Source: Sipunculus nudus
Lineage: Eukaryota > Annelida > Sipuncula > Golfingiida > Sipunculidae
Assembly: GCA_026874595.1 (NCBI GenBank)
Contig: CM049315.1
Coordinates: 72,771,416-72,835,415 of the forward strand
Direction of reading: 5' to 3'
DNA length: 64,000 nt
Every line of letters starts with the position of its first letter. The stretch's first letter is position 1. Below are positions 1 to 64,000 of the stretch, one piece after another. The notes beneath the pieces are model-generated. The model did no database searches. It saw only the letters and a list, made by a program, of their open reading frames with translations, and was not told where the DNA came from. Made by a program: the position numbers and the translations under genes.

Positions 1-3000
1 CGATACCAGCTAGAGTGCACAAATCTTTGATAACTTTGCTTTCAAAATTTCGCCCCTGATCGGAATGGATCCGTTGGGGAAATCCGTAGGTACAGATAAA
101 ATTATCCCATAACAGTTGAGCGGTTGGTTTTGCTTTTTGGTTTTTACATGGAAATGCCCTGGCAAACTTAGTAAAATGATCGGTAACCACTAATATATTT
201 TCAATGTTACCTTTACTGGGTTCCAGAGATAGGAAATCTATGCACAAAATTTCTAGAGGGGCTGAGGATTGGATGTTTACAAGAGGTGCTCTTTGGCAGG
301 TAGGAGTTTTTCGTCTCACACATCGTGGACACTGAGCTACATACTCTGTGATATGTTTGTTCATACCAGGCCAAAAGAAACGATCTTGTACTAGGTTGAT
401 TGTTCTAGTCTGACCCATATGGCCCATATCATCATGGAGCCCCTTGAGAGCCGTTTGACGCAAAGCGGTAGGCAAAGCTACCTGCAAAGTCTCTATGTCA
501 TCTACAATCCGTTTTCTACATAAGACGCCTTTATTGATGAGAAATTTAGATAGGTGGCGCTGATAACACAGCAGCTCAGTCGAGTCCCCTTTACGGTATT
601 TTAGTTTGTTCCCGCTTTTTATAGCTTCTATGACTGTTTTAAGGACAAGATCTTTTGATTGCTCCTGAATCATGTCTATTGGCATAGAAGGGAGGCTAAG
701 GGATACAAATGGAATAAATGGGTCATGATTGGTGTTTTGTAGTCCTGTACAACCGGGCAGGTGAGACTGGCATATAGCTTGAACCAAATCTGAAGACAGA
801 ATATCAGGAGAGAGAGAATCATCCGTACTGGGAAGATTACAAGTCCTGGATAGGAAGTCAGCATCGACGTTCCTTTTTCCGGACCGATATTCTATTTTAA
901 AGTTAAAGTTTGCTAATGCAGCCACCCACCTATGCCCTGTGGCATCCAGTTTTGCGGTGGTTAACACATAGCAAAGGGGATTATTGTCAGTCTTGACAGT
1001 AAAATTGCCCCCATACAAGTAATCTTTGAATTTGTCAACAACCGCCCATTTTAAGGCCAGGAATTCTAGTTTGTGAGCAGCATAATTCTGCTCAGACCTG
1101 TTTAGACTGCGGCTGGCATAAGCAATGGGTTTCAGTTTCGAATCGTGTTCCTGGTATAGAACCGCCCCTAAGCCAGATCTAGAAGCGTCTGTATGCAAAA
1201 TAAAAGGCTTAGAAAAGTCTGCATACGCCAAAACTGGGGCTTTACACAGGAGCTCTATCAGTTTCTCAAAGGAGGACTTTTGGTCTGGACCCCATACAAA
1301 AGGTGGTGCTTTGGATTTACGCTTCTTAGATGCAGGACTTATACTAGAGCCTTCGCCTTTAAGGAGGTCATGGAGGGGCCTTGCGATTTGAGCAAAATTA
1401 CGCACGAACTTTCGGTAAAAGCTGGCAAAGCCAAGGAAACGTCGGACTTCAGTTACGGAAGATGGAATGGGCCAGTTCTTCAAGGCTTCAATTTTAGTGG
1501 GGTCAGTTTGGATTCCTTTAGCCGAAACAACATGGCCAAGGTAATTTACTTGTTTTTTGAACAAATGACATTTACTGGGTTTCAATTTCAATCCAGCCTC
1601 TTTCAGACGTTTAAAGACTGCCGTAAGTCGATCTAAGTGTTCTTGAAAGGTGGAACTGAACACTATAATATCGTCAAGATAGAGGAGACACTGAGACAGA
1701 TGGAGATCACCCATTGTCTTTTGCATTAGGCGTTGGAACGTGGCGGGGGCGTTAATTAAACCGAACGGCATCGTATTCCATTCGAAAAACCCGAGAGGAC
1801 CTGCAGTGAATGCGGTTTTAGGCTTATCCTCCTCCTCTACTTCAACCTGCCAGTACCCCGCTTTCAAATCGAGAGAAGAGAAGTATTTACTCCCAACTAG
1901 CGAATCTAAGGTGTCATCTATACGTGGTAATGAGTAAGCATCACGGACAGTTTTAGCATTAGGCTTGCGATAGTCTATGCAGAAGCGTAGCTTATCATCT
2001 GGCTTTCTGACTAGAACAATAGCTGACGAATATGGGCTGCAACTATCTCTAATCACCCCCAATTCGAGCATTTCCCTTATGTGATCGCGCACCTCCTGAT
2101 AAAGGTGTGGAGGGATACGTCGATATGCCTCGCGAAAAGGGGCAGAGTCTGACAGAACAATTTTGTGTTTAACTTTATCTGTGCGCCCAAGATCCAAATC
2201 ATGCTTAGCAAAAATGTCTCGCCACTCCCACAGCAGGTCCAGGACTTGCTGTCTTTCCGTAAGGGAAAGGGAGGGATCAATGGTAAATTGGTCAAGTACG
2301 TTATCGTTGGCCTCGAGGCTGGATTTGCCTGAAGGAACAACAGAGGCCAATTGCAACGAACAGATGGTTGTTTTCGCTGGAATAGTAACAATGTCATTTG
2401 TAAGATTAGACATTCTTATATCGAATCGTTTCTCTGAACGATTTTGCAAGTTTACCTCCATCAATAGAGGGTCTACTGCTAATCCCGCCGGAAGAGGACC
2501 GTAAGGTTCTGTTACAATCAACGTCTTTCCGTATGTACAAGCACGGGTTTTACCTGGTACATTAAGAGACTGATTTGGTGGGATAGTTATTTGCTTAAAG
2601 GAGGTGACGAGGCCTATTGAGGAAGATTTAGCAGTCGCAAAAGTACAGCATTTTAAGGCTGACCGCCAGGCATCGGGAATTTTACTCTTCTGGAGGAACC
2701 TAGGGCCCCCATCACCGCGAAGTATCCGAGCACACTGCTTTAGGACATTCTGTCCAATTACAAAAGGGTGCAACGCATTAAAGGTTGTATCTTTTGCCAG
2801 TAATACGGGAGTTGGAAAAATTTTATCCAATACACCTGGAAAATTTAAATTTATTTCAACAATGCCAAGGTATTCGAGATTATTTCCCCCTGCGACCTCT
2901 ATGTTAAGGACATCAGATATTTGTTGGATTGGTAAAGAAGACAGATACTGATTGTAGAAATGTTCAGCCACTGTGGTAACAGAAGAGCCAGTGTCTAGTA

Positions 3001-3102
3001 AACCGGTACATGGAACCCCCTGTGATATGAGCGAGACACAATCAACATCCCCGGTCAAAGCAACAGGTATAACCTTGGGTTTAGTGGGCCTGTGTGTCCG
3101 AC

Positions 3103-4461
3103 CTACGTCCTCCCACTGCCTGGCGCAGGTGGACCGGAGTTTAAAGGCTTACCAGTTGCGTCACGACGTGCTCTACAGTCTTGAACAGAATGGTTATTAC
3201 GTTTACACCTGGTGCAAAACGTGGCTAGTTCAGGTGGATTCGAATTTTGTTCTGAAACTGTAGCGTTACTCTTTCGATAGGCAGGAGTGGTTGGTCTACT
3301 ATGTCTATAGCTTTGGGTTGTTTCGACTCTCGTAAGGCGAGATTCAATACCTTCTAGTTTTTGTAACACTGTATTGACCATTTGGGAAAGATCACTAAGT
3401 GACAGTTGTTGGGAAGTTTGAGAGGGTTTTAAATTGGGTCTCCTAATGTTACCACCCCCAGGGGAAGGTTTTGATGGAGTCATCATAGGCATATATTCAA
3501 CCTCGAGCTCCCGGGCTGCACTAAAAAGAACTTCAAAGGACGTACCCGATTTTAAAGTGGGACGTAGGGCATCTTTCACGGGTTGATAGAGGTCATTTAA
3601 TCCATACCAGAATCTGGAACATAGACTGCTACGAGCCTCGTGGTCTGAGATTGCACCCCGTTGCTTTAAACTGTGTAGAAGCTTTTGAATACGACAGCCC
3701 CATTTAACGATGGTCTCCTCAGTTTCTTGTTGGGCCCCGTAATACTGCTCCCTTATCATATTAATGTCTACCACCTCTCCAAACGTGAGGTCTAAGTGGT
3801 GGATCAAATCAGTAAGAGGGGCAGATGGGTCCAGGTAAAGAAGAACCTCCGCGGCTGAACCTCTAAGGGACAGTCTAATTGCCTCGTCTATATCTTGGTG
3901 GCGGTAACATCTGTTATCTAAGAGACAGTCAACTTGGTAACGCCACTGGCGAAAAGGGGTGTCTTTTGTTTGGGGGTCACCGGAAAATGTGGGTAAACGT
4001 GGTTTCTGGGACATTGTATACACTAGGTTAGGACCCATGGCAGCGCCCTCTGGAAAAGAAGGGATCCTCTGATAAGCCATCCTATCCTCTATTTTATGCT
4101 TTAATCTGTTAAGATTGTCAGAGGACAGTCTATCTAGAAAAATATCTAGCGGATCTGTTAAGGATGATTTCCCCTCAGCGATCAATTCTCGTATACAGTC
4201 CTCATGATCGGTTGTGGCAGCTTTTACTTTTAGTGACACAGCTCCCGATGGAGTCTGCCATTCAGCAAAACTGGGAGAACTAAGAACCTTGGTAACTGCG
4301 GATGAGGAGGCAAAGACAATGAAAGCCTGGTCCGGACTAGAGTCTGAAGGAACCAGCAACACATGCTCCACGTCACCCGCAGCACCAAAGTGATCCCCGA
4401 GTTCTGCTTGCTGCACATCTACTGGTAAGTTATCTACCACAAGGGTGTTTTGGTACTTCAT
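3103..4461 (-). CDS. Gag-like protein of the Gypsy element
   Basis: A 452-residue open frame. Residues about 5-60 look like an RRM-type fold: a strand LVVDNLP, then a helix, and a later strand AFIVFA. Residues about 150-290 have the retrotransposon capsid pattern: LPTFSGD, then a W in FRQW, LRGSAAEVL, and a stretch ending in WGCRIQKL. Residues about 412-424 form a zinc knuckle of the form C-x2-C-x4-H-x4-C (CTRC...H...C). The RRM-like head joined to this capsid resembles the arrangement in vertebrate PNMA proteins, which are domesticated Gypsy Gags. The protein would package element RNA. Assignment as Gag is firm; the PNMA-type relationship is inferred from the pattern and not from an alignment. 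Confidence 0.88.
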   Translation of the reverse strand: MKYQNTLVVDNLPVDVQQAELGDHFGAAGDVEHVLLVPSDSSPDQAFIVFASSSAVTKVLSSPSFAEWQTPSGAVSLKVKAATTDHEDCIRELIAEGKSSLTDPLDIFLDRLSSDNLNRLKHKIEDRMAYQRIPSFPEGAAMGPNLVYTMSQKPRLPTFSGDPQTKDTPFRQWRYQVDCLLDNRCYRHQDIDEAIRLSLRGSAAEVLLYLDPSAPLTDLIHHLDLTFGEVVDINMIREQYYGAQQETEETIVKWGCRIQKLLHSLKQRGAISDHEARSSLCSRFWYGLNDLYQPVKDALRPTLKSGTSFEVLFSAARELEVEYMPMMTPSKPSPGGGNIRRPNLKPSQTSQQLSLSDLSQMVNTVLQKLEGIESRLTRVETTQSYRHSRPTTPAYRKSNATVSEQNSNPPELATFCTRCKRNNHSVQDCRARRDATGKPLNSGPPAPGSGRT

Positions 4462-5401
4462 AGTGGTGAGATCAAAGTTCTGTTTAGTTAGGTAAACAAC
4501 TACAGTGCAGTCAGTTACACTACAATCTAAGTTACACTACCGCTTAAAATCTAATAACACTACCGCTTAAAATCTAATAATTTATCTAAGTGAAGCTAAG
4601 CTTATCTTCAAGTGAAGTATCATATTTGTAGCCTACTAGGTGATCATTAAATAAAATACCAGTACCGAACCTAGTATAAAATATACAAGGTCAGCTTACC
4701 TCTGTACAGGAGTACGTGAATCTAAAAAGCAACTGGATTAGTGAACATTAATGTTTACATAACAAAACTATCAGATATTAAAACAATTAGATATTAAATA
4801 TCATAAGTAAACATGATATGCAACAATGGGTAATCAAAGTTGCATAATAACAAATAACTAGTGGTGACCCATGTGCTAATAATAAATGTATCTGTATCAA
4901 ATGTCACAGGTTGGTCACCGAAGTAGAGGATCACGCTGGATTCACATTAACGTTCAGAGTCTCTACAGTTCTCTTTGGTGTCCTGGGTACACGGCCGGCA
5001 CTGTTACCCAGATGAGAGTACCGCAAGAGTGACTGACCGGAAAGTAAAGACCATCAAATTTTCTTTGACTAAGAAATTCTGAGGCGCGATTCACTTCAAC
5101 AGTGCACGTAGAAATAAATAACTCCGGAGAAGTTTTTATTATGCATTGAATGTCCTTGTACTGGCTTCTGCAGCGACGGAACATCCACGCAAACAACTGT
5201 CACTTAAACAGGGGTGACATCGATAAACTATCATGTTCAGTGGGACACACTAACCGCAAACGAAACGGCAGTTCATGCAGGCCAAGACAAATCATGCAGG
5301 CCGTCTCCACATGGGTGCCCGGGGTCCAAGGACTGGAGGCCCATTCATGAGAGTGCGTCCAACCGGAAGTCTACCTGGAGTATCAGTGTCCAGCTGCGAT
5401 A

Positions 5402-5423
5402 TCGAATCCTGCAGGCTGCGCCA
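5402..5423 (-). promoter_or_regulatory. Gypsy primer binding site, tRNA-Ser type
   Basis: On the minus strand the site starts TGGCGCAGC and runs on to GCAGGATTCGA. That is complementary to the 3' end and T-arm of a serine tRNA (acceptor CCA, then a T-arm with TTCGAATC). It lies immediately inside an LTR that ends in ACA, the position where reverse transcription starts in this family. The tRNA identity is recalled from typical animal tRNA-Ser sequences, not searched. Confidence 0.6.
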
Positions 5424-5424
5424 G

Positions 5425-5700
5425 TGTCGCGGGCGGGCGGTAAGGCGGGGTCTGGTTCGTGGCCCACTCGCACACACACAAATGGTAAACGACACGCAGC
5501 TGACACTTGACAACTGTTTATTCTGCAACAAAGTGGACAAGATCAGAATCGACGTGTTGTCGAAAGCATGACATGAGGCTGGACTCACGTGATCATATTG
5601 TTTACAAATATTGGACTGCTCATTATAATGTATATAAAGGTACTCAACTTATTGTTTACAAATACTGGATTGCTTATTAAACTGTATATAAATATACTCA
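5425..5700 (-). repeat. 5' LTR (inner part) of the Gypsy element
   Basis: Read on the minus strand, this has a TATA-like box at 5631-5638, an AATAAA signal at 5517-5522, and ends in ACA next to the primer site. That order (TATA, poly(A) signal, U5, primer site) is what an LTR should show. The U3 part holds a direct repeat of about 53 bp (5599-5652 and 5653-5700), each copy starting ATTGTTTACAAATA. The outer end of the LTR could not be placed, because the 3' LTR is not in the window for comparison. Confidence 0.55.
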
Positions 5701-7193
5701 AATGCAATGTATGCCTCTGCAACAAGTACACAAGATATTCATTAAGGTAGGTTTACCTGAAATCTTCACTGCATGTTATTATAACCATGTTATTATTATA
5801 ACCATGTTATTATACATATCTTTTAAACAACTAGTCTCATACTATCTAACATCTTGTTTGTACATATCTATCAATCTTTATCTCAAACCCTCATCTAGTT
5901 TTATATTTGTTTACATCTAACTATTCATACACATTATGTTTGTGTACAACTATACACAAACAATACCACTAAGATTTCACTTCGTTTATATCTTTTATCT
6001 ATAATAACATACATTAAGTATACAAATGTGAAACATCTAGGCTAAGTATCATTCTTAAGTACATAATGTTTTATATTGTTATCATTCAAAGTAATTATGC
6101 TATTACAAGGTAAAATATAAATATGACCAATGATTGTAGTAAATTTCTTAGTGAAAACATTCGGGGTGGTTATTTTCTGGGAGTCTATGATGGAAGAGCG
6201 AAGGGGGTATCCCACTATATTTGGAGGGACGGATAATGGTTGTTTATCTCCCCTAGGAAATTCAAGAAATCTACCTCGGTAAATATTTATTTACTTGTAG
6301 GTATGGGATATCTTTGGTTGATCACCCATATTAACATTACTTCGTAACATAATAATCGTAACATAATAAATAGAAGGACTAATGTGTGTTATGAAAGGGG
6401 AATGGTTTATAAAGGGAACAGCGGGCGAGAACAACGAGGCCGCCGCGCGCAAACAGGTGGTTCCCGATGACGAATCATCAACATCGCCAGGCGCAGAACG
6501 CTTGGTGAAAGTTGTGTATGAATTTAACGTGAATTTTGCAGCAGGGCTATCAAAGGTGAGGTTCAAAATCAATAATTAAGTGGAAAGTTACTGGGAGTCA
6601 GTCATTGGTCAGTGGTTCTGGTACTTTTAATGCATAGGATCGTACTTTTATTTACAGGATCAGATTTTTTAGGTTGAAAGTAACTTGGCATATTCCCACA
6701 GTGAGTTCTGCCACAATGCTAAGTGGTTTAAGTTTAAAATACGTTTATGCGAGGTTTATGAACGTTTGTAGGAATTTCTTATACATTTCGCTAACATTTC
6801 GTGGTAATTCAAGTTGTCCAAAATAAAAGAGAGAAGGGGGGGGGGGGGGTTATGGGTTAGCTCGAATTAGTGCGAGCATCCACCGATAGACGGCAGCACG
6901 GTTATAGTCATAACGTCTGCGTTTGTTTGAGAGAAGGCCGTTGCTGTAGAAACATTTTCTCTTTACTCATATTTATGCCGTAGACCCATTTTCTCATTAT
7001 ATTTTATAAAAGAAAATACGATTTTATAGAATTATTCAATACGAGTGTTACAATTAGTTCTGTTATGTTTTAAATCCTGTTCACTCAATTCTATGCATTT
7101 TCAAGCTTATTTTTAAATATTGCTGATGCCTTAGGAGGGGGGGGGGGGGGGAAATGATGGATAGACGGAAATAACGGAGGTTAGATGTACCGG
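5701..7193. other. no gene seen; AT-rich spacer
   Basis: AT-rich sequence with short near-repeats (a duplicated ATTATAACCATGTT at about 5774-5810) and a poly-G tract at about 6837-6850. Short open frames here have no splice or family support. Part of the outer Gypsy LTR may lie at the left edge. Confidence 0.5.
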
Positions 7194-7386
7194 TACAGAT
7201 ATAATTCGTTTATTGGCCATTCTTTCAGTCCCACGTGGAATTCTATCGGAACACGTGGAGATTATCTAGACACGTGGAAATTATTACAGATATAATTCGT
7301 TTATTGGCCATTCTTTCAGTCCCACGTGGAATTCTATCGGAACACGTGGAGATTATCTAGACACGTGGAAATTATTTGGACACGTG
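7194..7386. repeat. 91-bp tandem duplication with seven CACGTG sites
   Basis: A 91-bp unit occurs twice head to tail. CACGTG occurs at 7232, 7252, 7271, 7323, 7343, 7362 and 7381, always followed by GGA. The spacing inside each unit is 19-20 bp, and a seventh site lies just past the second unit. CACGTG is the canonical E-box for bHLH factors. Whether this acts as a regulatory element is inference; it could equally be a piece of satellite. Confidence 0.8.
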
Positions 7387-7671
7387 GAAATGCTCTTTTA
7401 GAGGTCAGCATTAATTTGGCATATTGACTTGTGGTGTGGGTCCCTTTAAAGATTTACAGGAATATTTCACGGGGTTTCCCGTGCACCCAAATAACTCGAG
7501 GTCGAAGGTTCAGAGGTCCCGTCGTAATAACGATAATTTTACAAGGATATATAATTAAAACACCCAGATAGAAAATATATTAATATTCAATATTAATTAG
7601 GGAATATTATATTGACATTCAGTTTATACTTTGGCATCTATCTACAACATTTTGAAAATAATTTTACCTAC

Positions 7672-7741
7672 CTGCAACAAAGTGGACAAGATCAGAATCG
7701 ACGTGTTGTCGAAAGCATGACATGAGGCTGGACTGACGTGA
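7672..7741. repeat. 70-bp copy of the Gypsy LTR R-region
   Basis: This matches 5523-5592 with one difference, in the same orientation, and similarity stops abruptly on both sides. It is a fossil LTR piece of the same or a related family. The sequence that follows (7742-7930) partly resembles 15028-15120, so a related LTR with a different U3 may be present at both places. Confidence 0.6.
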
Positions 7742-8162
7742 TGTCCCTAACGGGATCGTCAGTAGGGGCACGTCACGCCCAAGTACCCATGCCATGCGAC
7801 CTGTCCTATTATTGCTTTAGGTTTCTCAAAAACCGGTCAGGGAAGGTTTCATGCCACATAGCCGTTCAGTACGGACATCTTCGGCAAATCCCGAGATGGT
7901 GGGGATCTATACATATAATAATTGTATTGATATCGCCTTTATTCTGACCTCTATTAAATATAAATCTAAACTTTAATGATATAGAACTTTATATAAAAAT
8001 GATAAATCTGAAAAATTATTTCTATTCAGGGGAGTCAACCAGAGAGACAGTTAATCTGTTTCCGGTGACAGTGTCACCAAGACGACAATGCTAACAATGC
8101 CATAGTGAAGGAAAAGAGAAGAAGGGGAGACAAGCCGGCTGTTCTCCCGACTTAACATTCGC

Positions 8163-8218
<56 letters not shown>

Positions 8219-8234
8219 TTGTATGTGACAGAGG
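7742..8234. other. no gene seen; (TA)n microsatellite
   Basis: Non-coding spacer that contains a pure (TA)n run at 8165-8214. The first 200 bases may continue the LTR-like piece described just before. Confidence 0.5.
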
Positions 8235-8357
8235 ACTCAGCCTTATTTCTCGAGTGCTTTCCTCAGAGTCCGGGTACAGGTCTGCGTCCAGGACCCTCGA
8301 GTCCGAGTCCCTAAAAAGGACTGGAGTCCGAGTCAGTACTCGAGTCCACCATCACTG
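8235..8357 (-). repeat. hAT-like MITE end with ACTCGAGTCC sub-repeats
   Basis: Dense CTCGAGTCC and GAGTCCGAGTC words end in CACCATCACTG, the reverse of CAGTGATGGTG. That terminus matches the 5' end of a similar element at 25698-26136 and resembles hAT-type inverted ends. Only one end is recognised here. Confidence 0.5.
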
Positions 8358-8752
8358 CAATATGTACACTGAAATATAATAGTTTGAAAGTTAGGGACAC
8401 TCCGGTTGATTGTGTACTTGACTTAACCAATGGTGAGGCCATGTTTTATAATATTCACTCAACTCCTGTCGATATTCCGAAAGCATAATTCACTTCGCTC
8501 GTGTCCACAACACAGCATCTACATGTACGTCTATGGCTTTCATTAACAAAGTTCGACATGAGCGCATCATACAAACGGTTTTTTTTCTACGTGAAGTAGG
8601 CTTCCTCCAATATGCATCATTTCATTAAGCCTTACTGGAAGTCTTTTAACTAATTTAAGTGTAAGCAAATTCTAATTAAAATATACCACTGGTTCCTTCC
8701 TGTCGGGCCAGCGGTGCTTATCACACAACCTGTCATACAAAGTCTCCTGAAA

Positions 8753-9035
8753 TGAACCGGCTTCCATGGCCTAAGAGAAGTGGAAGATCGGGTATTCGCA
8801 TCTCAGTCCAGGCGGTGATATTTTTCACGGTCGGCCCCAAGCAAGAGGGAAACGCTATGCAGTATTTATTTGGAAATTTCACTCAGAAACGAGTGCGCCT
8901 TTCGGGAGTTCTCGGTGTTATGACCTTGCGATGGGGACGCCATCCACCCTAGAATTAAAGGAGTGGTACACCTGGCCTGCTTGACACCAGGATTATCGCG
9001 TGTAAGCCCCTGTCACGTAGTCCGAAAGTCTAAAT
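8753..9035 (+). mobile_element. tRNA-derived SINE, degraded copy
   Basis: The order of blocks matches the minus-strand SINE at 30192-30476: a head ACCGGCTTCCATGGCC, then a block TTTTTCACGGTCGGCCCC, GTTCTCGGTGTTATGACC, and a tail GACACCAGGAT. The box A and box B regions are more eroded than in the other copy. It lies 0.3 kb downstream of the orphan MCT exon. Confidence 0.65.
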
Positions 9036-9343
9036 GCATATGCTTAAAGTACTTCTTTCTAGTTGAACACCTCACGACAGGACAACATCGCTCAAACCTA
9101 GTTAGCCTCGTTAATCTCTTAACCATTTTAGGACAGAAGAAATCACCAGTCCCTTCAACGGCCCTGTTACATTCCAATATGCAAATATCAGGGCGTTACA
9201 ACGGTCACCGGACAAGTACTAATGTCCAAAAGAATCAATCACTTAAACCTCCTGAATACAAAGATTGGTAATATTATAAATAAAAAGACTATGAAAATTT
9301 TAATATCAAATTTCAAACTTTAGGTTTTGAGTTTCCTATTTAC

Positions 9344-9413
9344 CTGTACATACGACGTGAACTATGGCAGAGCCCAGCACAACCATCCATCCCCATCCTC
9401 CTTCAGGTGCCAT
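9344..9413 (-). pseudogene. orphan first coding exon of an SLC16/MCT-like gene
   Basis: This 70-nt exon starts at an ATG (9411-9413) and encodes MAPEGGWGWMVVLGSAIVHV followed by VCT, then a GTAAAT donor on the minus strand. It carries the MCT first-helix signature (E/D)GGWGW and has the same length and phase as exon 1 of the other copies in this window. The reading frame and donor are intact. No exon 2-5 match was found between 1 and 9343, where a complete gene should continue; that space holds LTR and SINE sequence. It is therefore either a truncated gene relic or the first exon of a gene with a very long intron leaving the window. The first option seems more likely because introns 1 in the other copies are 0.3-2.1 kb. 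Confidence 0.75.
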
Positions 9414-12400
9414 GGTAACTAGGACAATTCATCCGGGCTTCTTCCTTCTCCAGTCGATTGCTGTCCGTGATAAAATATGGTCCTAGCGAAACATATACAA
9501 AATCTATTAATACTCGGGTTTTAAGTAAACAGCTTGCATGTATTTGCTTATCACTTATTGAAGTATACTGAAGAATAACTGAATATCTGAAGCCATATAT
9601 TACATCCCTAGTGTAAGATAAGTAGTGTGCTTATACATTATATATATATAGTCCATATAAATATGGGACAGGTCACTTGTGGTCAACATGCTCAAAAACA
9701 TTAAACGAAAGTGAATCAAACTGATAAAACCCGATACTTCATAACAGTGTGAAGTGAGACATGATAGTGAATTTTGATAGTTAAAATGTTAAGTGTTATA
9801 AATATTGCGTTAAGTATTATAGCTAGCAATACCATGACGAATTAAAAATGCCACAGTTTTTACTTGCATCTAATCTCAAGAGTCTATCAGAAGGCAGCAC
9901 CTGAAAACAATTATACAGTGAGTGTTTTACATTTCTGAGTAATATTTGGTTAATCTTGCATATCTGTAAATCAGTAAATTGTTCAAGCAGTTCTTCAGAT
10001 TCGGGTGTGTTTTAGTTCCATCACCCCAGCTAGTTTAGCTGGTTGGTCTACGATGTGATATCAGTGCCCGTTAAGACCATGATCTCAACTTCATCCAGTT
10101 TCTTTTGCTTTCTTTCTCTCACTAACTATGCCCCACCTGTGTAAGTCATACGGGGAAGCGCACCGCAACGGCCATCCATCATATTGCATCGATATCGTAG
10201 TAAACAGCCGGTATTTTACCATTGAATAACAAGAAAGAATATATGTGAACTCACAAACGAAATTGTAAATCAATCACTATGGCAACAATTTATTTCATGT
10301 GCTGCGTGCAAGTTGGCTATCATCCGGGTACCCGTACGAGACGTGTTGTATACACGCGGGCAGAAGTTAAACACACATTGGTGGGGGTTACGAATTGGCT
10401 GAATCAAAACGGATTTTTTTCTAGCACATGATAGGTGGTGTTAGAAAGTACACAAACGTATCTAACGATTTTTAGTGGCAGGAAGAGGCGTCGTCAAAAA
10501 TGTCGAAAATATTTACATCCATTGCAATGCGGTTCTCGATATTTCAAATTTCTATTGACTTTTTTATGTCGAATGGCAAAACCCCGCGGAGCGACATTAG
10601 AATCCAGGCTTCATATTGGTTAAAGTAACTAAGTAAAGGACACGGAACAATAAGGTGCAAGCAGATGAAGTATAGTGATAACGAATAGGAATGACAATAT
10701 TTTAGGTAAGAAATATCCTGGTACAGCTGAATAAAATAACCATACAGTTTGACCCTGATGAGGCATGGGTTGAAATGTAGCTTGGATTCCAAAGTTGAGC
10801 CAACGCGGCTAGTGTGGTGTAGTAAACTAACGAATTCCAAAATTATCTTTAGGCAATTGACTGTTAGTCTCCTCCTGGCAACATTAACGTCATGTTTACA
10901 GCTGGACAGGTGTGACACTGATAATCATACTCAGATTGTATGGAGTCCACTTTGATATGCATGCTCGTGTCGTGTCGAGGTCAGTCGTAGTCACATGGCA
11001 GAGAGTTGTCAAACCAGGTGAGTAAATAATGGTTCATTCTATGGACACGCTGATGAGTGATTTATGCACAGACACCGCACTTTGGGCCATCCGCTGTCTA
11101 TTGAGTTTCTTCTCAAAGCTTAGCTTACGAGTGTCACAATGCGGACAATGGGCATTGTTTTTGTAACTCTGTTTCCTTTTATAGTTATTCCCATTATCCA
11201 ATGACGCGGCTTTGGAGCCTTTGCGACACAATACTGAGGTTTTCTTCATATTCGCGAGGCTGTAATTTCGCGAGTCTTAAATTTGAACGTTTCGCGAGGG
11301 TTTCATTTTCGTGATCGCACCCGGACCTATAAAATCTAAGTGCAGCAGGATTTTTTTTTATTAGATAAGAATTATCCACAATACCTCATTGTTTTCTTTT
11401 ACAGTCATTATATTATGCTCTGTGTCACAGTAAATATATTTGGTGATTTCCGCATGTTTAACAATATTTGATACTTATTAGCATTACCCGATTCCGATAC
11501 CATACATTCGATGATTAGGATGTTGAATAACATTACATGTTAGTGTGGCATCTTATTCCCGCGGGTTTCATATTCTCGATTATTCCCAATTCGCGAATAT
11601 CGCGAAATCAAACCCTCGCGAACAAAAAGACAAGCACATTATTTGGTGCATAATCTATAATTCTTACCGAATACAAATTTTCTTGTCCATAGTTTGTGTT
11701 TCTTTAAATATGGTGAGTAAACCGCAATGCCAGAAATTTAGCTATATATTTTATAAAGTTGTCTATATGACTTAATGAAATACTGGACTTTTTTAAGTTT
11801 TTTGGTGGAGGTGACCGCCTCCATTTTTAATGCTTATTTAAAGTACATGTACTTTAAGAATTCCGTTCCGGTTTCGGAATACATGACAGGGGTACCACTC
11901 GGAGTGGTAACCCGTTTGGAGGTCGGCAACGCAACAGTTTTAGAATATCAAGAACTCAGAAAAAGACTGCAGAGGCGCATTCGGCGGCTGGTGAATTCAT
12001 GTATCCTGAAAATCACTGATATGGTCTAAGTGAACACAGTGATTCTCGGCAAAATGACACGAGTCCAGTGACTTATTATGACTACAGATTAAGTGTCCAT
12101 TTAGATATGTCCGTTGCATTACCTGTAACTCCTGTCAGTTTTATGACCTTAGTTAAAACCGGAGTAGGGGGCTCCTCGGAGTCAGTCTAATGATTCACAT
12201 GTACACAGGGAACATTCCTCACACAGAGGATTAATCCAGATATATCGTAAAAAATAAACCTCTCCCTGCGGTCATGCGCATTGCATTCTTTCATTAAGAA
12301 ATCGTGGTATTTTGCATAGGAAATGAATTTGTTCACTCATTACGTTTATGGTTCAAAATTGATCTAGAACTTGCATCGACAGCATTCATTTCAATATAAG

Positions 12401-12467
12401 TAATATTTAATTGTTATTGTTAACTATATTTTAGATTTTTCCAAATATCTAAATCTACTGTGGGGTT
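9414..12467. other. no gene seen; upstream region of the orphan exon and AT-rich DNA
   Basis: No coding signal. The first 80 bases upstream of the orphan ATG resemble the 5' UTR of the other MCT copies. At about 11807-11835 there is the short repeat GAGGTGACCGCCTCCATTTT, which also occurs at about 30064 and 43858. No match to the conserved upstream exon of MCT-B and MCT-C was seen. Confidence 0.4.
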
Positions 12468-12476
12468 TAGAATCCG

Positions 12477-13173
12477 TACGCTCCCGAGGCAGCGGAAATC
12501 TTGCGCTTCAAAAGAAGCAACTGATTTCACGCTGCCAGCTTTGACCGTTTATGATATATTTAGACACCAGATGGCGGTTTGTTGTCCACTGAAATAAACG
12601 TGCGTACGATGTGACAAGCAGCCAATCAGATGCCAATAAACAAACACTCGACAGGCATCCTAGCTCCGCCCATTGCCGCGCTTCAAGCGCCGCTTGATGA
12701 GTTTCTGGTCGAATTTAAATTGCTCCCTCTGCATTCTCGCATTATCGACCGATTCGATTATGACATTATGACTGTGTTAGCGTAGCCATGTATCTGTTGT
12801 CTGCAGAACTGAAACCAGCCAGCGAGGTGTGTTGCAGCCTTTGTTGTTACGTTTCGTTTGAATTACAGCTCATCGGCCGAGCATCCGATGTGCCCAAGGC
12901 CCAAAGCAAACCACGTCAGGGGCAATTCTCTCTGAGCCTGTGGCCTGTTCAGACGGTTACGCTTGGGGATGAGCTGTCACTCAAAAAGAAATGAATATGA
13001 TTGGCTCCGTGTATTCCTCGCTTGGCTTTGTCTTCAAGCACAAGGTCTCATCTGATTGGACAAAAATACAGTGCTCCCCTCTGGCGTTGCAATTCAGGAT
13101 ACGAGGTCATAACAAACAGCGCCTTACGATATAGGAAGTAGCCCTATAGGTAAAGCGCTGTGTAAAGAGCGTA
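12477..13173 (+). mobile_element. non-autonomous DNA transposon, 9-bp target duplication, copy 1
   Basis: The ends are inverted: TACGCTC at the left and GAGCGTA at the right, with CAGCG a few bases further in on both sides. It is flanked by a perfect 9-bp duplication TAGAATCCG (12468-12476 and 13174-13182). The body has no transposase. Two more copies lie at 37848-38322 and about 39876-40772. A 9-bp duplication is typical of Mutator-like (MULE) elements, but the superfamily is inferred from that alone. The short open frame inside is not a gene. Confidence 0.88.
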
Positions 13174-13182
13174 TAGAATCCG

Positions 13183-16120
13183 TGACGCGCCAATGTCAAA
13201 ATAAACAAAAACTGATACACGTGCTTGATTTGTGATGTGTTCCGCGATACAAGCGTTTCGAGCATTGCGGAATGTGTAAATTTAATTATACAGTGACAGG
13301 TGTTGTGATCATTTCAAAGTTAGGCTTGAGCTGGCGGGGTCCGGTAAGTGGAGGGGGGGGGGGTGACAATTATAACAGGAGGATACTAGAACTCTAAAGA
13401 ATGCAATCCTCCACGGTATGAGAAAGCCGTCTTATGGGATGCGCCAATAAGCCTGTTTGCATTCACTTATTCGGCCCATATTCCCAGGTTCCTTCGTGCA
13501 TAAGCCACTCTACATTTGTCAAATTTCTTTGATGAATCCCGATCTAAATCTAAAATTAATCGATTCTTTATTTGCCCATTCCGGAAATGTCCTGTAAATG
13601 TCTTGAGTTCAGTTCATGAAAGCGTGAGTAATGTTGTGAACAAACAAATAACACACACATGAGCGCATACCCCACTGGCCGAGGCAATAAACGGTGTTCC
13701 TAATACTGATAGTACAAAAGCAAGGTCGAGCATACTTAAATCTATCAACGTTAGAAGGGTCTGTTCTATTTAAACCAAAGATCGTTTCTCTTCGCGGGAG
13801 GTTGCGCTGATAGCCGCCACACGTGGTCTTACATGATTTACCATTTGGGCGCCCTTTTAAACGAGGTACCGGTATGCATAATTCACGGGGGGTAGTGTGT
13901 TGAAGGCACGACAGTGCAGAGAATGACAGCTCAAATAAGCTCTTGACTACATTTTAATTAATCTTTAAAAGGATTTCCTGCTATACCGGGTTCACGTCAA
14001 GCTAGTCGACGTACGGTTGAACCTTGACTTCAACATTCCGCCAGAGGCCGTTTCTACTTTCAAATAAACGAATCTCTTCCTGTTGGGCACTGTAGAAGGA
14101 TTGGGACCAATTGTCTATACTTTAAAATCAAATTTTGTTATATTTTAAGGCAACACCTGTTTAAATTTCGCATGAGCACGCAAACAAAATATAACTTATT
14201 CCGTCAAGTCCTTACCGAAAAACACTAAAGTGTATGTATAGTTGCCTTAAAACAATTCGTTCTAAACGTTCTTGAAGGGACTACATTACCCTCTGCATTG
14301 CAGTTATAGGCCTATGCATATGGTGTATTTAGAAGCCCCGATGCATTGTGGACTGCAGAATGTGAAGCCCACAAACCCGAACCATGCAGCAGATTCGTAC
14401 TCTGATGACCCCGATTCTTGTCTCTCCATGTTTGAGCTTTCTTACCGATCGTGTGGCTGTCAAGAGTAAATACTAAGACAATCAAGTTTAAACAGCGGAC
14501 ACTGACAATACCTGTACCTCGCATCCCTGTCCCCCACGTCCAGCACAGGCCCTACTTTTAGATTTCTGTCAGCTCTCTTTAGCCCGCGTGGACGCCTAGG
14601 CTTTTCAGGTAAAAAGATGGAAACTTTTTTCGATTGATACCTGACTGTCCTCTTGTTGTAGGTCCTCATCCGTATACAGGACATGGTTTTCTTTCGGGGG
14701 GGGGGGGGGGTCACTTTCCTTTGTGTGTGTCGCGAGGCGTGGGTGTGTTGGGGAGGGGGGGGGGGGGTTTAGAGGTAAAGTTATGATAATCATGGAAAAG
14801 TTGGGAAATTTAGAGCTGTTGTAAAATATATATGAATATTTCCCAGTTGTCCTGTTTTCGTGTCAAATGGGCACTTCCTATGATTAATAACTTCACTAAT
14901 ACAATATCATACCTGACGAATATACTACTTATTCCTGAGTTATAAAAAAATAAGAAAAAAACTGCCAACCTGGAAATGTCATGAAATTTAATATAGCAGA
15001 GGCCAAATCGGATTTTTGACATTTATGACACGGCTGGACTTACGTGGCTTCCCCGGGCCTTCGAAGTCATTCGGGAGCTGTCACGCCTGGGCGCCTAAAG
15101 CATGCGACCGACCTCGGCTTCAAAGATATTTAAGTTCATCTGGGTGAATGGATACCAGCCACGAATGCTGGCCACCCGATCAAAGGGGAGTCACTTAACC
15201 GACAGTTGTACATGTCCTTGAGGGTCTTAAAGATTGAATCCCTTTTCCAGAGAAAGAAAAAATAAGAAGGAAAATACGTGGGGAGGGGGGTTGGAGGCAG
15301 CGGTCATTACTCTGCATTAGACCAATGAAAAGCCGTGGCACGGTACCTATGGTTACGAACATTGGAGTAGGTTTAAAGTACTATGACGATAGAAATGTGG
15401 TATTGTTCTAATGTTTTTGACCTGAAATGTTAAAAAAATGATATGTTAGGAAATGTTTCAGTAACTAAAATGTCTGATATTGTTTTAATTTAAAATTTTA
15501 ATTATCATTCCGGGGGTTTATTTGAGCGATATTAGGGTAAATTCAGGACTTATATTGTGCCAAAAGATAAATTTTATTTAGCGAAGACACGGGCAGGAAA
15601 ACATTGAAATCGACCCCCCTCCCCCATATTGATTTAGAAATAACACATCAATCCTTTTCAACCTCCGCCCCATTCCTACGGGGAAACAGCTGCTGGCTTT
15701 TGTCATTTGATAGCTAGTGGCATTTTTAAAAATCATTCTGAATAACGAACAAGTAGTCTACTAATGAAAATTTGTTATAACTCAGTGAAATGTTATGCAT
15801 CACATTAGGTTTACAATGCGGGGGTCATGCGTGGCAGTAGCTATGAAATTATGACATTCAAGCGTTTTTAAAATAAATTTATAGGGGCCTGCGAGTCATG
15901 ATACAAGTCACCCATCCTAAGGGTCGGCTCAAAATATTTGCTGTGTGGTCATATTTGACATCTTAAGCGTTAAATGGTCGGCGAGAACTGATCAAAGTTT
16001 GAAGCAGTTTCGGCTACCGCAGTTTCCGCTGTCAAGCTTCATGACGGACGAAAAAAGAACTTTCCGAGTAAAATTAGCCTCGTTATTAATAACTGCTGCA
16101 TGAATACACGTAAGTCAACC
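13183..16120. other. no gene seen; poly-G tracts and an LTR-like piece
   Basis: Poly-G tracts lie at about 13351-13362, 14695-14710 and 14755-14767. Segment 15028-15120 (starting near GGCTGGACTTACGTGG) resembles the sequence after the LTR piece at 7725-7800 and may be an eroded relative. No exon or RNA gene was recognised. Confidence 0.4.
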
Positions 16121-17233
16121 GTGAATGTAATATTGATTTTTCCCCAACAGTATAACGTCACTTTTAGTCCTACCTTGGGGAAAATGACAGTTCGACAAGC
16201 AGATGAAACTGAAAATGTACTGTTAGAAATGGCGTGCACATTTACTTATACTACAGTAGATCTGAACCTTATAGCCTGTACTGCCACCTCAACGTCCTCT
16301 GTTAATAAAAAATCGAGCCCTTTGGTTGGCAGGCTGCCCGCTACGTTGGTAGAAACATTGTAACAAGTTTACCCCAGAGGCTGCTGGCTCGATGTGGCTT
16401 GGGGAGAACACAGGGCAGATATGTTTGCCACTTATCACCACTGATCAGTCCTTATATGAAACGATATGTTAAATGAAAAATAATGCGAAATGTATTTTAC
16501 ATATGATTTCGGTAAAAAAAATTCGAATAATGAGGAAAACGACACTTTTATTTGAGATATCATAACATTATCATTAAGTCGAATGTCGCAAAGAAACTTC
16601 CAGGGCTCTCGAACAGCCTATGATTTACCATAGGTCTCCTTGTAAGCTATGGCCAGTTAGATGGAGTTACTTTGGAGTTGGCAGTGAATGTAATATTGAT
16701 TTTTCCCCAACAGTATAACGTCACTTTTAGTCCTACCTTGGGGAAAATGACAGTTCGACAAGCAGATGAAACTGAAAATGTACTGTTAGAAATGGCGTGC
16801 ACATTTACTTATACTACAGTAGATCTGAACCTTATAGCCTGTACTGCCACCTCAACGTCCTCTGTTAATAAAAAATCGAGCCCTTTGGTTGGCAGGCTGC
16901 CCGCTACGTTGGTAGATACATTGTAACAAGTTTACCCCAGAGGCTGCTGGCTCGATGTGGCTTGGGGAGAACACAGGGCAGATATGTTTGCCACTTATCA
17001 CCACTGATCAGTCCTTATATGAAACGATATGTTAAATGAAAAATAATGCGAAATGTATTTTACATATGATTTCGGTAAAAAAAATTCGAATAATGAGGAA
17101 AACGACACTTTTATTTGAGATATCATAACATTATCATTAAGTCGAATGTCGCAAAGAAACTTCCAGGGCTCTCGAACAGCCTATGATTTACCATAGGTCT
17201 CCTTGTAAGCTATGGCCAGTTAGATGGAGTTAC
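16121..17233 (+). repeat. tandem duplication, period 562 bp, with a repeated small open frame
   Basis: Block 16121-16671 is repeated almost without change as 16683-17233. Each copy contains an open frame ending at a TAA (16361-16363 and 16924-16926). Each frame is preceded by a pyrimidine-rich stretch ending in CCCCAACAG, a good splice acceptor, giving an exon-like peptide of 70 residues that begins YNVTFSPTLGKMTVRQ. It includes two cysteines ten residues apart but no domain that I recognise. The one change visible in the peptide is E to D near its end. The high identity means the duplication is recent or has been homogenised; a collapsed or expanded assembly is also possible. Confidence 0.85.
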
Positions 17234-17239
17234 TATTCT

Positions 17240-18881
17240 CATTAGGGTGCAAAGTATCGTGCAAAGTAACGGATCCATATTCCATGGTCTCACAAAAAAG
17301 TGTGACCACATTTCAATAAAAAAAATGTCGCAGGTTAAAGTTGACGATCTGGCGCATCTAATTATATCATTTTTTTGTGAGTTAAATATAAATATATTTG
17401 CTACAAACTTTCGAAAAGGGTAGTTTGCCTAAAATATCCCAAATGAAGTCGTGCCAAAGACGTTCTCAGCCAACGTCATGAAACCACAGTAATGTACATA
17501 GATACCATGTTAAACAAAAAAGATGATGTCTAACAAAAAATTACAGTCAATATATCTTTTGATGCATAGATAGAAAGACAATTTTACCTCTAAATAGCCA
17601 TATTTCCTAAGATTTAAAGCAAGTTGACGACGTCGTGCCGCCAATTTTATTTGACCAGCCAATTAAATAAGTATTATATTTATAAAATCATAAAATGTAG
17701 TCACATTTGGGGTGACTACATTTTTCCACTATTAATATATAATATTATATATAATACATGGCTTGTCAAACTAAATGTGGCCACACCTTATTCTTGTCAA
17801 TATTTATTGGTGAAAAATGTTGTTACACCATATGTGACCACATTTTATAATATTAAATATATAATACAAACTTGATTGGCCGGTCAAATAAAATGTGGTC
17901 ACAGCTATTTTAATTGATAATGAATATAGTCAATTGGTTGGGGGGGGGGAATAGGATTTAATATAGATAAAAATTAGGAATATTATGATATAAGTATATA
18001 TTTAAATGTGGTCACACCATATATCAATATTAATAAATGAGATCACACCTTAATAATGTCATTAATTATATCTAATGAATGTTGTCACATTTTTTAAAAA
18101 TTATCTTATTAAAAATAAAGGATGTTATTATGTGAGTATAATAAAATATGTCGTAACATAATGTGGATGAACGTGTTTCTCCCATGTCTCCTGATATTAA
18201 GTGCTATATCATTCATGAGAGATGTTGACATATGACAGTTAAAACATACAGAAGTTTGAGAGTGAAACATTAATAAATAAAGCGCCTTCCTGAAATATAT
18301 AGTGTGTATACCATGTAAAATGAAAACAATAATTTTTTAAAAGTGTGAATTTATTTTGAATAAGTAAAACATACATTAAGTACAAAGTTGAATTGAGCAG
18401 GATTGAGCAGGAGATAACATGTCACGGGACATGAACAGCGGAATACACAAACACTCAACATTTGTTTACGTTATGGCGGCAGCACGTCGTCACCTTGAAC
18501 GTACATCGAGTAAAATGTGGATAAATACAGGTAAAAAGTATAATCGTATATACATAATATTATATATTGACTGTAATTTTTTTAATCATCTTTTTATTTA
18601 ACATGGTATATATGTATGTAACTGTTGATTCATAATGTCGGTTCAAAACGTCTTTGACATGACGTCATTTAAGGTATTTTCGGCAAATTACCCCTTTTCG
18701 ACAGTTTGTAGCAAAATATATATATATATATACATATATATGTTACATACAAAAAATGATATCATTAGATGCGCCGAGTCGTAAACTTTATCATGCGAAA
18801 AAAATTCAGTGAAATGTTGCGCATTATTTGTGAGAGAGAGAGAAATATGGGTCCGTTCCTTTGCACGATTATCCTAATTAG
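17240..18881. mobile_element. 1.64-kb element with long inverted ends and TGTGGTCACA motifs
   Basis: The left arm (17240-17470) and right arm (about 18640-18881) are inverted copies. Shared words in order include ATTAGG, TCGTGCAAAG, GGCGCATCTAAT, ATATCATTTTTT, TTTGCTACAAACT, TCGAAAAGGG, GTCAAAGACGTT or its near match. The core is very AT-rich, and TGTGGTCACA or close variants recur at about 17299, 17776, 17838, 17894, 18007 and 18083. No transposase was found. It looks like a non-autonomous foldback or long-TIR DNA transposon. It abuts the end of the preceding tandem duplication within 10 bp. A sub-repeat (TA)n lies in the right arm at about 18716-18740. Confidence 0.75.
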
Positions 18882-19499
18882 CACAAACCTCGTGCATTTT
18901 TATTTTGAAAACTGTCTTGCAAGTTGACTTACACCAAACCTTGTTGTAATTCAAGTCATTCTGAATGTACAACTAGAACAAAGGAAATAAACGCCCGCAT
19001 GTGGGACAATAATAATATGTTGAAAGTTTTACTACCGAAAGAATTTCCCAATTTTAATCCAAACTGAGCCTAGTTGACATCAAGTTGGCACACTGGTGAC
19101 ATTGGGAAGGCTGGGTCAGATAGAGTGTCCGTAATATTCTTATATGAACGTATCATGACCTCGTGACCTGCGGAGGAAACTGAGCCATCCTGTGAATGAA
19201 TCATCTAGTTGGTGAATCGTGGTACGAATATCTTTTGCCTTGAATTTATAGATTTCATGCACTTACGTTTGACACCCGTCAAGGAATATTATCCGCTGTC
19301 TCATAAAACCGAGATTTTGAAATAATGACAATACCTATTAAACGGCAGTGCCTTGGCGGGGGTTTGCACTTTCCGAGTGATTTTCTTGAATGTTTTAAAA
19401 AATAACGGATAGTTAATCATATCTGTGGCATATGGATGACAAATGTTAAACTTTATCTGTTACTCTTCCTTCCGTGTTTTAAGCAGTTTCTTACTCTGA
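18882..19499. other. 3' UTR remains of MCT-A and spacer
   Basis: Segment about 19260-19400 matches the 3' UTRs of MCT-B (about 31470-31560) and MCT-C (about 40868-40980); for example CGAGATTT and GTGATTTTCTTG recur. The rest shows nothing recognisable. Confidence 0.5.
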
Positions 19500-19832
19500 C
19501 GAATTTGACTCCCTGGTGACATGTGTATACCGGACAGAAACCAGCCATGGTCAGACTTCCATATGTAGAGCGAATGTAGAGCGTCCTTCAGCACACCTGA
19601 AATTGATAAAAAAAAAATTACCAACGGTGACACCTCAGTTGTTAGTCAGCGCCATCTTGTGCTTATGTATGATACGATTCTTGGTACTATATTACAGCTA
19701 TCGCTTACCAACAACATTGTCAAAGTTCAGCCTCATTATATTGCTCGCGAACGTAAAAATGACCCCTGAATAATAGTATTATTTGAATATATTTCTAAAG
19801 AGTTTTGGTTACAATGAAGTTGCTTCATAGCA

Positions 19833-20050
19833 GTGGCGGATGCAGAACTCGAGAATAGAGGGGCGCCAATACTGGGTTGGCGTTTGATGGGTAGAAATAA
19901 ACGATACATAACTTAATAATTTAAGGACTAGGGAATAAAAAAGCAAATCAGACAAAATGAAATAAAGTATGAATAATGCGAAAAAAAAGAAAAAGATAAA
20001 GTGGGAGATGTTAATGCTCAAATGGGGGGGGGGGGGGGGGGGGCACTGCT
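19833..20050 (+). repeat. possible repeat end CAGTGGCGGATGCAGA and poly-G tract
   Basis: The start CAGTGGCGGAT(G/C)CAGA resembles the reverse of a sequence at about 46262-46277 (GGATCCGCGCCTG). Both sit beside long G or C runs, so they may be ends of one element family. The poly-G run is at about 20023-20042. Confidence 0.3.
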
Positions 20051-20176
20051 TCAAAGTGTATAGAGATACATGTATATGGGTAGGTACTGTCAATAAAACA
20101 AAATGCTCAATGCATTCACAATGATCATAAGTGAAATTCAAACAGTTCCTAAAATGTTTTTCATTTTTATTCTGAA

Positions 20177-20178
<2 letters not shown>

Positions 20179-20230
<52 letters not shown>

Positions 20231-20252
20231 ACACACATACATACATACATAC
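20179..20252. repeat. (TA)n and (CATA)n microsatellite at the MCT-A exon 4 donor
   Basis: A (TA)n run followed by ACATACATACATAC reaches the 5' splice site of exon 4. On the minus strand the donor GTATGT is itself the first unit of the repeat. Confidence 0.8.
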
Positions 20253-21585
20253 CTGATACAACTAAACCCATACTGCTCCCGACACCCTGGAAAAACAGAA
20301 GGCTCCCGACACCGGACGCCACCTGGTGGGCGGGAATGAGATTAGCCATCACAGTGATACGTTGCGCATTAAACCCGCTCATCACGAGGGTTCGCAAGCA
20401 GCACATAGTCACGTGAGGTATAACAAGCGTCACGAGACCTGTCATAACGCCCGCTGTACCTTGTAACAACACCCGACACCTTCTGACGTGCTTCAAGTCA
20501 AAGAAGAAACCAAATGAAAACCGACCTATGATGTCACACGCACCGGAAGTTGTGTACACGATTGCAACATCCGCTTCCGTTGCGCCCGCGCTCTTTAAAA
20601 ATGCTAGGAGGTACGTGTAAAAACCCATGTTGTTTATTGCCATTGAGTATATGGTCAAAGCATATATGATAAACGATAGATTTTTCAAAATGGCAACCTC
20701 GTCTTTTTGTTTTGAAGATTTCTTTAAACCTGATGATAGATACGCAGCGGAACATTCTGGATTAAGTTCTCTTTCATGGGACAATACTTCATTTGCCTCG
20801 TTTCTACACTGATCAATCGGGCGGGATTCCTGAGTGGATATTAATAATTTTATCTCAGCCTCTTTATTATCTGGTAAATCAGACTTATATTTGTTAGTAT
20901 CTGAAGACGCTTGATCCCTTTTGCATGTACCATCACTTTCCTTCTCTGTATTATTCTCAAATGATTGTCCATTTTCTGTGAAATATAGTTTTCGCAATGA
21001 CCTGTAGAGGGCCTCAGACACACAAAGGTTACAAGAGAGGCCAGCAGAGTTAAACAAAGCTCCCGGAAAAGAGCAGGTATCGAGAATCAAGACCAGAAAC
21101 GGAGACATGGCCATATAACTGATGCTGCTACCAAAAGTACTCAATGTCAATGGCTTTTTATCTTCTTCTGACAAAGTAATGACTCACTATGACCATAGAT
21201 GGTGCCATAGTTAGACTGGACCCAAAACCTGAAATTAATAAAATACAAACGCTTTTCAATGTACTATTCTGATTCAAAATAAATGATATGAAACTCTTAT
21301 ATCTTTATTTTAACTGGTCTCTTGAAACATGTACATGTGTTTAATTAACACACAGCTTAACACTGAAATTAATGATCGAACATCACGAGATAAATAAAAT
21401 TTAATTTTAGTTGTTTAAGCCTCTGCCTCCTTCCTTCCGTGCAGTTTACTTTTTTAATCGATCTGACAACTCAAAACAATACTGCAAAATATCAATAGGC
21501 ACAGATCTTTCTCGTTTATTTGTATTCATTTAATGCGATGTCTTGGTTTAGTAGACTAAATGACTTAATGTGTTTCTCTTGCTTG

Positions 21586-21756
21586 CACAGAGGTACGACC
21601 TCCGACGGGACCTCGATAACTTGGTCGCGTTTGCGTGATGGTCGTGTAAGCGATGTCTATATAAAGAGCAACCAAGAGCTGGGACCGTGAAAGAGTGATC
21701 ATTATTTTGAGGCGGCCGCTAAACTGAGGAGATAGTTAGGCGAGGTTTTATTCTGC
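21586..21756. mobile_element. short inverted-repeat MITE, pogo-like ends
   Basis: The left end CAGAGGTACGACCTC and right end GAGGTTTTATTCTG are roughly inverted. The body has the GGGACCTCGATAA, GGACCGTGAAA and TTATTTTGAGG blocks also seen at 43408-43566. No coding capacity. It lies in an MCT-A intron. Confidence 0.5.
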
Positions 21757-22559
21757 ATATACTGCTTTATTTTTAATTGAGATACACTAGTATACATGTG
21801 GGTAAGGTTTTGTTTTCATAATATCCAGTGTGATATATTAATTTAGTGATTATCCTTATCTCAAAACAATAACTTATTACCACTTACAAAATAGGTACTT
21901 ATAAAAAATATAATTGTAAAGACGATGTTCACAGACCAACCAGTACCTCGTATATGACATAGAGGGCGTAAAGGCTTGACACATAGGCCGAGGCAGTACA
22001 CCCGGCCGTCATGATCAAACTGCCTGTTATCACGACACCACGACATCCGTGTTTCTTCGCCAGCGAACTGGCAAGGGGCCCTGGGTAAAGCATACAAGGA
22101 TGAAATTATAATATTAATAAATCAATACGTATAAAGATGTGAAAGGTCAAAATTATTGGCAATAATACAAATATCAATGTGCCACCAATATAATTCTCGG
22201 ACAGAATTAAAAAATGGGCAAATATACAAAGAATCTTTAAAGAAGAATGGTAAATGTAAATAGCATCATTGTGATAGAACAATTTTGACAACGTTTGACA
22301 GAAATTTGGGCGCGATAGTAGGCAGTAATCAATTTGATGTTTTCTGGGATACATGAGGGAACTTGTTCAAAATTGAGAATTCAATATGGAAATTATTTGA
22401 TGTTAAATCTACCTATGTCTTTTGAAAAGAATAAACATGCAGTTAATAATCTGAATCGGTAAAAGTCGAAAGGTACCGTTGAATTTCAAAAGGAGTTTAG
22501 AAACTCCTTGATATTTGGTACAAGACAGTTAAATGTGTAAATATCATGTGATATTTGTC

Positions 22560-22690
22560 CAGATAAATTATGCTTTGTGTTAGTATCATCTGACTTGAAA
22601 AATTCATTTATTGTTCCAGTACCTAAAGCTGCTGAAGAATTCAAAAATCCTTCGAACTATATAGGAATTAGTCTATTGTCATGCATTTGG
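22560..22690 (+). mobile_element. LINE reverse transcriptase fragment (5' part)
   Basis: One frame reads PVPKAAEEF then NPSNYIGISLLSC, the opening RT motif of LINEs (usual form P-K-...-NYRGISLL). It stops abruptly at about 22690. Its natural continuation, the A-domain motif, appears 1.3 kb further on at 23985, with unrelated sequence in between. Confidence 0.65.
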
Positions 22691-23984
22691 TAGGTGTATA
22701 GTTCGGTAACAGAGAAAGAAATGTAAATTATTGTGAAGTTTTCTGATTAACCACAGATGAAGGACATTGTTTTCGACAAAGTGGCTGGTCTTGTATTTAA
22801 AATAAAAGAACCAAGGACAAAGTGCCCTGATCTGGACACTATCTATTGTCCAAAAGTTCAAAATTTAAATAAAATAACCAAAACGGATGTAGGATGAGTT
22901 ATTTGCAGGCCCGGCTGGGTCGCGATTATCCATCATGTACTATATCCAAGTAAAATAACTTTAATAACTTAAAATAATCCCCCTCCCCAAATGTTTCCCC
23001 AAAAATTCATTAAGCTGCACCATAAGATCCTGAGTGGTAAATACCAGACCATTCCCACTCATCTAGAAAGCACAAGCACAGCACCAAAAATACTATACTG
23101 ACACGTAATTTTCAGTTTAGTACATTTCAGGTACTACACCCACCAAGTCAAGAGGTCTGGATTTCTCTACATACCCCACTACATACACACAAACATCATA
23201 CCACACTTTCTTTTACCCCCACACAAAAATATGCAGGGAATTACAACATGCAACGACGGGAGTACTCCGAAGAAATATGTGAGAACATATTTTGATGACG
23301 GACTACTCTTAACACAAAAGTTGTATTCTCATCACTGCTCACGACATATAACAAAACGCAAAATCACCTTGCACGAGGCACCAATAATACAACCAAACAT
23401 ATTTAGCGAAAATATTTATTAATAGAAGCCTCACTCCACCATAAATTCAAGCATACACCTTTGCAGTTTTTTTATAAATTAAATTAAGTAATAACCAGAC
23501 TTAGGCTGGCGACTATAATAAAATTAAAACACAACAACACACTAGCAGCAAGGTTGCCGATGACGAAAAAACTTGTAAACTTGCATAACCGGGAAACTGG
23601 TTAAACGGTCCAAATGACCGAAATCGCAAGTAAAAGGGCTTTGGGTCTCGAAGTAAGGTCGTTCACAAGGATCGAGTTCGGCTCTCGAATGGCATGGCTG
23701 GGTTTCCGCTGCTGGGATCGGTGGAGGGAATGCGGGTTTCTTCTGGCTTTGTGGCTGTGGATGTTGTAGCTTTCTAACAAGGACAACAACCCAGAAGAGA
23801 AGATGGCGCCCTCTACGGCTCCCTGCTTGGCTTGGCGTGGCACTGCGACTGTTGGCTCAGAAAACATGCTTAAGGAGCGCACAGAGCTGAGGTCTTGACC
23901 GCAGCAACCTGTAGCTGCTCGATGAGCGTATACTTCTTTTGGCTTGGCTTGGCTGGTCTTGTATCGATCATATATTAATGTTAA

Positions 23985-24460
23985 GAAATATAATAAAACA
24001 TCGGTCGGTAAACGACGAGGAAACGTTTATTGCCATGGTGGACATGGAAAAGGCTTTCGACTGGATAAATAGAAATTTGATTTTATATTGATTAATATAG
24101 TGCAGTATTGACGGTAAAATCTTTATAGCTATCAAATCAATTTATACATGGCATGGCACAAGGGCGTATTTACGTCTAAATGATCAGATGGAAACTGAAT
24201 GGGTCGATGTGTCTAGTAGAGTAGGAAATGGGACCCTTGCCACCTATGTTGTTCAGAATATATTTAAATTCCTTGGTTGATCACCTTATAATGTTAGATT
24301 TTGGATTTAAATCAGTAGTTAAACTGTGTATGTAACAATACGCTGACGATATAGTACTCTTTGCTAGTCAGAAGGAGAGTGACAGACTTTAATTTCTTCT
24401 ATGGAGTATTTTACTGGTGTAATCACTTTTAAGTGTTAACATGTTTATAAATCAAGGGCA
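23985..24460 (+). mobile_element. LINE reverse transcriptase fragment (central part)
   Basis: The frame AMVDMEKAFDWINRNL matches the LINE RT A domain (usual form VDxEKAFDxV). It is followed by IDGKIFIAIKSIY and by WVDVSSRVGNG, the usual SSGVRQGD block with changes, and then by a remnant of the YADD region at about 24340-24370. Stops and frame changes are present, so it is dead. It lies in intron 2 of MCT-A in the orientation opposite to that gene. Confidence 0.75.
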
Positions 24461-24487
24461 GTAGGTTGGTCAGCATACCCAGAAGTA

Positions 24488-24591
24488 CAGTAAATCCTGG
24501 ATATCACCACCACCAATGGACCTTGATAAAGTGGTCGTTATTTTTTTAGGTGGTCCCCTAATAGAGGTGGTAGTTAGCCGGGATTTTACTA
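24488..24591. mobile_element. short inverted-repeat MITE, pogo-like ends
   Basis: The ends CAGTAAATCCTGG and CCGGGATTTTACTA are inverted and flanked by TA. The core has GGACCTTGATAAAGTGGTCG. It lies 26 bp beyond exon 2 of MCT-A, inside the intron. Confidence 0.6.
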
Positions 24592-25697
24592 TACATACCA
24601 ATATATATATCACATACCAAAACAAAAGTGTGTGAAGTTGAATATAACAAGCACCAAGTTCGTCTCGGTGGCACCAGAAGAAAATCTGTCCACCAGGGAA
24701 AGATACAGCACTCCGAAAGAGCACTGTAAGCCTATAAAAGACAAACATATTGAACATAAGAATGGGAAATATATGTGATACATAATGCTATAATAATGTG
24801 ACTCTTAACCTAGAAACACACTGAAAGCATTTTTCTTCTGCCGCCAGGAGGGTATGCGTTGATCCCTGTTCGTGAGTATATGTGTGTGCGTTTTCATGCG
24901 TGTGTGTGTTTGTTCACAACTGGACTAACCCCATCATGAGCGGGATCTAATGAAATGTTAGGGCATTCTGAGAATGACCAAATAAAGAATAAATTAGATT
25001 TTGGTGTAGATCCGGAACATGATCCGGATTTAGGAACTACATCAAGTATGTTCACACATTTAGAGTCCGTTCTGCACGAATGTACCTGGGAATATGGGCC
25101 AAACATGTTGGGCCGTTTAAGTGAATGCTTTTATTCCTTAGAATGCAGATTTATTTTTAAATAATGAATTGCTTTCTGAAGGAACAAACCTCACGTAAGA
25201 TTCATTCAGCCTACCCTGTCTCGCACAAATGTCTATTTTACATCTTATAAGTGAGACTGTAAGTGTAAGCCATTTCCTTTTACGATATATCAGCATTGAC
25301 TTTGAACATATCCAGTATTTATAGAGCCCCGGATCAGAAGCCAGAATCATTAATCCCACTACTACCGGTCTCTGGTCTGCAAGAGGCTGATAGCAGTAGA
25401 CACTACTATGATAAACATTTTTTTTAAATGAAATTACTTTAACGAATCAAAACTTGGAAATTTGAGTTTCCTGTTTACCTGTACATACGACGTTAACTAT
25501 GGCAGAGACCCAGCACAACCATCCTTTCCCATCCTCCTTCCGGTGCCATGGCAACATGTGATGGTCATCTGACCTGCTTTTCTGGCAGACGATTGCTCTC
25601 CTTAAATCCTGCTGATTTAGATGTATTAATAAACAGGTTATCGAGTAAATTAATGTTATATATTTGCTTGTTACTTCGAGTTTGGTTTACATGCATG

Positions 25698-26136
25698 TAG
25701 TGATGGAGGACTCGAGGTTCTTCGACTCGGAATTGCACTCGGACTCTGAGGTAAAGACTCGATAAATTAGGCCGAGTCCATCTCGAGTCCAGTCAAAAGA
25801 AAGTTCTATCACACACTGTATTTCTATTATATACATGTGAAAACTATCAAAAGGATATCACAAAATAAAGACTATACAAACTTTACCTCAGCATTTGTAG
25901 CTTGATGTAATTAAACATTCTAGTAAAAGCATATCTAAATTGAAATAAAAATACTAGTGATTTTACCATTTTACCTATGGTAATTTTCATTAAACCTTCT
26001 GTCTGGGGACTTGGTTTCGGGTCCACACGAATCGGACTCTAAGAAGATGGGAATGGACTCGAACCTCAAGGACCCGGATTATGGCTCGATTGGTCTGGAC
26101 TTGCATTCGCACCGTGTGGACTCGACTACATTACTG
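25698..26136. mobile_element. hAT-like MITE with ACTCGAGTCC sub-repeats
   Basis: The left end TAGTGATGGAGGACTCGAG and right end CTCGACTACATTACTG are inverted. The inner parts of both ends are dense in GACTCGG, GAGTCC and CTCGAAC words, and the middle is AT-rich and plain. The CAGTGATGG-type terminus is common in hAT elements; no clear 8-bp target duplication survives. Confidence 0.55.
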
Positions 26137-27725
26137 TTCTTCCAAAATTCGTTGACTGTTGCGCCCGTTATTTCATAATATACAAGACATGCAGTTGTAG
26201 GCCTTTGACTTTTACCCGGATTGTTGCAAATGCTTGATCAATACATGACTAAAACAATTAATCTTACTTGGTGTATCAGTTCCTTTCGCTCACGTCAAAG
26301 GACAAACTGTAGTGACTCAACACCGCAGCGTGACCACATTTGCTTTCACCAGCAGCTTCCTTTCTATTCCCCGATATTTTTCACACTTACCTAGCACTGC
26401 ACAGTACAGATGTACATTTATTCTTTAGTCTTTAATGTGCTGGCAATATGTCGCTGACAGTGAGTGTGGCAGTGGTGTTTCGAATTTGCGAATTGCACTC
26501 TTTATATTTAAGTCTGAATGTTCAAACTGCATTGGCGTTCCGTGGATAGGTTGAGGGCCTAAAGTGACAGTTGGCCGAGGAATTACAGTGGTATGCACGT
26601 CTTAGCGTAATGAGTCCATCTTGATATGAACGGTCATGTTGCGTCAGGTCCAGTGATAATCTGATTTTTAGCAGAGTGGTTAATGTAGATAAACAGATAA
26701 GGGGACAATACGAGGACATACCTACGATAAAGCCAAGTATGCATGCATAGGCGCCGCATGCTGGGTTGTATACTGTGAGCTTTTCGAGTTTAAAAAATTA
26801 AAAAAAAATCTTCTATGGTCTAATGGTAGAGTCCGGTTTTGAACTACCTTCTTCCCATGTTATATCCCGGTATTAACCAGGGCCGGTTACTACTATAGCC
26901 ATATTCAGCTTGCTTGTACAATAACCATGTGTATTTAGGTCAGGCTTTGACAGCTTGGTCTCTAAATGTATAGACGTATGGAACAGAGAGACAACGGGTT
27001 TGATTAGCCCGAAAATTCAATTATGATATAGTGGAGTCCAGCCAATCATAGACAAAGACCGAGACCAAGACATTGAGATGATGTCTGTCGAATTGTCATC
27101 TGTTCTCTAATGTAATGCGTTAACCTTTCCACAAAATATTGCTACCCCCCCCCCCCCCCGTTAAATTTTGATAACAGACCAACAAACAAACAGTGCGAAT
27201 TCATAACCTTTTAATTTTAAATATTGAAGAGAGAAAATGACAAGTATGCATTTATGATTCATATTTTCTCTTATTTATGAACCTTAAATTTTCATAGTTT
27301 TGTTTGTGCTCTATTTGTCTCAATATATTTGGAACAAGGTCAATGCCTGAAACTCATATATAAATTGCACAAGGGAGTGTATACAAACTGCATTAAAAAC
27401 AACAATAACATGTACTGCATTAACATAGCAGGTTATGATTAAAGCAACAGGTGGCTCCTCTCTTGATGATATCATGGTTGAACTTCAGACCACTAACTGG
27501 AATGTGGTAATTATAACAGGCAGGGTATTTTCCAGAAGAATGTTTATTCAACCATTAAACGTTAAGCTATTTGTTTGACTAACTTGGGTTAACTTAAATT
27601 CATGGCCAACATTAATAATTTAACTTAATATATTAGAAATATATTTAGCGCTCTTTAATAAATCTTAAGTTATCTAAGTCAATTGGGTATTAAATGGGTT
27701 AAATAAGTAACAAAATATATTCTCA

Positions 27726-27727
<2 letters not shown>
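26137..27727. other. no gene seen
   Basis: AT-rich sequence with a poly-C tract at about 27146-27160. No exon, RNA gene or recognisable repeat. No counterpart of the upstream exon of MCT-B and MCT-C was found upstream of MCT-A. Confidence 0.4.
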
Positions 27728-27787
<60 letters not shown>

Positions 27788-27866
27788 GTGAAACCTCTAT
27801 ATTGTGGGCATTGTTTGGACTCGGCAAACTGTCCTCTTTATAGAGGTGCCCACTATAATCTCAAGA
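27728..27866. repeat. (TA)n run followed by a MITE-like end
   Basis: The (TA)n run spans 27728-27782. It is followed by ACAGTGAAACCTCTATATTG, matching the pogo-like ends elsewhere in the window, and by TATAGAGGTGCCCACTATAAT. Confidence 0.55.
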
Positions 27867-27889
27867 GCGCTGCCTCTACTGCTGTAGTC

Positions 27890-30010
27890 AGTGCAGCACA
27901 GTATCAGTCTGGGACCAGAGGCCGTGGTCGCTATAGCAGAGGCCTGAGAGGTGGATTCTACAGTGATCGCTCTAATCAGGATTACTACACGCACGCCCTA
28001 GCTAATCGGCAGTTCTACAGGAAACCACAATCAGGAGGCAAAAACGTAAATGATCAGAATATGTGAGGGCCAGAATAATGTCCATCAGTTTATTATTTTG
28101 TTGGATGAGCCTATAGCGCCCTCCAACGAGACTAACTATGAAAGTACATTGCATGTTTTTTATGTGTATTGGATCCTGCTCGATCCTAGATTAATATTTG
28201 ACATTTTTGTTTACAAACCAATATTTTCAATATTGTTTATATTAAGAAGACGTTCATGGGGAACCATATTTTACCATGGTATCCAGATTGGTGTTTTCAT
28301 TAAGAATATTAAGAGGTTACTTGACTGTATAAATGCATTGCTGGGACTTGAGCATTTATTGCACATGTTGCTTTAAATACATTTAACACGGCTTGTCATG
28401 GTAACATGGTATTATTCTCTGATGCATGGGTCGTATTGGCGCTTCAACTCATATTATCAATTGGGTAAAGAATGGTGTATATTTTGAACTATCAGAAGAT
28501 CAGAGCAGTTTTCATTTGCAGAATCCTCGGTCCTTAGCTACTCAGTGTGCATTTTTTTGATAAGGAAATTAGTCGTTTATTCTTGCTAGATGCAATTTAG
28601 CCATGTTCTTTCAGGCCAAAGTGTGTTAGCCCCATTAACGTTGTCCCTAAGTTTCTTAAACAAGCTTGTGATACGCCTAAATGTGCCTATGAAGACAAAC
28701 GTAACGTAAAATTATAAATACAGAGGGATGATGATTTAGCCAAAGTTAATTTAAAGGATGGGTTCCCGTATGTATCTGTGAAGCAAGTGCAATGTGACTT
28801 GCTGGGTTTTCAATGGAAAGGATATTTTTACGGATATATAGGAAATTGCCTTTTGGATTAGCTTTAAGCCCGTATTATTTTTGTAAACTTTTGAGACCTG
28901 TAGTAGCTTTTTTGAGGTCATTGTTTTTAAGGATTGTATTATGTGTTGATGACTTCATGAGCAGACCAGTCTGTTTCACAGACCATTTAGATCACCTGAT
29001 TCAAACATTATCGGAATTAGGATGGACAGTAAATTTAGAAAAATCGTCGGTTATGCCAAAGAAAGAGGCAAAATACTCGGCGAACACAATCAGGGCGCAT
29101 GGAAAATCAGTTTCCCAGAAAGAGACTTGGGAATCAATGCTGCATCTCAGTCAAGAGGTTCAACAGAATGGAACGTCTGTCCTGTATAAGGACGACCCGT
29201 AACTCGTAACCGATGCCTCCCATCTTGGCTTGGGAGAGGCGTGATTCCCGGACACTGGACTCATCGCATAGCTCACCATTCTTCCGGTTATCAAGAACTG
29301 ATAACAATTCTTATGGGTCTGCAAACATTCCGAGATATTATACAGAACAAATCCATTCAAATTCTTACGGACAATATTACTGCCCTTGCATAAATAGTCA
29401 ACAAAGGGGGCCCGTGCAAAGATTGAACATATATAGCAGCCGCGATCAGAGCATACATGTACAGGATACTCATATAAAGGGATCAGCGAACGAGGAGGCG
29501 GACCAGTTATCGAGAATACTGGACAGTTACTAGTGGCAGCTGCATCCAAAAATTGTTTCAACTTATAGATCGTCTTTACGGCCCGCATACCGTCGACAGG
29601 GTTGCAAGTGTGACAAACACTCAGCTGCCAAGGTTCAATTCACGCTTCTTGGAGCCCCCCCCCCCCCCCCCGGGCCCAGTCAGTTCTGGTACAAAAGTTT
29701 ACATGGCCATTGCTCCACCGTTAAAGATACCGAACAGTACCAGAGCGATAAGGTTCATGGGTGCCAGACCAGAACCGTGGAAAAAACGACACTGGCGAAT
29801 ATATGCCTGGAGAGTTTCTGGGAAAAACGTTTAACCAGGGAGGGCTGGTCCCCCAGAGCAACTGTACAAATGAAATTTGCTTGGGCAGATTCCACGCTAA
29901 AATTGTATAACGGATGGCTTAGGAAACTCAAACATTTATGTGATAAACGTTGCATAACGTTTCCACATGACACTGCAAATGTTTTTGCACATTTTTGTGT
30001 TCTTTAGCTG
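27890..30010 (+). mobile_element. DIRS-like (tyrosine recombinase) retroelement, broken
   Basis: Fossil element. Parts from left to right: a Gag-like tail rich in RGRGR and RGLRGGF (about 27930-28060), reverse transcriptase (about 28810-29150, with FGLALSP, VDDFM, the usual VDD catalytic block, and LGWTVNLEKS), RNase H (about 29205-29520, starting near a TDAS motif and ending near EEADQLSR) and the start of a tyrosine recombinase (about 29780-30007, WADSTLKLYNGWL). The order Gag-RT-RNase H-recombinase, with no integrase, is that of DIRS/Ngaro elements. It has several breaks, its recombinase catalytic half is not seen, and no terminal repeats were recognised. It looks old. Confidence 0.8.
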
Positions 30011-30055
30011 ATGAGACAGTTAAACCTATATAATACTAAATCCGCCTTTTAATTT

Positions 30056-30191
30056 TTTTGGGGGAGGTAACCGCCTGCATTTTTAATGTTGACTTTTCTA
30101 ATTCTTAACCTAAGAATGTTCATCTGCAGGGTTTCCATTTCGGTTTGGGACTACTTGACAGGGCGGTAGCACGCGCTTCCTATCATTTTTA
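30056..30191 (-). repeat. short repeat GAGGTAACCGCCTGCATTTT and flank
   Basis: The block GAGGTnACCGCCTCCATTTTT recurs here, at about 11807 and at about 43858. In two of three places it lies next to the tRNA-type SINE, so it may be the SINE tail or a separate short element into which SINEs inserted. Confidence 0.5.
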
Positions 30192-30476
30192 TTTTGTATC
30201 CTGGTGTCACCCAGGCCCGGTGTCTACCGCACCTGCGGGTCCTGGGTGTGTAATCATCCCCATTGCTGGGTCATAACACCGAGGAACCCCCAAAAGACGC
30301 ATTCGTATGTGAGTGATACACGACTCTGGGGCACAGCCTTCCCATTAAGCCTGCAGAGCGCTCACCCTGGGTGGGGGCCGACCGTGAAAAACCTCACCGC
30401 CTCGGCTGATATTCGAACCCACGATCTCCCGGCTTTGAGTCCTGCGGTCAACCCCTGAGCCACAGAAGCCGATCAG
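30192..30476 (-). mobile_element. tRNA-derived SINE
   Basis: Read on the minus strand, the head has a box A-like TGGCTCAGGGGTTGACCGC and, about 35 bases on, a box B GGTTCGAATATC, the internal RNA polymerase III promoter of a tRNA. Then come a block TTTTTCACGGTCGGCCCCC, GGCTTAATGGGAAGGC, and a tail ending in the GGGTGACACCAGG region. Copies lie at 8753-9035 (+) and 43858-44034 (-). Box B differs from consensus at the last bases, so it is probably not transcribed now. Confidence 0.8.
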
Positions 30477-31642
30477 GCAAAGCACACTTGATACATACGA
30501 AAGAACTTTCAAATTTTGTAAAAGCACTTACAAAATGTGACACTTCAGCACCAGGAACGCGCTCATTGGTGATGCCTATTCAACTTTTTTTAGAGCTGGC
30601 CAACAAATGAGGACCTCACAATTAAGGACCTGAGGTTAACAAAAATGGCTCTGCTTGCGCTATCCATAATGCTCAGACCCTCTGACTTTGCCCCCCAAAA
30701 AATGCATATATATATATATACAATCAGAATTGTATTTGGCTTCGTGACTAAGAGCCGAACAAATCGTCCTTGCCGCAGCTTGCCGCCCCTGAACCCCCCC
30801 CCCTCCCCGCTTCACCTTCCAACACACACGCACTCACACACACCTTGTGCGCCTATGTCAAAATATATTAGCAGTTACAGCAGCTATTATATTTGATCTG
30901 TTTTGTACCTAACGGTACATTGGTTATAAAATGCAAGCTCTAATTGTACAGCACGGGAAATGAACACTAAGGGAAGTCGACCAAACAGCGCGTAAGTTTG
31001 ATGACGTCTAATCTTGCAAAGATATTTGCAAAATCTGGATGTGCATCCAAGTTTGTATAAAAAACAATAGATTAACACTTTGTCATATAGAACAGATACC
31101 GCGAACAGCACTTCCGTGAATTATATATATAGCAAATCAAGCAAAACTGTAGTGAAACCTAAGCCCAGAGAGTCTACACACACGTTCGCTACACTCTATG
31201 AGCATGCTGTCCTAACAGGCCATGAGCCTTCACGTGTGTGTACACCTCAGGCCTAAAACTGATATGCCTACATATAACTTTTGATTATGCTAAAACCCTC
31301 GTGCTCATCACCGTATATATTTATTTGCGTAATCACTGGCCTTCTTGATTGATCAGAGTTGATAGGTGTTGATAAGAAACCTGGGGATAGTGCCAATAAT
31401 GCATTGTATTTTATGAACTTATAACATCTCTACTTATAAGGCATTGAGCACATTGATCCTGGAACGGCAACCAAACATTTCACCGTCAAGCCGGTCCGGT
31501 ATGTTATCCACACTCGTTTAAACCCGAGATTTAGGCGAAGGTCTGCGCTTTCCCAGTGATTTTTCTAATTTGTTTATAACTCTAAAAAAATTAATCAAGT
31601 GATCCTCGACACTCTTATAGTTTTTCTGTTGCTTTCCCGTCA
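30477..31642. other. spacer and 3' UTR of MCT-B
   Basis: The part at about 31470-31642 is homologous to the MCT-C 3' region (40868-41038) and so is probably the 3' UTR. A poly-C tract lies at about 30793-30805. The rest shows nothing recognisable. Confidence 0.5.
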
Positions 31643-34600
31643 TTATTTTATCGCAGAATTCCTTGATCTGACGAACTTGACTCCCTGATGACATGTGTAC
31701 ATCAGACAGAAACCAGCCATGGTTAGACCTCCATAATAAAACGGCATGCTCAGCGAATGTAGAACGTCTTTCAGCACACCTGAAATTAAAAAAAAAAACG
31801 GTTATGGTTATCAACGATGTTTATCAGCGCCGTCTGACTATTCTGCTCGAAATGATGAATGTGGTTGCAAGGTTAAATATTCGCGATTTTAACCTCTTTC
31901 CTTTTTCGTGTAGGTTTTATTTCGCGAATGACCAAACAGTAACTTACACATTGTACATAACAATTATTATATCAATTATCTATCTTAACTTGTCCACTAG
32001 AGACAATCAAACACGTGGAATTTCTTCATGCAATAGTGGCAGATATACAAAGTATTGATCTTATTTATATTATTAATTTTTAAATACAGATAACATAAGA
32101 TGTATGCTAATACTGACGCTATCAGCAAAATATATATACGTGAGATGCTTTGAAGCTATAGTACAAAGTACCGTTCACCTGTGCAGATGGATCGTCTTAT
32201 TCAAGGTTTTATTTTCACGATAGTTTCCCTTTAATATCGCGAATTTGAAACCATCCCGAACAAAAGCCGAACCCAGGGGTGGCTCTATTTCTTCTTTACA
32301 TTACAAGTGAGCCTAAATTTACCTTATTATGTATATACAATGATATCTCATTTGAAATTAACTGGGTCTTTTATTATGGTTTATAATGGATTTTCTTTTT
32401 TTATTTTTGGAGTGAACGTGTTTCACTGAATGAACACGGGGTGGCACTCATAGACAACTAAGGTATACAATTAATACCTCACAAAAACTAATAAATAAAA
32501 ATTTGAATATAACGATATGTGATCAGTGATCAGTACACATTTAGATTATGAATAGTTAAAATAAAAGCACGATAAACATGTAGGACAGATCCGAAAAAAG
32601 GGACGGACCGTGATTATGAATTACAGATAAATAAAACCTATTTGATGATGAAAATAGAAAATCCATGTAGGTTGGTACATAAACTTACCTGATACTACAA
32701 AACCCATGCTGCTTCCCATACCTTGGAAAAACAGAAGGATTCCGACACCGGGCGCCACCTGGTGGACGGGTATGAGATCAGCCATCACAGTGACGCGTTG
32801 AGCATTAAACCCGCTCATCACGAGGGTTCGCAAGCAGCACATGATCGTAATCCATACGTGACTGGTCACGCGAGGTATAACAAGCGTCACGAGACCTGTC
32901 ATAATGCCCGCTGTACCTTGTAACAACACCCGATACCTCTTGACGAGCTTTAAGTCAAAGAGGAAACCAAATGAAAACCGTCCTATGATGTCACAAGCAC
33001 CGGAAGTTGCGTAGACGATTGCCACTTCCGCTTCAGATGCGCCTGCGCTCTTTAAAAGTGCTGGGAGGAATGTGTAAAAACTCATGCTGTTTATTGGCAT
33101 TGAGAAGATAGTCAACGCATAAACAATAAATGATAGGTTTTTCAAAACGGCCACCTGGCCCTTTGGAATTTTGAATTTCCTGAAAACTGAGGGCATATTC
33201 CTCGAGGAACTTTTTGAACGTTGGTCTCTTGTTTGTGACATCTTATCTTCTGTGGTCTCCAGTCGCGGGTCTGATTCATCTTTCTGATTAACAGGTGAAT
33301 TCAAGTAATGTATATTATTCTCTGTTTGATTATCTCCCTTTGTGTTTGTCCCATCACTTGCTTGCCTCTCAGTGTCCTTCACTAGTGATTCTGCGATGTC
33401 CAGTCGGCGTTCTCGTAATGGACGATAAAGGGCGCCAACGACACACAGATTAAAGGATAGACCGGCACAGATCAAAAATGCTCCGGGGAGTGAGTAGTCA
33501 TCCAGAATCCATACAAGGAATGGAGGCATAGCAATATAACTGATGCTGTTACCGAACGTGCTGAGCGCCATTGCTAAAGATCGTCTCCTGACAAAGTAAT
33601 GACTCACTATTATCATAGAGGGCGCATATGTCAGACAAGATCCAAAACCTGAATAGAATAGTACAAATGTGGGTTAATATTCGACACTGGACCATGATGA
33701 CGTAATCACATAATTAAAAAAAATAACGAAGATTGACATTAAAAATTAAATCAAGTGTGTGTGGTTTTCTCGCCCAGACCCTGATCATGTATATATAACG
33801 CATGCTGTACGTATATTTTAGCATGTATCCTAGTTCATAGGACTTCATGGGATATCGTTCGGGATATCCCTAACCATTGTCGAAATTAAATGTTGTGTGT
33901 ATGTCAGTTACAAAATTTTGCAATGGTATATAATACCAGTCGTGAGACCAGTTCATGCTGGCCAATGTTTCGATTGGAGTTTCTTATTTCGATCTCGGTA
34001 TTGGTCTTAAGCTTGCGATAGGGATTTTTACAAAAATTCGGTTTCACAAAATGTCAGGCAACTTAATGCTTGTCTAACGACTTTACCTCCGTTTCTTGGA
34101 TACTGAGAAGTGTTTGTTTTGATATGAGTTCGCAAAAGGCAAAAACCCTATTTCTCTAGGCAACAAATCTTGATTTAGCATGCTTGGCATACACATATTT
34201 TTAAGATGAATTAAGTAAAGTGGTTAACGCACAAATATAAATAGATAAAAAAATCGCCAGCAATTACCAAAAAGAAAGATATTAATATAAACTATTGACC
34301 GTCGTTGAAACATAAGATTTACTAACCCACTACTATTCCAAATGTCACATAGAGGGCATAAAGGCTAGACACATACGCCGAGGCAATACACCCTGCCGTC
34401 ATGATCAAACTGCCTGTTATCACGACACCCTGACATCCGTATTTCTTCGCCAACCAACTGGCAAGAGGGCCTGAAGATAAACACAAAAGTAAAAAAAAAT
34501 CAATAAAATTAAAAATACATTTATTTAAGAGGACATGAACAGCATATTCGTATGAAACACAGACAAAAAGAACTTATAAACTTAAATGTAATTTCATTTA

Positions 34601-35415
34601 ATTTAATATGAACAATTCACCAGTTAATGAAATGTCATTATATTAATGAGATACGCTGTCTTGTATGATTGCCATATAACCGAAACGTATTGAGATAAAA
34701 GGTGCCTCGACCAGTAGTCAGCGCCGTCTGGTGTCTCCTCTCGAACCAATGATTTGATTTCATTTTTGTTCTTGTAAGAGACATCCGACAAGAGATTTTC
34801 TGGTAAAGTATGAGTCATCATTTGTTTTATGTACGAATTGGGAACGAGGACTTGACATTTAGATGTAATCGAGAACGTTATGCTGTCGTTTGGAAAAGTG
34901 TCACTTACCAAAGGAATTCTGTGCGAAGTTTAACGTAGCTAGGACCAGGCTTGTCTCGGTAGCACCTGCGTAATATCTGTCCACCAGTTCTAGGTATATC
35001 ACCCCAAACGAACACGTAATGCCTGAAAAAAATAATTATATATACAAAAATTATAATCCAGGGACGGAAGATCGCGTAGATGCGTAAGGCGTCAAGTCAA
35101 ACATGTACCTGTTACCCACAATTAGACAAGAGTAGTAGATGTCTCAGCTTTAGACAAGGGTTGGGTTGCGGTTAACCGATTGTTGGTTCAATCATAGGTC
35201 TGGAAAGGTTTCAATATCCCAAAATGCTTGATCACGGTCTTGGAAAGCAAACCATGGAAACTCATGTTTTGCGTTTACAATATGTAGATGATATACTGCT
35301 AGATTAATAAAATTTCAAAATAAGCTGTAAAATTTTTTTATTTACCTGTAAGTACGATGTGAACCATAGCACAGCCTAACACAACCATCCATCCCCATCC
35401 CCCATCCGCTGCCAT
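31643..35415 (-). CDS. MCT-B: SLC16/monocarboxylate-transporter-like protein, intact
   Basis: Five coding exons on the minus strand: 35346-35415, 34909-35022, 34327-34470, 32689-33648 and 31643-31779. All introns are phase 1 with GT-AG ends (donors GTAAAT, GTAAGT, GTTAGT, GTAAGT), and the joined frame is 474 residues. Helix 1 carries the MCT signature DGGWGWMVV at residues 5-13. A second family motif, YFVRRRSLAMALSTFGNSIS, marks the helix 4-5 region. The long, charged, poorly conserved stretch at about residues 200-270 fits the cytoplasmic loop between helices 6 and 7, and helices 7-12 follow (FLPALLKSAGA, SGACDIIGRFSFGFLFDLK). The family moves monocarboxylates or other small organic solutes across membranes, often with protons. 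The substrate cannot be read here, and members such as MCT8, 10 or 12 carry other cargo. The C-terminus is short and ends in RNSAIK. A conserved upstream block suggests a non-coding first exon. Confidence 0.9.
32042..32688. other. intron 4 of MCT-B, AT-rich
   Basis: Intronic DNA. Part is shared with intron 4 of MCT-C: GGGTGGCACTCATAGACAACT at about 32440 against AAGGTGAAGTCATAGACAACT at about 41423, and both have a run of short AT-rich words before the exon 4 donor. No coding content. Confidence 0.5.
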
Positions 35416-36162
35416 GGCAACCTGGAATGTTCACCGGGTTCTTTCCTGCACAGGCGATTCCTTTCCGTACTTTTAGATCCTGTTAACAAAGGAACAAACA
35501 TAAGTAAATTTATGCAAATTTGTGAAGCTATATAGAACGATTGGTCTGGCTTTATCAATATATAACAGCTCATCGTTCTAAATGCGAATTATTTTTTCAC
35601 AGTTATTCCATACATACATAAAGTTACCATTTTTCTTTCTTCGTGCATAAAAGCACTATAGACATAATCATTCGAATATTTTTTTTATATTTTTTTATTT
35701 CTGAACGTTTCTTGCATATCTGTTTTCTTTTAAAAAAAATTAAGTACCTTTGACACAACCAAGTATACCGCTCGGAGAGTAAAGCGTCATGTACCAAGAC
35801 CGACATTGACATTCAGACAGCGACGTCCTGTCTCACTCTTATCTGCTATTACGTCACTTAGCAGGGAGGTGTCAGACAAGATAGGAACCCTAGAGATACT
35901 ACTGACAACAATATATGTATAGAAGCTGGACTCTGGTGTTGTCCACTAAATGTTTATAACGAAGATATTAAACCATTTATTTTTACATAAGTTGTCCAAT
36001 TTTATAACCACTGTAAAGTTGAATTGAAAGAGTTGTTAATAAGACCTCAAGCAAAGGCATTTGAATAATATGTTAATAGAGTGGACTCTGAGCAACTCTT
36101 ACAGGGTATCCATGCATAAGTTATCAATAGTCAAAAGTCAAAAGATTGACATAATCAACTAT

Positions 36163-36207
<45 letters not shown>

Positions 36208-36288
36208 TCAGATATTTTGTTACATCTGTCAGTTATAAAAATGAATTTCCACTCGCATATAATATACTGTACTTCCTTGTACGAATAA

Positions 36289-36338
<50 letters not shown>
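36163..36338. repeat. two (TA)n microsatellites
   Basis: Pure (TA)n runs lie at about 36163-36205 and 36290-36338, separated by 84 bp of unique sequence. They sit upstream of MCT-B exon 1, inside its probable first intron. Confidence 0.9.
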
Positions 36339-36341
<3 letters not shown>

Positions 36342-36783
36342 AAAATCAGGCTTTGTAGCTTCCAAGTCCCATTCTTGACAAAATAATTCACTAATTCAAT
36401 TATATACAGGTTTCTGAACGATGAGATTGTGAAAACACAACCCTCAAGAACGAAAAAAAATTTGGGAGTCGCTAAAATGATACCTCGCGAAGAGATTACA
36501 GTATGTTTTATATGGTGTTTTTTATATAACAGACATAACCACACACGCTGTATTATCTACCTTACCTACAGGTGGGACAATGGATTAAAATCTTTTGTAA
36601 TCCACCACGCATATAAGAAAGGCAGAATTATTCTGAAATTTCACAGCAACTGTGACGTACTTCCATTTTAATTCTACCTTTCTTTAAATTAAAATAGGTA
36701 TGATACAACAGGTGTCCGTCAATAGAAATTGAATCATCTTGAATATCAGTGCGTTTATATTAAACTTTAAAACAGACCATACC

Positions 36784-37055
36784 TTGAGAGATCGTAGATA
36801 TGAACAGGGATTTTACGGATCCTACTTGGTTTAAATGTATTGACTGTTATCGTTGATGAGGTTTCCGTGTCCGGGCTCTTACTTTGGGCACATTAAGTAG
36901 CCGTGTATAATCATCAATGCCAAAATGATCTTCAAAGCAAACGTGCGACCAGGTATGAGCTATTATATAGAAGTTGTTTGATCGCTGATATCATGTTGAT
37001 TACTGTATTAGCTCTTTGTGCAGAATCTGTTCGAGCCAACAGTGAGTGACGACAG
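36784..37055 (-). promoter_or_regulatory. probable 5' UTR exon and promoter region of MCT-B
   Basis: On the minus strand a block runs GGATCCGTAAAATCCC, CTGTTCATA, TACGATCTCTCAAG and then GTATGG, a possible splice donor at about 36783. The same block precedes MCT-C at 47541-47590, and a further block GCTGATATcATgTTGATTA at about 36980-37000 recurs at about 47791-47811. Exon 1 of MCT-B has a pyrimidine-rich acceptor-like stretch 20-70 bases upstream of its ATG, so this would splice to it across about 1.3 kb. There is no coding potential. The exon role is inferred from conservation plus donor position. Confidence 0.55.
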
Positions 37056-37847
37056 CAGAGATCGTTCCCATAGTGATATCATAATGCCTCGCGTGTAGTG
37101 TCGCATGTTATGTCTAATATGCTTTTCCAGGACCATATATTATCATATAGGGATGCACATATTCGAGCCCTCCCCCCCAACTCCTGCACTTTTTCCTTGA
37201 AACACGGGGCTGGGTGTCTCGTTTTCGCGTAGCTTTTAATACTTGCCACAGATGTTGCCACCAATCAATCATTTTTACATGAACGCACACAATCAGACAT
37301 TAGACAAAAAGGCCAACACTACCATTGTTGTATTTATTTAATTCCCTTATTACCCAGCTGCTACAAATAATTTATGTACCCTCAGATATTTATAGTGCCT
37401 TGAAATTTCAGTTTTGAGGTCTCAACATTTACGGACATGTCCTGTCCCTGAAATAGGTCAATCTAACCTACAAGCGGAGGTGTCAAAACTGGGAAATGGT
37501 GGAAACGCGAGTCCTCCTTCAATATTTTTTTTAATGACGGACCCGTATTGAACAAATATTGGACACTTTACACTTGCAATTTAAAGGGGCCTAACCTGAT
37601 ATTTGACGTCTGTCAACGAAAGGTAATCCCTCAAACCTTTCGTAAAGTTTGGTGAGATAACACCGATCAAACCACACACAGGCTGTTCGTTTTGTATTTA
37701 TTCAGTTGTTTACAGTATTTGATGGCCCGTCAAAATAATATAAACACATTCAATAAGGACATCTGGTGGCAAGTCAGATGAACCAAAGTTCATTGCTTTG
37801 TTTACTAACAACTTGTTTGTAAACAAGCTCATACATCGACCACAGAG

Positions 37848-38322
37848 TACGCTCCCGAGGCAGCGGAAATCTTGCGCTGCTAAAGAAGCTACTGATTTTC
37901 TCGCTGCCTGCTTTGACCTTTTATGATGCATTTAAACACCAGGTGGTGCACATGGGCCTAGCTGTCTGCTGAAAAAAAAAACTGCTGATGTGACGAGCAG
38001 CCAACCAAATGCAAGTCAACAAACTCTCGACAGGCATCAGGCTCCGCCCATAAACCATGTGCGGGGCAATTCTCTCTGAGCCTGTGGCCTGTTCAAACGG
38101 TCGCCTGGGCGATGAGCTGTCACTCAAAAAGAAATGAACAACATTGGTTTCGTGTATTCCTCGCTTGGCTGGTAAACCGTTTTGTCTTCAGCACAGGGTC
38201 TCATCTGATTTGACCAAAATACTGTGCTCCCCTCTGGTGTAGAGATTCATACAAGGTCATAACAAACGGCGCTTACGATATAGGTAGTTTGCCTATGGGT
38301 AAAGCGCTGTGTAAAGAGCGTA
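37848..38322 (+). mobile_element. non-autonomous DNA transposon, 9-bp target duplication, copy 2
   Basis: Same inverted ends as copy 1 (TACGCTC and GAGCGTA), with a perfect 9-bp duplication ACCACAGAG at 37839-37847 and 38323-38331. It is 222 bp shorter than copy 1, mostly from loss of central sequence. Its clear target duplication shows it moved as a unit. Confidence 0.88.
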
Positions 38323-38331
38323 ACCACAGAG

Positions 38332-39875
38332 GCGTTATAGGAACTTAACAGGATATACCCTGAGATCATTGACATATACACAGTGTCAGCAAGAAATTCC
38401 GTAATTTTTTATTAATAATTATTTATTATTAATAAAAGGTAGGTAAATAGACACCTTTAAATGGAATATAGCCTTTCCAGATCATTTGGAGATCTGGTTT
38501 CAGACGTTTAAGTTGTAAATAAAAAAAAACTACTTGCTCAGTACAGTGATTATTTCGGCCAAGGGTCCTCGATCACCCATTTCCTTCTCAACAATAAAAT
38601 TATTTTAAAAGATAATTTTGACCATAATCTAATTTTTTATCTAACCTAAAACTGAATCCCAGCATCACATAAATGGCAGATCCAGAATTCTACCTGGAAC
38701 ACCACGGTGAGTGCCAATGCTTTACCTAAATGTTTATCATTATCAAATGTGCAATTTGTCTGATCATACTGTTAGCCTCTGGGCTTATGTTACTGGCAAT
38801 CAGGAGTGAACAGTTTTATATAGTTGGATTGAAGCATGGAGTTTTCAAATCATCCAAGCTTGCATATACGATTTGCTGTTCCTTACTCCTTTGTTTGCAT
38901 TATATAACGAATGACGGTAACAGATGTATTCATATATATAAATGTGTATATAACTATATGTGTACGGTTCTGTGTTTGTATGGGGGGGGGGGGGGAGGGA
39001 GGCTGCGTGGATCCGTGCCGACTGATGAATATAAGCAAGCTTCATTTAACAATAACATTTTGCATGTTGGTCATAAGACATGCATTTTTTTTTACTTAAA
39101 GAAACACGCTCTCAAATTTTGCTCTTAAATGATTATAGCATATCTTATCTTTAAAGGCGAAGTTGGAGACTCTGGTATGTACCTTATATCTATTACCAAA
39201 ACCCACGATTGGGATTCAAGCATCTTGAAACGATGTTCAATAAAAATTATAACATATAAAATAAATATTAACAGTAAAACACACATGCACACGTGGTTTG
39301 AAAGATGTTATGACGTCATAAATGTATGTCTATTTTTCTGTCCGTCTGTGTGTCTGTGTTAAGGCGTTGTATTACATCCACGTGTTTTACGGTTCGGAAA
39401 TTTTTATCCTATTTTGGGTGATATTAATGCTTTAATATTTTGTTATAGTTAAATAGAATAGCCCGTGTGTATAAGGTATCATACATACAGTGAACATTTT
39501 TGGCTTGTTCTAATAAAACGAAATTTAAAAAAAAAATGTATAACTTTTTGTTAGTCATTAATGAGGTAAACCGATTTCCGGTAGGATATGTCACCAATAT
39601 TTATATATGTACCCCTTATTATAAAAATAAAGTTACATTCGTCGCGAAAATAAGGGTAAAAGTAGGACTGATCGTGTTTTAGTATGAATAAGACCATTAT
39701 GGACATTTACTGTCACGACTCTATCTTCAGGAGATAAATTATATAACTGATCCATGGACGGACTACGGAATTAGCTGCTATGTATAACCGCAGGGGATTT
39801 TGTCAATGAAATAGAGATCTCATATGCCCGCCATGGCCTTCCGCATGACTTAACCAAGTTTTTTTTTGTTCCTCA
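38332..39875. other. no gene seen
   Basis: AT-rich DNA with a poly-G tract at about 38982-38995. Open frames here have low-complexity composition and no splice or family support. Confidence 0.4.
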
Positions 39876-40772
39876 AAGTGCTATACTGCAAGCGCGGTTT
39901 GTTTTGACCTCGTATCCTGAATCGCTACACTAGAGGGTAGCACTGTATTTTGGTCCAATCAGATGAGACCCTATGCTGAAAGACACGACCTCTATGATTG
40001 GCTGAAATGGTAACATGATTAATAAATAGAAAATATAATTGCTGCTGGCAAAATCTTTTTAGGGTTTGAAGAAGCCATTGTGTATAAGCTAGACCACAAA
40101 CTTATTCCATAAAAATTTGTGGTCCTACTGACTGCGTGTAAACAATGCCCGATATGCGACACACAGCTGATGCGACAAGGAATCTACATAATTATCAGGC
40201 CGTGTTGTCAGCAAAAGGTTTACCAGCCAAGGGAGGAATACACGGAGCAACTGTTGTTACATTTGCTTTAAGTGACAGCTCATCGCCACGGCAACCGTGT
40301 GAATAGGCCACAGTCGGTAGCACAGGCTCAGAGAGAATGACCCGACACGTGTTTGGCACTTGTCCTTGGGCAAAATGATTGCCCGGCCGGTGAGCTATAA
40401 TTCAAACGAAATGTAACATCATTGGCTCCGTAGACACCTCGCTGGCTTGTTTCCGTTTTGCTGGCAAGGGGAAACATGGCTAAACTAACATAGTCGTAAT
40501 GTCATAATCGGATCGATCGGTGATGCGAGGACGTAGAGGGAGCAATTAAAAGTCGACTATTTTTTAACTAAGAGTAACCACCTGAGTGCACCTGAAGAAC
40601 AGCTATGGGCGGAGCCATGATTTCTGTCCAGTGTTCGTTAACTGGCATTTGGTTGGCTGGCAGAAACGACCAACCACCTGGTGTCTAAATGTATCATAAA
40701 CGGTCAAACCAGGCAGCGGGAAAATCAGTATTTTCTTTAGAAGCGCAAGATTTCCGCTGCCTCGGGAGCGTA
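39876..40772 (-). mobile_element. non-autonomous DNA transposon, copy 3, reversed and eroded at one end
   Basis: The inner end matches exactly in reverse (CGCAAGATTTCCGCTGCCTCGGGAGCGTA, ending at 40772; here split as CGCAAGATTTCCGC and CTCGGGAGCGTA). The far end is recognisable by GACCTCGTATCCTGAAT but has lost the TACGCTC terminus, so no target duplication can be seen. It is the longest copy (about 0.9 kb). It lies just past the 3' UTR of MCT-C. Confidence 0.75.
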
Positions 40773-41038
40773 TGGTCAATATGGCGCTTATACTTTGAGG
40801 TGACCAATGATGCAACTGTAGCGTTGTTGAAACTTTAAACAACCTTTCCTTGATTAATATATTTCCTGTGCTTACGTTTCGCACCCAACGGTCAAACCAG
40901 CTCCGATATATCATCCACACTCGTATAAAACCGAGATTTAGGCGGAGGTGTGTGTTTTTCCTAGTGATTTTCTTGTTTGTTTTTAAATCTCGGAAAAAAA
41001 TTATTACATCTGTCGCCTATGAGTGATCCTGACCACTC

Positions 41039-42946
41039 TTATGGATTTTCTGTTGATTTCCCGTCCGTGTTGTTTGCAGATTTCCTTGTTCTAACGAGCT
41101 TGACTCCCTGGTGACATGTGTATATCAGACAGAATCCAGCCATGGTCAGACCTCCATAATAAAACGGCATGCTCAGCGAATGTAGAGCGTCCTTCAGCAC
41201 ACCTGAAATTAAGTAAAAAGCTTTTTTTACTTCCGGTAATATCTAAGATGTTTTTCAACGCCATCTGCCGCTCCTACTGGAAACGATTATTTGCTCAAAT
41301 TCTTTCTCACGTAACATTTAATTTATTGATTGTTATGCATAAATAATACCATAATTTAAATCAACTGTATTACTTGTTAAGATTTCTAAGTGATTTTCTG
41401 ATTCACGCTTCATTAAATGACCACAAGGTGAAGTCATAGACAACTGAAGTAAAGAATAAATACCTCAATCTAATAAATAAAAACAATAATGAATTAATCT
41501 AATACAACAATGCTCTGAACTCTTTTAATTTTTAAATATTCAAACATATAGTACGAATCCGAAAATGGGAGGGACCTTTATTTTTAATTACATATACAGA
41601 ATACCTATTTTATGATAAAAACTGTCATGGGAAAACTACGTAGGTTGGATTAAAAACTTACCTGACACTACAAAACCCATGCTGCTTCCCATACCCTGGA
41701 AAAACAGAAGGATCCCGACACCGGACGCCACCTGGTGGACGGGAATGAGATCGGCCATCACCGTCACGCGTTGAGCATTAAACCCGCTCATCACGAGGGT
41801 CCGCATGCAGCACATGATGCTAATCCCCACGTGACTTACCACGTGAGGTATAGCAAGCGTCACGAGACCTGTAATAACGCCCGCTGAACCTTGTAACAAC
41901 ACCCGATACCTCTTGATGAGCTTCAAGTCAAAGAGGAAACCAAATGAAAACCGTCCTACGATGTCACACGCACCGGAAGTTGCGAAGACGATTGCCACAT
42001 CCCCTTCCGTTGCGCCTGCGCTCTTCAGAAGTGCCGGCAGAAAGGTGTAAAAACTCATGTTGTTTACTGGCATTGAGAAAATCGTCAAAGCATATATAAT
42101 AAAAGATGGAATTCTTAAAACAGCCATTTGCCCCTTTGGAAGTGATAATTTCTTTTTCAGAGAAGATAAGTTCCACGAATCTCGTTTCTTTCTCTGATTT
42201 GTAGACTCTGTAGCCATATTCTCCGACTTAATGTTATCTTTTTCAACCCGCTTCGCTAAATGAGTCGTTTCCAGCTTTTTTAAGTCCTCTTCGTGATCGC
42301 AAATTGAACTCGACGGATATATTTGACTCTCGGTCTCTCTATGTTCCTTTATGGGTGTGTCATCGCATTTTCTCTTTTTCACGCTCATTTCAAATGACTC
42401 GACGTTTCCTGTAAGATAAACTTTTCTCAATGGACGGTAGAGGGCGCCAGCCAAACACAAATTGAAAGAGAAGCCGGCACAGATCAGGAAAGTCCCCGGA
42501 AGTGAGTATATATCAAGAATCCAGAACAGAAATGGAGGCATAGCGATATAACTGATGCTGTTACCGAACGTGCTGAGCGCCATGGCTTTGGATCGTCTCT
42601 TGACAAAGTAGTTACTCACTATGATCATAGAGGGCGCAAATGTCAGACTAGATCCAAAACCTGAAAATGGATAAGTTGACAAAATAGAATTACATACCAA
42701 AAATTTAGATATTATTATGAAATGCATGTAATTATGAGCATACATCAGGTGAAAAATAAAGCGAAGGATTGCTAATGATTTCCTAATAATCAATTGATAA
42801 AATTGAAATAAATATAACGATATATAAACAATTCAGAAGTCAATTTATACCAAGTTAATATTAAAATACATCAGCTATAATCGCCCCTATATGGTAGAGC
42901 ATTATCACTAGGATTTATATGAATCATTATATATGAACAATAAGGA

Positions 42947-42994
<48 letters not shown>

Positions 42995-45858
42995 TCCAGA
43001 AAAATTTTCACTGACCAATAAGTACCCCAAATGTTACATAGAGGGCGTAAAGGCTTGACACATACGCCGAGGCAATACACCCGGCCGTCATGATCAAACT
43101 GCCTGTTATCACGACACCCCGACATCCGTATTTCTTCGCCAATGAACTGGCAAAGGGCCCTGGTTAGGTAAATTATGAAATTGCAAAGTAACAAAAAGTG
43201 CGTATTACGATCCTACTTCAGCAAGAAGTATTAATTATCCACGCAGCTGTTACCCTTCATTCATATTACACATAAAACTTTAAACAGGATCTATGCGCTA
43301 ATGAATCATTGTCAACAACAGAATGTTTGATTTACCATGAAAGACAACACAATGAATAAAATGTTCTTCAATTTGTGTCTTTCACTCTCCTTCTATACTT
43401 ATTTTTACAGTGAAATCTCAAATTAAGAGCGCCATCGAGACTTCGATAAAGTGGTATCATTTTCAAAATAGTCGTCTAAGCGAGGTCTTAAAAGAGCAAA
43501 AATGGATTGTGACCGTGAAAAAGTTATGGTTATTTTGAGGTCGTAGCTTAACTGAGGTTTTACTCTACTTAAAAAATAAAATGTTTCCGCTGACTACAAA
43601 GTACATGTACATACCGAAACAATAGTGTGTGAAGTTAAATAGAACCAAAACCAGGCTTGTTTCGGTAGCGCCCGCAGAAAATCTGTCCACTAGGTCAAGA
43701 TATATCACTCCAAACGAGGACTGTAAGCCTGAAAAGAAAAGAATGATAGTTTCCTTTTAAAAAAGGGGTACGGTTTAGATAATCCAAACATTTTGCTGAA
43801 AATCCCAATTCTTTTCTTTTTTTATCATTATTACTTTTATTTTATTTATTTTTGTTTGAGGTTACCGCCTCCATTTTTTAATGCTAACTTGGGCACGGCC
43901 TTCCGATTAAGCCTGCAGAGCGCTCACCTTGGGCTGAGACCGACGGTGAAAAATCTCACCCCCTCGGATGGATTCGACCTCACGATCACTTGGCATTGAG
44001 TCCTGTGCTCTAACCCGGAGCCACAGGAGCCGGTCAACAATCCCATTTTTTCGATTTAAGGTTTACATCGAGTTAAAGAGGTTTTTTTTTTGTAAAACTG
44101 CAGATAATTTTTTTATCCCAGTTTATACGTATTTTTTTTATCACGAATATGCGAATAAACAAGGCCTATTTTCCAATATGTCGTCATGCAACACATTCAC
44201 TACGCTTCGGCCTTTTAAAATCAGTTCGGCAAATTAAGTCAAAACAAAAGGCCTCACTCACACCTCCTGGGGGTTCTTCCGGGGCTGTCCTAAAACTCGC
44301 AACGGAACGGACACGTGACAGGGGCATTATTTACGGAACGGAACAGAACAAAGATATAAAAATTGTGTTAATATTTTAATTGGATGAATTTTTCATGACA
44401 TAATTTATTGTAATAAACGTATTTCAACATATGCGATTTGTTAATTTTTTATTTTAGCCCCTGTTCCGCGTTCCGTGTTTTAGGCCAGCCCCGGAAGACC
44501 CCCACGGAGGTGTGAGTGAGGCATTTTGTTTTGACTTTGCCCAACTGATTTCAAAAGGCCGAAGCGTAGTGAATGCATGCATCAGACACCGCTGAGACTG
44601 GTTCCCAGTTGTTGGTATGGCTCTATTTTAAAGTGACCAATTCCCATACCTGGCATGTTATATATCCTTCAAAAATATGGTTTCCGCTGCAGAATATTAT
44701 GATATTTGAACATTTTCTAAAATTGTTTGTTTACTCCTGTACACGAGTTTAAATAAATTTGCATCGGGCGCGATCGGTGACTCAAGACATAAACAAGTGT
44801 TTCTTCTTTCATGTCCCTTCTCTTTGTTTAAGAATTATTGCGTATGAGCAAGATCGCATCTCTGGTTGAGCAGTGTTGTTGTGGTGAACAGATAATGTGG
44901 ACTTTGTTTACTCACACAAAGAACCATATCAACTTATAAAACAGGTGAATTTTAAGGAGAAAATCTGTGTGCCGGGATGGTATTACTTGAAAACGTTTGA
45001 ATTCGGCCAAAATGAGCTTATAGTATGAGTTTGTACAAAAATGATTGCAAATGATAATGTACTTTTATGGAAAAATACATGTTTAAGCAATATTTTCGGA
45101 ATTATAAACATAGCACTTAATAACAGTTATTGTATAGTTTTATAATACATGAATAAAAGTATTTGGAAAATACCTGTATTGTAGCCTTCATGTTTGGCTT
45201 ATTGAGATCCAGAAACTAAAAACTGATAAATTACAATATATATTATAATTGATATGTCAGGTACTCTTAATCGTGAGCAGGCAAATCTTCTGTTGGCCTT
45301 CATGTGTCGAGCACAATGAAAGCATTCCCCATATTTTCACAGAAGTCCCAGGGATTTTTATATATGAAAAATATCGCGATGGGTCTATCGCTGAAGCATC
45401 TAATCAGAAACTACGCCAGTTTATCTATCAGCGCCCTCTATTGTAATTGGGTAGAACATGTCCTCAGGTCCGTATTCATGAATAAATGATTTGCTAATAT
45501 CCCTTTAAAATAAAGAAATAAAAAGGCGTCAAACTACTGATCCCTTATTCCTTTTCGTTCGATTGATCAACTGGTCTGTGTCGAAGACTGAGAGCGTCAG
45601 CATTCCCATACAAACGCCAAAGTGTCTGTCATTTTTGCTATCGTATATGTGCTCTACCAAATTTTAGTACCCGAATTTGTGCAAAAATTGATTAATTCAG
45701 TTTAAGTTCTAATCATTGCAGGTGAATTTAAATTGGAAATTCTGTACAAGTATGAAAGGAGAAAAAAAATAGAAAACTTTTTTGTAACCTGTACAAACGA
45801 CGTGCACTACTGCTGATCCGAGTACCACCATCCAGCCCCATCCTCCTTCCGGTGCCAT
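41039..45858 (-). CDS. MCT-C: SLC16/monocarboxylate-transporter-like protein, intact
   Basis: Five coding exons on the minus strand: 45789-45858, 43615-43728, 43016-43159, 41662-42660 and 41039-41202. All splice junctions are phase 1 with GT-AG ends, and the joined frame is 496 residues (exon boundaries after residues 23, 61, 109 and 442). Residues 1-23 read MAPEGGWGWMVVLGSAVVHV plus VCT, with the MCT signature EGGWGW. YFVKRRSKAMALSTFGNSIS is the second family motif. The variable loop at about residues 195-290 is rich in K, E and S. Helices 7-12 follow, including SGACDIVGRFSFGFLFDLK and MADLIPVHQVASG. Exon 5 gives the last helix (MPFYYGGLTMAGFCLIYTC) and a basic tail ending in STENP. Length and layout fit SLC16. 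Substrate is unknown. It is closest to MCT-A in exon 2 (both GLQ(S/C)SFGV) and to MCT-B in exon 4. Confidence 0.92.
42948..42990. repeat. (TA)n microsatellite in intron 3 of MCT-C
   Basis: A pure (TA)n run ending 25 bp from the exon 3 donor. Similar runs lie near exon 4 of MCT-A and upstream of MCT-B. Confidence 0.9.
43408..43566. mobile_element. short inverted-repeat MITE, pogo-like ends
   Basis: The left end CAGTGAAATCTCAAATTAA and right end TTAACTGAGGTTTTACTCT are inverted and flanked by TA. The core shares GACTTCGATAAAGTGG and GACCGTGAAAAAGT with the relatives at 21586-21756. It is in the intron between exons 3 and 2 of MCT-C. Confidence 0.65.
43858..44034 (-). mobile_element. tRNA-derived SINE, short copy
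   Basis: It carries the SINE head on the minus strand (CGGCTCCTGTGGCTCCGGGT) and the region GGTGAGATTTTTCACCGTCGG. It lacks the middle and tail seen at 30192-30476 and joins directly to the GAGGTTACCGCCTCCATTTTT block. It is in intron 1 of MCT-C. Confidence 0.7.
44186..44580. mobile_element. foldback (palindromic) MITE
   Basis: Two arms of about 130 bp (44186-44320 and 44455-44580) are near-perfect reverse complements. Shared words are CATTCACTACGCTTCGGCCT, CACTCACACCTCC, TTCCGGGGCTG and GTTCCG. A 134-bp AT-rich spacer separates them. The RNA or DNA would fold into a long hairpin. It lies in intron 1 of MCT-C. The adjoining short open frames are not genes. Confidence 0.85.
44581..45788. other. 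intron 1 of MCT-C, no other feature
   Basis: AT-rich intron sequence with no recognisable element. Confidence 0.5.
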
Positions 45859-46039
45859 GGCAACGCAGAACGACCATTCGTGTCATTAACTTTGATGATA
45901 TTCCCTCTCAGTTGTATAGCCAGGTCCTCCTGGTAAGATCTGTCCAAGAAAATAGAACAAGGTTTTCTCATTAAAATATTGTTTATCACTGATATACTCT
46001 CAACTGACAGTAGTCGTAATAAAAAAAGCTATTTAATTA

Positions 46040-46280
46040 AAACATGTAAGACCAGGAGCGGGGGGGGGGGGGGTTCAGGGGGTCGAGATCATTCACCCCC
46101 CCCCCCGCTCTGTCAACCAAAGACCTCTTTAAGACAAATATTATGCATGACGGGGGGGGGGTAATGGGTGTCGAGACCTCCCCCCCCCCCCTGCTCCAAC
46201 GTCTTTTTTTAGATAATTTTATGCATGACACCCTTTGACCTTTCCCCGCAAAAAAAAAAATTCTGGATCCGCGCCTGAAG
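46040..46280 (-). repeat. G/C-run-rich repeat with GGATCCGCGCCTG end
   Basis: Two blocks, each with a poly-G run, a TCGAGA word, a poly-C run and then a TTATGCATGAC-type end, lie at about 46055-46150 and 46151-46230, so this is an internal tandem duplication. The segment closes with TCTGGATCCGCGCCTG, whose reverse resembles the repeat start at 19833. Confidence 0.5.
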
Positions 46281-47540
46281 ACGCCTTTATTTTTAAATAT
46301 AAGAATGAATTGTTATGTTTTTTAGGGGAATAAACACTTGATATATGCAAAATTAATATTTGATTTGGTCAATTTATAACCAAGCAGATCAAATAAAGGT
46401 GATCCCTGCGACATTTATGACGCTGCATTACAAAACTCTACACTTAATGTTGGGTCAACGACAGGAATGTTTGAGGAAGTCGAAAATCTTACACCAACAG
46501 GTAGTATTGCCTTCTTGTTATTATATCAAAGTCGCCTCCTCAGCCATTTGTTGCCAGTATTATTTTTAAATAATCATATATATTATGGACCTGCTGTTAC
46601 ATTTTTGTAATGGAATAGAGGTACAAGCCACAAGCACTTGACACATGATTTATACGCGGTGGGCGTCAATAGAATTAACATGTACCATAAAGTGTGTTGA
46701 TGGCAGCATTGACAAAACATACAACATAAGTAAACATGGTTTCCTTTATCTGAGTAATATAATCACCCCACCCACCCCTCAGGTTACATACATATTTTCG
46801 AATTCCCTTCCATCCACCAGGACCTACTTGCGGACACAAGCTAAGGGAGATACCAAGATACCATGCATACTGATATCGTGCAGTAAATATACACGACACA
46901 GCACGGTTGAACATACACACTTTGTATTATTTTTATCATTTTATCTTGTGTATGAATGCAACGAGGGGCGGAGTTATCGGCGAGATCTACAAACAACACA
47001 AAACCAGACTAAGGTTTGCTTTTTGGACTTCTAATCGTCGACTATTGTGTTGCTACCTGACCAATACGTACACTATGCGTGACCCTTAGATCATGCATCG
47101 ACATACTGTTATGACAGTGATATAAGACTAAAAACAAAACATACCACAATTAATTATCTGAGCTATCAGTCCATCTTGATCAATCTCTGACCTATCAGTT
47201 GGCACTGGTTATAAAATGACCTCGGAAAAAAATTCCGTTGATAATGGGTAATAAAGTGTCACAGTCCTACCTGTGTTTCAAAGACCAGGAATAACGTGTA
47301 CACTTGCAGTGATATGGGCATTAGCTGCAAGCCTGTGAAGGCGTTATCGATATGCAACACAGTAAATGTGCATAGTTGAATTTAAACGTGCCTTCAGGTT
47401 TATCAACTGGACTAAGTATTTTGATATTCAGCACGGTAAATGCATGTGCATATTTGACTTTTGTAAGTTGTGTAACGTCTGTGTATTGCATTCTTAGTCA
47501 AGGTAGTGAGCTTTGTATGAGAGTGAAAATAATAGCGCAC
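46281..47540. other. no gene seen; probable first intron of MCT-C
   Basis: AT-rich, with a C-rich patch near 46765-46785. If the upstream block at 47541 is the first exon, this is intron. Confidence 0.4.
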
Positions 47541-47850
47541 CTGAAGAGATCGTAATTATGGGCAGGACCTTCACGGATCGTAATTGGAGCCAGGTTTTTC
47601 GATCATACTCGGGCTGAAATCCCTTTCCTTGACTTGTGTTCTACTGCCAGCACATTCGACAGGCGTAGTGCATATCATTTGCAAATCATATAACTCATGC
47701 ATGCGGTAAACGCAGCACAGGAACAGACAATAGGCAGGCCTGTGCCCAAATGATGATGTAAAGTCATTGTACTAATATCTTGATACTGATAGCTGATATA
47801 ATATTGATTAGCTGTTGGTTTACTGTGTGTAGCCGGGGCCAACACGGCAG
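47541..47850 (-). promoter_or_regulatory. probable 5' UTR exon and promoter region of MCT-C
   Basis: On the minus strand CGATCCGTGAAGGTCCTG, CCCATAATTACGATCTC and TTCAG are followed by GTGCGC, a possible donor at about 47540. It matches the block ahead of MCT-B at 36784-36831. Promoter-proximal similarity continues (GATAGCTGATATAATATTGATTA against its counterpart at about 36980, given here in two parts: GATAGCTGATAT, AATATTGATTA). The exon-to-ATG distance is 1.7 kb, against 1.4 kb in MCT-B. Confidence 0.55.
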
Positions 47851-49480
47851 GGGTGCGCCTGGGAGCGACCCCACAAACCTTCACGCTGGCGTGCAATGTC
47901 GTCTGCTCAGCAAGGTTATGAACACAATATATGCAAAGTGTGTAGGTGCAGACAGGTGTGTTAACAAACAACATATCTTCACTTTCCGCAGTTAAATAGA
48001 TGCGGAGGCCAAAGTTCTATGTAGCGTATATGCATACCTGTTGTCACACCTGTTGCATTTGGTTCGATCCTATGTATAATTTGTCCCACAGATAAAATAG
48101 AACAACATCAATTGGCCGAAAGCTCTTCTTGAATTTTTAATAGATATTATTACTAGGCCAAAGACTGTCTATTAGTTACTCAGTATTATCAAAAAGCTAT
48201 AAAAATCGCCCAAGACCGCCCACGTCTGTATCATTCAGAAGCTAGAGAACAAGTAAGGTTTTTTCAACCCGGTCCCAGGGCAGCTTCTGTACTATACGGG
48301 TAACCTAGTTAATAGGTCGGTCCACTTACAGTTAAGAGGGATGGTAGGTGGCTCTGATGTCTTACACCTGTACTAGGCGCTCTCAGCAGGCGAAGGGCTT
48401 ACACAAGTGCATCGGCTCAGACAAAGTATTGAACAACCACGCTATGTCATATTTCTACAATGAAGCGTCAGTTTGTTATACTGCAGTTGGTGCAGCGAAG
48501 TTGTTATAAGCTGTAAGATATAATTTACGCATAACCTATAAATAATGGCTGAACAGGCGGTACGGTTTGCGAACCGTACTTTATAGGTGCTGCCATGACT
48601 GCAATACCAAGGAAATAGTTTACACAAACATACTTTTTTATGTTAAAGCTATGCCCACATTACGTTTGATATGTTAATTTTTGTTTTGTTCAATTGTGCA
48701 CGAGCATGGTTGATGATTGGCCAGAGAGGATGTTACCTGTGTATATCCAAGTTGTTCCCAGGCCTACAACTTGCTTACAATCGCTGATAGCATACACAAA
48801 GCACAATGATTTGCATATTAAAAATACCACTGGTATTGAATGAGACCTTTAAAAACATTTCAATCATCAGAACAAGTAAAATCGATTGTAGAATAGGACA
48901 AATGTTAAAGAATAGGATAGTTTCTAGAAACGTTACATAAAGGATGCAACCCAATTAATTATGTATGGCGTCCCTAGTAAAGATTGCTCCTATAATAAGA
49001 AATTATTCATGTGCCTACAAAATTATACTGAAGATACAAAAAAGTTTCGATTGATCTTGGCATTACTGTAAAAAAATCATGTTAACTTATGTGAAATGTA
49101 CAAGGAAAGCGCGACTAATGACCTATGCTCGTGCTCAATCCCAAATATTTGTATCAAAGATGAATGTTACATTAGTCAGATTTCAATAAAATTACTGAAA
49201 ATATAGGATGCAATGGAATTCACCATTTCAACGACGTCCAACAAGCCAATGCAGTTTCATACAGTGCCATTTCTGCCCACATCACACACGCAGGAATTGC
49301 ATATTCAGTAGAAATTGAGAAAACCTATTTTGTGGAAAGATCAATAGTTCAAAAAGAAAGTTTGTTCTGATAAGCAAGTCCTCTTTAAAACTCTTTGACC
49401 ATGTACCCTCATCAAACGTACGTGTGCATGTTACACCCTTCCCGCCATAATAAAATGTTTATAATAATTTTGTCTTCAAA
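47851..49480. other. no gene seen
   Basis: Mixed AT-rich DNA without a coding or repeat signal that I can support. Confidence 0.4.
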
Positions 49481-49690
49481 CTAAACTACTGAAAGAAATG
49501 CTGCAAAAAATTTGCCATAACCTTTTCTCTTGTACATTATTTGTTCGGTTTTATAGGAGCTGAGCATATTAATGTCATCACCTTTCATGCTGTAGACTAT
49601 ATATTTTGTCTCTGCTCGTTTACCCCATATAAATTTATAAAGACGAGTTTCTATTTGTTTCATAAAGGCTCTAGAAGGGGTAGGTAACAC
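49481..49690 (-). mobile_element. LINE RT 3'-region fragment, minus strand
   Basis: The frame PTPSRAFMKQIETRLYKFIW then GKRAETKYIVYSMKGDDINM resembles the region just after the RT palm in L1/Tx1-like LINEs (usual form I-x2-FIWG-x-K and KGG-(L/I)-x-M). It has lost the rest of the element. It lies 0.5 kb from a plus-strand LINE piece that begins at the same part of the protein. Confidence 0.6.
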
Positions 49691-50203
49691 TGATAAATGA
49701 ACTGAAAATATGTTGATGCCTATGGAATATATACTTTTTAATAATTAAAACTTTAATGAAACAGATACAAGGTCTCAGCTGTGTGGCGCCAGAGAATGTT
49801 TACTTATCAATTTATTATATCACATCAGTTAAACTTTCGCACGAAATTTAAAGACGAAGTGCTAAAAAATTAAAGGTTGGCTAAGCTTATTAAATGAGCA
49901 AATCAAGTGAAAGTTTGATATTCTTTCCCCGCCAACCAATAGCTGTCAGCTACAATCAACGGTGCATTTCCAATATATTCGACGTTCCACAGTAACGCTA
50001 TTTTTGTACAATGCAATTGATATTACTCTGTATGACTCTGGGGATTTGTCGCATGCTCTCTTATTCCAACGATGTTCTCATATCAGGTGACCTAGAATTA
50101 TTATTTTTCAGATTCTGATTTAACTTATGATTAACTATAAATATAAGGATAAACAATCAGGTTTTCATTTAAAATCTTCAATAATTCAATTTAAATATGA
50201 TTA

Positions 50204-51775
50204 TTGAAATACCCTTGTGTTAAAAATCTTGTATTCTTTAATGCAGAGATGCATAAAGAGATTAGACATCAAAATGATGACTTTGAAGAGAGGTTTAAGA
50301 AAATTGATACAAACATTAATTGCAACTGTGGAAAAAGGGGGTTTAAGTATGTTTCATATTTCTTCCAAAAACGCCGCACTAAAATTAACATGGATTAAAA
50401 GATTGCTAAATAAAAACCCACAGAATTCTTGGAAAAAAAACAGTCTTAGGATTTTTTAAACTTAGAGAGGCATCATTCAACTGTAACTTAGCATGTGAAG
50501 ATATTAAAGATATAATGACTTGTAATGCACCTTTCTGGGAGGAAACTATGAATTATTGGTGTGACTATAATTATTATAACCCAGATTCATATGAAGATAT
50601 CTTGTCGCAATGTATTTGGTTTAATTCTCATATAAAAGTACAAAACAAAACGTTACTATATAAAAATCTGTATAATAGGGGGATTTTATACATTAAAGAT
50701 CTGTTAAAACAAACAAACTTACAGTTCATGAGTTATAAAGAAATATGTAATAAATACAGATGTAAAATTGATTTTCTCAGTTATGCTAGTTTACTAAAAG
50801 CAATACCAAACAAGTGGAAACTAATTATCCAAGGGTATGATAAAGATATGCTAGCACCAATAGAATTAGACATTAATTGAAAAGAATTTCTAAACAAAGA
50901 AAATACAAAACAGATATACAATAGTATTGTTAACAAGCATATAGTTAAACCTGAAAAGCATTAAAAAAATGGTCAGACGAATTAAACGTCTTGGAAGACA
51001 ATGTCTACCAGGGTTTCTCCAAACTTTATAAAACCACAATATCATCAAAATTACGAATGTTCCAATATTATATATTACATAGAAAACTTACATTAAACCC
51101 TTTTCTACATAAAATACGTATTATTGATACAAGCAAATGCACCTTCTGTAAAGAAGAAGATGAAACTCTTGCACACATTTTTTGTGAATGCCCATTTACA
51201 GTGATACTGTGGACGGACATTTGGAGAACCTTAAATGCGAAATCTTCAGACACAGTGACCATTAAACCATCAAATGGCAATGTGCTACTTGGTAACAGTA
51301 AATATGTTTGGCTGAATATGCTTTCTCTTGTTGTAAAGAAATATATATATAATTGCAGATGTTACAATAAGAAACCAGACTTGACGGGTTTTTTGCAATT
51401 CATAAATGAAATATATTTAATAGAAAGAATGATAGCAATCAAAAGAGGTAAACTCAACCAACATAATAATAAATGGTCCAACCTTGTTTGCATCTTAAAG
51501 ACATAACAGTATTTGTTATTTTTATGTATGTATCACTTTTTTTTCTATTAACAAACATGGACAAAAAAGTAAACTGCAACCTGGCAGATGTAAAACTTTT
51601 ATGATAATAATATTATACTTTGTTTTTCCATCTAATTTACAGAATGTATAACACGTTCTGGATTCATTTGTTATTGTTTTGTAATTTGTTACGTCATGTA
51701 TCTATGTAATGTATTATATATGTTGCATGTATGTATGTTATGTATTATTTTCACAATAAAAATAAAAAAAAAAAA
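50204..51775 (+). mobile_element. 5'-truncated LINE with 3' end and poly(A) tail
   Basis: The piece starts in the RT 3' region (EKGGLSMFHISSKNAALKL, 50322-50380) and continues through frames at 50515-50880 and 50991-51506. The latter ends with the LINE C-terminal zinc knuckle CTFCKEEDETLAHIFCEC (C-x2-C...H-x4-C, about 51137-51190) and then a W-rich PFTVILW motif. After the stop at 51504-51506 there is a 3' UTR, AATAAA at 51755-51760 and a short A-run ending at 51775. The frame changes between the pieces show the copy is dead. The motif order is that of L1/Tx1-like LINEs. The 5' truncation and A-tail are what target-primed insertion leaves. Confidence 0.82.
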
Positions 51776-53884
51776 CATATTTTCAGTTCAAATTAGCTAG
51801 CAAGCGTTATAGTACCATAGTATATTCTAAAGACGTGTTTTAGAATTGGAAGACTTGATTCAGCTTTCATGTATATAATCAGATTCAGTTGGAGAATGTC
51901 TAAAAACTTTATAAATGTAACCTTTCTTTATTGCCCGGACAATATCAATGGACCCTGTAGGATTGGAGGTTAATTTCTAAGCGCCAGTCCCTTAGAGAGC
52001 ATGTTGCAAACTTAAAGTTTGGTCCTCGGTAACCAAAGTTACACATCTTGTAAAATTAGGCATAATTTTTATGCAGACCTTTCCTGTCAAGGGCTATTGC
52101 ATCGTACTGGTTCATATTTTTCGATATATAACAAGATACATGTAATAATCTCGTAACCTTGTCTTTAATAGTAAAATGTAAAAGTCAAATCCTTGGATCA
52201 TGGATCATGGATCCTTTGCCCTTTCGACTTCTGAATCTTAGATACAGATATAACAGAACTCTCAGGATATGATTTTAAGCGAAATATATTGTCATATATT
52301 TATCCAAATACTTGAAAATTGTCTTTAAGAGACAAATGTTCCCGTACCTTAGCCTATAATCACTGTGTTTCATTACCACGGACTATACACTTTGTTGCAA
52401 ATAAATCGGTATTAGGCTTCAGAATTACAGTTTATAAAATTATGGATGCAAAGAAGATATTAACAATAAAACAAACGAATGTTTTATTACATAGAACGTA
52501 GGTAATTATTAGAAAATACAACCCTGTTACCAAACGAGTTGTCAACTGGTCGCTTTTGAATTGTTGAACCAATTATTGGCAATGATTTGAAATGAGGGAA
52601 CCTCAGGCAGCTCTCACTGATACCCATTATGTCTCGATTGCTAATTATAACTTTTCATTTATTTTACAATCATATCCTTTTCTAATTAAATCAATATGGC
52701 TATCCTTAAATACCGAGCTTTGATCCTCATTCAGACTTAATGGCATGTAGACGATAATATCTGTCCCGGAATTTGCACGTTTCCTTCCCATTCCTTCCGT
52801 ATGTTCCCTACGCAATATGTTAACCCCACCTACATAAAAATTCCGAATTTCTTTTGTTAACATTCACTTGAGAAAGGCTGACCTTTATGTTTACATCATT
52901 AGTCGGCAAAAAATATACGACCTTAAAACCCATTTTCCCAACCTTTACCCTGGATTGCTACACGTCACTGAAAGTTATCCTTACGTGTAATTGTTTATGA
53001 TAAATGACTTACCTAAAGGAATACAGAGCTCTTACCGTTACAGGCAACATTCAAGAGATTACTGCACAATAATTCTGTTTCTTCAAACAGAGCGTTTGAT
53101 GATTCATACTTTTTTTATGAACGTAAAAAGTCAAATGTTAAAGGTGATTTTAAAAATAATTATATGCTATTTTGGGAAAGAGAATTTAGCTTCCGATAAT
53201 GATGATCTATCAGTCTAGTTTGGCTTGTAAAAGCCTCCTTGGTAGCCCATATCTTAATATATTATTATTATTATTTTTAATATTATTATTATTAACAGTC
53301 CCGAGATCATATAATTGGAAACTACATTCCAAGGTATGTACATTGGTCCCCTTTTAAGAAATTACCAGAAAAACAAATATGCTCTTTCATTATAAATTTT
53401 AATAATGTCCTTGATGTAAAAAATATTCTTTATTACCTTAATTATTGATATGGGAAAATTAGGAGTTTACTATTCCAGTAAGTATCGTCTGCATTTAAGT
53501 CTGCGATACTGTTTACGTAAGTTTATTGTTATATCAAATCCGCTACATGTGGACCATTCCTATTTAGTAAACACAAACATATAATTGTATGTATTTGAAG
53601 ATAGTTTATATTACTTAGGACAACCCTCCTTCTGAGCTGCGTTTGGCACTTATGCTTTTTTTCAGTTTTTAAAGAGTGTATAGCAATATGCACAAAACCC
53701 CAAAAAAGTTTTAGGCTGCTTTGAAAAAAAGAGTAAATGTTGGATGTTCTTACTTTTAACAAAACACCCGCCACCAATACAGGGATCATTTTGTCAAAAT
53801 GGGACATTCTCAAGTGATTTAAATTATTTGCATTAACTGGATGAATCACGTTTATTTATTTGTTTGTAGTCAGAACAGGCACAA
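51776..53884. other. no host gene seen; possible weak LINE remnants and (ATT)n
   Basis: A frame at 52988-53020 (+) reads MINDLPKGIQS, like the LINE RT segment IND-LP-x-GI-x-S. A minus-strand frame at 52645-52863 has VNILRREHTEGMGRKR then IIVYMPLSL, loosely like an AP-type endonuclease of CR1/jockey LINEs. An (ATT)n run lies at about 53261-53296. All are low-confidence calls. Confidence 0.3.
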
Positions 53885-54923
53885 TCATAGAGTGCTCCAT
53901 ATATCATAGGTAGCTTTCAGTGTTCCAGATGAAGGATCCGTTGTGAAGACGACCACACTTCTAAAAAATATCAGTAGATTATCTATTGAAATATGACGTA
54001 TTTTTCGAATTAGGTTTTTGGACAAGCAACGATAACAGGTACAACTACTTACTTGCCGGTCTCCTTGATGTGTCCATTTGCTGCTTTTTCCGCATAAGGA
54101 ACAACATGAACGGTGACCTTGGGATAGGAATCGACGAAAGTGATATTCATTTGCCATCTATCTACCCCAGACTGTCGTATTTCGGCGAAATAATCTGTTA
54201 TGCCATCTGTGAAATAATGGAAGGCCTTTGTGTTAGAGTGATAAAGACTTGTGGCAAAATATTCGGTACACACAAAAGCACAGGGGCATCATGATAAAGT
54301 CACATTTGGCATCGCGCATCTTCTGGTGAAATACAAACTTGTTATCACTGTTTTGTTTACTATTTGTAGCTTTACCGATAGCAGATATAAAAAACCTCTA
54401 ATCTTTTAATATTTATCAATGATTTTACCTCATTCTGATAAACATTGTGACATTTTCCGTATGTATAAGATGATTCTTGGGCTTCCTCAAACAGAGACAG
54501 TCCTAGATATCAAGTTCATACAACATTATGTTATGTGTTCAATCATGTCCATACAAACCCCTTCATTACCTTTCCCCCTGACTATAGGTGACCTTGGAGC
54601 CAGTAGAAATGCGCTAGACTTGTAAGTGTGTTTAGCAATTCATGCTGTATCATTTTTCTTGAAACTTTCTCCAAAGTCTTTCTCTTGTTGTTTTATCTCA
54701 GTATATTGAACTGCGTTATAAAGATCAAAACATGTGTATGAATTCACATTTATATTGCTTGTGTTCAATACAGGAACTTTTAATGTTTATGATTTAAAAA
54801 TAGAAGAGGTATATATATTATAAAATTGTGACCTGATCCTCATTCTCCCAGACTAACATGAATCAGTGAAGAATGAAGTGCAAACAAGAAAGATATAATG
54901 ATAGGCAGCAACTTATATCCCAT
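53885..54923 (-). pseudogene. copy 1 of a small, possibly secreted, four-exon gene; broken
   Basis: Exons on the minus strand: signal-like exon starting at ATG 54921-54923 (MGYKLLPIIISFLFALHSSL), 54570-54710 (charged helix TEIKQQ...KKNDTA, then AKHTYKSSAFLLAP), 54053-54206 (GITDYFAEIRQSGVDRWQMN, ending KAANGHIKETG) and 53885-53960 (SVVVFTTDPSSGTLKATYDI then WSTL and stop). The last three join with proper GT-AG sites (donors GTAATG and GTAAGT) and matching phases. The second exon has an in-frame TGA where copy 2 reads W, so the copy appears inactive unless a sequencing error is involved. Which donor ends the first exon (GTTAGT or a later GTCACA) is unclear. I do not recognise the family. The likely product is under 150 residues. 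Confidence 0.55.
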
Positions 54924-55810
54924 TGCGGAGATTTATGTGAAAGTGAGTATGACCAAGGACTGGAGAAAGCACTTTATAAAACTGTTGATCGCTGGAATCA
55001 CTGTTAGCTAAAGAACATTACATTAAACTGAAAATGTCTATTCCTATTTGTTTAATTATTTGATCTAATGATGAAGCTTGATGGGGGTTTTTCCATATGA
55101 GGATGTGTGGTAACAGATGGACATTTAAGCAGCTAAGGTGTTCTGCCTCCCGTTGGAAACAAACAGAGGTCCCAGAAAAATGAATCACTAAATACACATT
55201 TTAAAGTCAAAATACATTGTATAATAATTTTAATAATTTTATTAAGTGTCAATCTCAATGTTTTCCCATGTTTAAGTAATTCTTCTTTTTAGAAAAAGCG
55301 AAAAGATGCAGAAATGTTTTAAAAACACAGAAAATTAAAAATGTATCCACAATCGAGGTAGATGCAATGTTCCCAGAATGTTATATATATTAGCATCTGC
55401 TCTCCTGGAGGGGCGTTTAAGTGGAGACACCATAGAATACCGCCTCCTTAAAGGATTACCTTGACACAGTGAATGAGAAGGTCTGCATTGTGTTATGCAT
55501 AGTCATAACCATTTCAGTGATGGTGAGTCATATATGAGTTCATGCATTTAAGTTTTCGTAATTCAGTTGACTTTAAATTCATTGAATGAGTGCGTTATGT
55601 CGATGTTCCCCACCATTTTCTAGTGATATGATAATAAACCTAATATTTAAGAGGGTTGACTTCCTTCTTTTTGTCACTATTTTGAAATATATAAATCAAG
55701 CGGCGAGAAGAAAACAGGCGTCCTAAGACGAGTCCACAAAATGCCCCTTCCTTTGATAACTGGTGATCACTATTGTGTCTCTCTTACGCAACAGGAAGTC
55801 TAATATTAAA
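53885..55810. repeat. segmental duplication, copy 1
   Basis: Similar to 62159-63790 over at least 1.6 kb, including exons, introns and the upstream block (CATCCCATTG region, CAACTTATATCCCATTG, and a CCTAAGACGA block at 55722 against 63699). Same orientation; the copies start about 8.27 kb apart. Confidence 0.7.
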
Positions 55811-55819
55811 CAAAATGAA

Positions 55820-58119
55820 CACAGAAGTTGTTTTCATGCTTATTATAGCCATGCCCATACAAAGTCAAATATAGCAAGCCTGGCCGTGCACACATTTTCT
55901 TACAAACTCCAGGAGCTAATACATGAAACACTATTGACTTTGAATACTTTTTCACATTATTCAGAAACCTATTTAGAGTTCTTGAATTTCAGGACTTATT
56001 ATTGCCTTCATGAGATGCTCCAGATCTTATATCCTATTTACCACTGCCCCTCTTTTGGATCCTTCCCCCAGACAGACACGACTCTTAAACAGAGAGAGCA
56101 GCACTAAGTCTATTTTCATCTCCATTATCAATGCAAAACATAGCTCTAGTGCTATAAACCTATATTGGTAGTTAGAATATAACAGATGAAACACATGCAA
56201 TATAATTATTATGGTTAAAAAATGTAGTAAAATTTAGTTTACAATATTCAAAGCTCTTGATAAATAATACGTTTTATCATTATTTTTAGGTAACCTTTAC
56301 GAACATGCCCGACTGAATAGTGACGCTTTTTCTGCTCGATAATGGCTGTTCTTTACAGCATTGTCTCTGGAAACACCTATATTGCCTTCGTACACTACCA
56401 TCTCCTTGATACTGACCTTCTCATTGTTTCTTAAGTAAACTCGTATTCCTGGGCTAATAAAAAGTAGAAAACAAATGACATATATAATGAATCTTTCTCC
56501 TTAAAATCACTCACACGAGACAGAAACCGGGTAAGCTAACTTCTCACCGATAATACAAATTTTTATTTGTTCACCAACAGTCTATCAATGTTTAACTTTA
56601 TCTCTGATAAGCGATACCCACTCTTGATCAAGTGAAGCGTAACTTACTCTCCTTTTCTTGAATCTTTCGTATACTAACTTCATCTGTTGTAGCAAAATAA
56701 ATACAATACATCTGAATGGGATATAAATTGTATATCTACGAAGCCGAAAAGGCTAGAAATTCAAAATACATTTAAAATATATATATGATAATTGGACAAT
56801 TGAATTATATTCATAACACTGCTATTTAATAAAAAAAAATAAGGTATAAAATAGCTGATAAATTGCACCATTTTAACATGAAAAGTAATGGCTGTGTTCG
56901 ACTATAGTGAGCATTTAGAATCTAATATATGCATCGGTAAATATTTTTTTGGCTCTGAAAATAAATTTGCTAAAAGCTATTTTCTACAAACAACCAGGAA
57001 TAAATGTCACTGGCATAGGTCTCTTTGTGGCCGTTCATTAGTTTAGAGTGATTATGTGTAACTATGAAGAATAAACAAAACTCGAGTGGGGGACGTATGA
57101 TGAAGTTTGTAGTAGTTTCGTTTACCTTTACTGAATTGGTTCTTGTGGTGAACTACTACGTAGTTTCGTGCAACATGCTGCCCTCATCAGGTTAGACTGT
57201 CTTATTGAAATGATATGGTTTATAACGGTGCATATATGAGAAGTTTTATGTTGTGTAGGCAATCCTTGGTTACGTACTGGTTATAGGTTACCCAGTACGT
57301 TTGCTGCTTATTTTTACTTAAAGACAAAGTATAACGTGCGTTCAACCGTTAGGTGAAACGCACGAGGTCCCGAAGACAATGCGGTGGTGAGGAAAGGCAC
57401 GGTCCATGGGTTAGGGTTCAAAAGCGCGTATTGATTTTGTACAATAGTTGAAGGTGTCCAGGTGTGTCAGGTGGTGTTTGACCTAGGGCATCTCCCTGAC
57501 CTGCTTTAATTTGAAGGAACCGTTCTTGTGTGAAGGATTAATTAAAGATTAACTATTATTTTTGCCCTCATAATAAAAAATGACAAAAATATCGAAAAGA
57601 GTAATTATAATATCGCAGCTGACACAGCTCTGTTCCTTTATACAAGAAGCGTACACATCGGCAGATGGGAAGAATGATTGATGGCGCCTGACATTTATAT
57701 GAATAAGTATTGTTCTGGGTATTTCATGAGGCGATATATAAATCAATATTGGTGCAAATTATTACCGTTTTTTTGTCTCTTCTCGTTCCCAGTAGACTGG
57801 CACCTTAAAGGTAAAAAGACAAATATAGATGTGAGTGGAACAACTTTACGCATAATTAACAGTCCGATCTCATTAGGATCCAATCCTGTATAAGTTTCTA
57901 GAAAGACTTAAAATAATTTACTTCAGCTTTTTACTTCTGGATGCAGCCTTTGATAGATTCCTATAAGCATTATTATCATCATAAGAGGAAAAACATAAAG
58001 TTAAAATACATTTATCTGACATCATTCGTATTTTCACACGAGTAATATATTAAGGACTAATCGTATTAGTCCATGGGATGGAGTGACAAACGTTGCCCCC
58101 CCCCCTCCCCGCCAATTTA
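55820..58119. other. no gene seen
   Basis: AT-rich. An open frame at 55763-56107 (+) has no family or splice support. No clear element. Confidence 0.35.
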
Positions 58120-59290
58120 TATTTTGATGTTATTGCTATATCCCTAAACTTTGATTTAAAGGATGTTAGCATTGATTAAACTGGGTCTCAGTAGTGTTTC
58201 CAGGCTGTTTATTTTCAACATAAAAACTGATGATTCTGTCACCCATTTGAGGGGAAACTAAAATGATCATAACTTAATCACGTTTTACCAAGAATAACAC
58301 AGTACCCATCAAACTGTTGCATTTACCAAGCCCGTACAGATAATATATAAAATATGCCAATAAGATCAGTATTGAGGTCAGCAGGGGTCAAAGGTCGTGA
58401 AATAGCCCCCTTTGTCGAAATCTAGAAAGTGACGACTCATTATTCCTCTGTATGGACGAAATAGGTCAGCTGTTCAATTTATGGCCTGATTCGGGTTTTT
58501 ACCACACACTGGAAAAGTTCTGGGTTACGCATGTTAAAGGATTTCTAAAAATAAAAGCACCTGAACAAACGAAATTGGTGTAATATTAAATATTTTGTGA
58601 AAAACCCTATGTTGGAGGTAGGGGGAAATAAAATGACCATAACAACATTAATGTTTTATTTAGAACAATAAAGTATCAATCAAATAGTTTTGGTTTGGTC
58701 ATACCGGTTTAGATGATATAAAGCTGATATATAACATGTGCAAATTTAGTCTGTATAGAGGTCAGCAGGTGTCAAAAGATCATGACATTTTAGCTTCGGC
58801 GAAAGCATAGAAACTAGCGACTCCTAATCATTCTGTATGGTGGGTATAGGTGAAATGATTAAATTATAAGTTTGTGACATACATTGAGACTGTTCTGGTT
58901 CACGTCTGCCTTAGGATAAAAGAAAGTAATCAATCGATTTTGGTGTGTTGCAGTGGTAAATTTATTTTAGAACCATCATGTTAGTTGTGTGGCAAATTTA
59001 AATAATCCTAAGTGTATGACATAGAAAAATACTTTTTTATCATGCCAGTTTATCAACCTGATATATATGTCAGTATTGGGATCAGCAGATCTCAAACGGC
59101 CACGGAATGATCGCCTTGACCATATCTAGAAAGTAATGATTATCAATATATTAGAGAATAAACTTATCGGGCAGCTTCTGCTCTCCCCTCTTGGACTAAA
59201 CGAAATTATGTCTTTTCTGTAGCTTTTAGAGTGTTTTAGCAAATTTTAAATATTGAGACAAAAAGTGATCATACTTTGTGAAATGCGAAT
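58120..59290 (+). repeat. three diverged direct repeats, about 370-440 bp each
   Basis: Units of about 58120-58560, 58560-58930 and 58930-59290 share the order: AAAATGAtCATAAC, a word like CAATCAAATnGTTT, GCCAATAAGATCAGTATTGAGG or relative, GGTCAGCAGgtGTCAAA, TCTAGAAAGTgacGA and, in the first two, a GTATGG(a/t)... tail. The similarity is word-level and old. No coding capacity. Confidence 0.65.
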
Positions 59291-61289
59291 TAGACACGAA
59301 GTCTAAGGTCCATACATGTCAGGTAATTGCTTATGATAAGGTTGTTATAGCAATCTAAGTGTCGACAGTATAAGGAGGCCTATGAATGTTGTTTACATTT
59401 CGTTTAAAAAATTAAATCACAATATTATAAATATGGCTGCCATTATGATGCTTACCTTGCGGTAAAGGCACATCCTTTCATTATATTTTAGTCATCACAT
59501 ATGAACTATTTATATAGATGCTACTATATACAATGGACCAGTGTCTTTTTCAGTGCAAATAAAGTCCTTCTGGAGCATTTACCGTATAACAATTGCTGAG
59601 AAGGTGCAGGAATAAGAATTGTATCTGAATCATTGATGAACTACTCTATTAATTTACTTGTATGACCGAATTGCTTTTTAACACATTGCTTTTTAACACA
59701 TTTTGGATTTTAACAGAAAAGGAAACTGGCCACATTTTGTAAAATTCAAAATAATAACCCAGGTGGCGGCAAAGAATTACCTTAAAGAATTAAATTAAGT
59801 CCTGGATTATTATAACTATGCCATCATCGTGTTTCATTTTTTTTATTATATCCTTTATATAAGTCCCGGTGTCGGTCAGCCTATTCAGGTAGAATACGTA
59901 TTGCATCAAACATAAAGCGACACCTGATACATATTAACAAAAAGCTGCACAGTGTATCAACTTCTGATTAAAAGATCGGTTGATAACATGTGAATAATAC
60001 GTAATGTTAAGATTTAAGCCCTAATTCGTATTTTTTTTCCTTAAGTTTACATACTGTATAGACTATTTGGCATTTATATCTCGACCTTGTTTTTAGACTT
60101 TGTTTCCCACATCAGCATCCCGTTATGTTTGCATTTTATGGGAAAGCTTATATGTAACATTCCATGTGTCATGTAATTGCATTTTTTTATGTTTTTGGGA
60201 ATGGAACAGGTGTGTAGGGAAACATCGCAATTAATTATTGTTGCTAGTTTAACGAAATTATAACTTAGGATACCGGCTGCATTAATTGCCTTCATATTGC
60301 TTATTCTGGTCAATAATACGGATCATGAGATGACCCTCATGAATTCGCCTTGATTAATATAACTCGGTTATAAATATAACTCTTCATCGCACACTACGAT
60401 CTGTGCTTCATTCCTTTTGAATATCCAAGGCTGTTTCGAAAGGGGTGACTAACCGTAGCCTACTGATTATATAAGACTTGATATCGGTCGGACTATTTAG
60501 ATAGAATACGCATTGCATTACCCCATAACCGATAAAATATTAACGTAACGCTTCATTCTTTGCAAGATCTTTGGATAATAATTTTGATAATAATTTGCCG
60601 GAAATTAAGAAATGGCTGTTAACCTGACCACCACAATTGCAAAAAAGGTGACTATTCATTTAATCATGTGTCATTGCATTTCAGTGATTTGTTAAGATGA
60701 TGCTTCACTCAAGGGCACATAGTTTCTTCTTTTTTTTTTCTTAAAAGTGTACTTTATTACATTTTATAGTATTCATGGATTAGAAAAAGTAAAATGGCGA
60801 ACATAAATCATTCAGATAGCTGCAATATGACTAACAGAATAGAGAAAAGCGAATCCTTTAATCCATTTAGCATTAACTATGACCATTGGGTATTTGGAGT
60901 TAATAGTGCTCATTTCCTGATCGTTTTTGTTAAACGATGATATGTAATCTATCAAGGGCTATATAAAATGGTTTTAATTGTGATTCCTGTTACCCCTTGT
61001 TCTGTCTGTATTGTGTTAACATATGACATATCCTTACTTATATGTTTTACTCTTTTAAGGAGTAAAATGTGAACTGTACAATATCAATACAAACTGGACT
61101 TGTAAAGTAAGATCTAGGAGAAATTTATTCTGTGACTATTGCCGACTATCCGATACAAACCATAAAATGCTGTGGTGGCAATTGACTAAAAATAATGAAA
61201 ATAATAATTGACGTGCCTTTACCGCCATTGAAGCGCCAAATTTAATAAAAAAAATAAAACATCATCTAAACAGGCTTGTTAAATGCAAT
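59291..61289. other. no gene seen; spacer between repeat arms
   Basis: AT-rich with no coding signal. An open frame on the minus strand at 60074-60313 has no supported homology. Within it, TATTCAGGTAGAATACGTATTGCAT (59882) and TATTTAGATAGAATACGCATTGCAT (60495), here named by position only as to their shared core AGAATACG, suggest a further local duplication about 610 bp apart. Confidence 0.4.
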
Positions 61290-61800
61290 AATTAGATGGG
61301 CACTTTATTGTTCTTGATGAAAAACTGATGTAGTTATGGTCACTTCAATTTCCACTATCCCTAATTTAATATTGCATCAACGTTATTTGTTCAGGTACTT
61401 TTACTTTGTGTAATCCGTAAACATATGTGAGCCTAATCTTTTGGTGTGTGGTAAAAACCTAAATCAGGCCATACATTGATCATTTGATCCATTTCCTCTA
61501 GCTATAGGAATAATGAGTCGTCACTTTCTATTTTTGGCCAAGGCGGTAATTTCATAACCTTTTGAACGGAGCTGACCTCAATACTGACCTTATTTGTTGA
61601 GCTTATTATCTGAACGGAGCACGATAAGTGACATGGCTTGATGGGTATTTTGTTATTCCTGGTTAAAAATTGATGGAGTTGTTGTCATTTTAATAACCCC
61701 TACAACTTCTTCCAAAAAAGTACAGAAAAAAACTTTAGTACAAAAAAGCCCGAAACCACGAATGAGTCATATTATATTCAATGATAACATCCTTAAAATA
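61290..61800 (-). repeat. inverted copy of the 58.1-59.3 kb repeat
   Basis: Reverse complement of the first direct unit: it reads TTGGTGTGTGGTAAAAACC, then GGAATAATGAGTCGTCACTTTC, CTGACCTCAATACTGA, TTGATGGGTATTTTGTTATTC and GTCATTTTAATA. The match to 58240-58530 is clear, so the region has a large imperfect inverted repeat with a 2-kb spacer. Confidence 0.75.
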
Positions 61801-62158
61801 GTATAGCCATATAGCAATAAGAAAAAATAGGTTTGGCTAATTAGTGGGGGGAGGGGGCAAGGAGGATCCCTCCCCCAGTGGACGACTGTATGTGGGTAGA
61901 GATTAAATTAACATTGAAGCAGGTGCTTTGGGAAAACAGCATGAATAATTTACGTTCTCGGTTTAATGAATTGCATACTAAGATGTGTAATTACATTTTT
62001 GTATGTTTTTGGGAATGTGACTCCTTAAAATTCTCCTTGTAAACTAGTATTCAATTTGTCACGAATGCTAGTCATTTGTTAACTATTAATGTGAATATTA
62101 TGTCAAAGTTTGAATATGCAGCACGTTTTTTATTTTATTGTAATCAAAATATAAAACA

Positions 62159-63154
62159 TCACGGAATACTCCAAATGTCATAAGCAACCTTCAGTACTCC
62201 AGATAAACATTTCTTCGTAAAGATAACAAGAGCTCTGAAAATACACAGAGGAATAAGCATTTAGATTTTACGCAGTTTACAAATTACGTTTGTCAAAATG
62301 CATTGAAAACAGGTATAGACCTTACCTGCCTGTCTCCTTAATGTTTCCATTTGCTGCTTTTTTCTTGTAATGAGCAACCTGAATGGTTACCTTGGAACAA
62401 GAAACGACGACAGAGGTTCTATCGGCCAGGTTTCTACCCAAGACTGCCTTATTCCGATAAAATAGGCTGTTATCAAATCATATCAATGTGAAATAACCCA
62501 GTAACCTTCGCATTAGTTTGAGTGATGAAGACTAATATATGGCTAAGTCAACACCGTTGGTACATCTAAAGCACAGAGACAGCATGTTTAGGTCACAATC
62601 ACCATCAGCGCATATTCTGATGTTCTACTTTCTTGTAATGATTTTTTTACTATTCGTAGTTTTGTTGGTAGTAAAAATCAAAATCTCTAATCATGGATAA
62701 ATTTGTGGCATATGTTGTAAGTCATTCTTTTGCTTCGTCAAACGTATCCACAATATCATATTATGAATATTTATATAATTTATTCATATAAACCTGTTAT
62801 TACCTATTCCCCTGATCATAGGTGACATTGGAGCCAGCAGAAATGCGTGAGCCTTGTAAGTGTGTTTAGCAATCCAGGCAGTATCACTTTTCTTTAATCT
62901 CTCTTCCAAGTCCTCGACTTGTTGTTTTATCTCAGTACTTAAACTGCGTCATAAAAAATCAAAACATGTGTATGATCTTACATTTATATTTAAAACAGGA
63001 ACTTTGAAAGTGAATGATTTATGAATAGAATAGGTAAATATATGGAAATTATAAAATTGTCACCTGATCCTCATTCTCCCAGACTAACATGAATCAGTAG
63101 AGAATGAAGTACACACTGTAAAGATATAATGATAGGCAGCAACTTATATCCCAT
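62159..63154 (-). pseudogene. copy 2 of the small four-exon gene; broken
   Basis: Same layout as copy 1: signal-like exon with ATG at 63152-63154 (MGYKLLPIIISLQCVLHSLL), 62814-62943 (STEIKQQVEDLEERLKK, then AWIAKHTYKAHAFLLAP), a third exon from 62326 (ending KVTIQVAHYKKKAANGNI then KETG) and 62159-62234 (ALVIFTKKCLSGVLKVAYDI then WSIP and stop). Here the second exon is open, but the third has lost its CAG acceptor and its first half is frame-shifted. The helix exon has a heptad-like pattern, possibly a short coiled coil. Final exons of both copies are exactly 76 nt and both open, so decay began after duplication or a third working copy exists elsewhere. Confidence 0.55.
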
Positions 63155-63790
63155 TGTTCAGAGATGTACGTGCTTGGCGAAATGCGGGATATACCAGAAT
63201 AAGAGAATGTACTGTCATAAAAACGTCGAGGGTAGAGTCCCTGCTGGCCCAAGGAAACCTTTCATAAACTGACGTAATCGTGAAATATTTTTTCTCATAA
63301 GCTTTTAATTATTTTGACAATATACAGTTTCTATCTCCCATTTGAAAAGACCTGGTTCATAGCCAATATTAACACAAGTCCAGAAAATATGTCTGATTGA
63401 ATGCACAATTTTACAATTAGCTTGTTTTTTATCATAATTGTACCTTTTTTTAATAGGGTCTGGTTCAATATTTTCAGTTTAGCCATCTTTATTTTAGGAA
63501 CATTCTGTCAGGGTTATAAAAAAGATGATATGAAATTCTGATAAGCCACACGGTCTTTGCTTATTAGCAGACAAATGATAAACACCGCGTCTTCCTTAAT
63601 ATGTCTTAGGAAACCTTCAACCTACTACACGTCTAAAAAAAGTCCATGACAACGTCAGTTGCTACAATCTTGTTTATATAAAACTAAATGAGACACCCTA
63701 AGACGATTGCACACAATGACCGCCCTCATTTGTCAAACTGCTCCTTGTTATGATCTTTTCTACAACCGGAAACAAATCTTCTGACCATTC
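62159..63790. repeat. segmental duplication, copy 2
   Basis: Partner of 53885-55810. The upstream part is clearly more diverged than the exons, for example around 63160-63690 where only scattered words align. Past 63790 nothing is recognised to the window end. Confidence 0.65.
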
Positions 63791-64000
63791 AAAAAATAGT
63801 GAACCGAAAAGCTATTTTGTAAAGATCATATGCGAAGATTTTCTTTTTCATTTAATAAAAGTCTCTGTAAACGTGGCTTACAGGTAAGGCTTTCACTCCA
63901 ATGAGTATTTGTTTAATTTATAAAAACCCGACAAAAAAGTCAGAGAAAGAACGTAAACTTATCGAGTTATGAATCCGGACGAGTCATACAAAATGTTGGA

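Follow-up and report, generated by a model that had tools for sequence, protein, structure and literature searches.

Probable block-wise amplification of an SLC16-type gene cluster in Sipunculus nudus, with a dead gene inside the copied block

The window, a stretch of 64,000 nucleotides of Sipunculus nudus DNA, is very probably one unit of an SLC16-type cluster that was amplified segmentally, a C-B-A-D block of genes being copied with inversions. The recent birth in this region is that of a block of about 49 kb carrying four old gene types, and not that of a gene beside its neighbor. Exon-4 copies are found at no fewer than 39 places on C10:72,016,126-74,094,581 (2.08 Mb), in about eight blocks and on both strands; this number results from merging 46 search rows and is a minimum, since scoring covered 125 of 356 candidates, and the types at six of the 39 places are assigned from identity and position only. 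Whichever strand a block lies on, its genes follow the order C-(C)-B-A-D; four of the eight blocks have an additional C, and six hold all four types. Block 1 is irregular, i.e., it holds C, B, A, and a short fragment, with another A copy at a distance of 163 kb, and no A was seen in block 5. The block of the window (block 3, 8184..49559) is one arm of a large inverted repeat and pairs with block 4, which lies beyond the right edge of the window at 115732-157426; the aligned pieces of the two are 76–94% identical, the five longest 86.6–94.0%. Among the matches listed, the best one outside the cluster has an E value of 5.3e-38 and 36% identity, and weaker short ones reach up to 43% over 65 residues. 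The copies differ in condition: 21 of the 39 exon-4 places cover query residues 1–317 without a stop codon, and exon 4 is whole in only three of the eight B copies used for the tree described below, the other five being broken. Intact and broken copies are thus mixed within one cluster whose phylogeny follows lineages, as expected for birth-and-death evolution, and the preliminary description of the cluster as SLC16 genes undergoing birth and decay is borne out. The four five-exon paralogues (C, B, A, and D), which had already diverged from one another, were copied together as blocks of about 49 kb until about eight existed on this one chromosome; the spread of the blocks may be due to events between the repeated copies, either unequal exchange or replication-based duplication.

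The two genes of the window that keep full frames, MCT-C and MCT-B, lie on the minus strand, as do A and D. MCT-C has its first coding exon (70 bp) at 45789..45858, followed by exon 2 at 43615..43728, exon 3 at 43016..43159, exon 4 at 41662..42660, and exon 5, stop codon included, at 41039..41202. The corresponding exons of MCT-B are found at 35346..35415 (70 bp), 34909..35022, 34327..34470, 32689..33648, and 31643..31779 (stop codon included). Joining of the exons confirmed the clean five-exon frames of 496 and 474 residues described earlier, and all eight internal junctions are phase 1, also as described, with GT..AG ends. By frame and splice site both genes are predicted to be intact. The donor of MCT-C exon 1, GTTACA, is weak, which is a point against the gene model; the same donor is found in the C copy of block 4. 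The similarity between MCT-B and MCT-C is far beyond chance (80.7% identity over 766 aligned positions of exon 4 and its flank, blastn E = 0.0).

The assignment of these genes to SLC16 stands. The major facilitator fold (PF07690) was detected with E values of 6.9e-40 (C), 6.6e-43 (B), and 8.8e-21 (D exon 4), and 12 of the 13 distinct PDB sequences that match C at E ≤ 0.001 are MCT1, 2, 8, or 10, the thirteenth being an L-lactate transporter of the MFS. The sequence (D/E)GGWGW, presumably the SLC16 TM1 motif, is present in exon 1 of B, C, and D and is also visible in the MCT1 and MCT10 alignments. The claim that all four loci share exon 1 length and signature therefore holds for B, C, and D, each with a 70-bp exon 1, and fails for A, where exon 1 is 71 bp and reads EGGWER. 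YFxKRR, which is taken here to be the start of the SLC16 TM5 motif, is also recognizable, as NYFVKRRSKAMALSTFGN of C aligns with KYFYKRRPLANGLAMAGS of MCT1. Both halves of C align with the solved SLC16A10/MCT10 (E 1.5e-29) and SLC16A1/MCT1 (E 7e-27), with which the N-terminal GGWGW is shared. In the proton-linked lactate MCTs (the MCT1-4 subgroup) the Lys at MCT1 K38 has a role together with D309 and R313. The latter two are kept in C as D342/R346, encoded by exon 4, and the Asp is missing from MCT10, whereas K38 is replaced by Ser (S27) in C and, by position, by Cys in B and Val in D. The residue combination of the MCT1-4 subgroup is therefore absent and lactate-proton transport is not claimed; nor can a substrate be named among the monocarboxylates, aromatic amino acids, and iodothyronines that SLC16 members carry, as the D309/R313 pair is kept while K38 is replaced. 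B, C, and the five-exon D copies elsewhere are putative 12-helix plasma-membrane transporters of the SLC16 type.

In an unrooted exon-4 tree built from 33 of the 39 copies, B, C, and D each form a group with 100% support and A is split from B+C+D at 100%. The nearest relatives of each gene are the copies at the same position in other blocks and not its neighbors. Accordingly the four types of the window are 70–76% identical in exon 4, and copies of the same type are 87.6–99.3% identical to the window copy, apart from three exceptions (D_72707 with 72.0%, and A_72917 and A_73621 with 81–82%). Between B and C, dS is 1.46 in exon 1, 0.85 in exon 2, and 0.60 in the 5' part of exon 4, but only 0.29 in exon 3, 0.29 in the 3' part of exon 4, and 0.22 in exon 5. 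The first three values, along with the separate tree groups, do not support a recent tandem duplication of B and C as first proposed. It had also been suggested that a grouping of B and C in different distant SLC16 clades would speak against such an origin; two separate clades were indeed found, but these are sister clades within the same local cluster. A recent gene-by-gene tandem duplication within the window, after which one copy failed and another shrank to one exon, would account for the like exon plan and order, the shared strand and adjacency, and the between-type similarity that continues past exon 5 on the 3' side (31482-31856 with 40888-41287). This is nevertheless highly improbable, as the types differ far more from each other than most copies do within a type, as A lesions are common to several blocks and D has exons 2–4 (see below), and as the exon-4 tree contradicts a recent origin. 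It is on the other hand likely that the four types themselves arose long ago by tandem duplication, one gene at a time.

Pseudogene A was correctly recognized as a dead copy, being broken in three of its five exons. Exon 1 (25479..25549) has a 1-bp insertion and a closed frame, exons 2 (24618..24731) and 3 (21937..22080) are open, exon 4 (20253..21228) has a TAA, a 1-bp insertion, and a 21-bp deletion, and exon 5 (19469..19596), with a 3' end that is not fixed, has an 11-bp frame-shifting deletion. The introns are kept, i.e., there are five separate exons with AG before exons 2–5 and GT donors after exons 1–4, and this rules out a processed pseudogene. The exon-4 TAA and the 21-bp deletion are common to the window copy and copies in two other blocks, and the 11-bp deletion is common to it and copies in four other blocks; the exon-4 1-bp insertion was found in the window copy only. 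Two of the four other blocks with the 11-bp deletion are nearly identical. In total the TAA is present in three of eight A copies, the 21-bp deletion in three of the six that retain that part, and the 11-bp deletion in five of the six whose exon 5 was examined. Because lesions are common to several blocks, A died before its block was copied: its main lesions predate the copying and A is a passenger. The proposed order of events, in which one copy failed after duplication, is thereby reversed. A would have been carried along solely because the unit of duplication was the block and not the gene. Exon 4 is broken in all eight A copies, and A died by more than one route, as five of the eight are without the TAA and A_74076 has none of the three shared lesions. 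The exon-4 dN/dS is 0.71 among the eight A copies and 0.41, 0.48, and 0.37 among the open copies of B (three), C (nine), and D (four), respectively. For the five broken B copies it is 0.37, i.e., not above that of the open ones, and dN/dS does therefore not show recent death.

Gene D was first described as a lone exon. Its exon 1 (9344..9413, 70 bp) is followed by exon 2 at -7232..-7119, exon 3 at -9598..-9455, and exon 4 at -11259..-10264, all with GT..AG splice sites and located 16.5–20.6 kb to the left of exon 1, outside the window; the frame is open over 441 codons. An orphan exon is thereby ruled out. Exons 2–4 were hidden because of the window edge and an LTR retrotransposon of the Ty3/gypsy type in intron 1. 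This element spans 12.15 kb on the minus strand (about -3982..8167, of which 1..8167 is within the window), with the right LTR at 5425-8167 and internal frames at 2-3148 and 3103-4536. Its LTRs of 2744 and 2743 bp differ by one mismatch and one gap, block 2 has an insert-free counterpart of the site, (AT)n, and the element is very young. The D homology to blocks 2 and 4 stops at -11384, 125 bp past exon 4, and beyond this point blocks 2 and 4 still match each other, which places the break in the block of the window. D of this block thus keeps exons 1–4 and has no exon 5 in the 88 kb beyond the rearrangement breakpoint, where all exon-5 matches with E < 0.05 are on the plus strand and come from other copies, and where a less stringent search, with exon 5 of the block-2 D as query, gave only chance-level additions (E above 1). 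Five-exon D copies exist in other blocks.

It had been suggested that promoter sequence was copied among the four types along with the coding sequence. This is not supported, as between-type blastn similarity stops at most 55 bp before the ATG: the D-B and A-B matches end 54–55 bp before it and the C-B, C-D, and A-D matches about 6 bp before it. All ten copies viewed have an AG 50–88 bp before the ATG, mostly preceded by a T-rich stretch. The sequence just ahead of exon 1 is therefore more likely an intron acceptor, to which a non-coding exon further upstream would be joined; no such exon was found. The between-type similarity ends just short of this splice-acceptor-like AG.

The number of blocks has to be read with the assembly in mind. 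Blocks 4 and 6 are nearly identical, as no copy in them has an exon-4 branch longer than 0.4%, and are offset by an almost constant distance (about 704.7 kb in four copies and 707.9 kb in the remaining one of the five), so that they may be one locus assembled twice; one of the two would then be a haplotype that was retained or an error of scaffolding, and the number of blocks would fall to seven. That the block number as a whole is largely an artefact, i.e., uncollapsed haplotypes of a very heterozygous animal placed in series, would also fit the B copies of blocks 1 and 2, each 99.3% identical to the window B in exon 4, but is improbable: blocks 3 and 4 are inverted within a single 264-kb stretch with 0 N and differ by 6–24% in their aligned pieces, the C copies differ from the window C by 2.8–10.9% in exon 4, and the blocks lie on both strands, four of the eight with an extra C copy. 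A segmentally amplified cluster remains the preferred reading, and within it silent divergence is heterogeneous along the gene, which hints weakly at gene conversion. Conversion could be what holds the types similar to one another in exon 3 and in the 3' half of exon 4, and the donors might include dead A copies. Between-type dS is 0.20–0.29 in exon 3 and 0.29–0.43 in the 3' half of exon 4, compared with 0.40–1.46 in exons 1, 2, and the 5' part of exon 4; at fourfold sites the comparison of exon 3 and the exon-4 3' half with exons 1, 2, 4a, and the loop gave p = 0.0063, 0.0011, and 0.012 for three non-independent pairs, and within type C exon 3 is not low (4/28, vs. 1/16, 2/19, and 4/38 in exons 1, 2, and 4a). 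A Sawyer-type run test on silent sites, however, gave p = 0.017 (C-B), 0.19 (C-D), and 0.20 (B-D), exon 3 alone gave p = 0.15 for C-B, the exon-3 tree is still sorted mostly by type, and within type D exon 3 is also low (2/29 vs. 10/41 in exon 4a), which fits plain constraint. Such conversion is accordingly possible but doubtful. It is a bolder and unlikely speculation that the block is in this species a copy-number-variable amplicon selected for transporter dosage, which amplifies the fossil A and in which exon-limited conversion across types, with dead copies as possible donors, homogenizes exon 3 and the 3' half of exon 4.

Amplification by blocks corrects the scale at which this cluster is read, as what is born is a block of several genes rather than a single one. 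The lesions that dead A copies share between blocks allow the order in which the blocks were duplicated to be read, and dead A beside constrained copies is a built-in yardstick of relaxed constraint. Gene counts in expanded mollusc families hinge on such blocks being assembled once or twice.

The cluster is a clear but ordinary case of gene family growth and decay. Expansion of bivalve MCTs with tandem duplicates is already published and the general process is well known. A literature search found no published description of repeated SLC16 blocks, which is a weak negative. Sinonovacula constricta has 54 MCT genes, up to 15 of them on one chromosome, and about 35.7% of its monocarboxylate transporter genes are possible tandem duplicates, most of its MCTs clustering in a mollusc group (PMC11939762). 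As far as the accessible main text of that account goes, "block" is used only for synteny and the terms pseudogene, segmental, inverted, and gene conversion are absent, so that the account does not describe the copying of blocks that contain a fossil gene (PMC11939762). With other tandem-duplicated bivalve families, e.g., the C1q-domain genes in the accessible part of their description, the present cluster has expansion by local duplication in common, whereas the copied unit here is a four-gene block with a dead gene inside (PMC6835236).

The gene models proposed in the preliminary description for MCT-C and MCT-B, two of the four minus-strand SLC16-type loci of the window with a five-exon plan (MCT-C, MCT-B, A and D; the letters also serve as type names), could be rebuilt from the sequence as frames of 496 and 474 aa, respectively, with all inner junctions in phase 1. 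Their SLC16 kinship was borne out by matches to Pfam MFS_1 (6.9e-40 for MCT-C, 6.6e-43 for MCT-B) and to PDB sequences, 12 of the 13 matching MCT-C (E <= 0.001) being MCT1, 2, 8 or 10. D342 and R346 of MCT-C align with D309 and R313 of MCT1, which, like K38, we take to be functional residues. As the position of K38 is occupied by Ser in MCT-C (S27, by alignment), Cys in B and Val in D (from the sequences), and as the roles of the MCT1 residues are presumed, the predicted C, B and D proteins are named SLC16-type carriers, with no substrate specified, and are not called lactate transporters. The genome's best MFS_1 matches are single open frames of 409–513 aa on contigs C105, C114, C122, C131 and C132, which might be bacterial contaminants or symbionts.

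When MCT-C exon 4 was searched against the whole genome (1.43 Gb, 153 contigs), at least 122 matches were found, at least 46 of them within 72.016–74.095 Mb of contig C10 (79.6 Mb), on which the window spans bases 72,771,416–72,835,415. Merging the pieces of single copies gives 39 exon-4 places in this cluster, a lower bound because 125 of 356 candidates were scored; 21 of the 39 are stop-free over query residues 1–317. Outside the cluster, the best among the matches listed has E 5.3e-38 and 36% identity, and weaker short ones reach up to 43%. Read in the direction of transcription, eight copied C-(C)-B-A-D units, or blocks, were counted (positions in Mb on C10): block 1 (72.20–72.16, minus) with C, B, A, a fragment and, at 72.016, one more A copy; block 2 (72.64–72.71, plus) with C, C, B, A, D, D; block 3, the window (72.81–72.76, minus), with C, B, A, D; block 4 (72.89–72.97, plus) with C, B, A, D, D; block 5 (73.43–73.39, minus) with C, C, B, D and no A seen; block 6 (73.60–73.67, plus) with C, B, A, D, D; and blocks 7 (73.78–73.85, plus) and 8 (74.04–74.09, plus), each with C, C, B, A, D. 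Near-identity is seen between blocks 4 and 6, where four of the five copies are offset by about 704.7 kb and the remaining one by 707.9 kb; the two blocks may therefore be a single locus assembled twice. An unrooted exon-4 tree of 33 of the 39 places falls into four groups, which are the types, each of these splits having 100% support; supports among the A copies are 78–100. The six remaining places (the fragment, the last D of block 6, the D of block 7, both C and the D of block 8) were typed by identity and position in the genome search.

To judge from the alignments, coding, intron and intergenic sequence moved together when blocks were copied, since the window arm 8184–49559, together with the part left of an LTR element to -11384 (zero and negative coordinates lie left of the window), matches 115,732–162,768 to the right of the window in inverted orientation, and the block left of the window matches too. 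Among the matches listed, the pieces shared with the right-hand stretch are 76–94% identical, the five longest 86.6–94.0%. To the right of the window, large tandem satellite arrays (82901–86791 and 90878–101260) lie within the spacer that separates the two inverted blocks. That promoters were copied along with the genes, as suggested, may be true of blocks; between types the alignments do not show it. There, blastn matches sit at the exons, reach no further than 55 bp before the ATG and include a longer piece after exon 5. An AG lies 50–88 bp before the ATG in all 10 copies viewed, preceded in most by a T-rich stretch; it looks like a splice acceptor, and the promoter of these genes is thus likely elsewhere. 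A 551-bp direct tandem duplication (16121–16671 and 16684–17234, 99.8% identical) looks private to the window block, as both units match one single stretch in sister blocks. Upstream of gene C, diverged repeats of about 0.6–1.1 kb, 69–70% alike, occur in direct and inverted orientation (53841–54939 with 62116–63172; 58120–58717 with 61261–61829), and remains of a non-LTR type element lie at 50410–51506 (zf-RVT, 8.5e-13, in 50955–51506). Repeat copies at 30326–30475 and 43888–44036, 82% alike, contain a GGTCGAATCC stretch presumably resembling a tRNA B box and are perhaps a tRNA-derived SINE.

Gene A is indeed a dead copy, broken in exon 1 (1-bp insertion), exon 4 (TAA, 1-bp insertion, 21-bp deletion) and exon 5 (11-bp deletion). 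All eight A copies of the cluster are broken, though no single lesion is common to all of them. The TAA is common to the window A, A_72671 and A_73834 (three of eight copies), as is the 21-bp deletion (three of the six retaining that part), and the 11-bp deletion occurs in five of six copies with exon 5 examined (window, 72671, 72917, 73621 and 73834, not 74076), or in four of five should blocks 4 and 6 prove to be a single locus. Our reading is that A was dead before the window block was copied and has been a passenger ever since. Mean exon-4 dN/dS is 0.71 in the eight A copies and 0.41, 0.48 and 0.37 in open copies of B (three), C (nine) and D (four); when broken copies of B and D are included alongside open ones, the values are 0.70 (A), 0.34 (B), 0.47 (C) and 0.33 (D). 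Broken B copies (n = 5) give 0.37, however, which counts against a simple use of the 0.71. That A stays below 1 is perhaps due to part of its divergence being older than its death. Decay extends beyond A, exon 4 being open throughout in three of the eight B copies of the tree, window B included. A short reverse-transcriptase remnant lies between A and B (28798–29202; RVT_1, 4.1e-07).

The supposed lone exon (9344–9413, minus strand) is exon 1 of gene D. When 100 kb were fetched on either side (264 kb in all, 0 N), exons 2 (-7232 to -7119), 3 (-9598 to -9455) and 4 (-11259 to -10264) were located left of the window with GT..AG splice sites, giving an open frame of 441 codons. An LTR retrotransposon of about 12.15 kb (about -3982 to 8167; window part 1–8167) lies in intron 1 and explains the length of this intron, 16,462 bp. 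This element is very young, its LTRs of 2744 and 2743 bp differing by one mismatch and one gap (99.9% alike), and was inserted into an (AT)n run that block 2 keeps without the insert. One of its frames runs from reverse transcriptase through RNase H to integrase, which we take to be the Ty3/gypsy order, and on this assumption it is of Ty3/gypsy type. Within its right LTR, a 91-bp unit carrying several CACGTGG stretches is perfectly duplicated in tandem (7194–7376). A search of the 88 kb left of D (E < 0.05) did not reveal its exon 5, as all exon-5 matches there at this threshold are on the plus strand and from other copies. As homology to sister blocks also ends 125 bp past exon 4, in the window block only, this D was probably truncated at a rearrangement breakpoint. 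Complex nested repeat arrays (-32488 to -13500) start shortly beyond it.

When types are compared, exon 3 and the 3' half of exon 4 have diverged less at silent sites than exons 1, 2 and 4a (the 5' part of exon 4), with p = 0.0063, 0.0011 and 0.012 at fourfold sites for three non-independent pairs. A run test on silent sites gave p = 0.017, 0.19 and 0.20, and exon 3 is still mostly sorted by type. Gene conversion between types is no more than possible.

In a thyasirid clam, SLC16A10 is reported to be expanded and gill-expressed (PMC9993606). MCTs have likewise expanded in bivalves, a share of them as tandem duplicates (PMC11939762), and the locus described here is another expansion of this kind. 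What is added here to these published expansions is block-wise copying and a passenger pseudogene.
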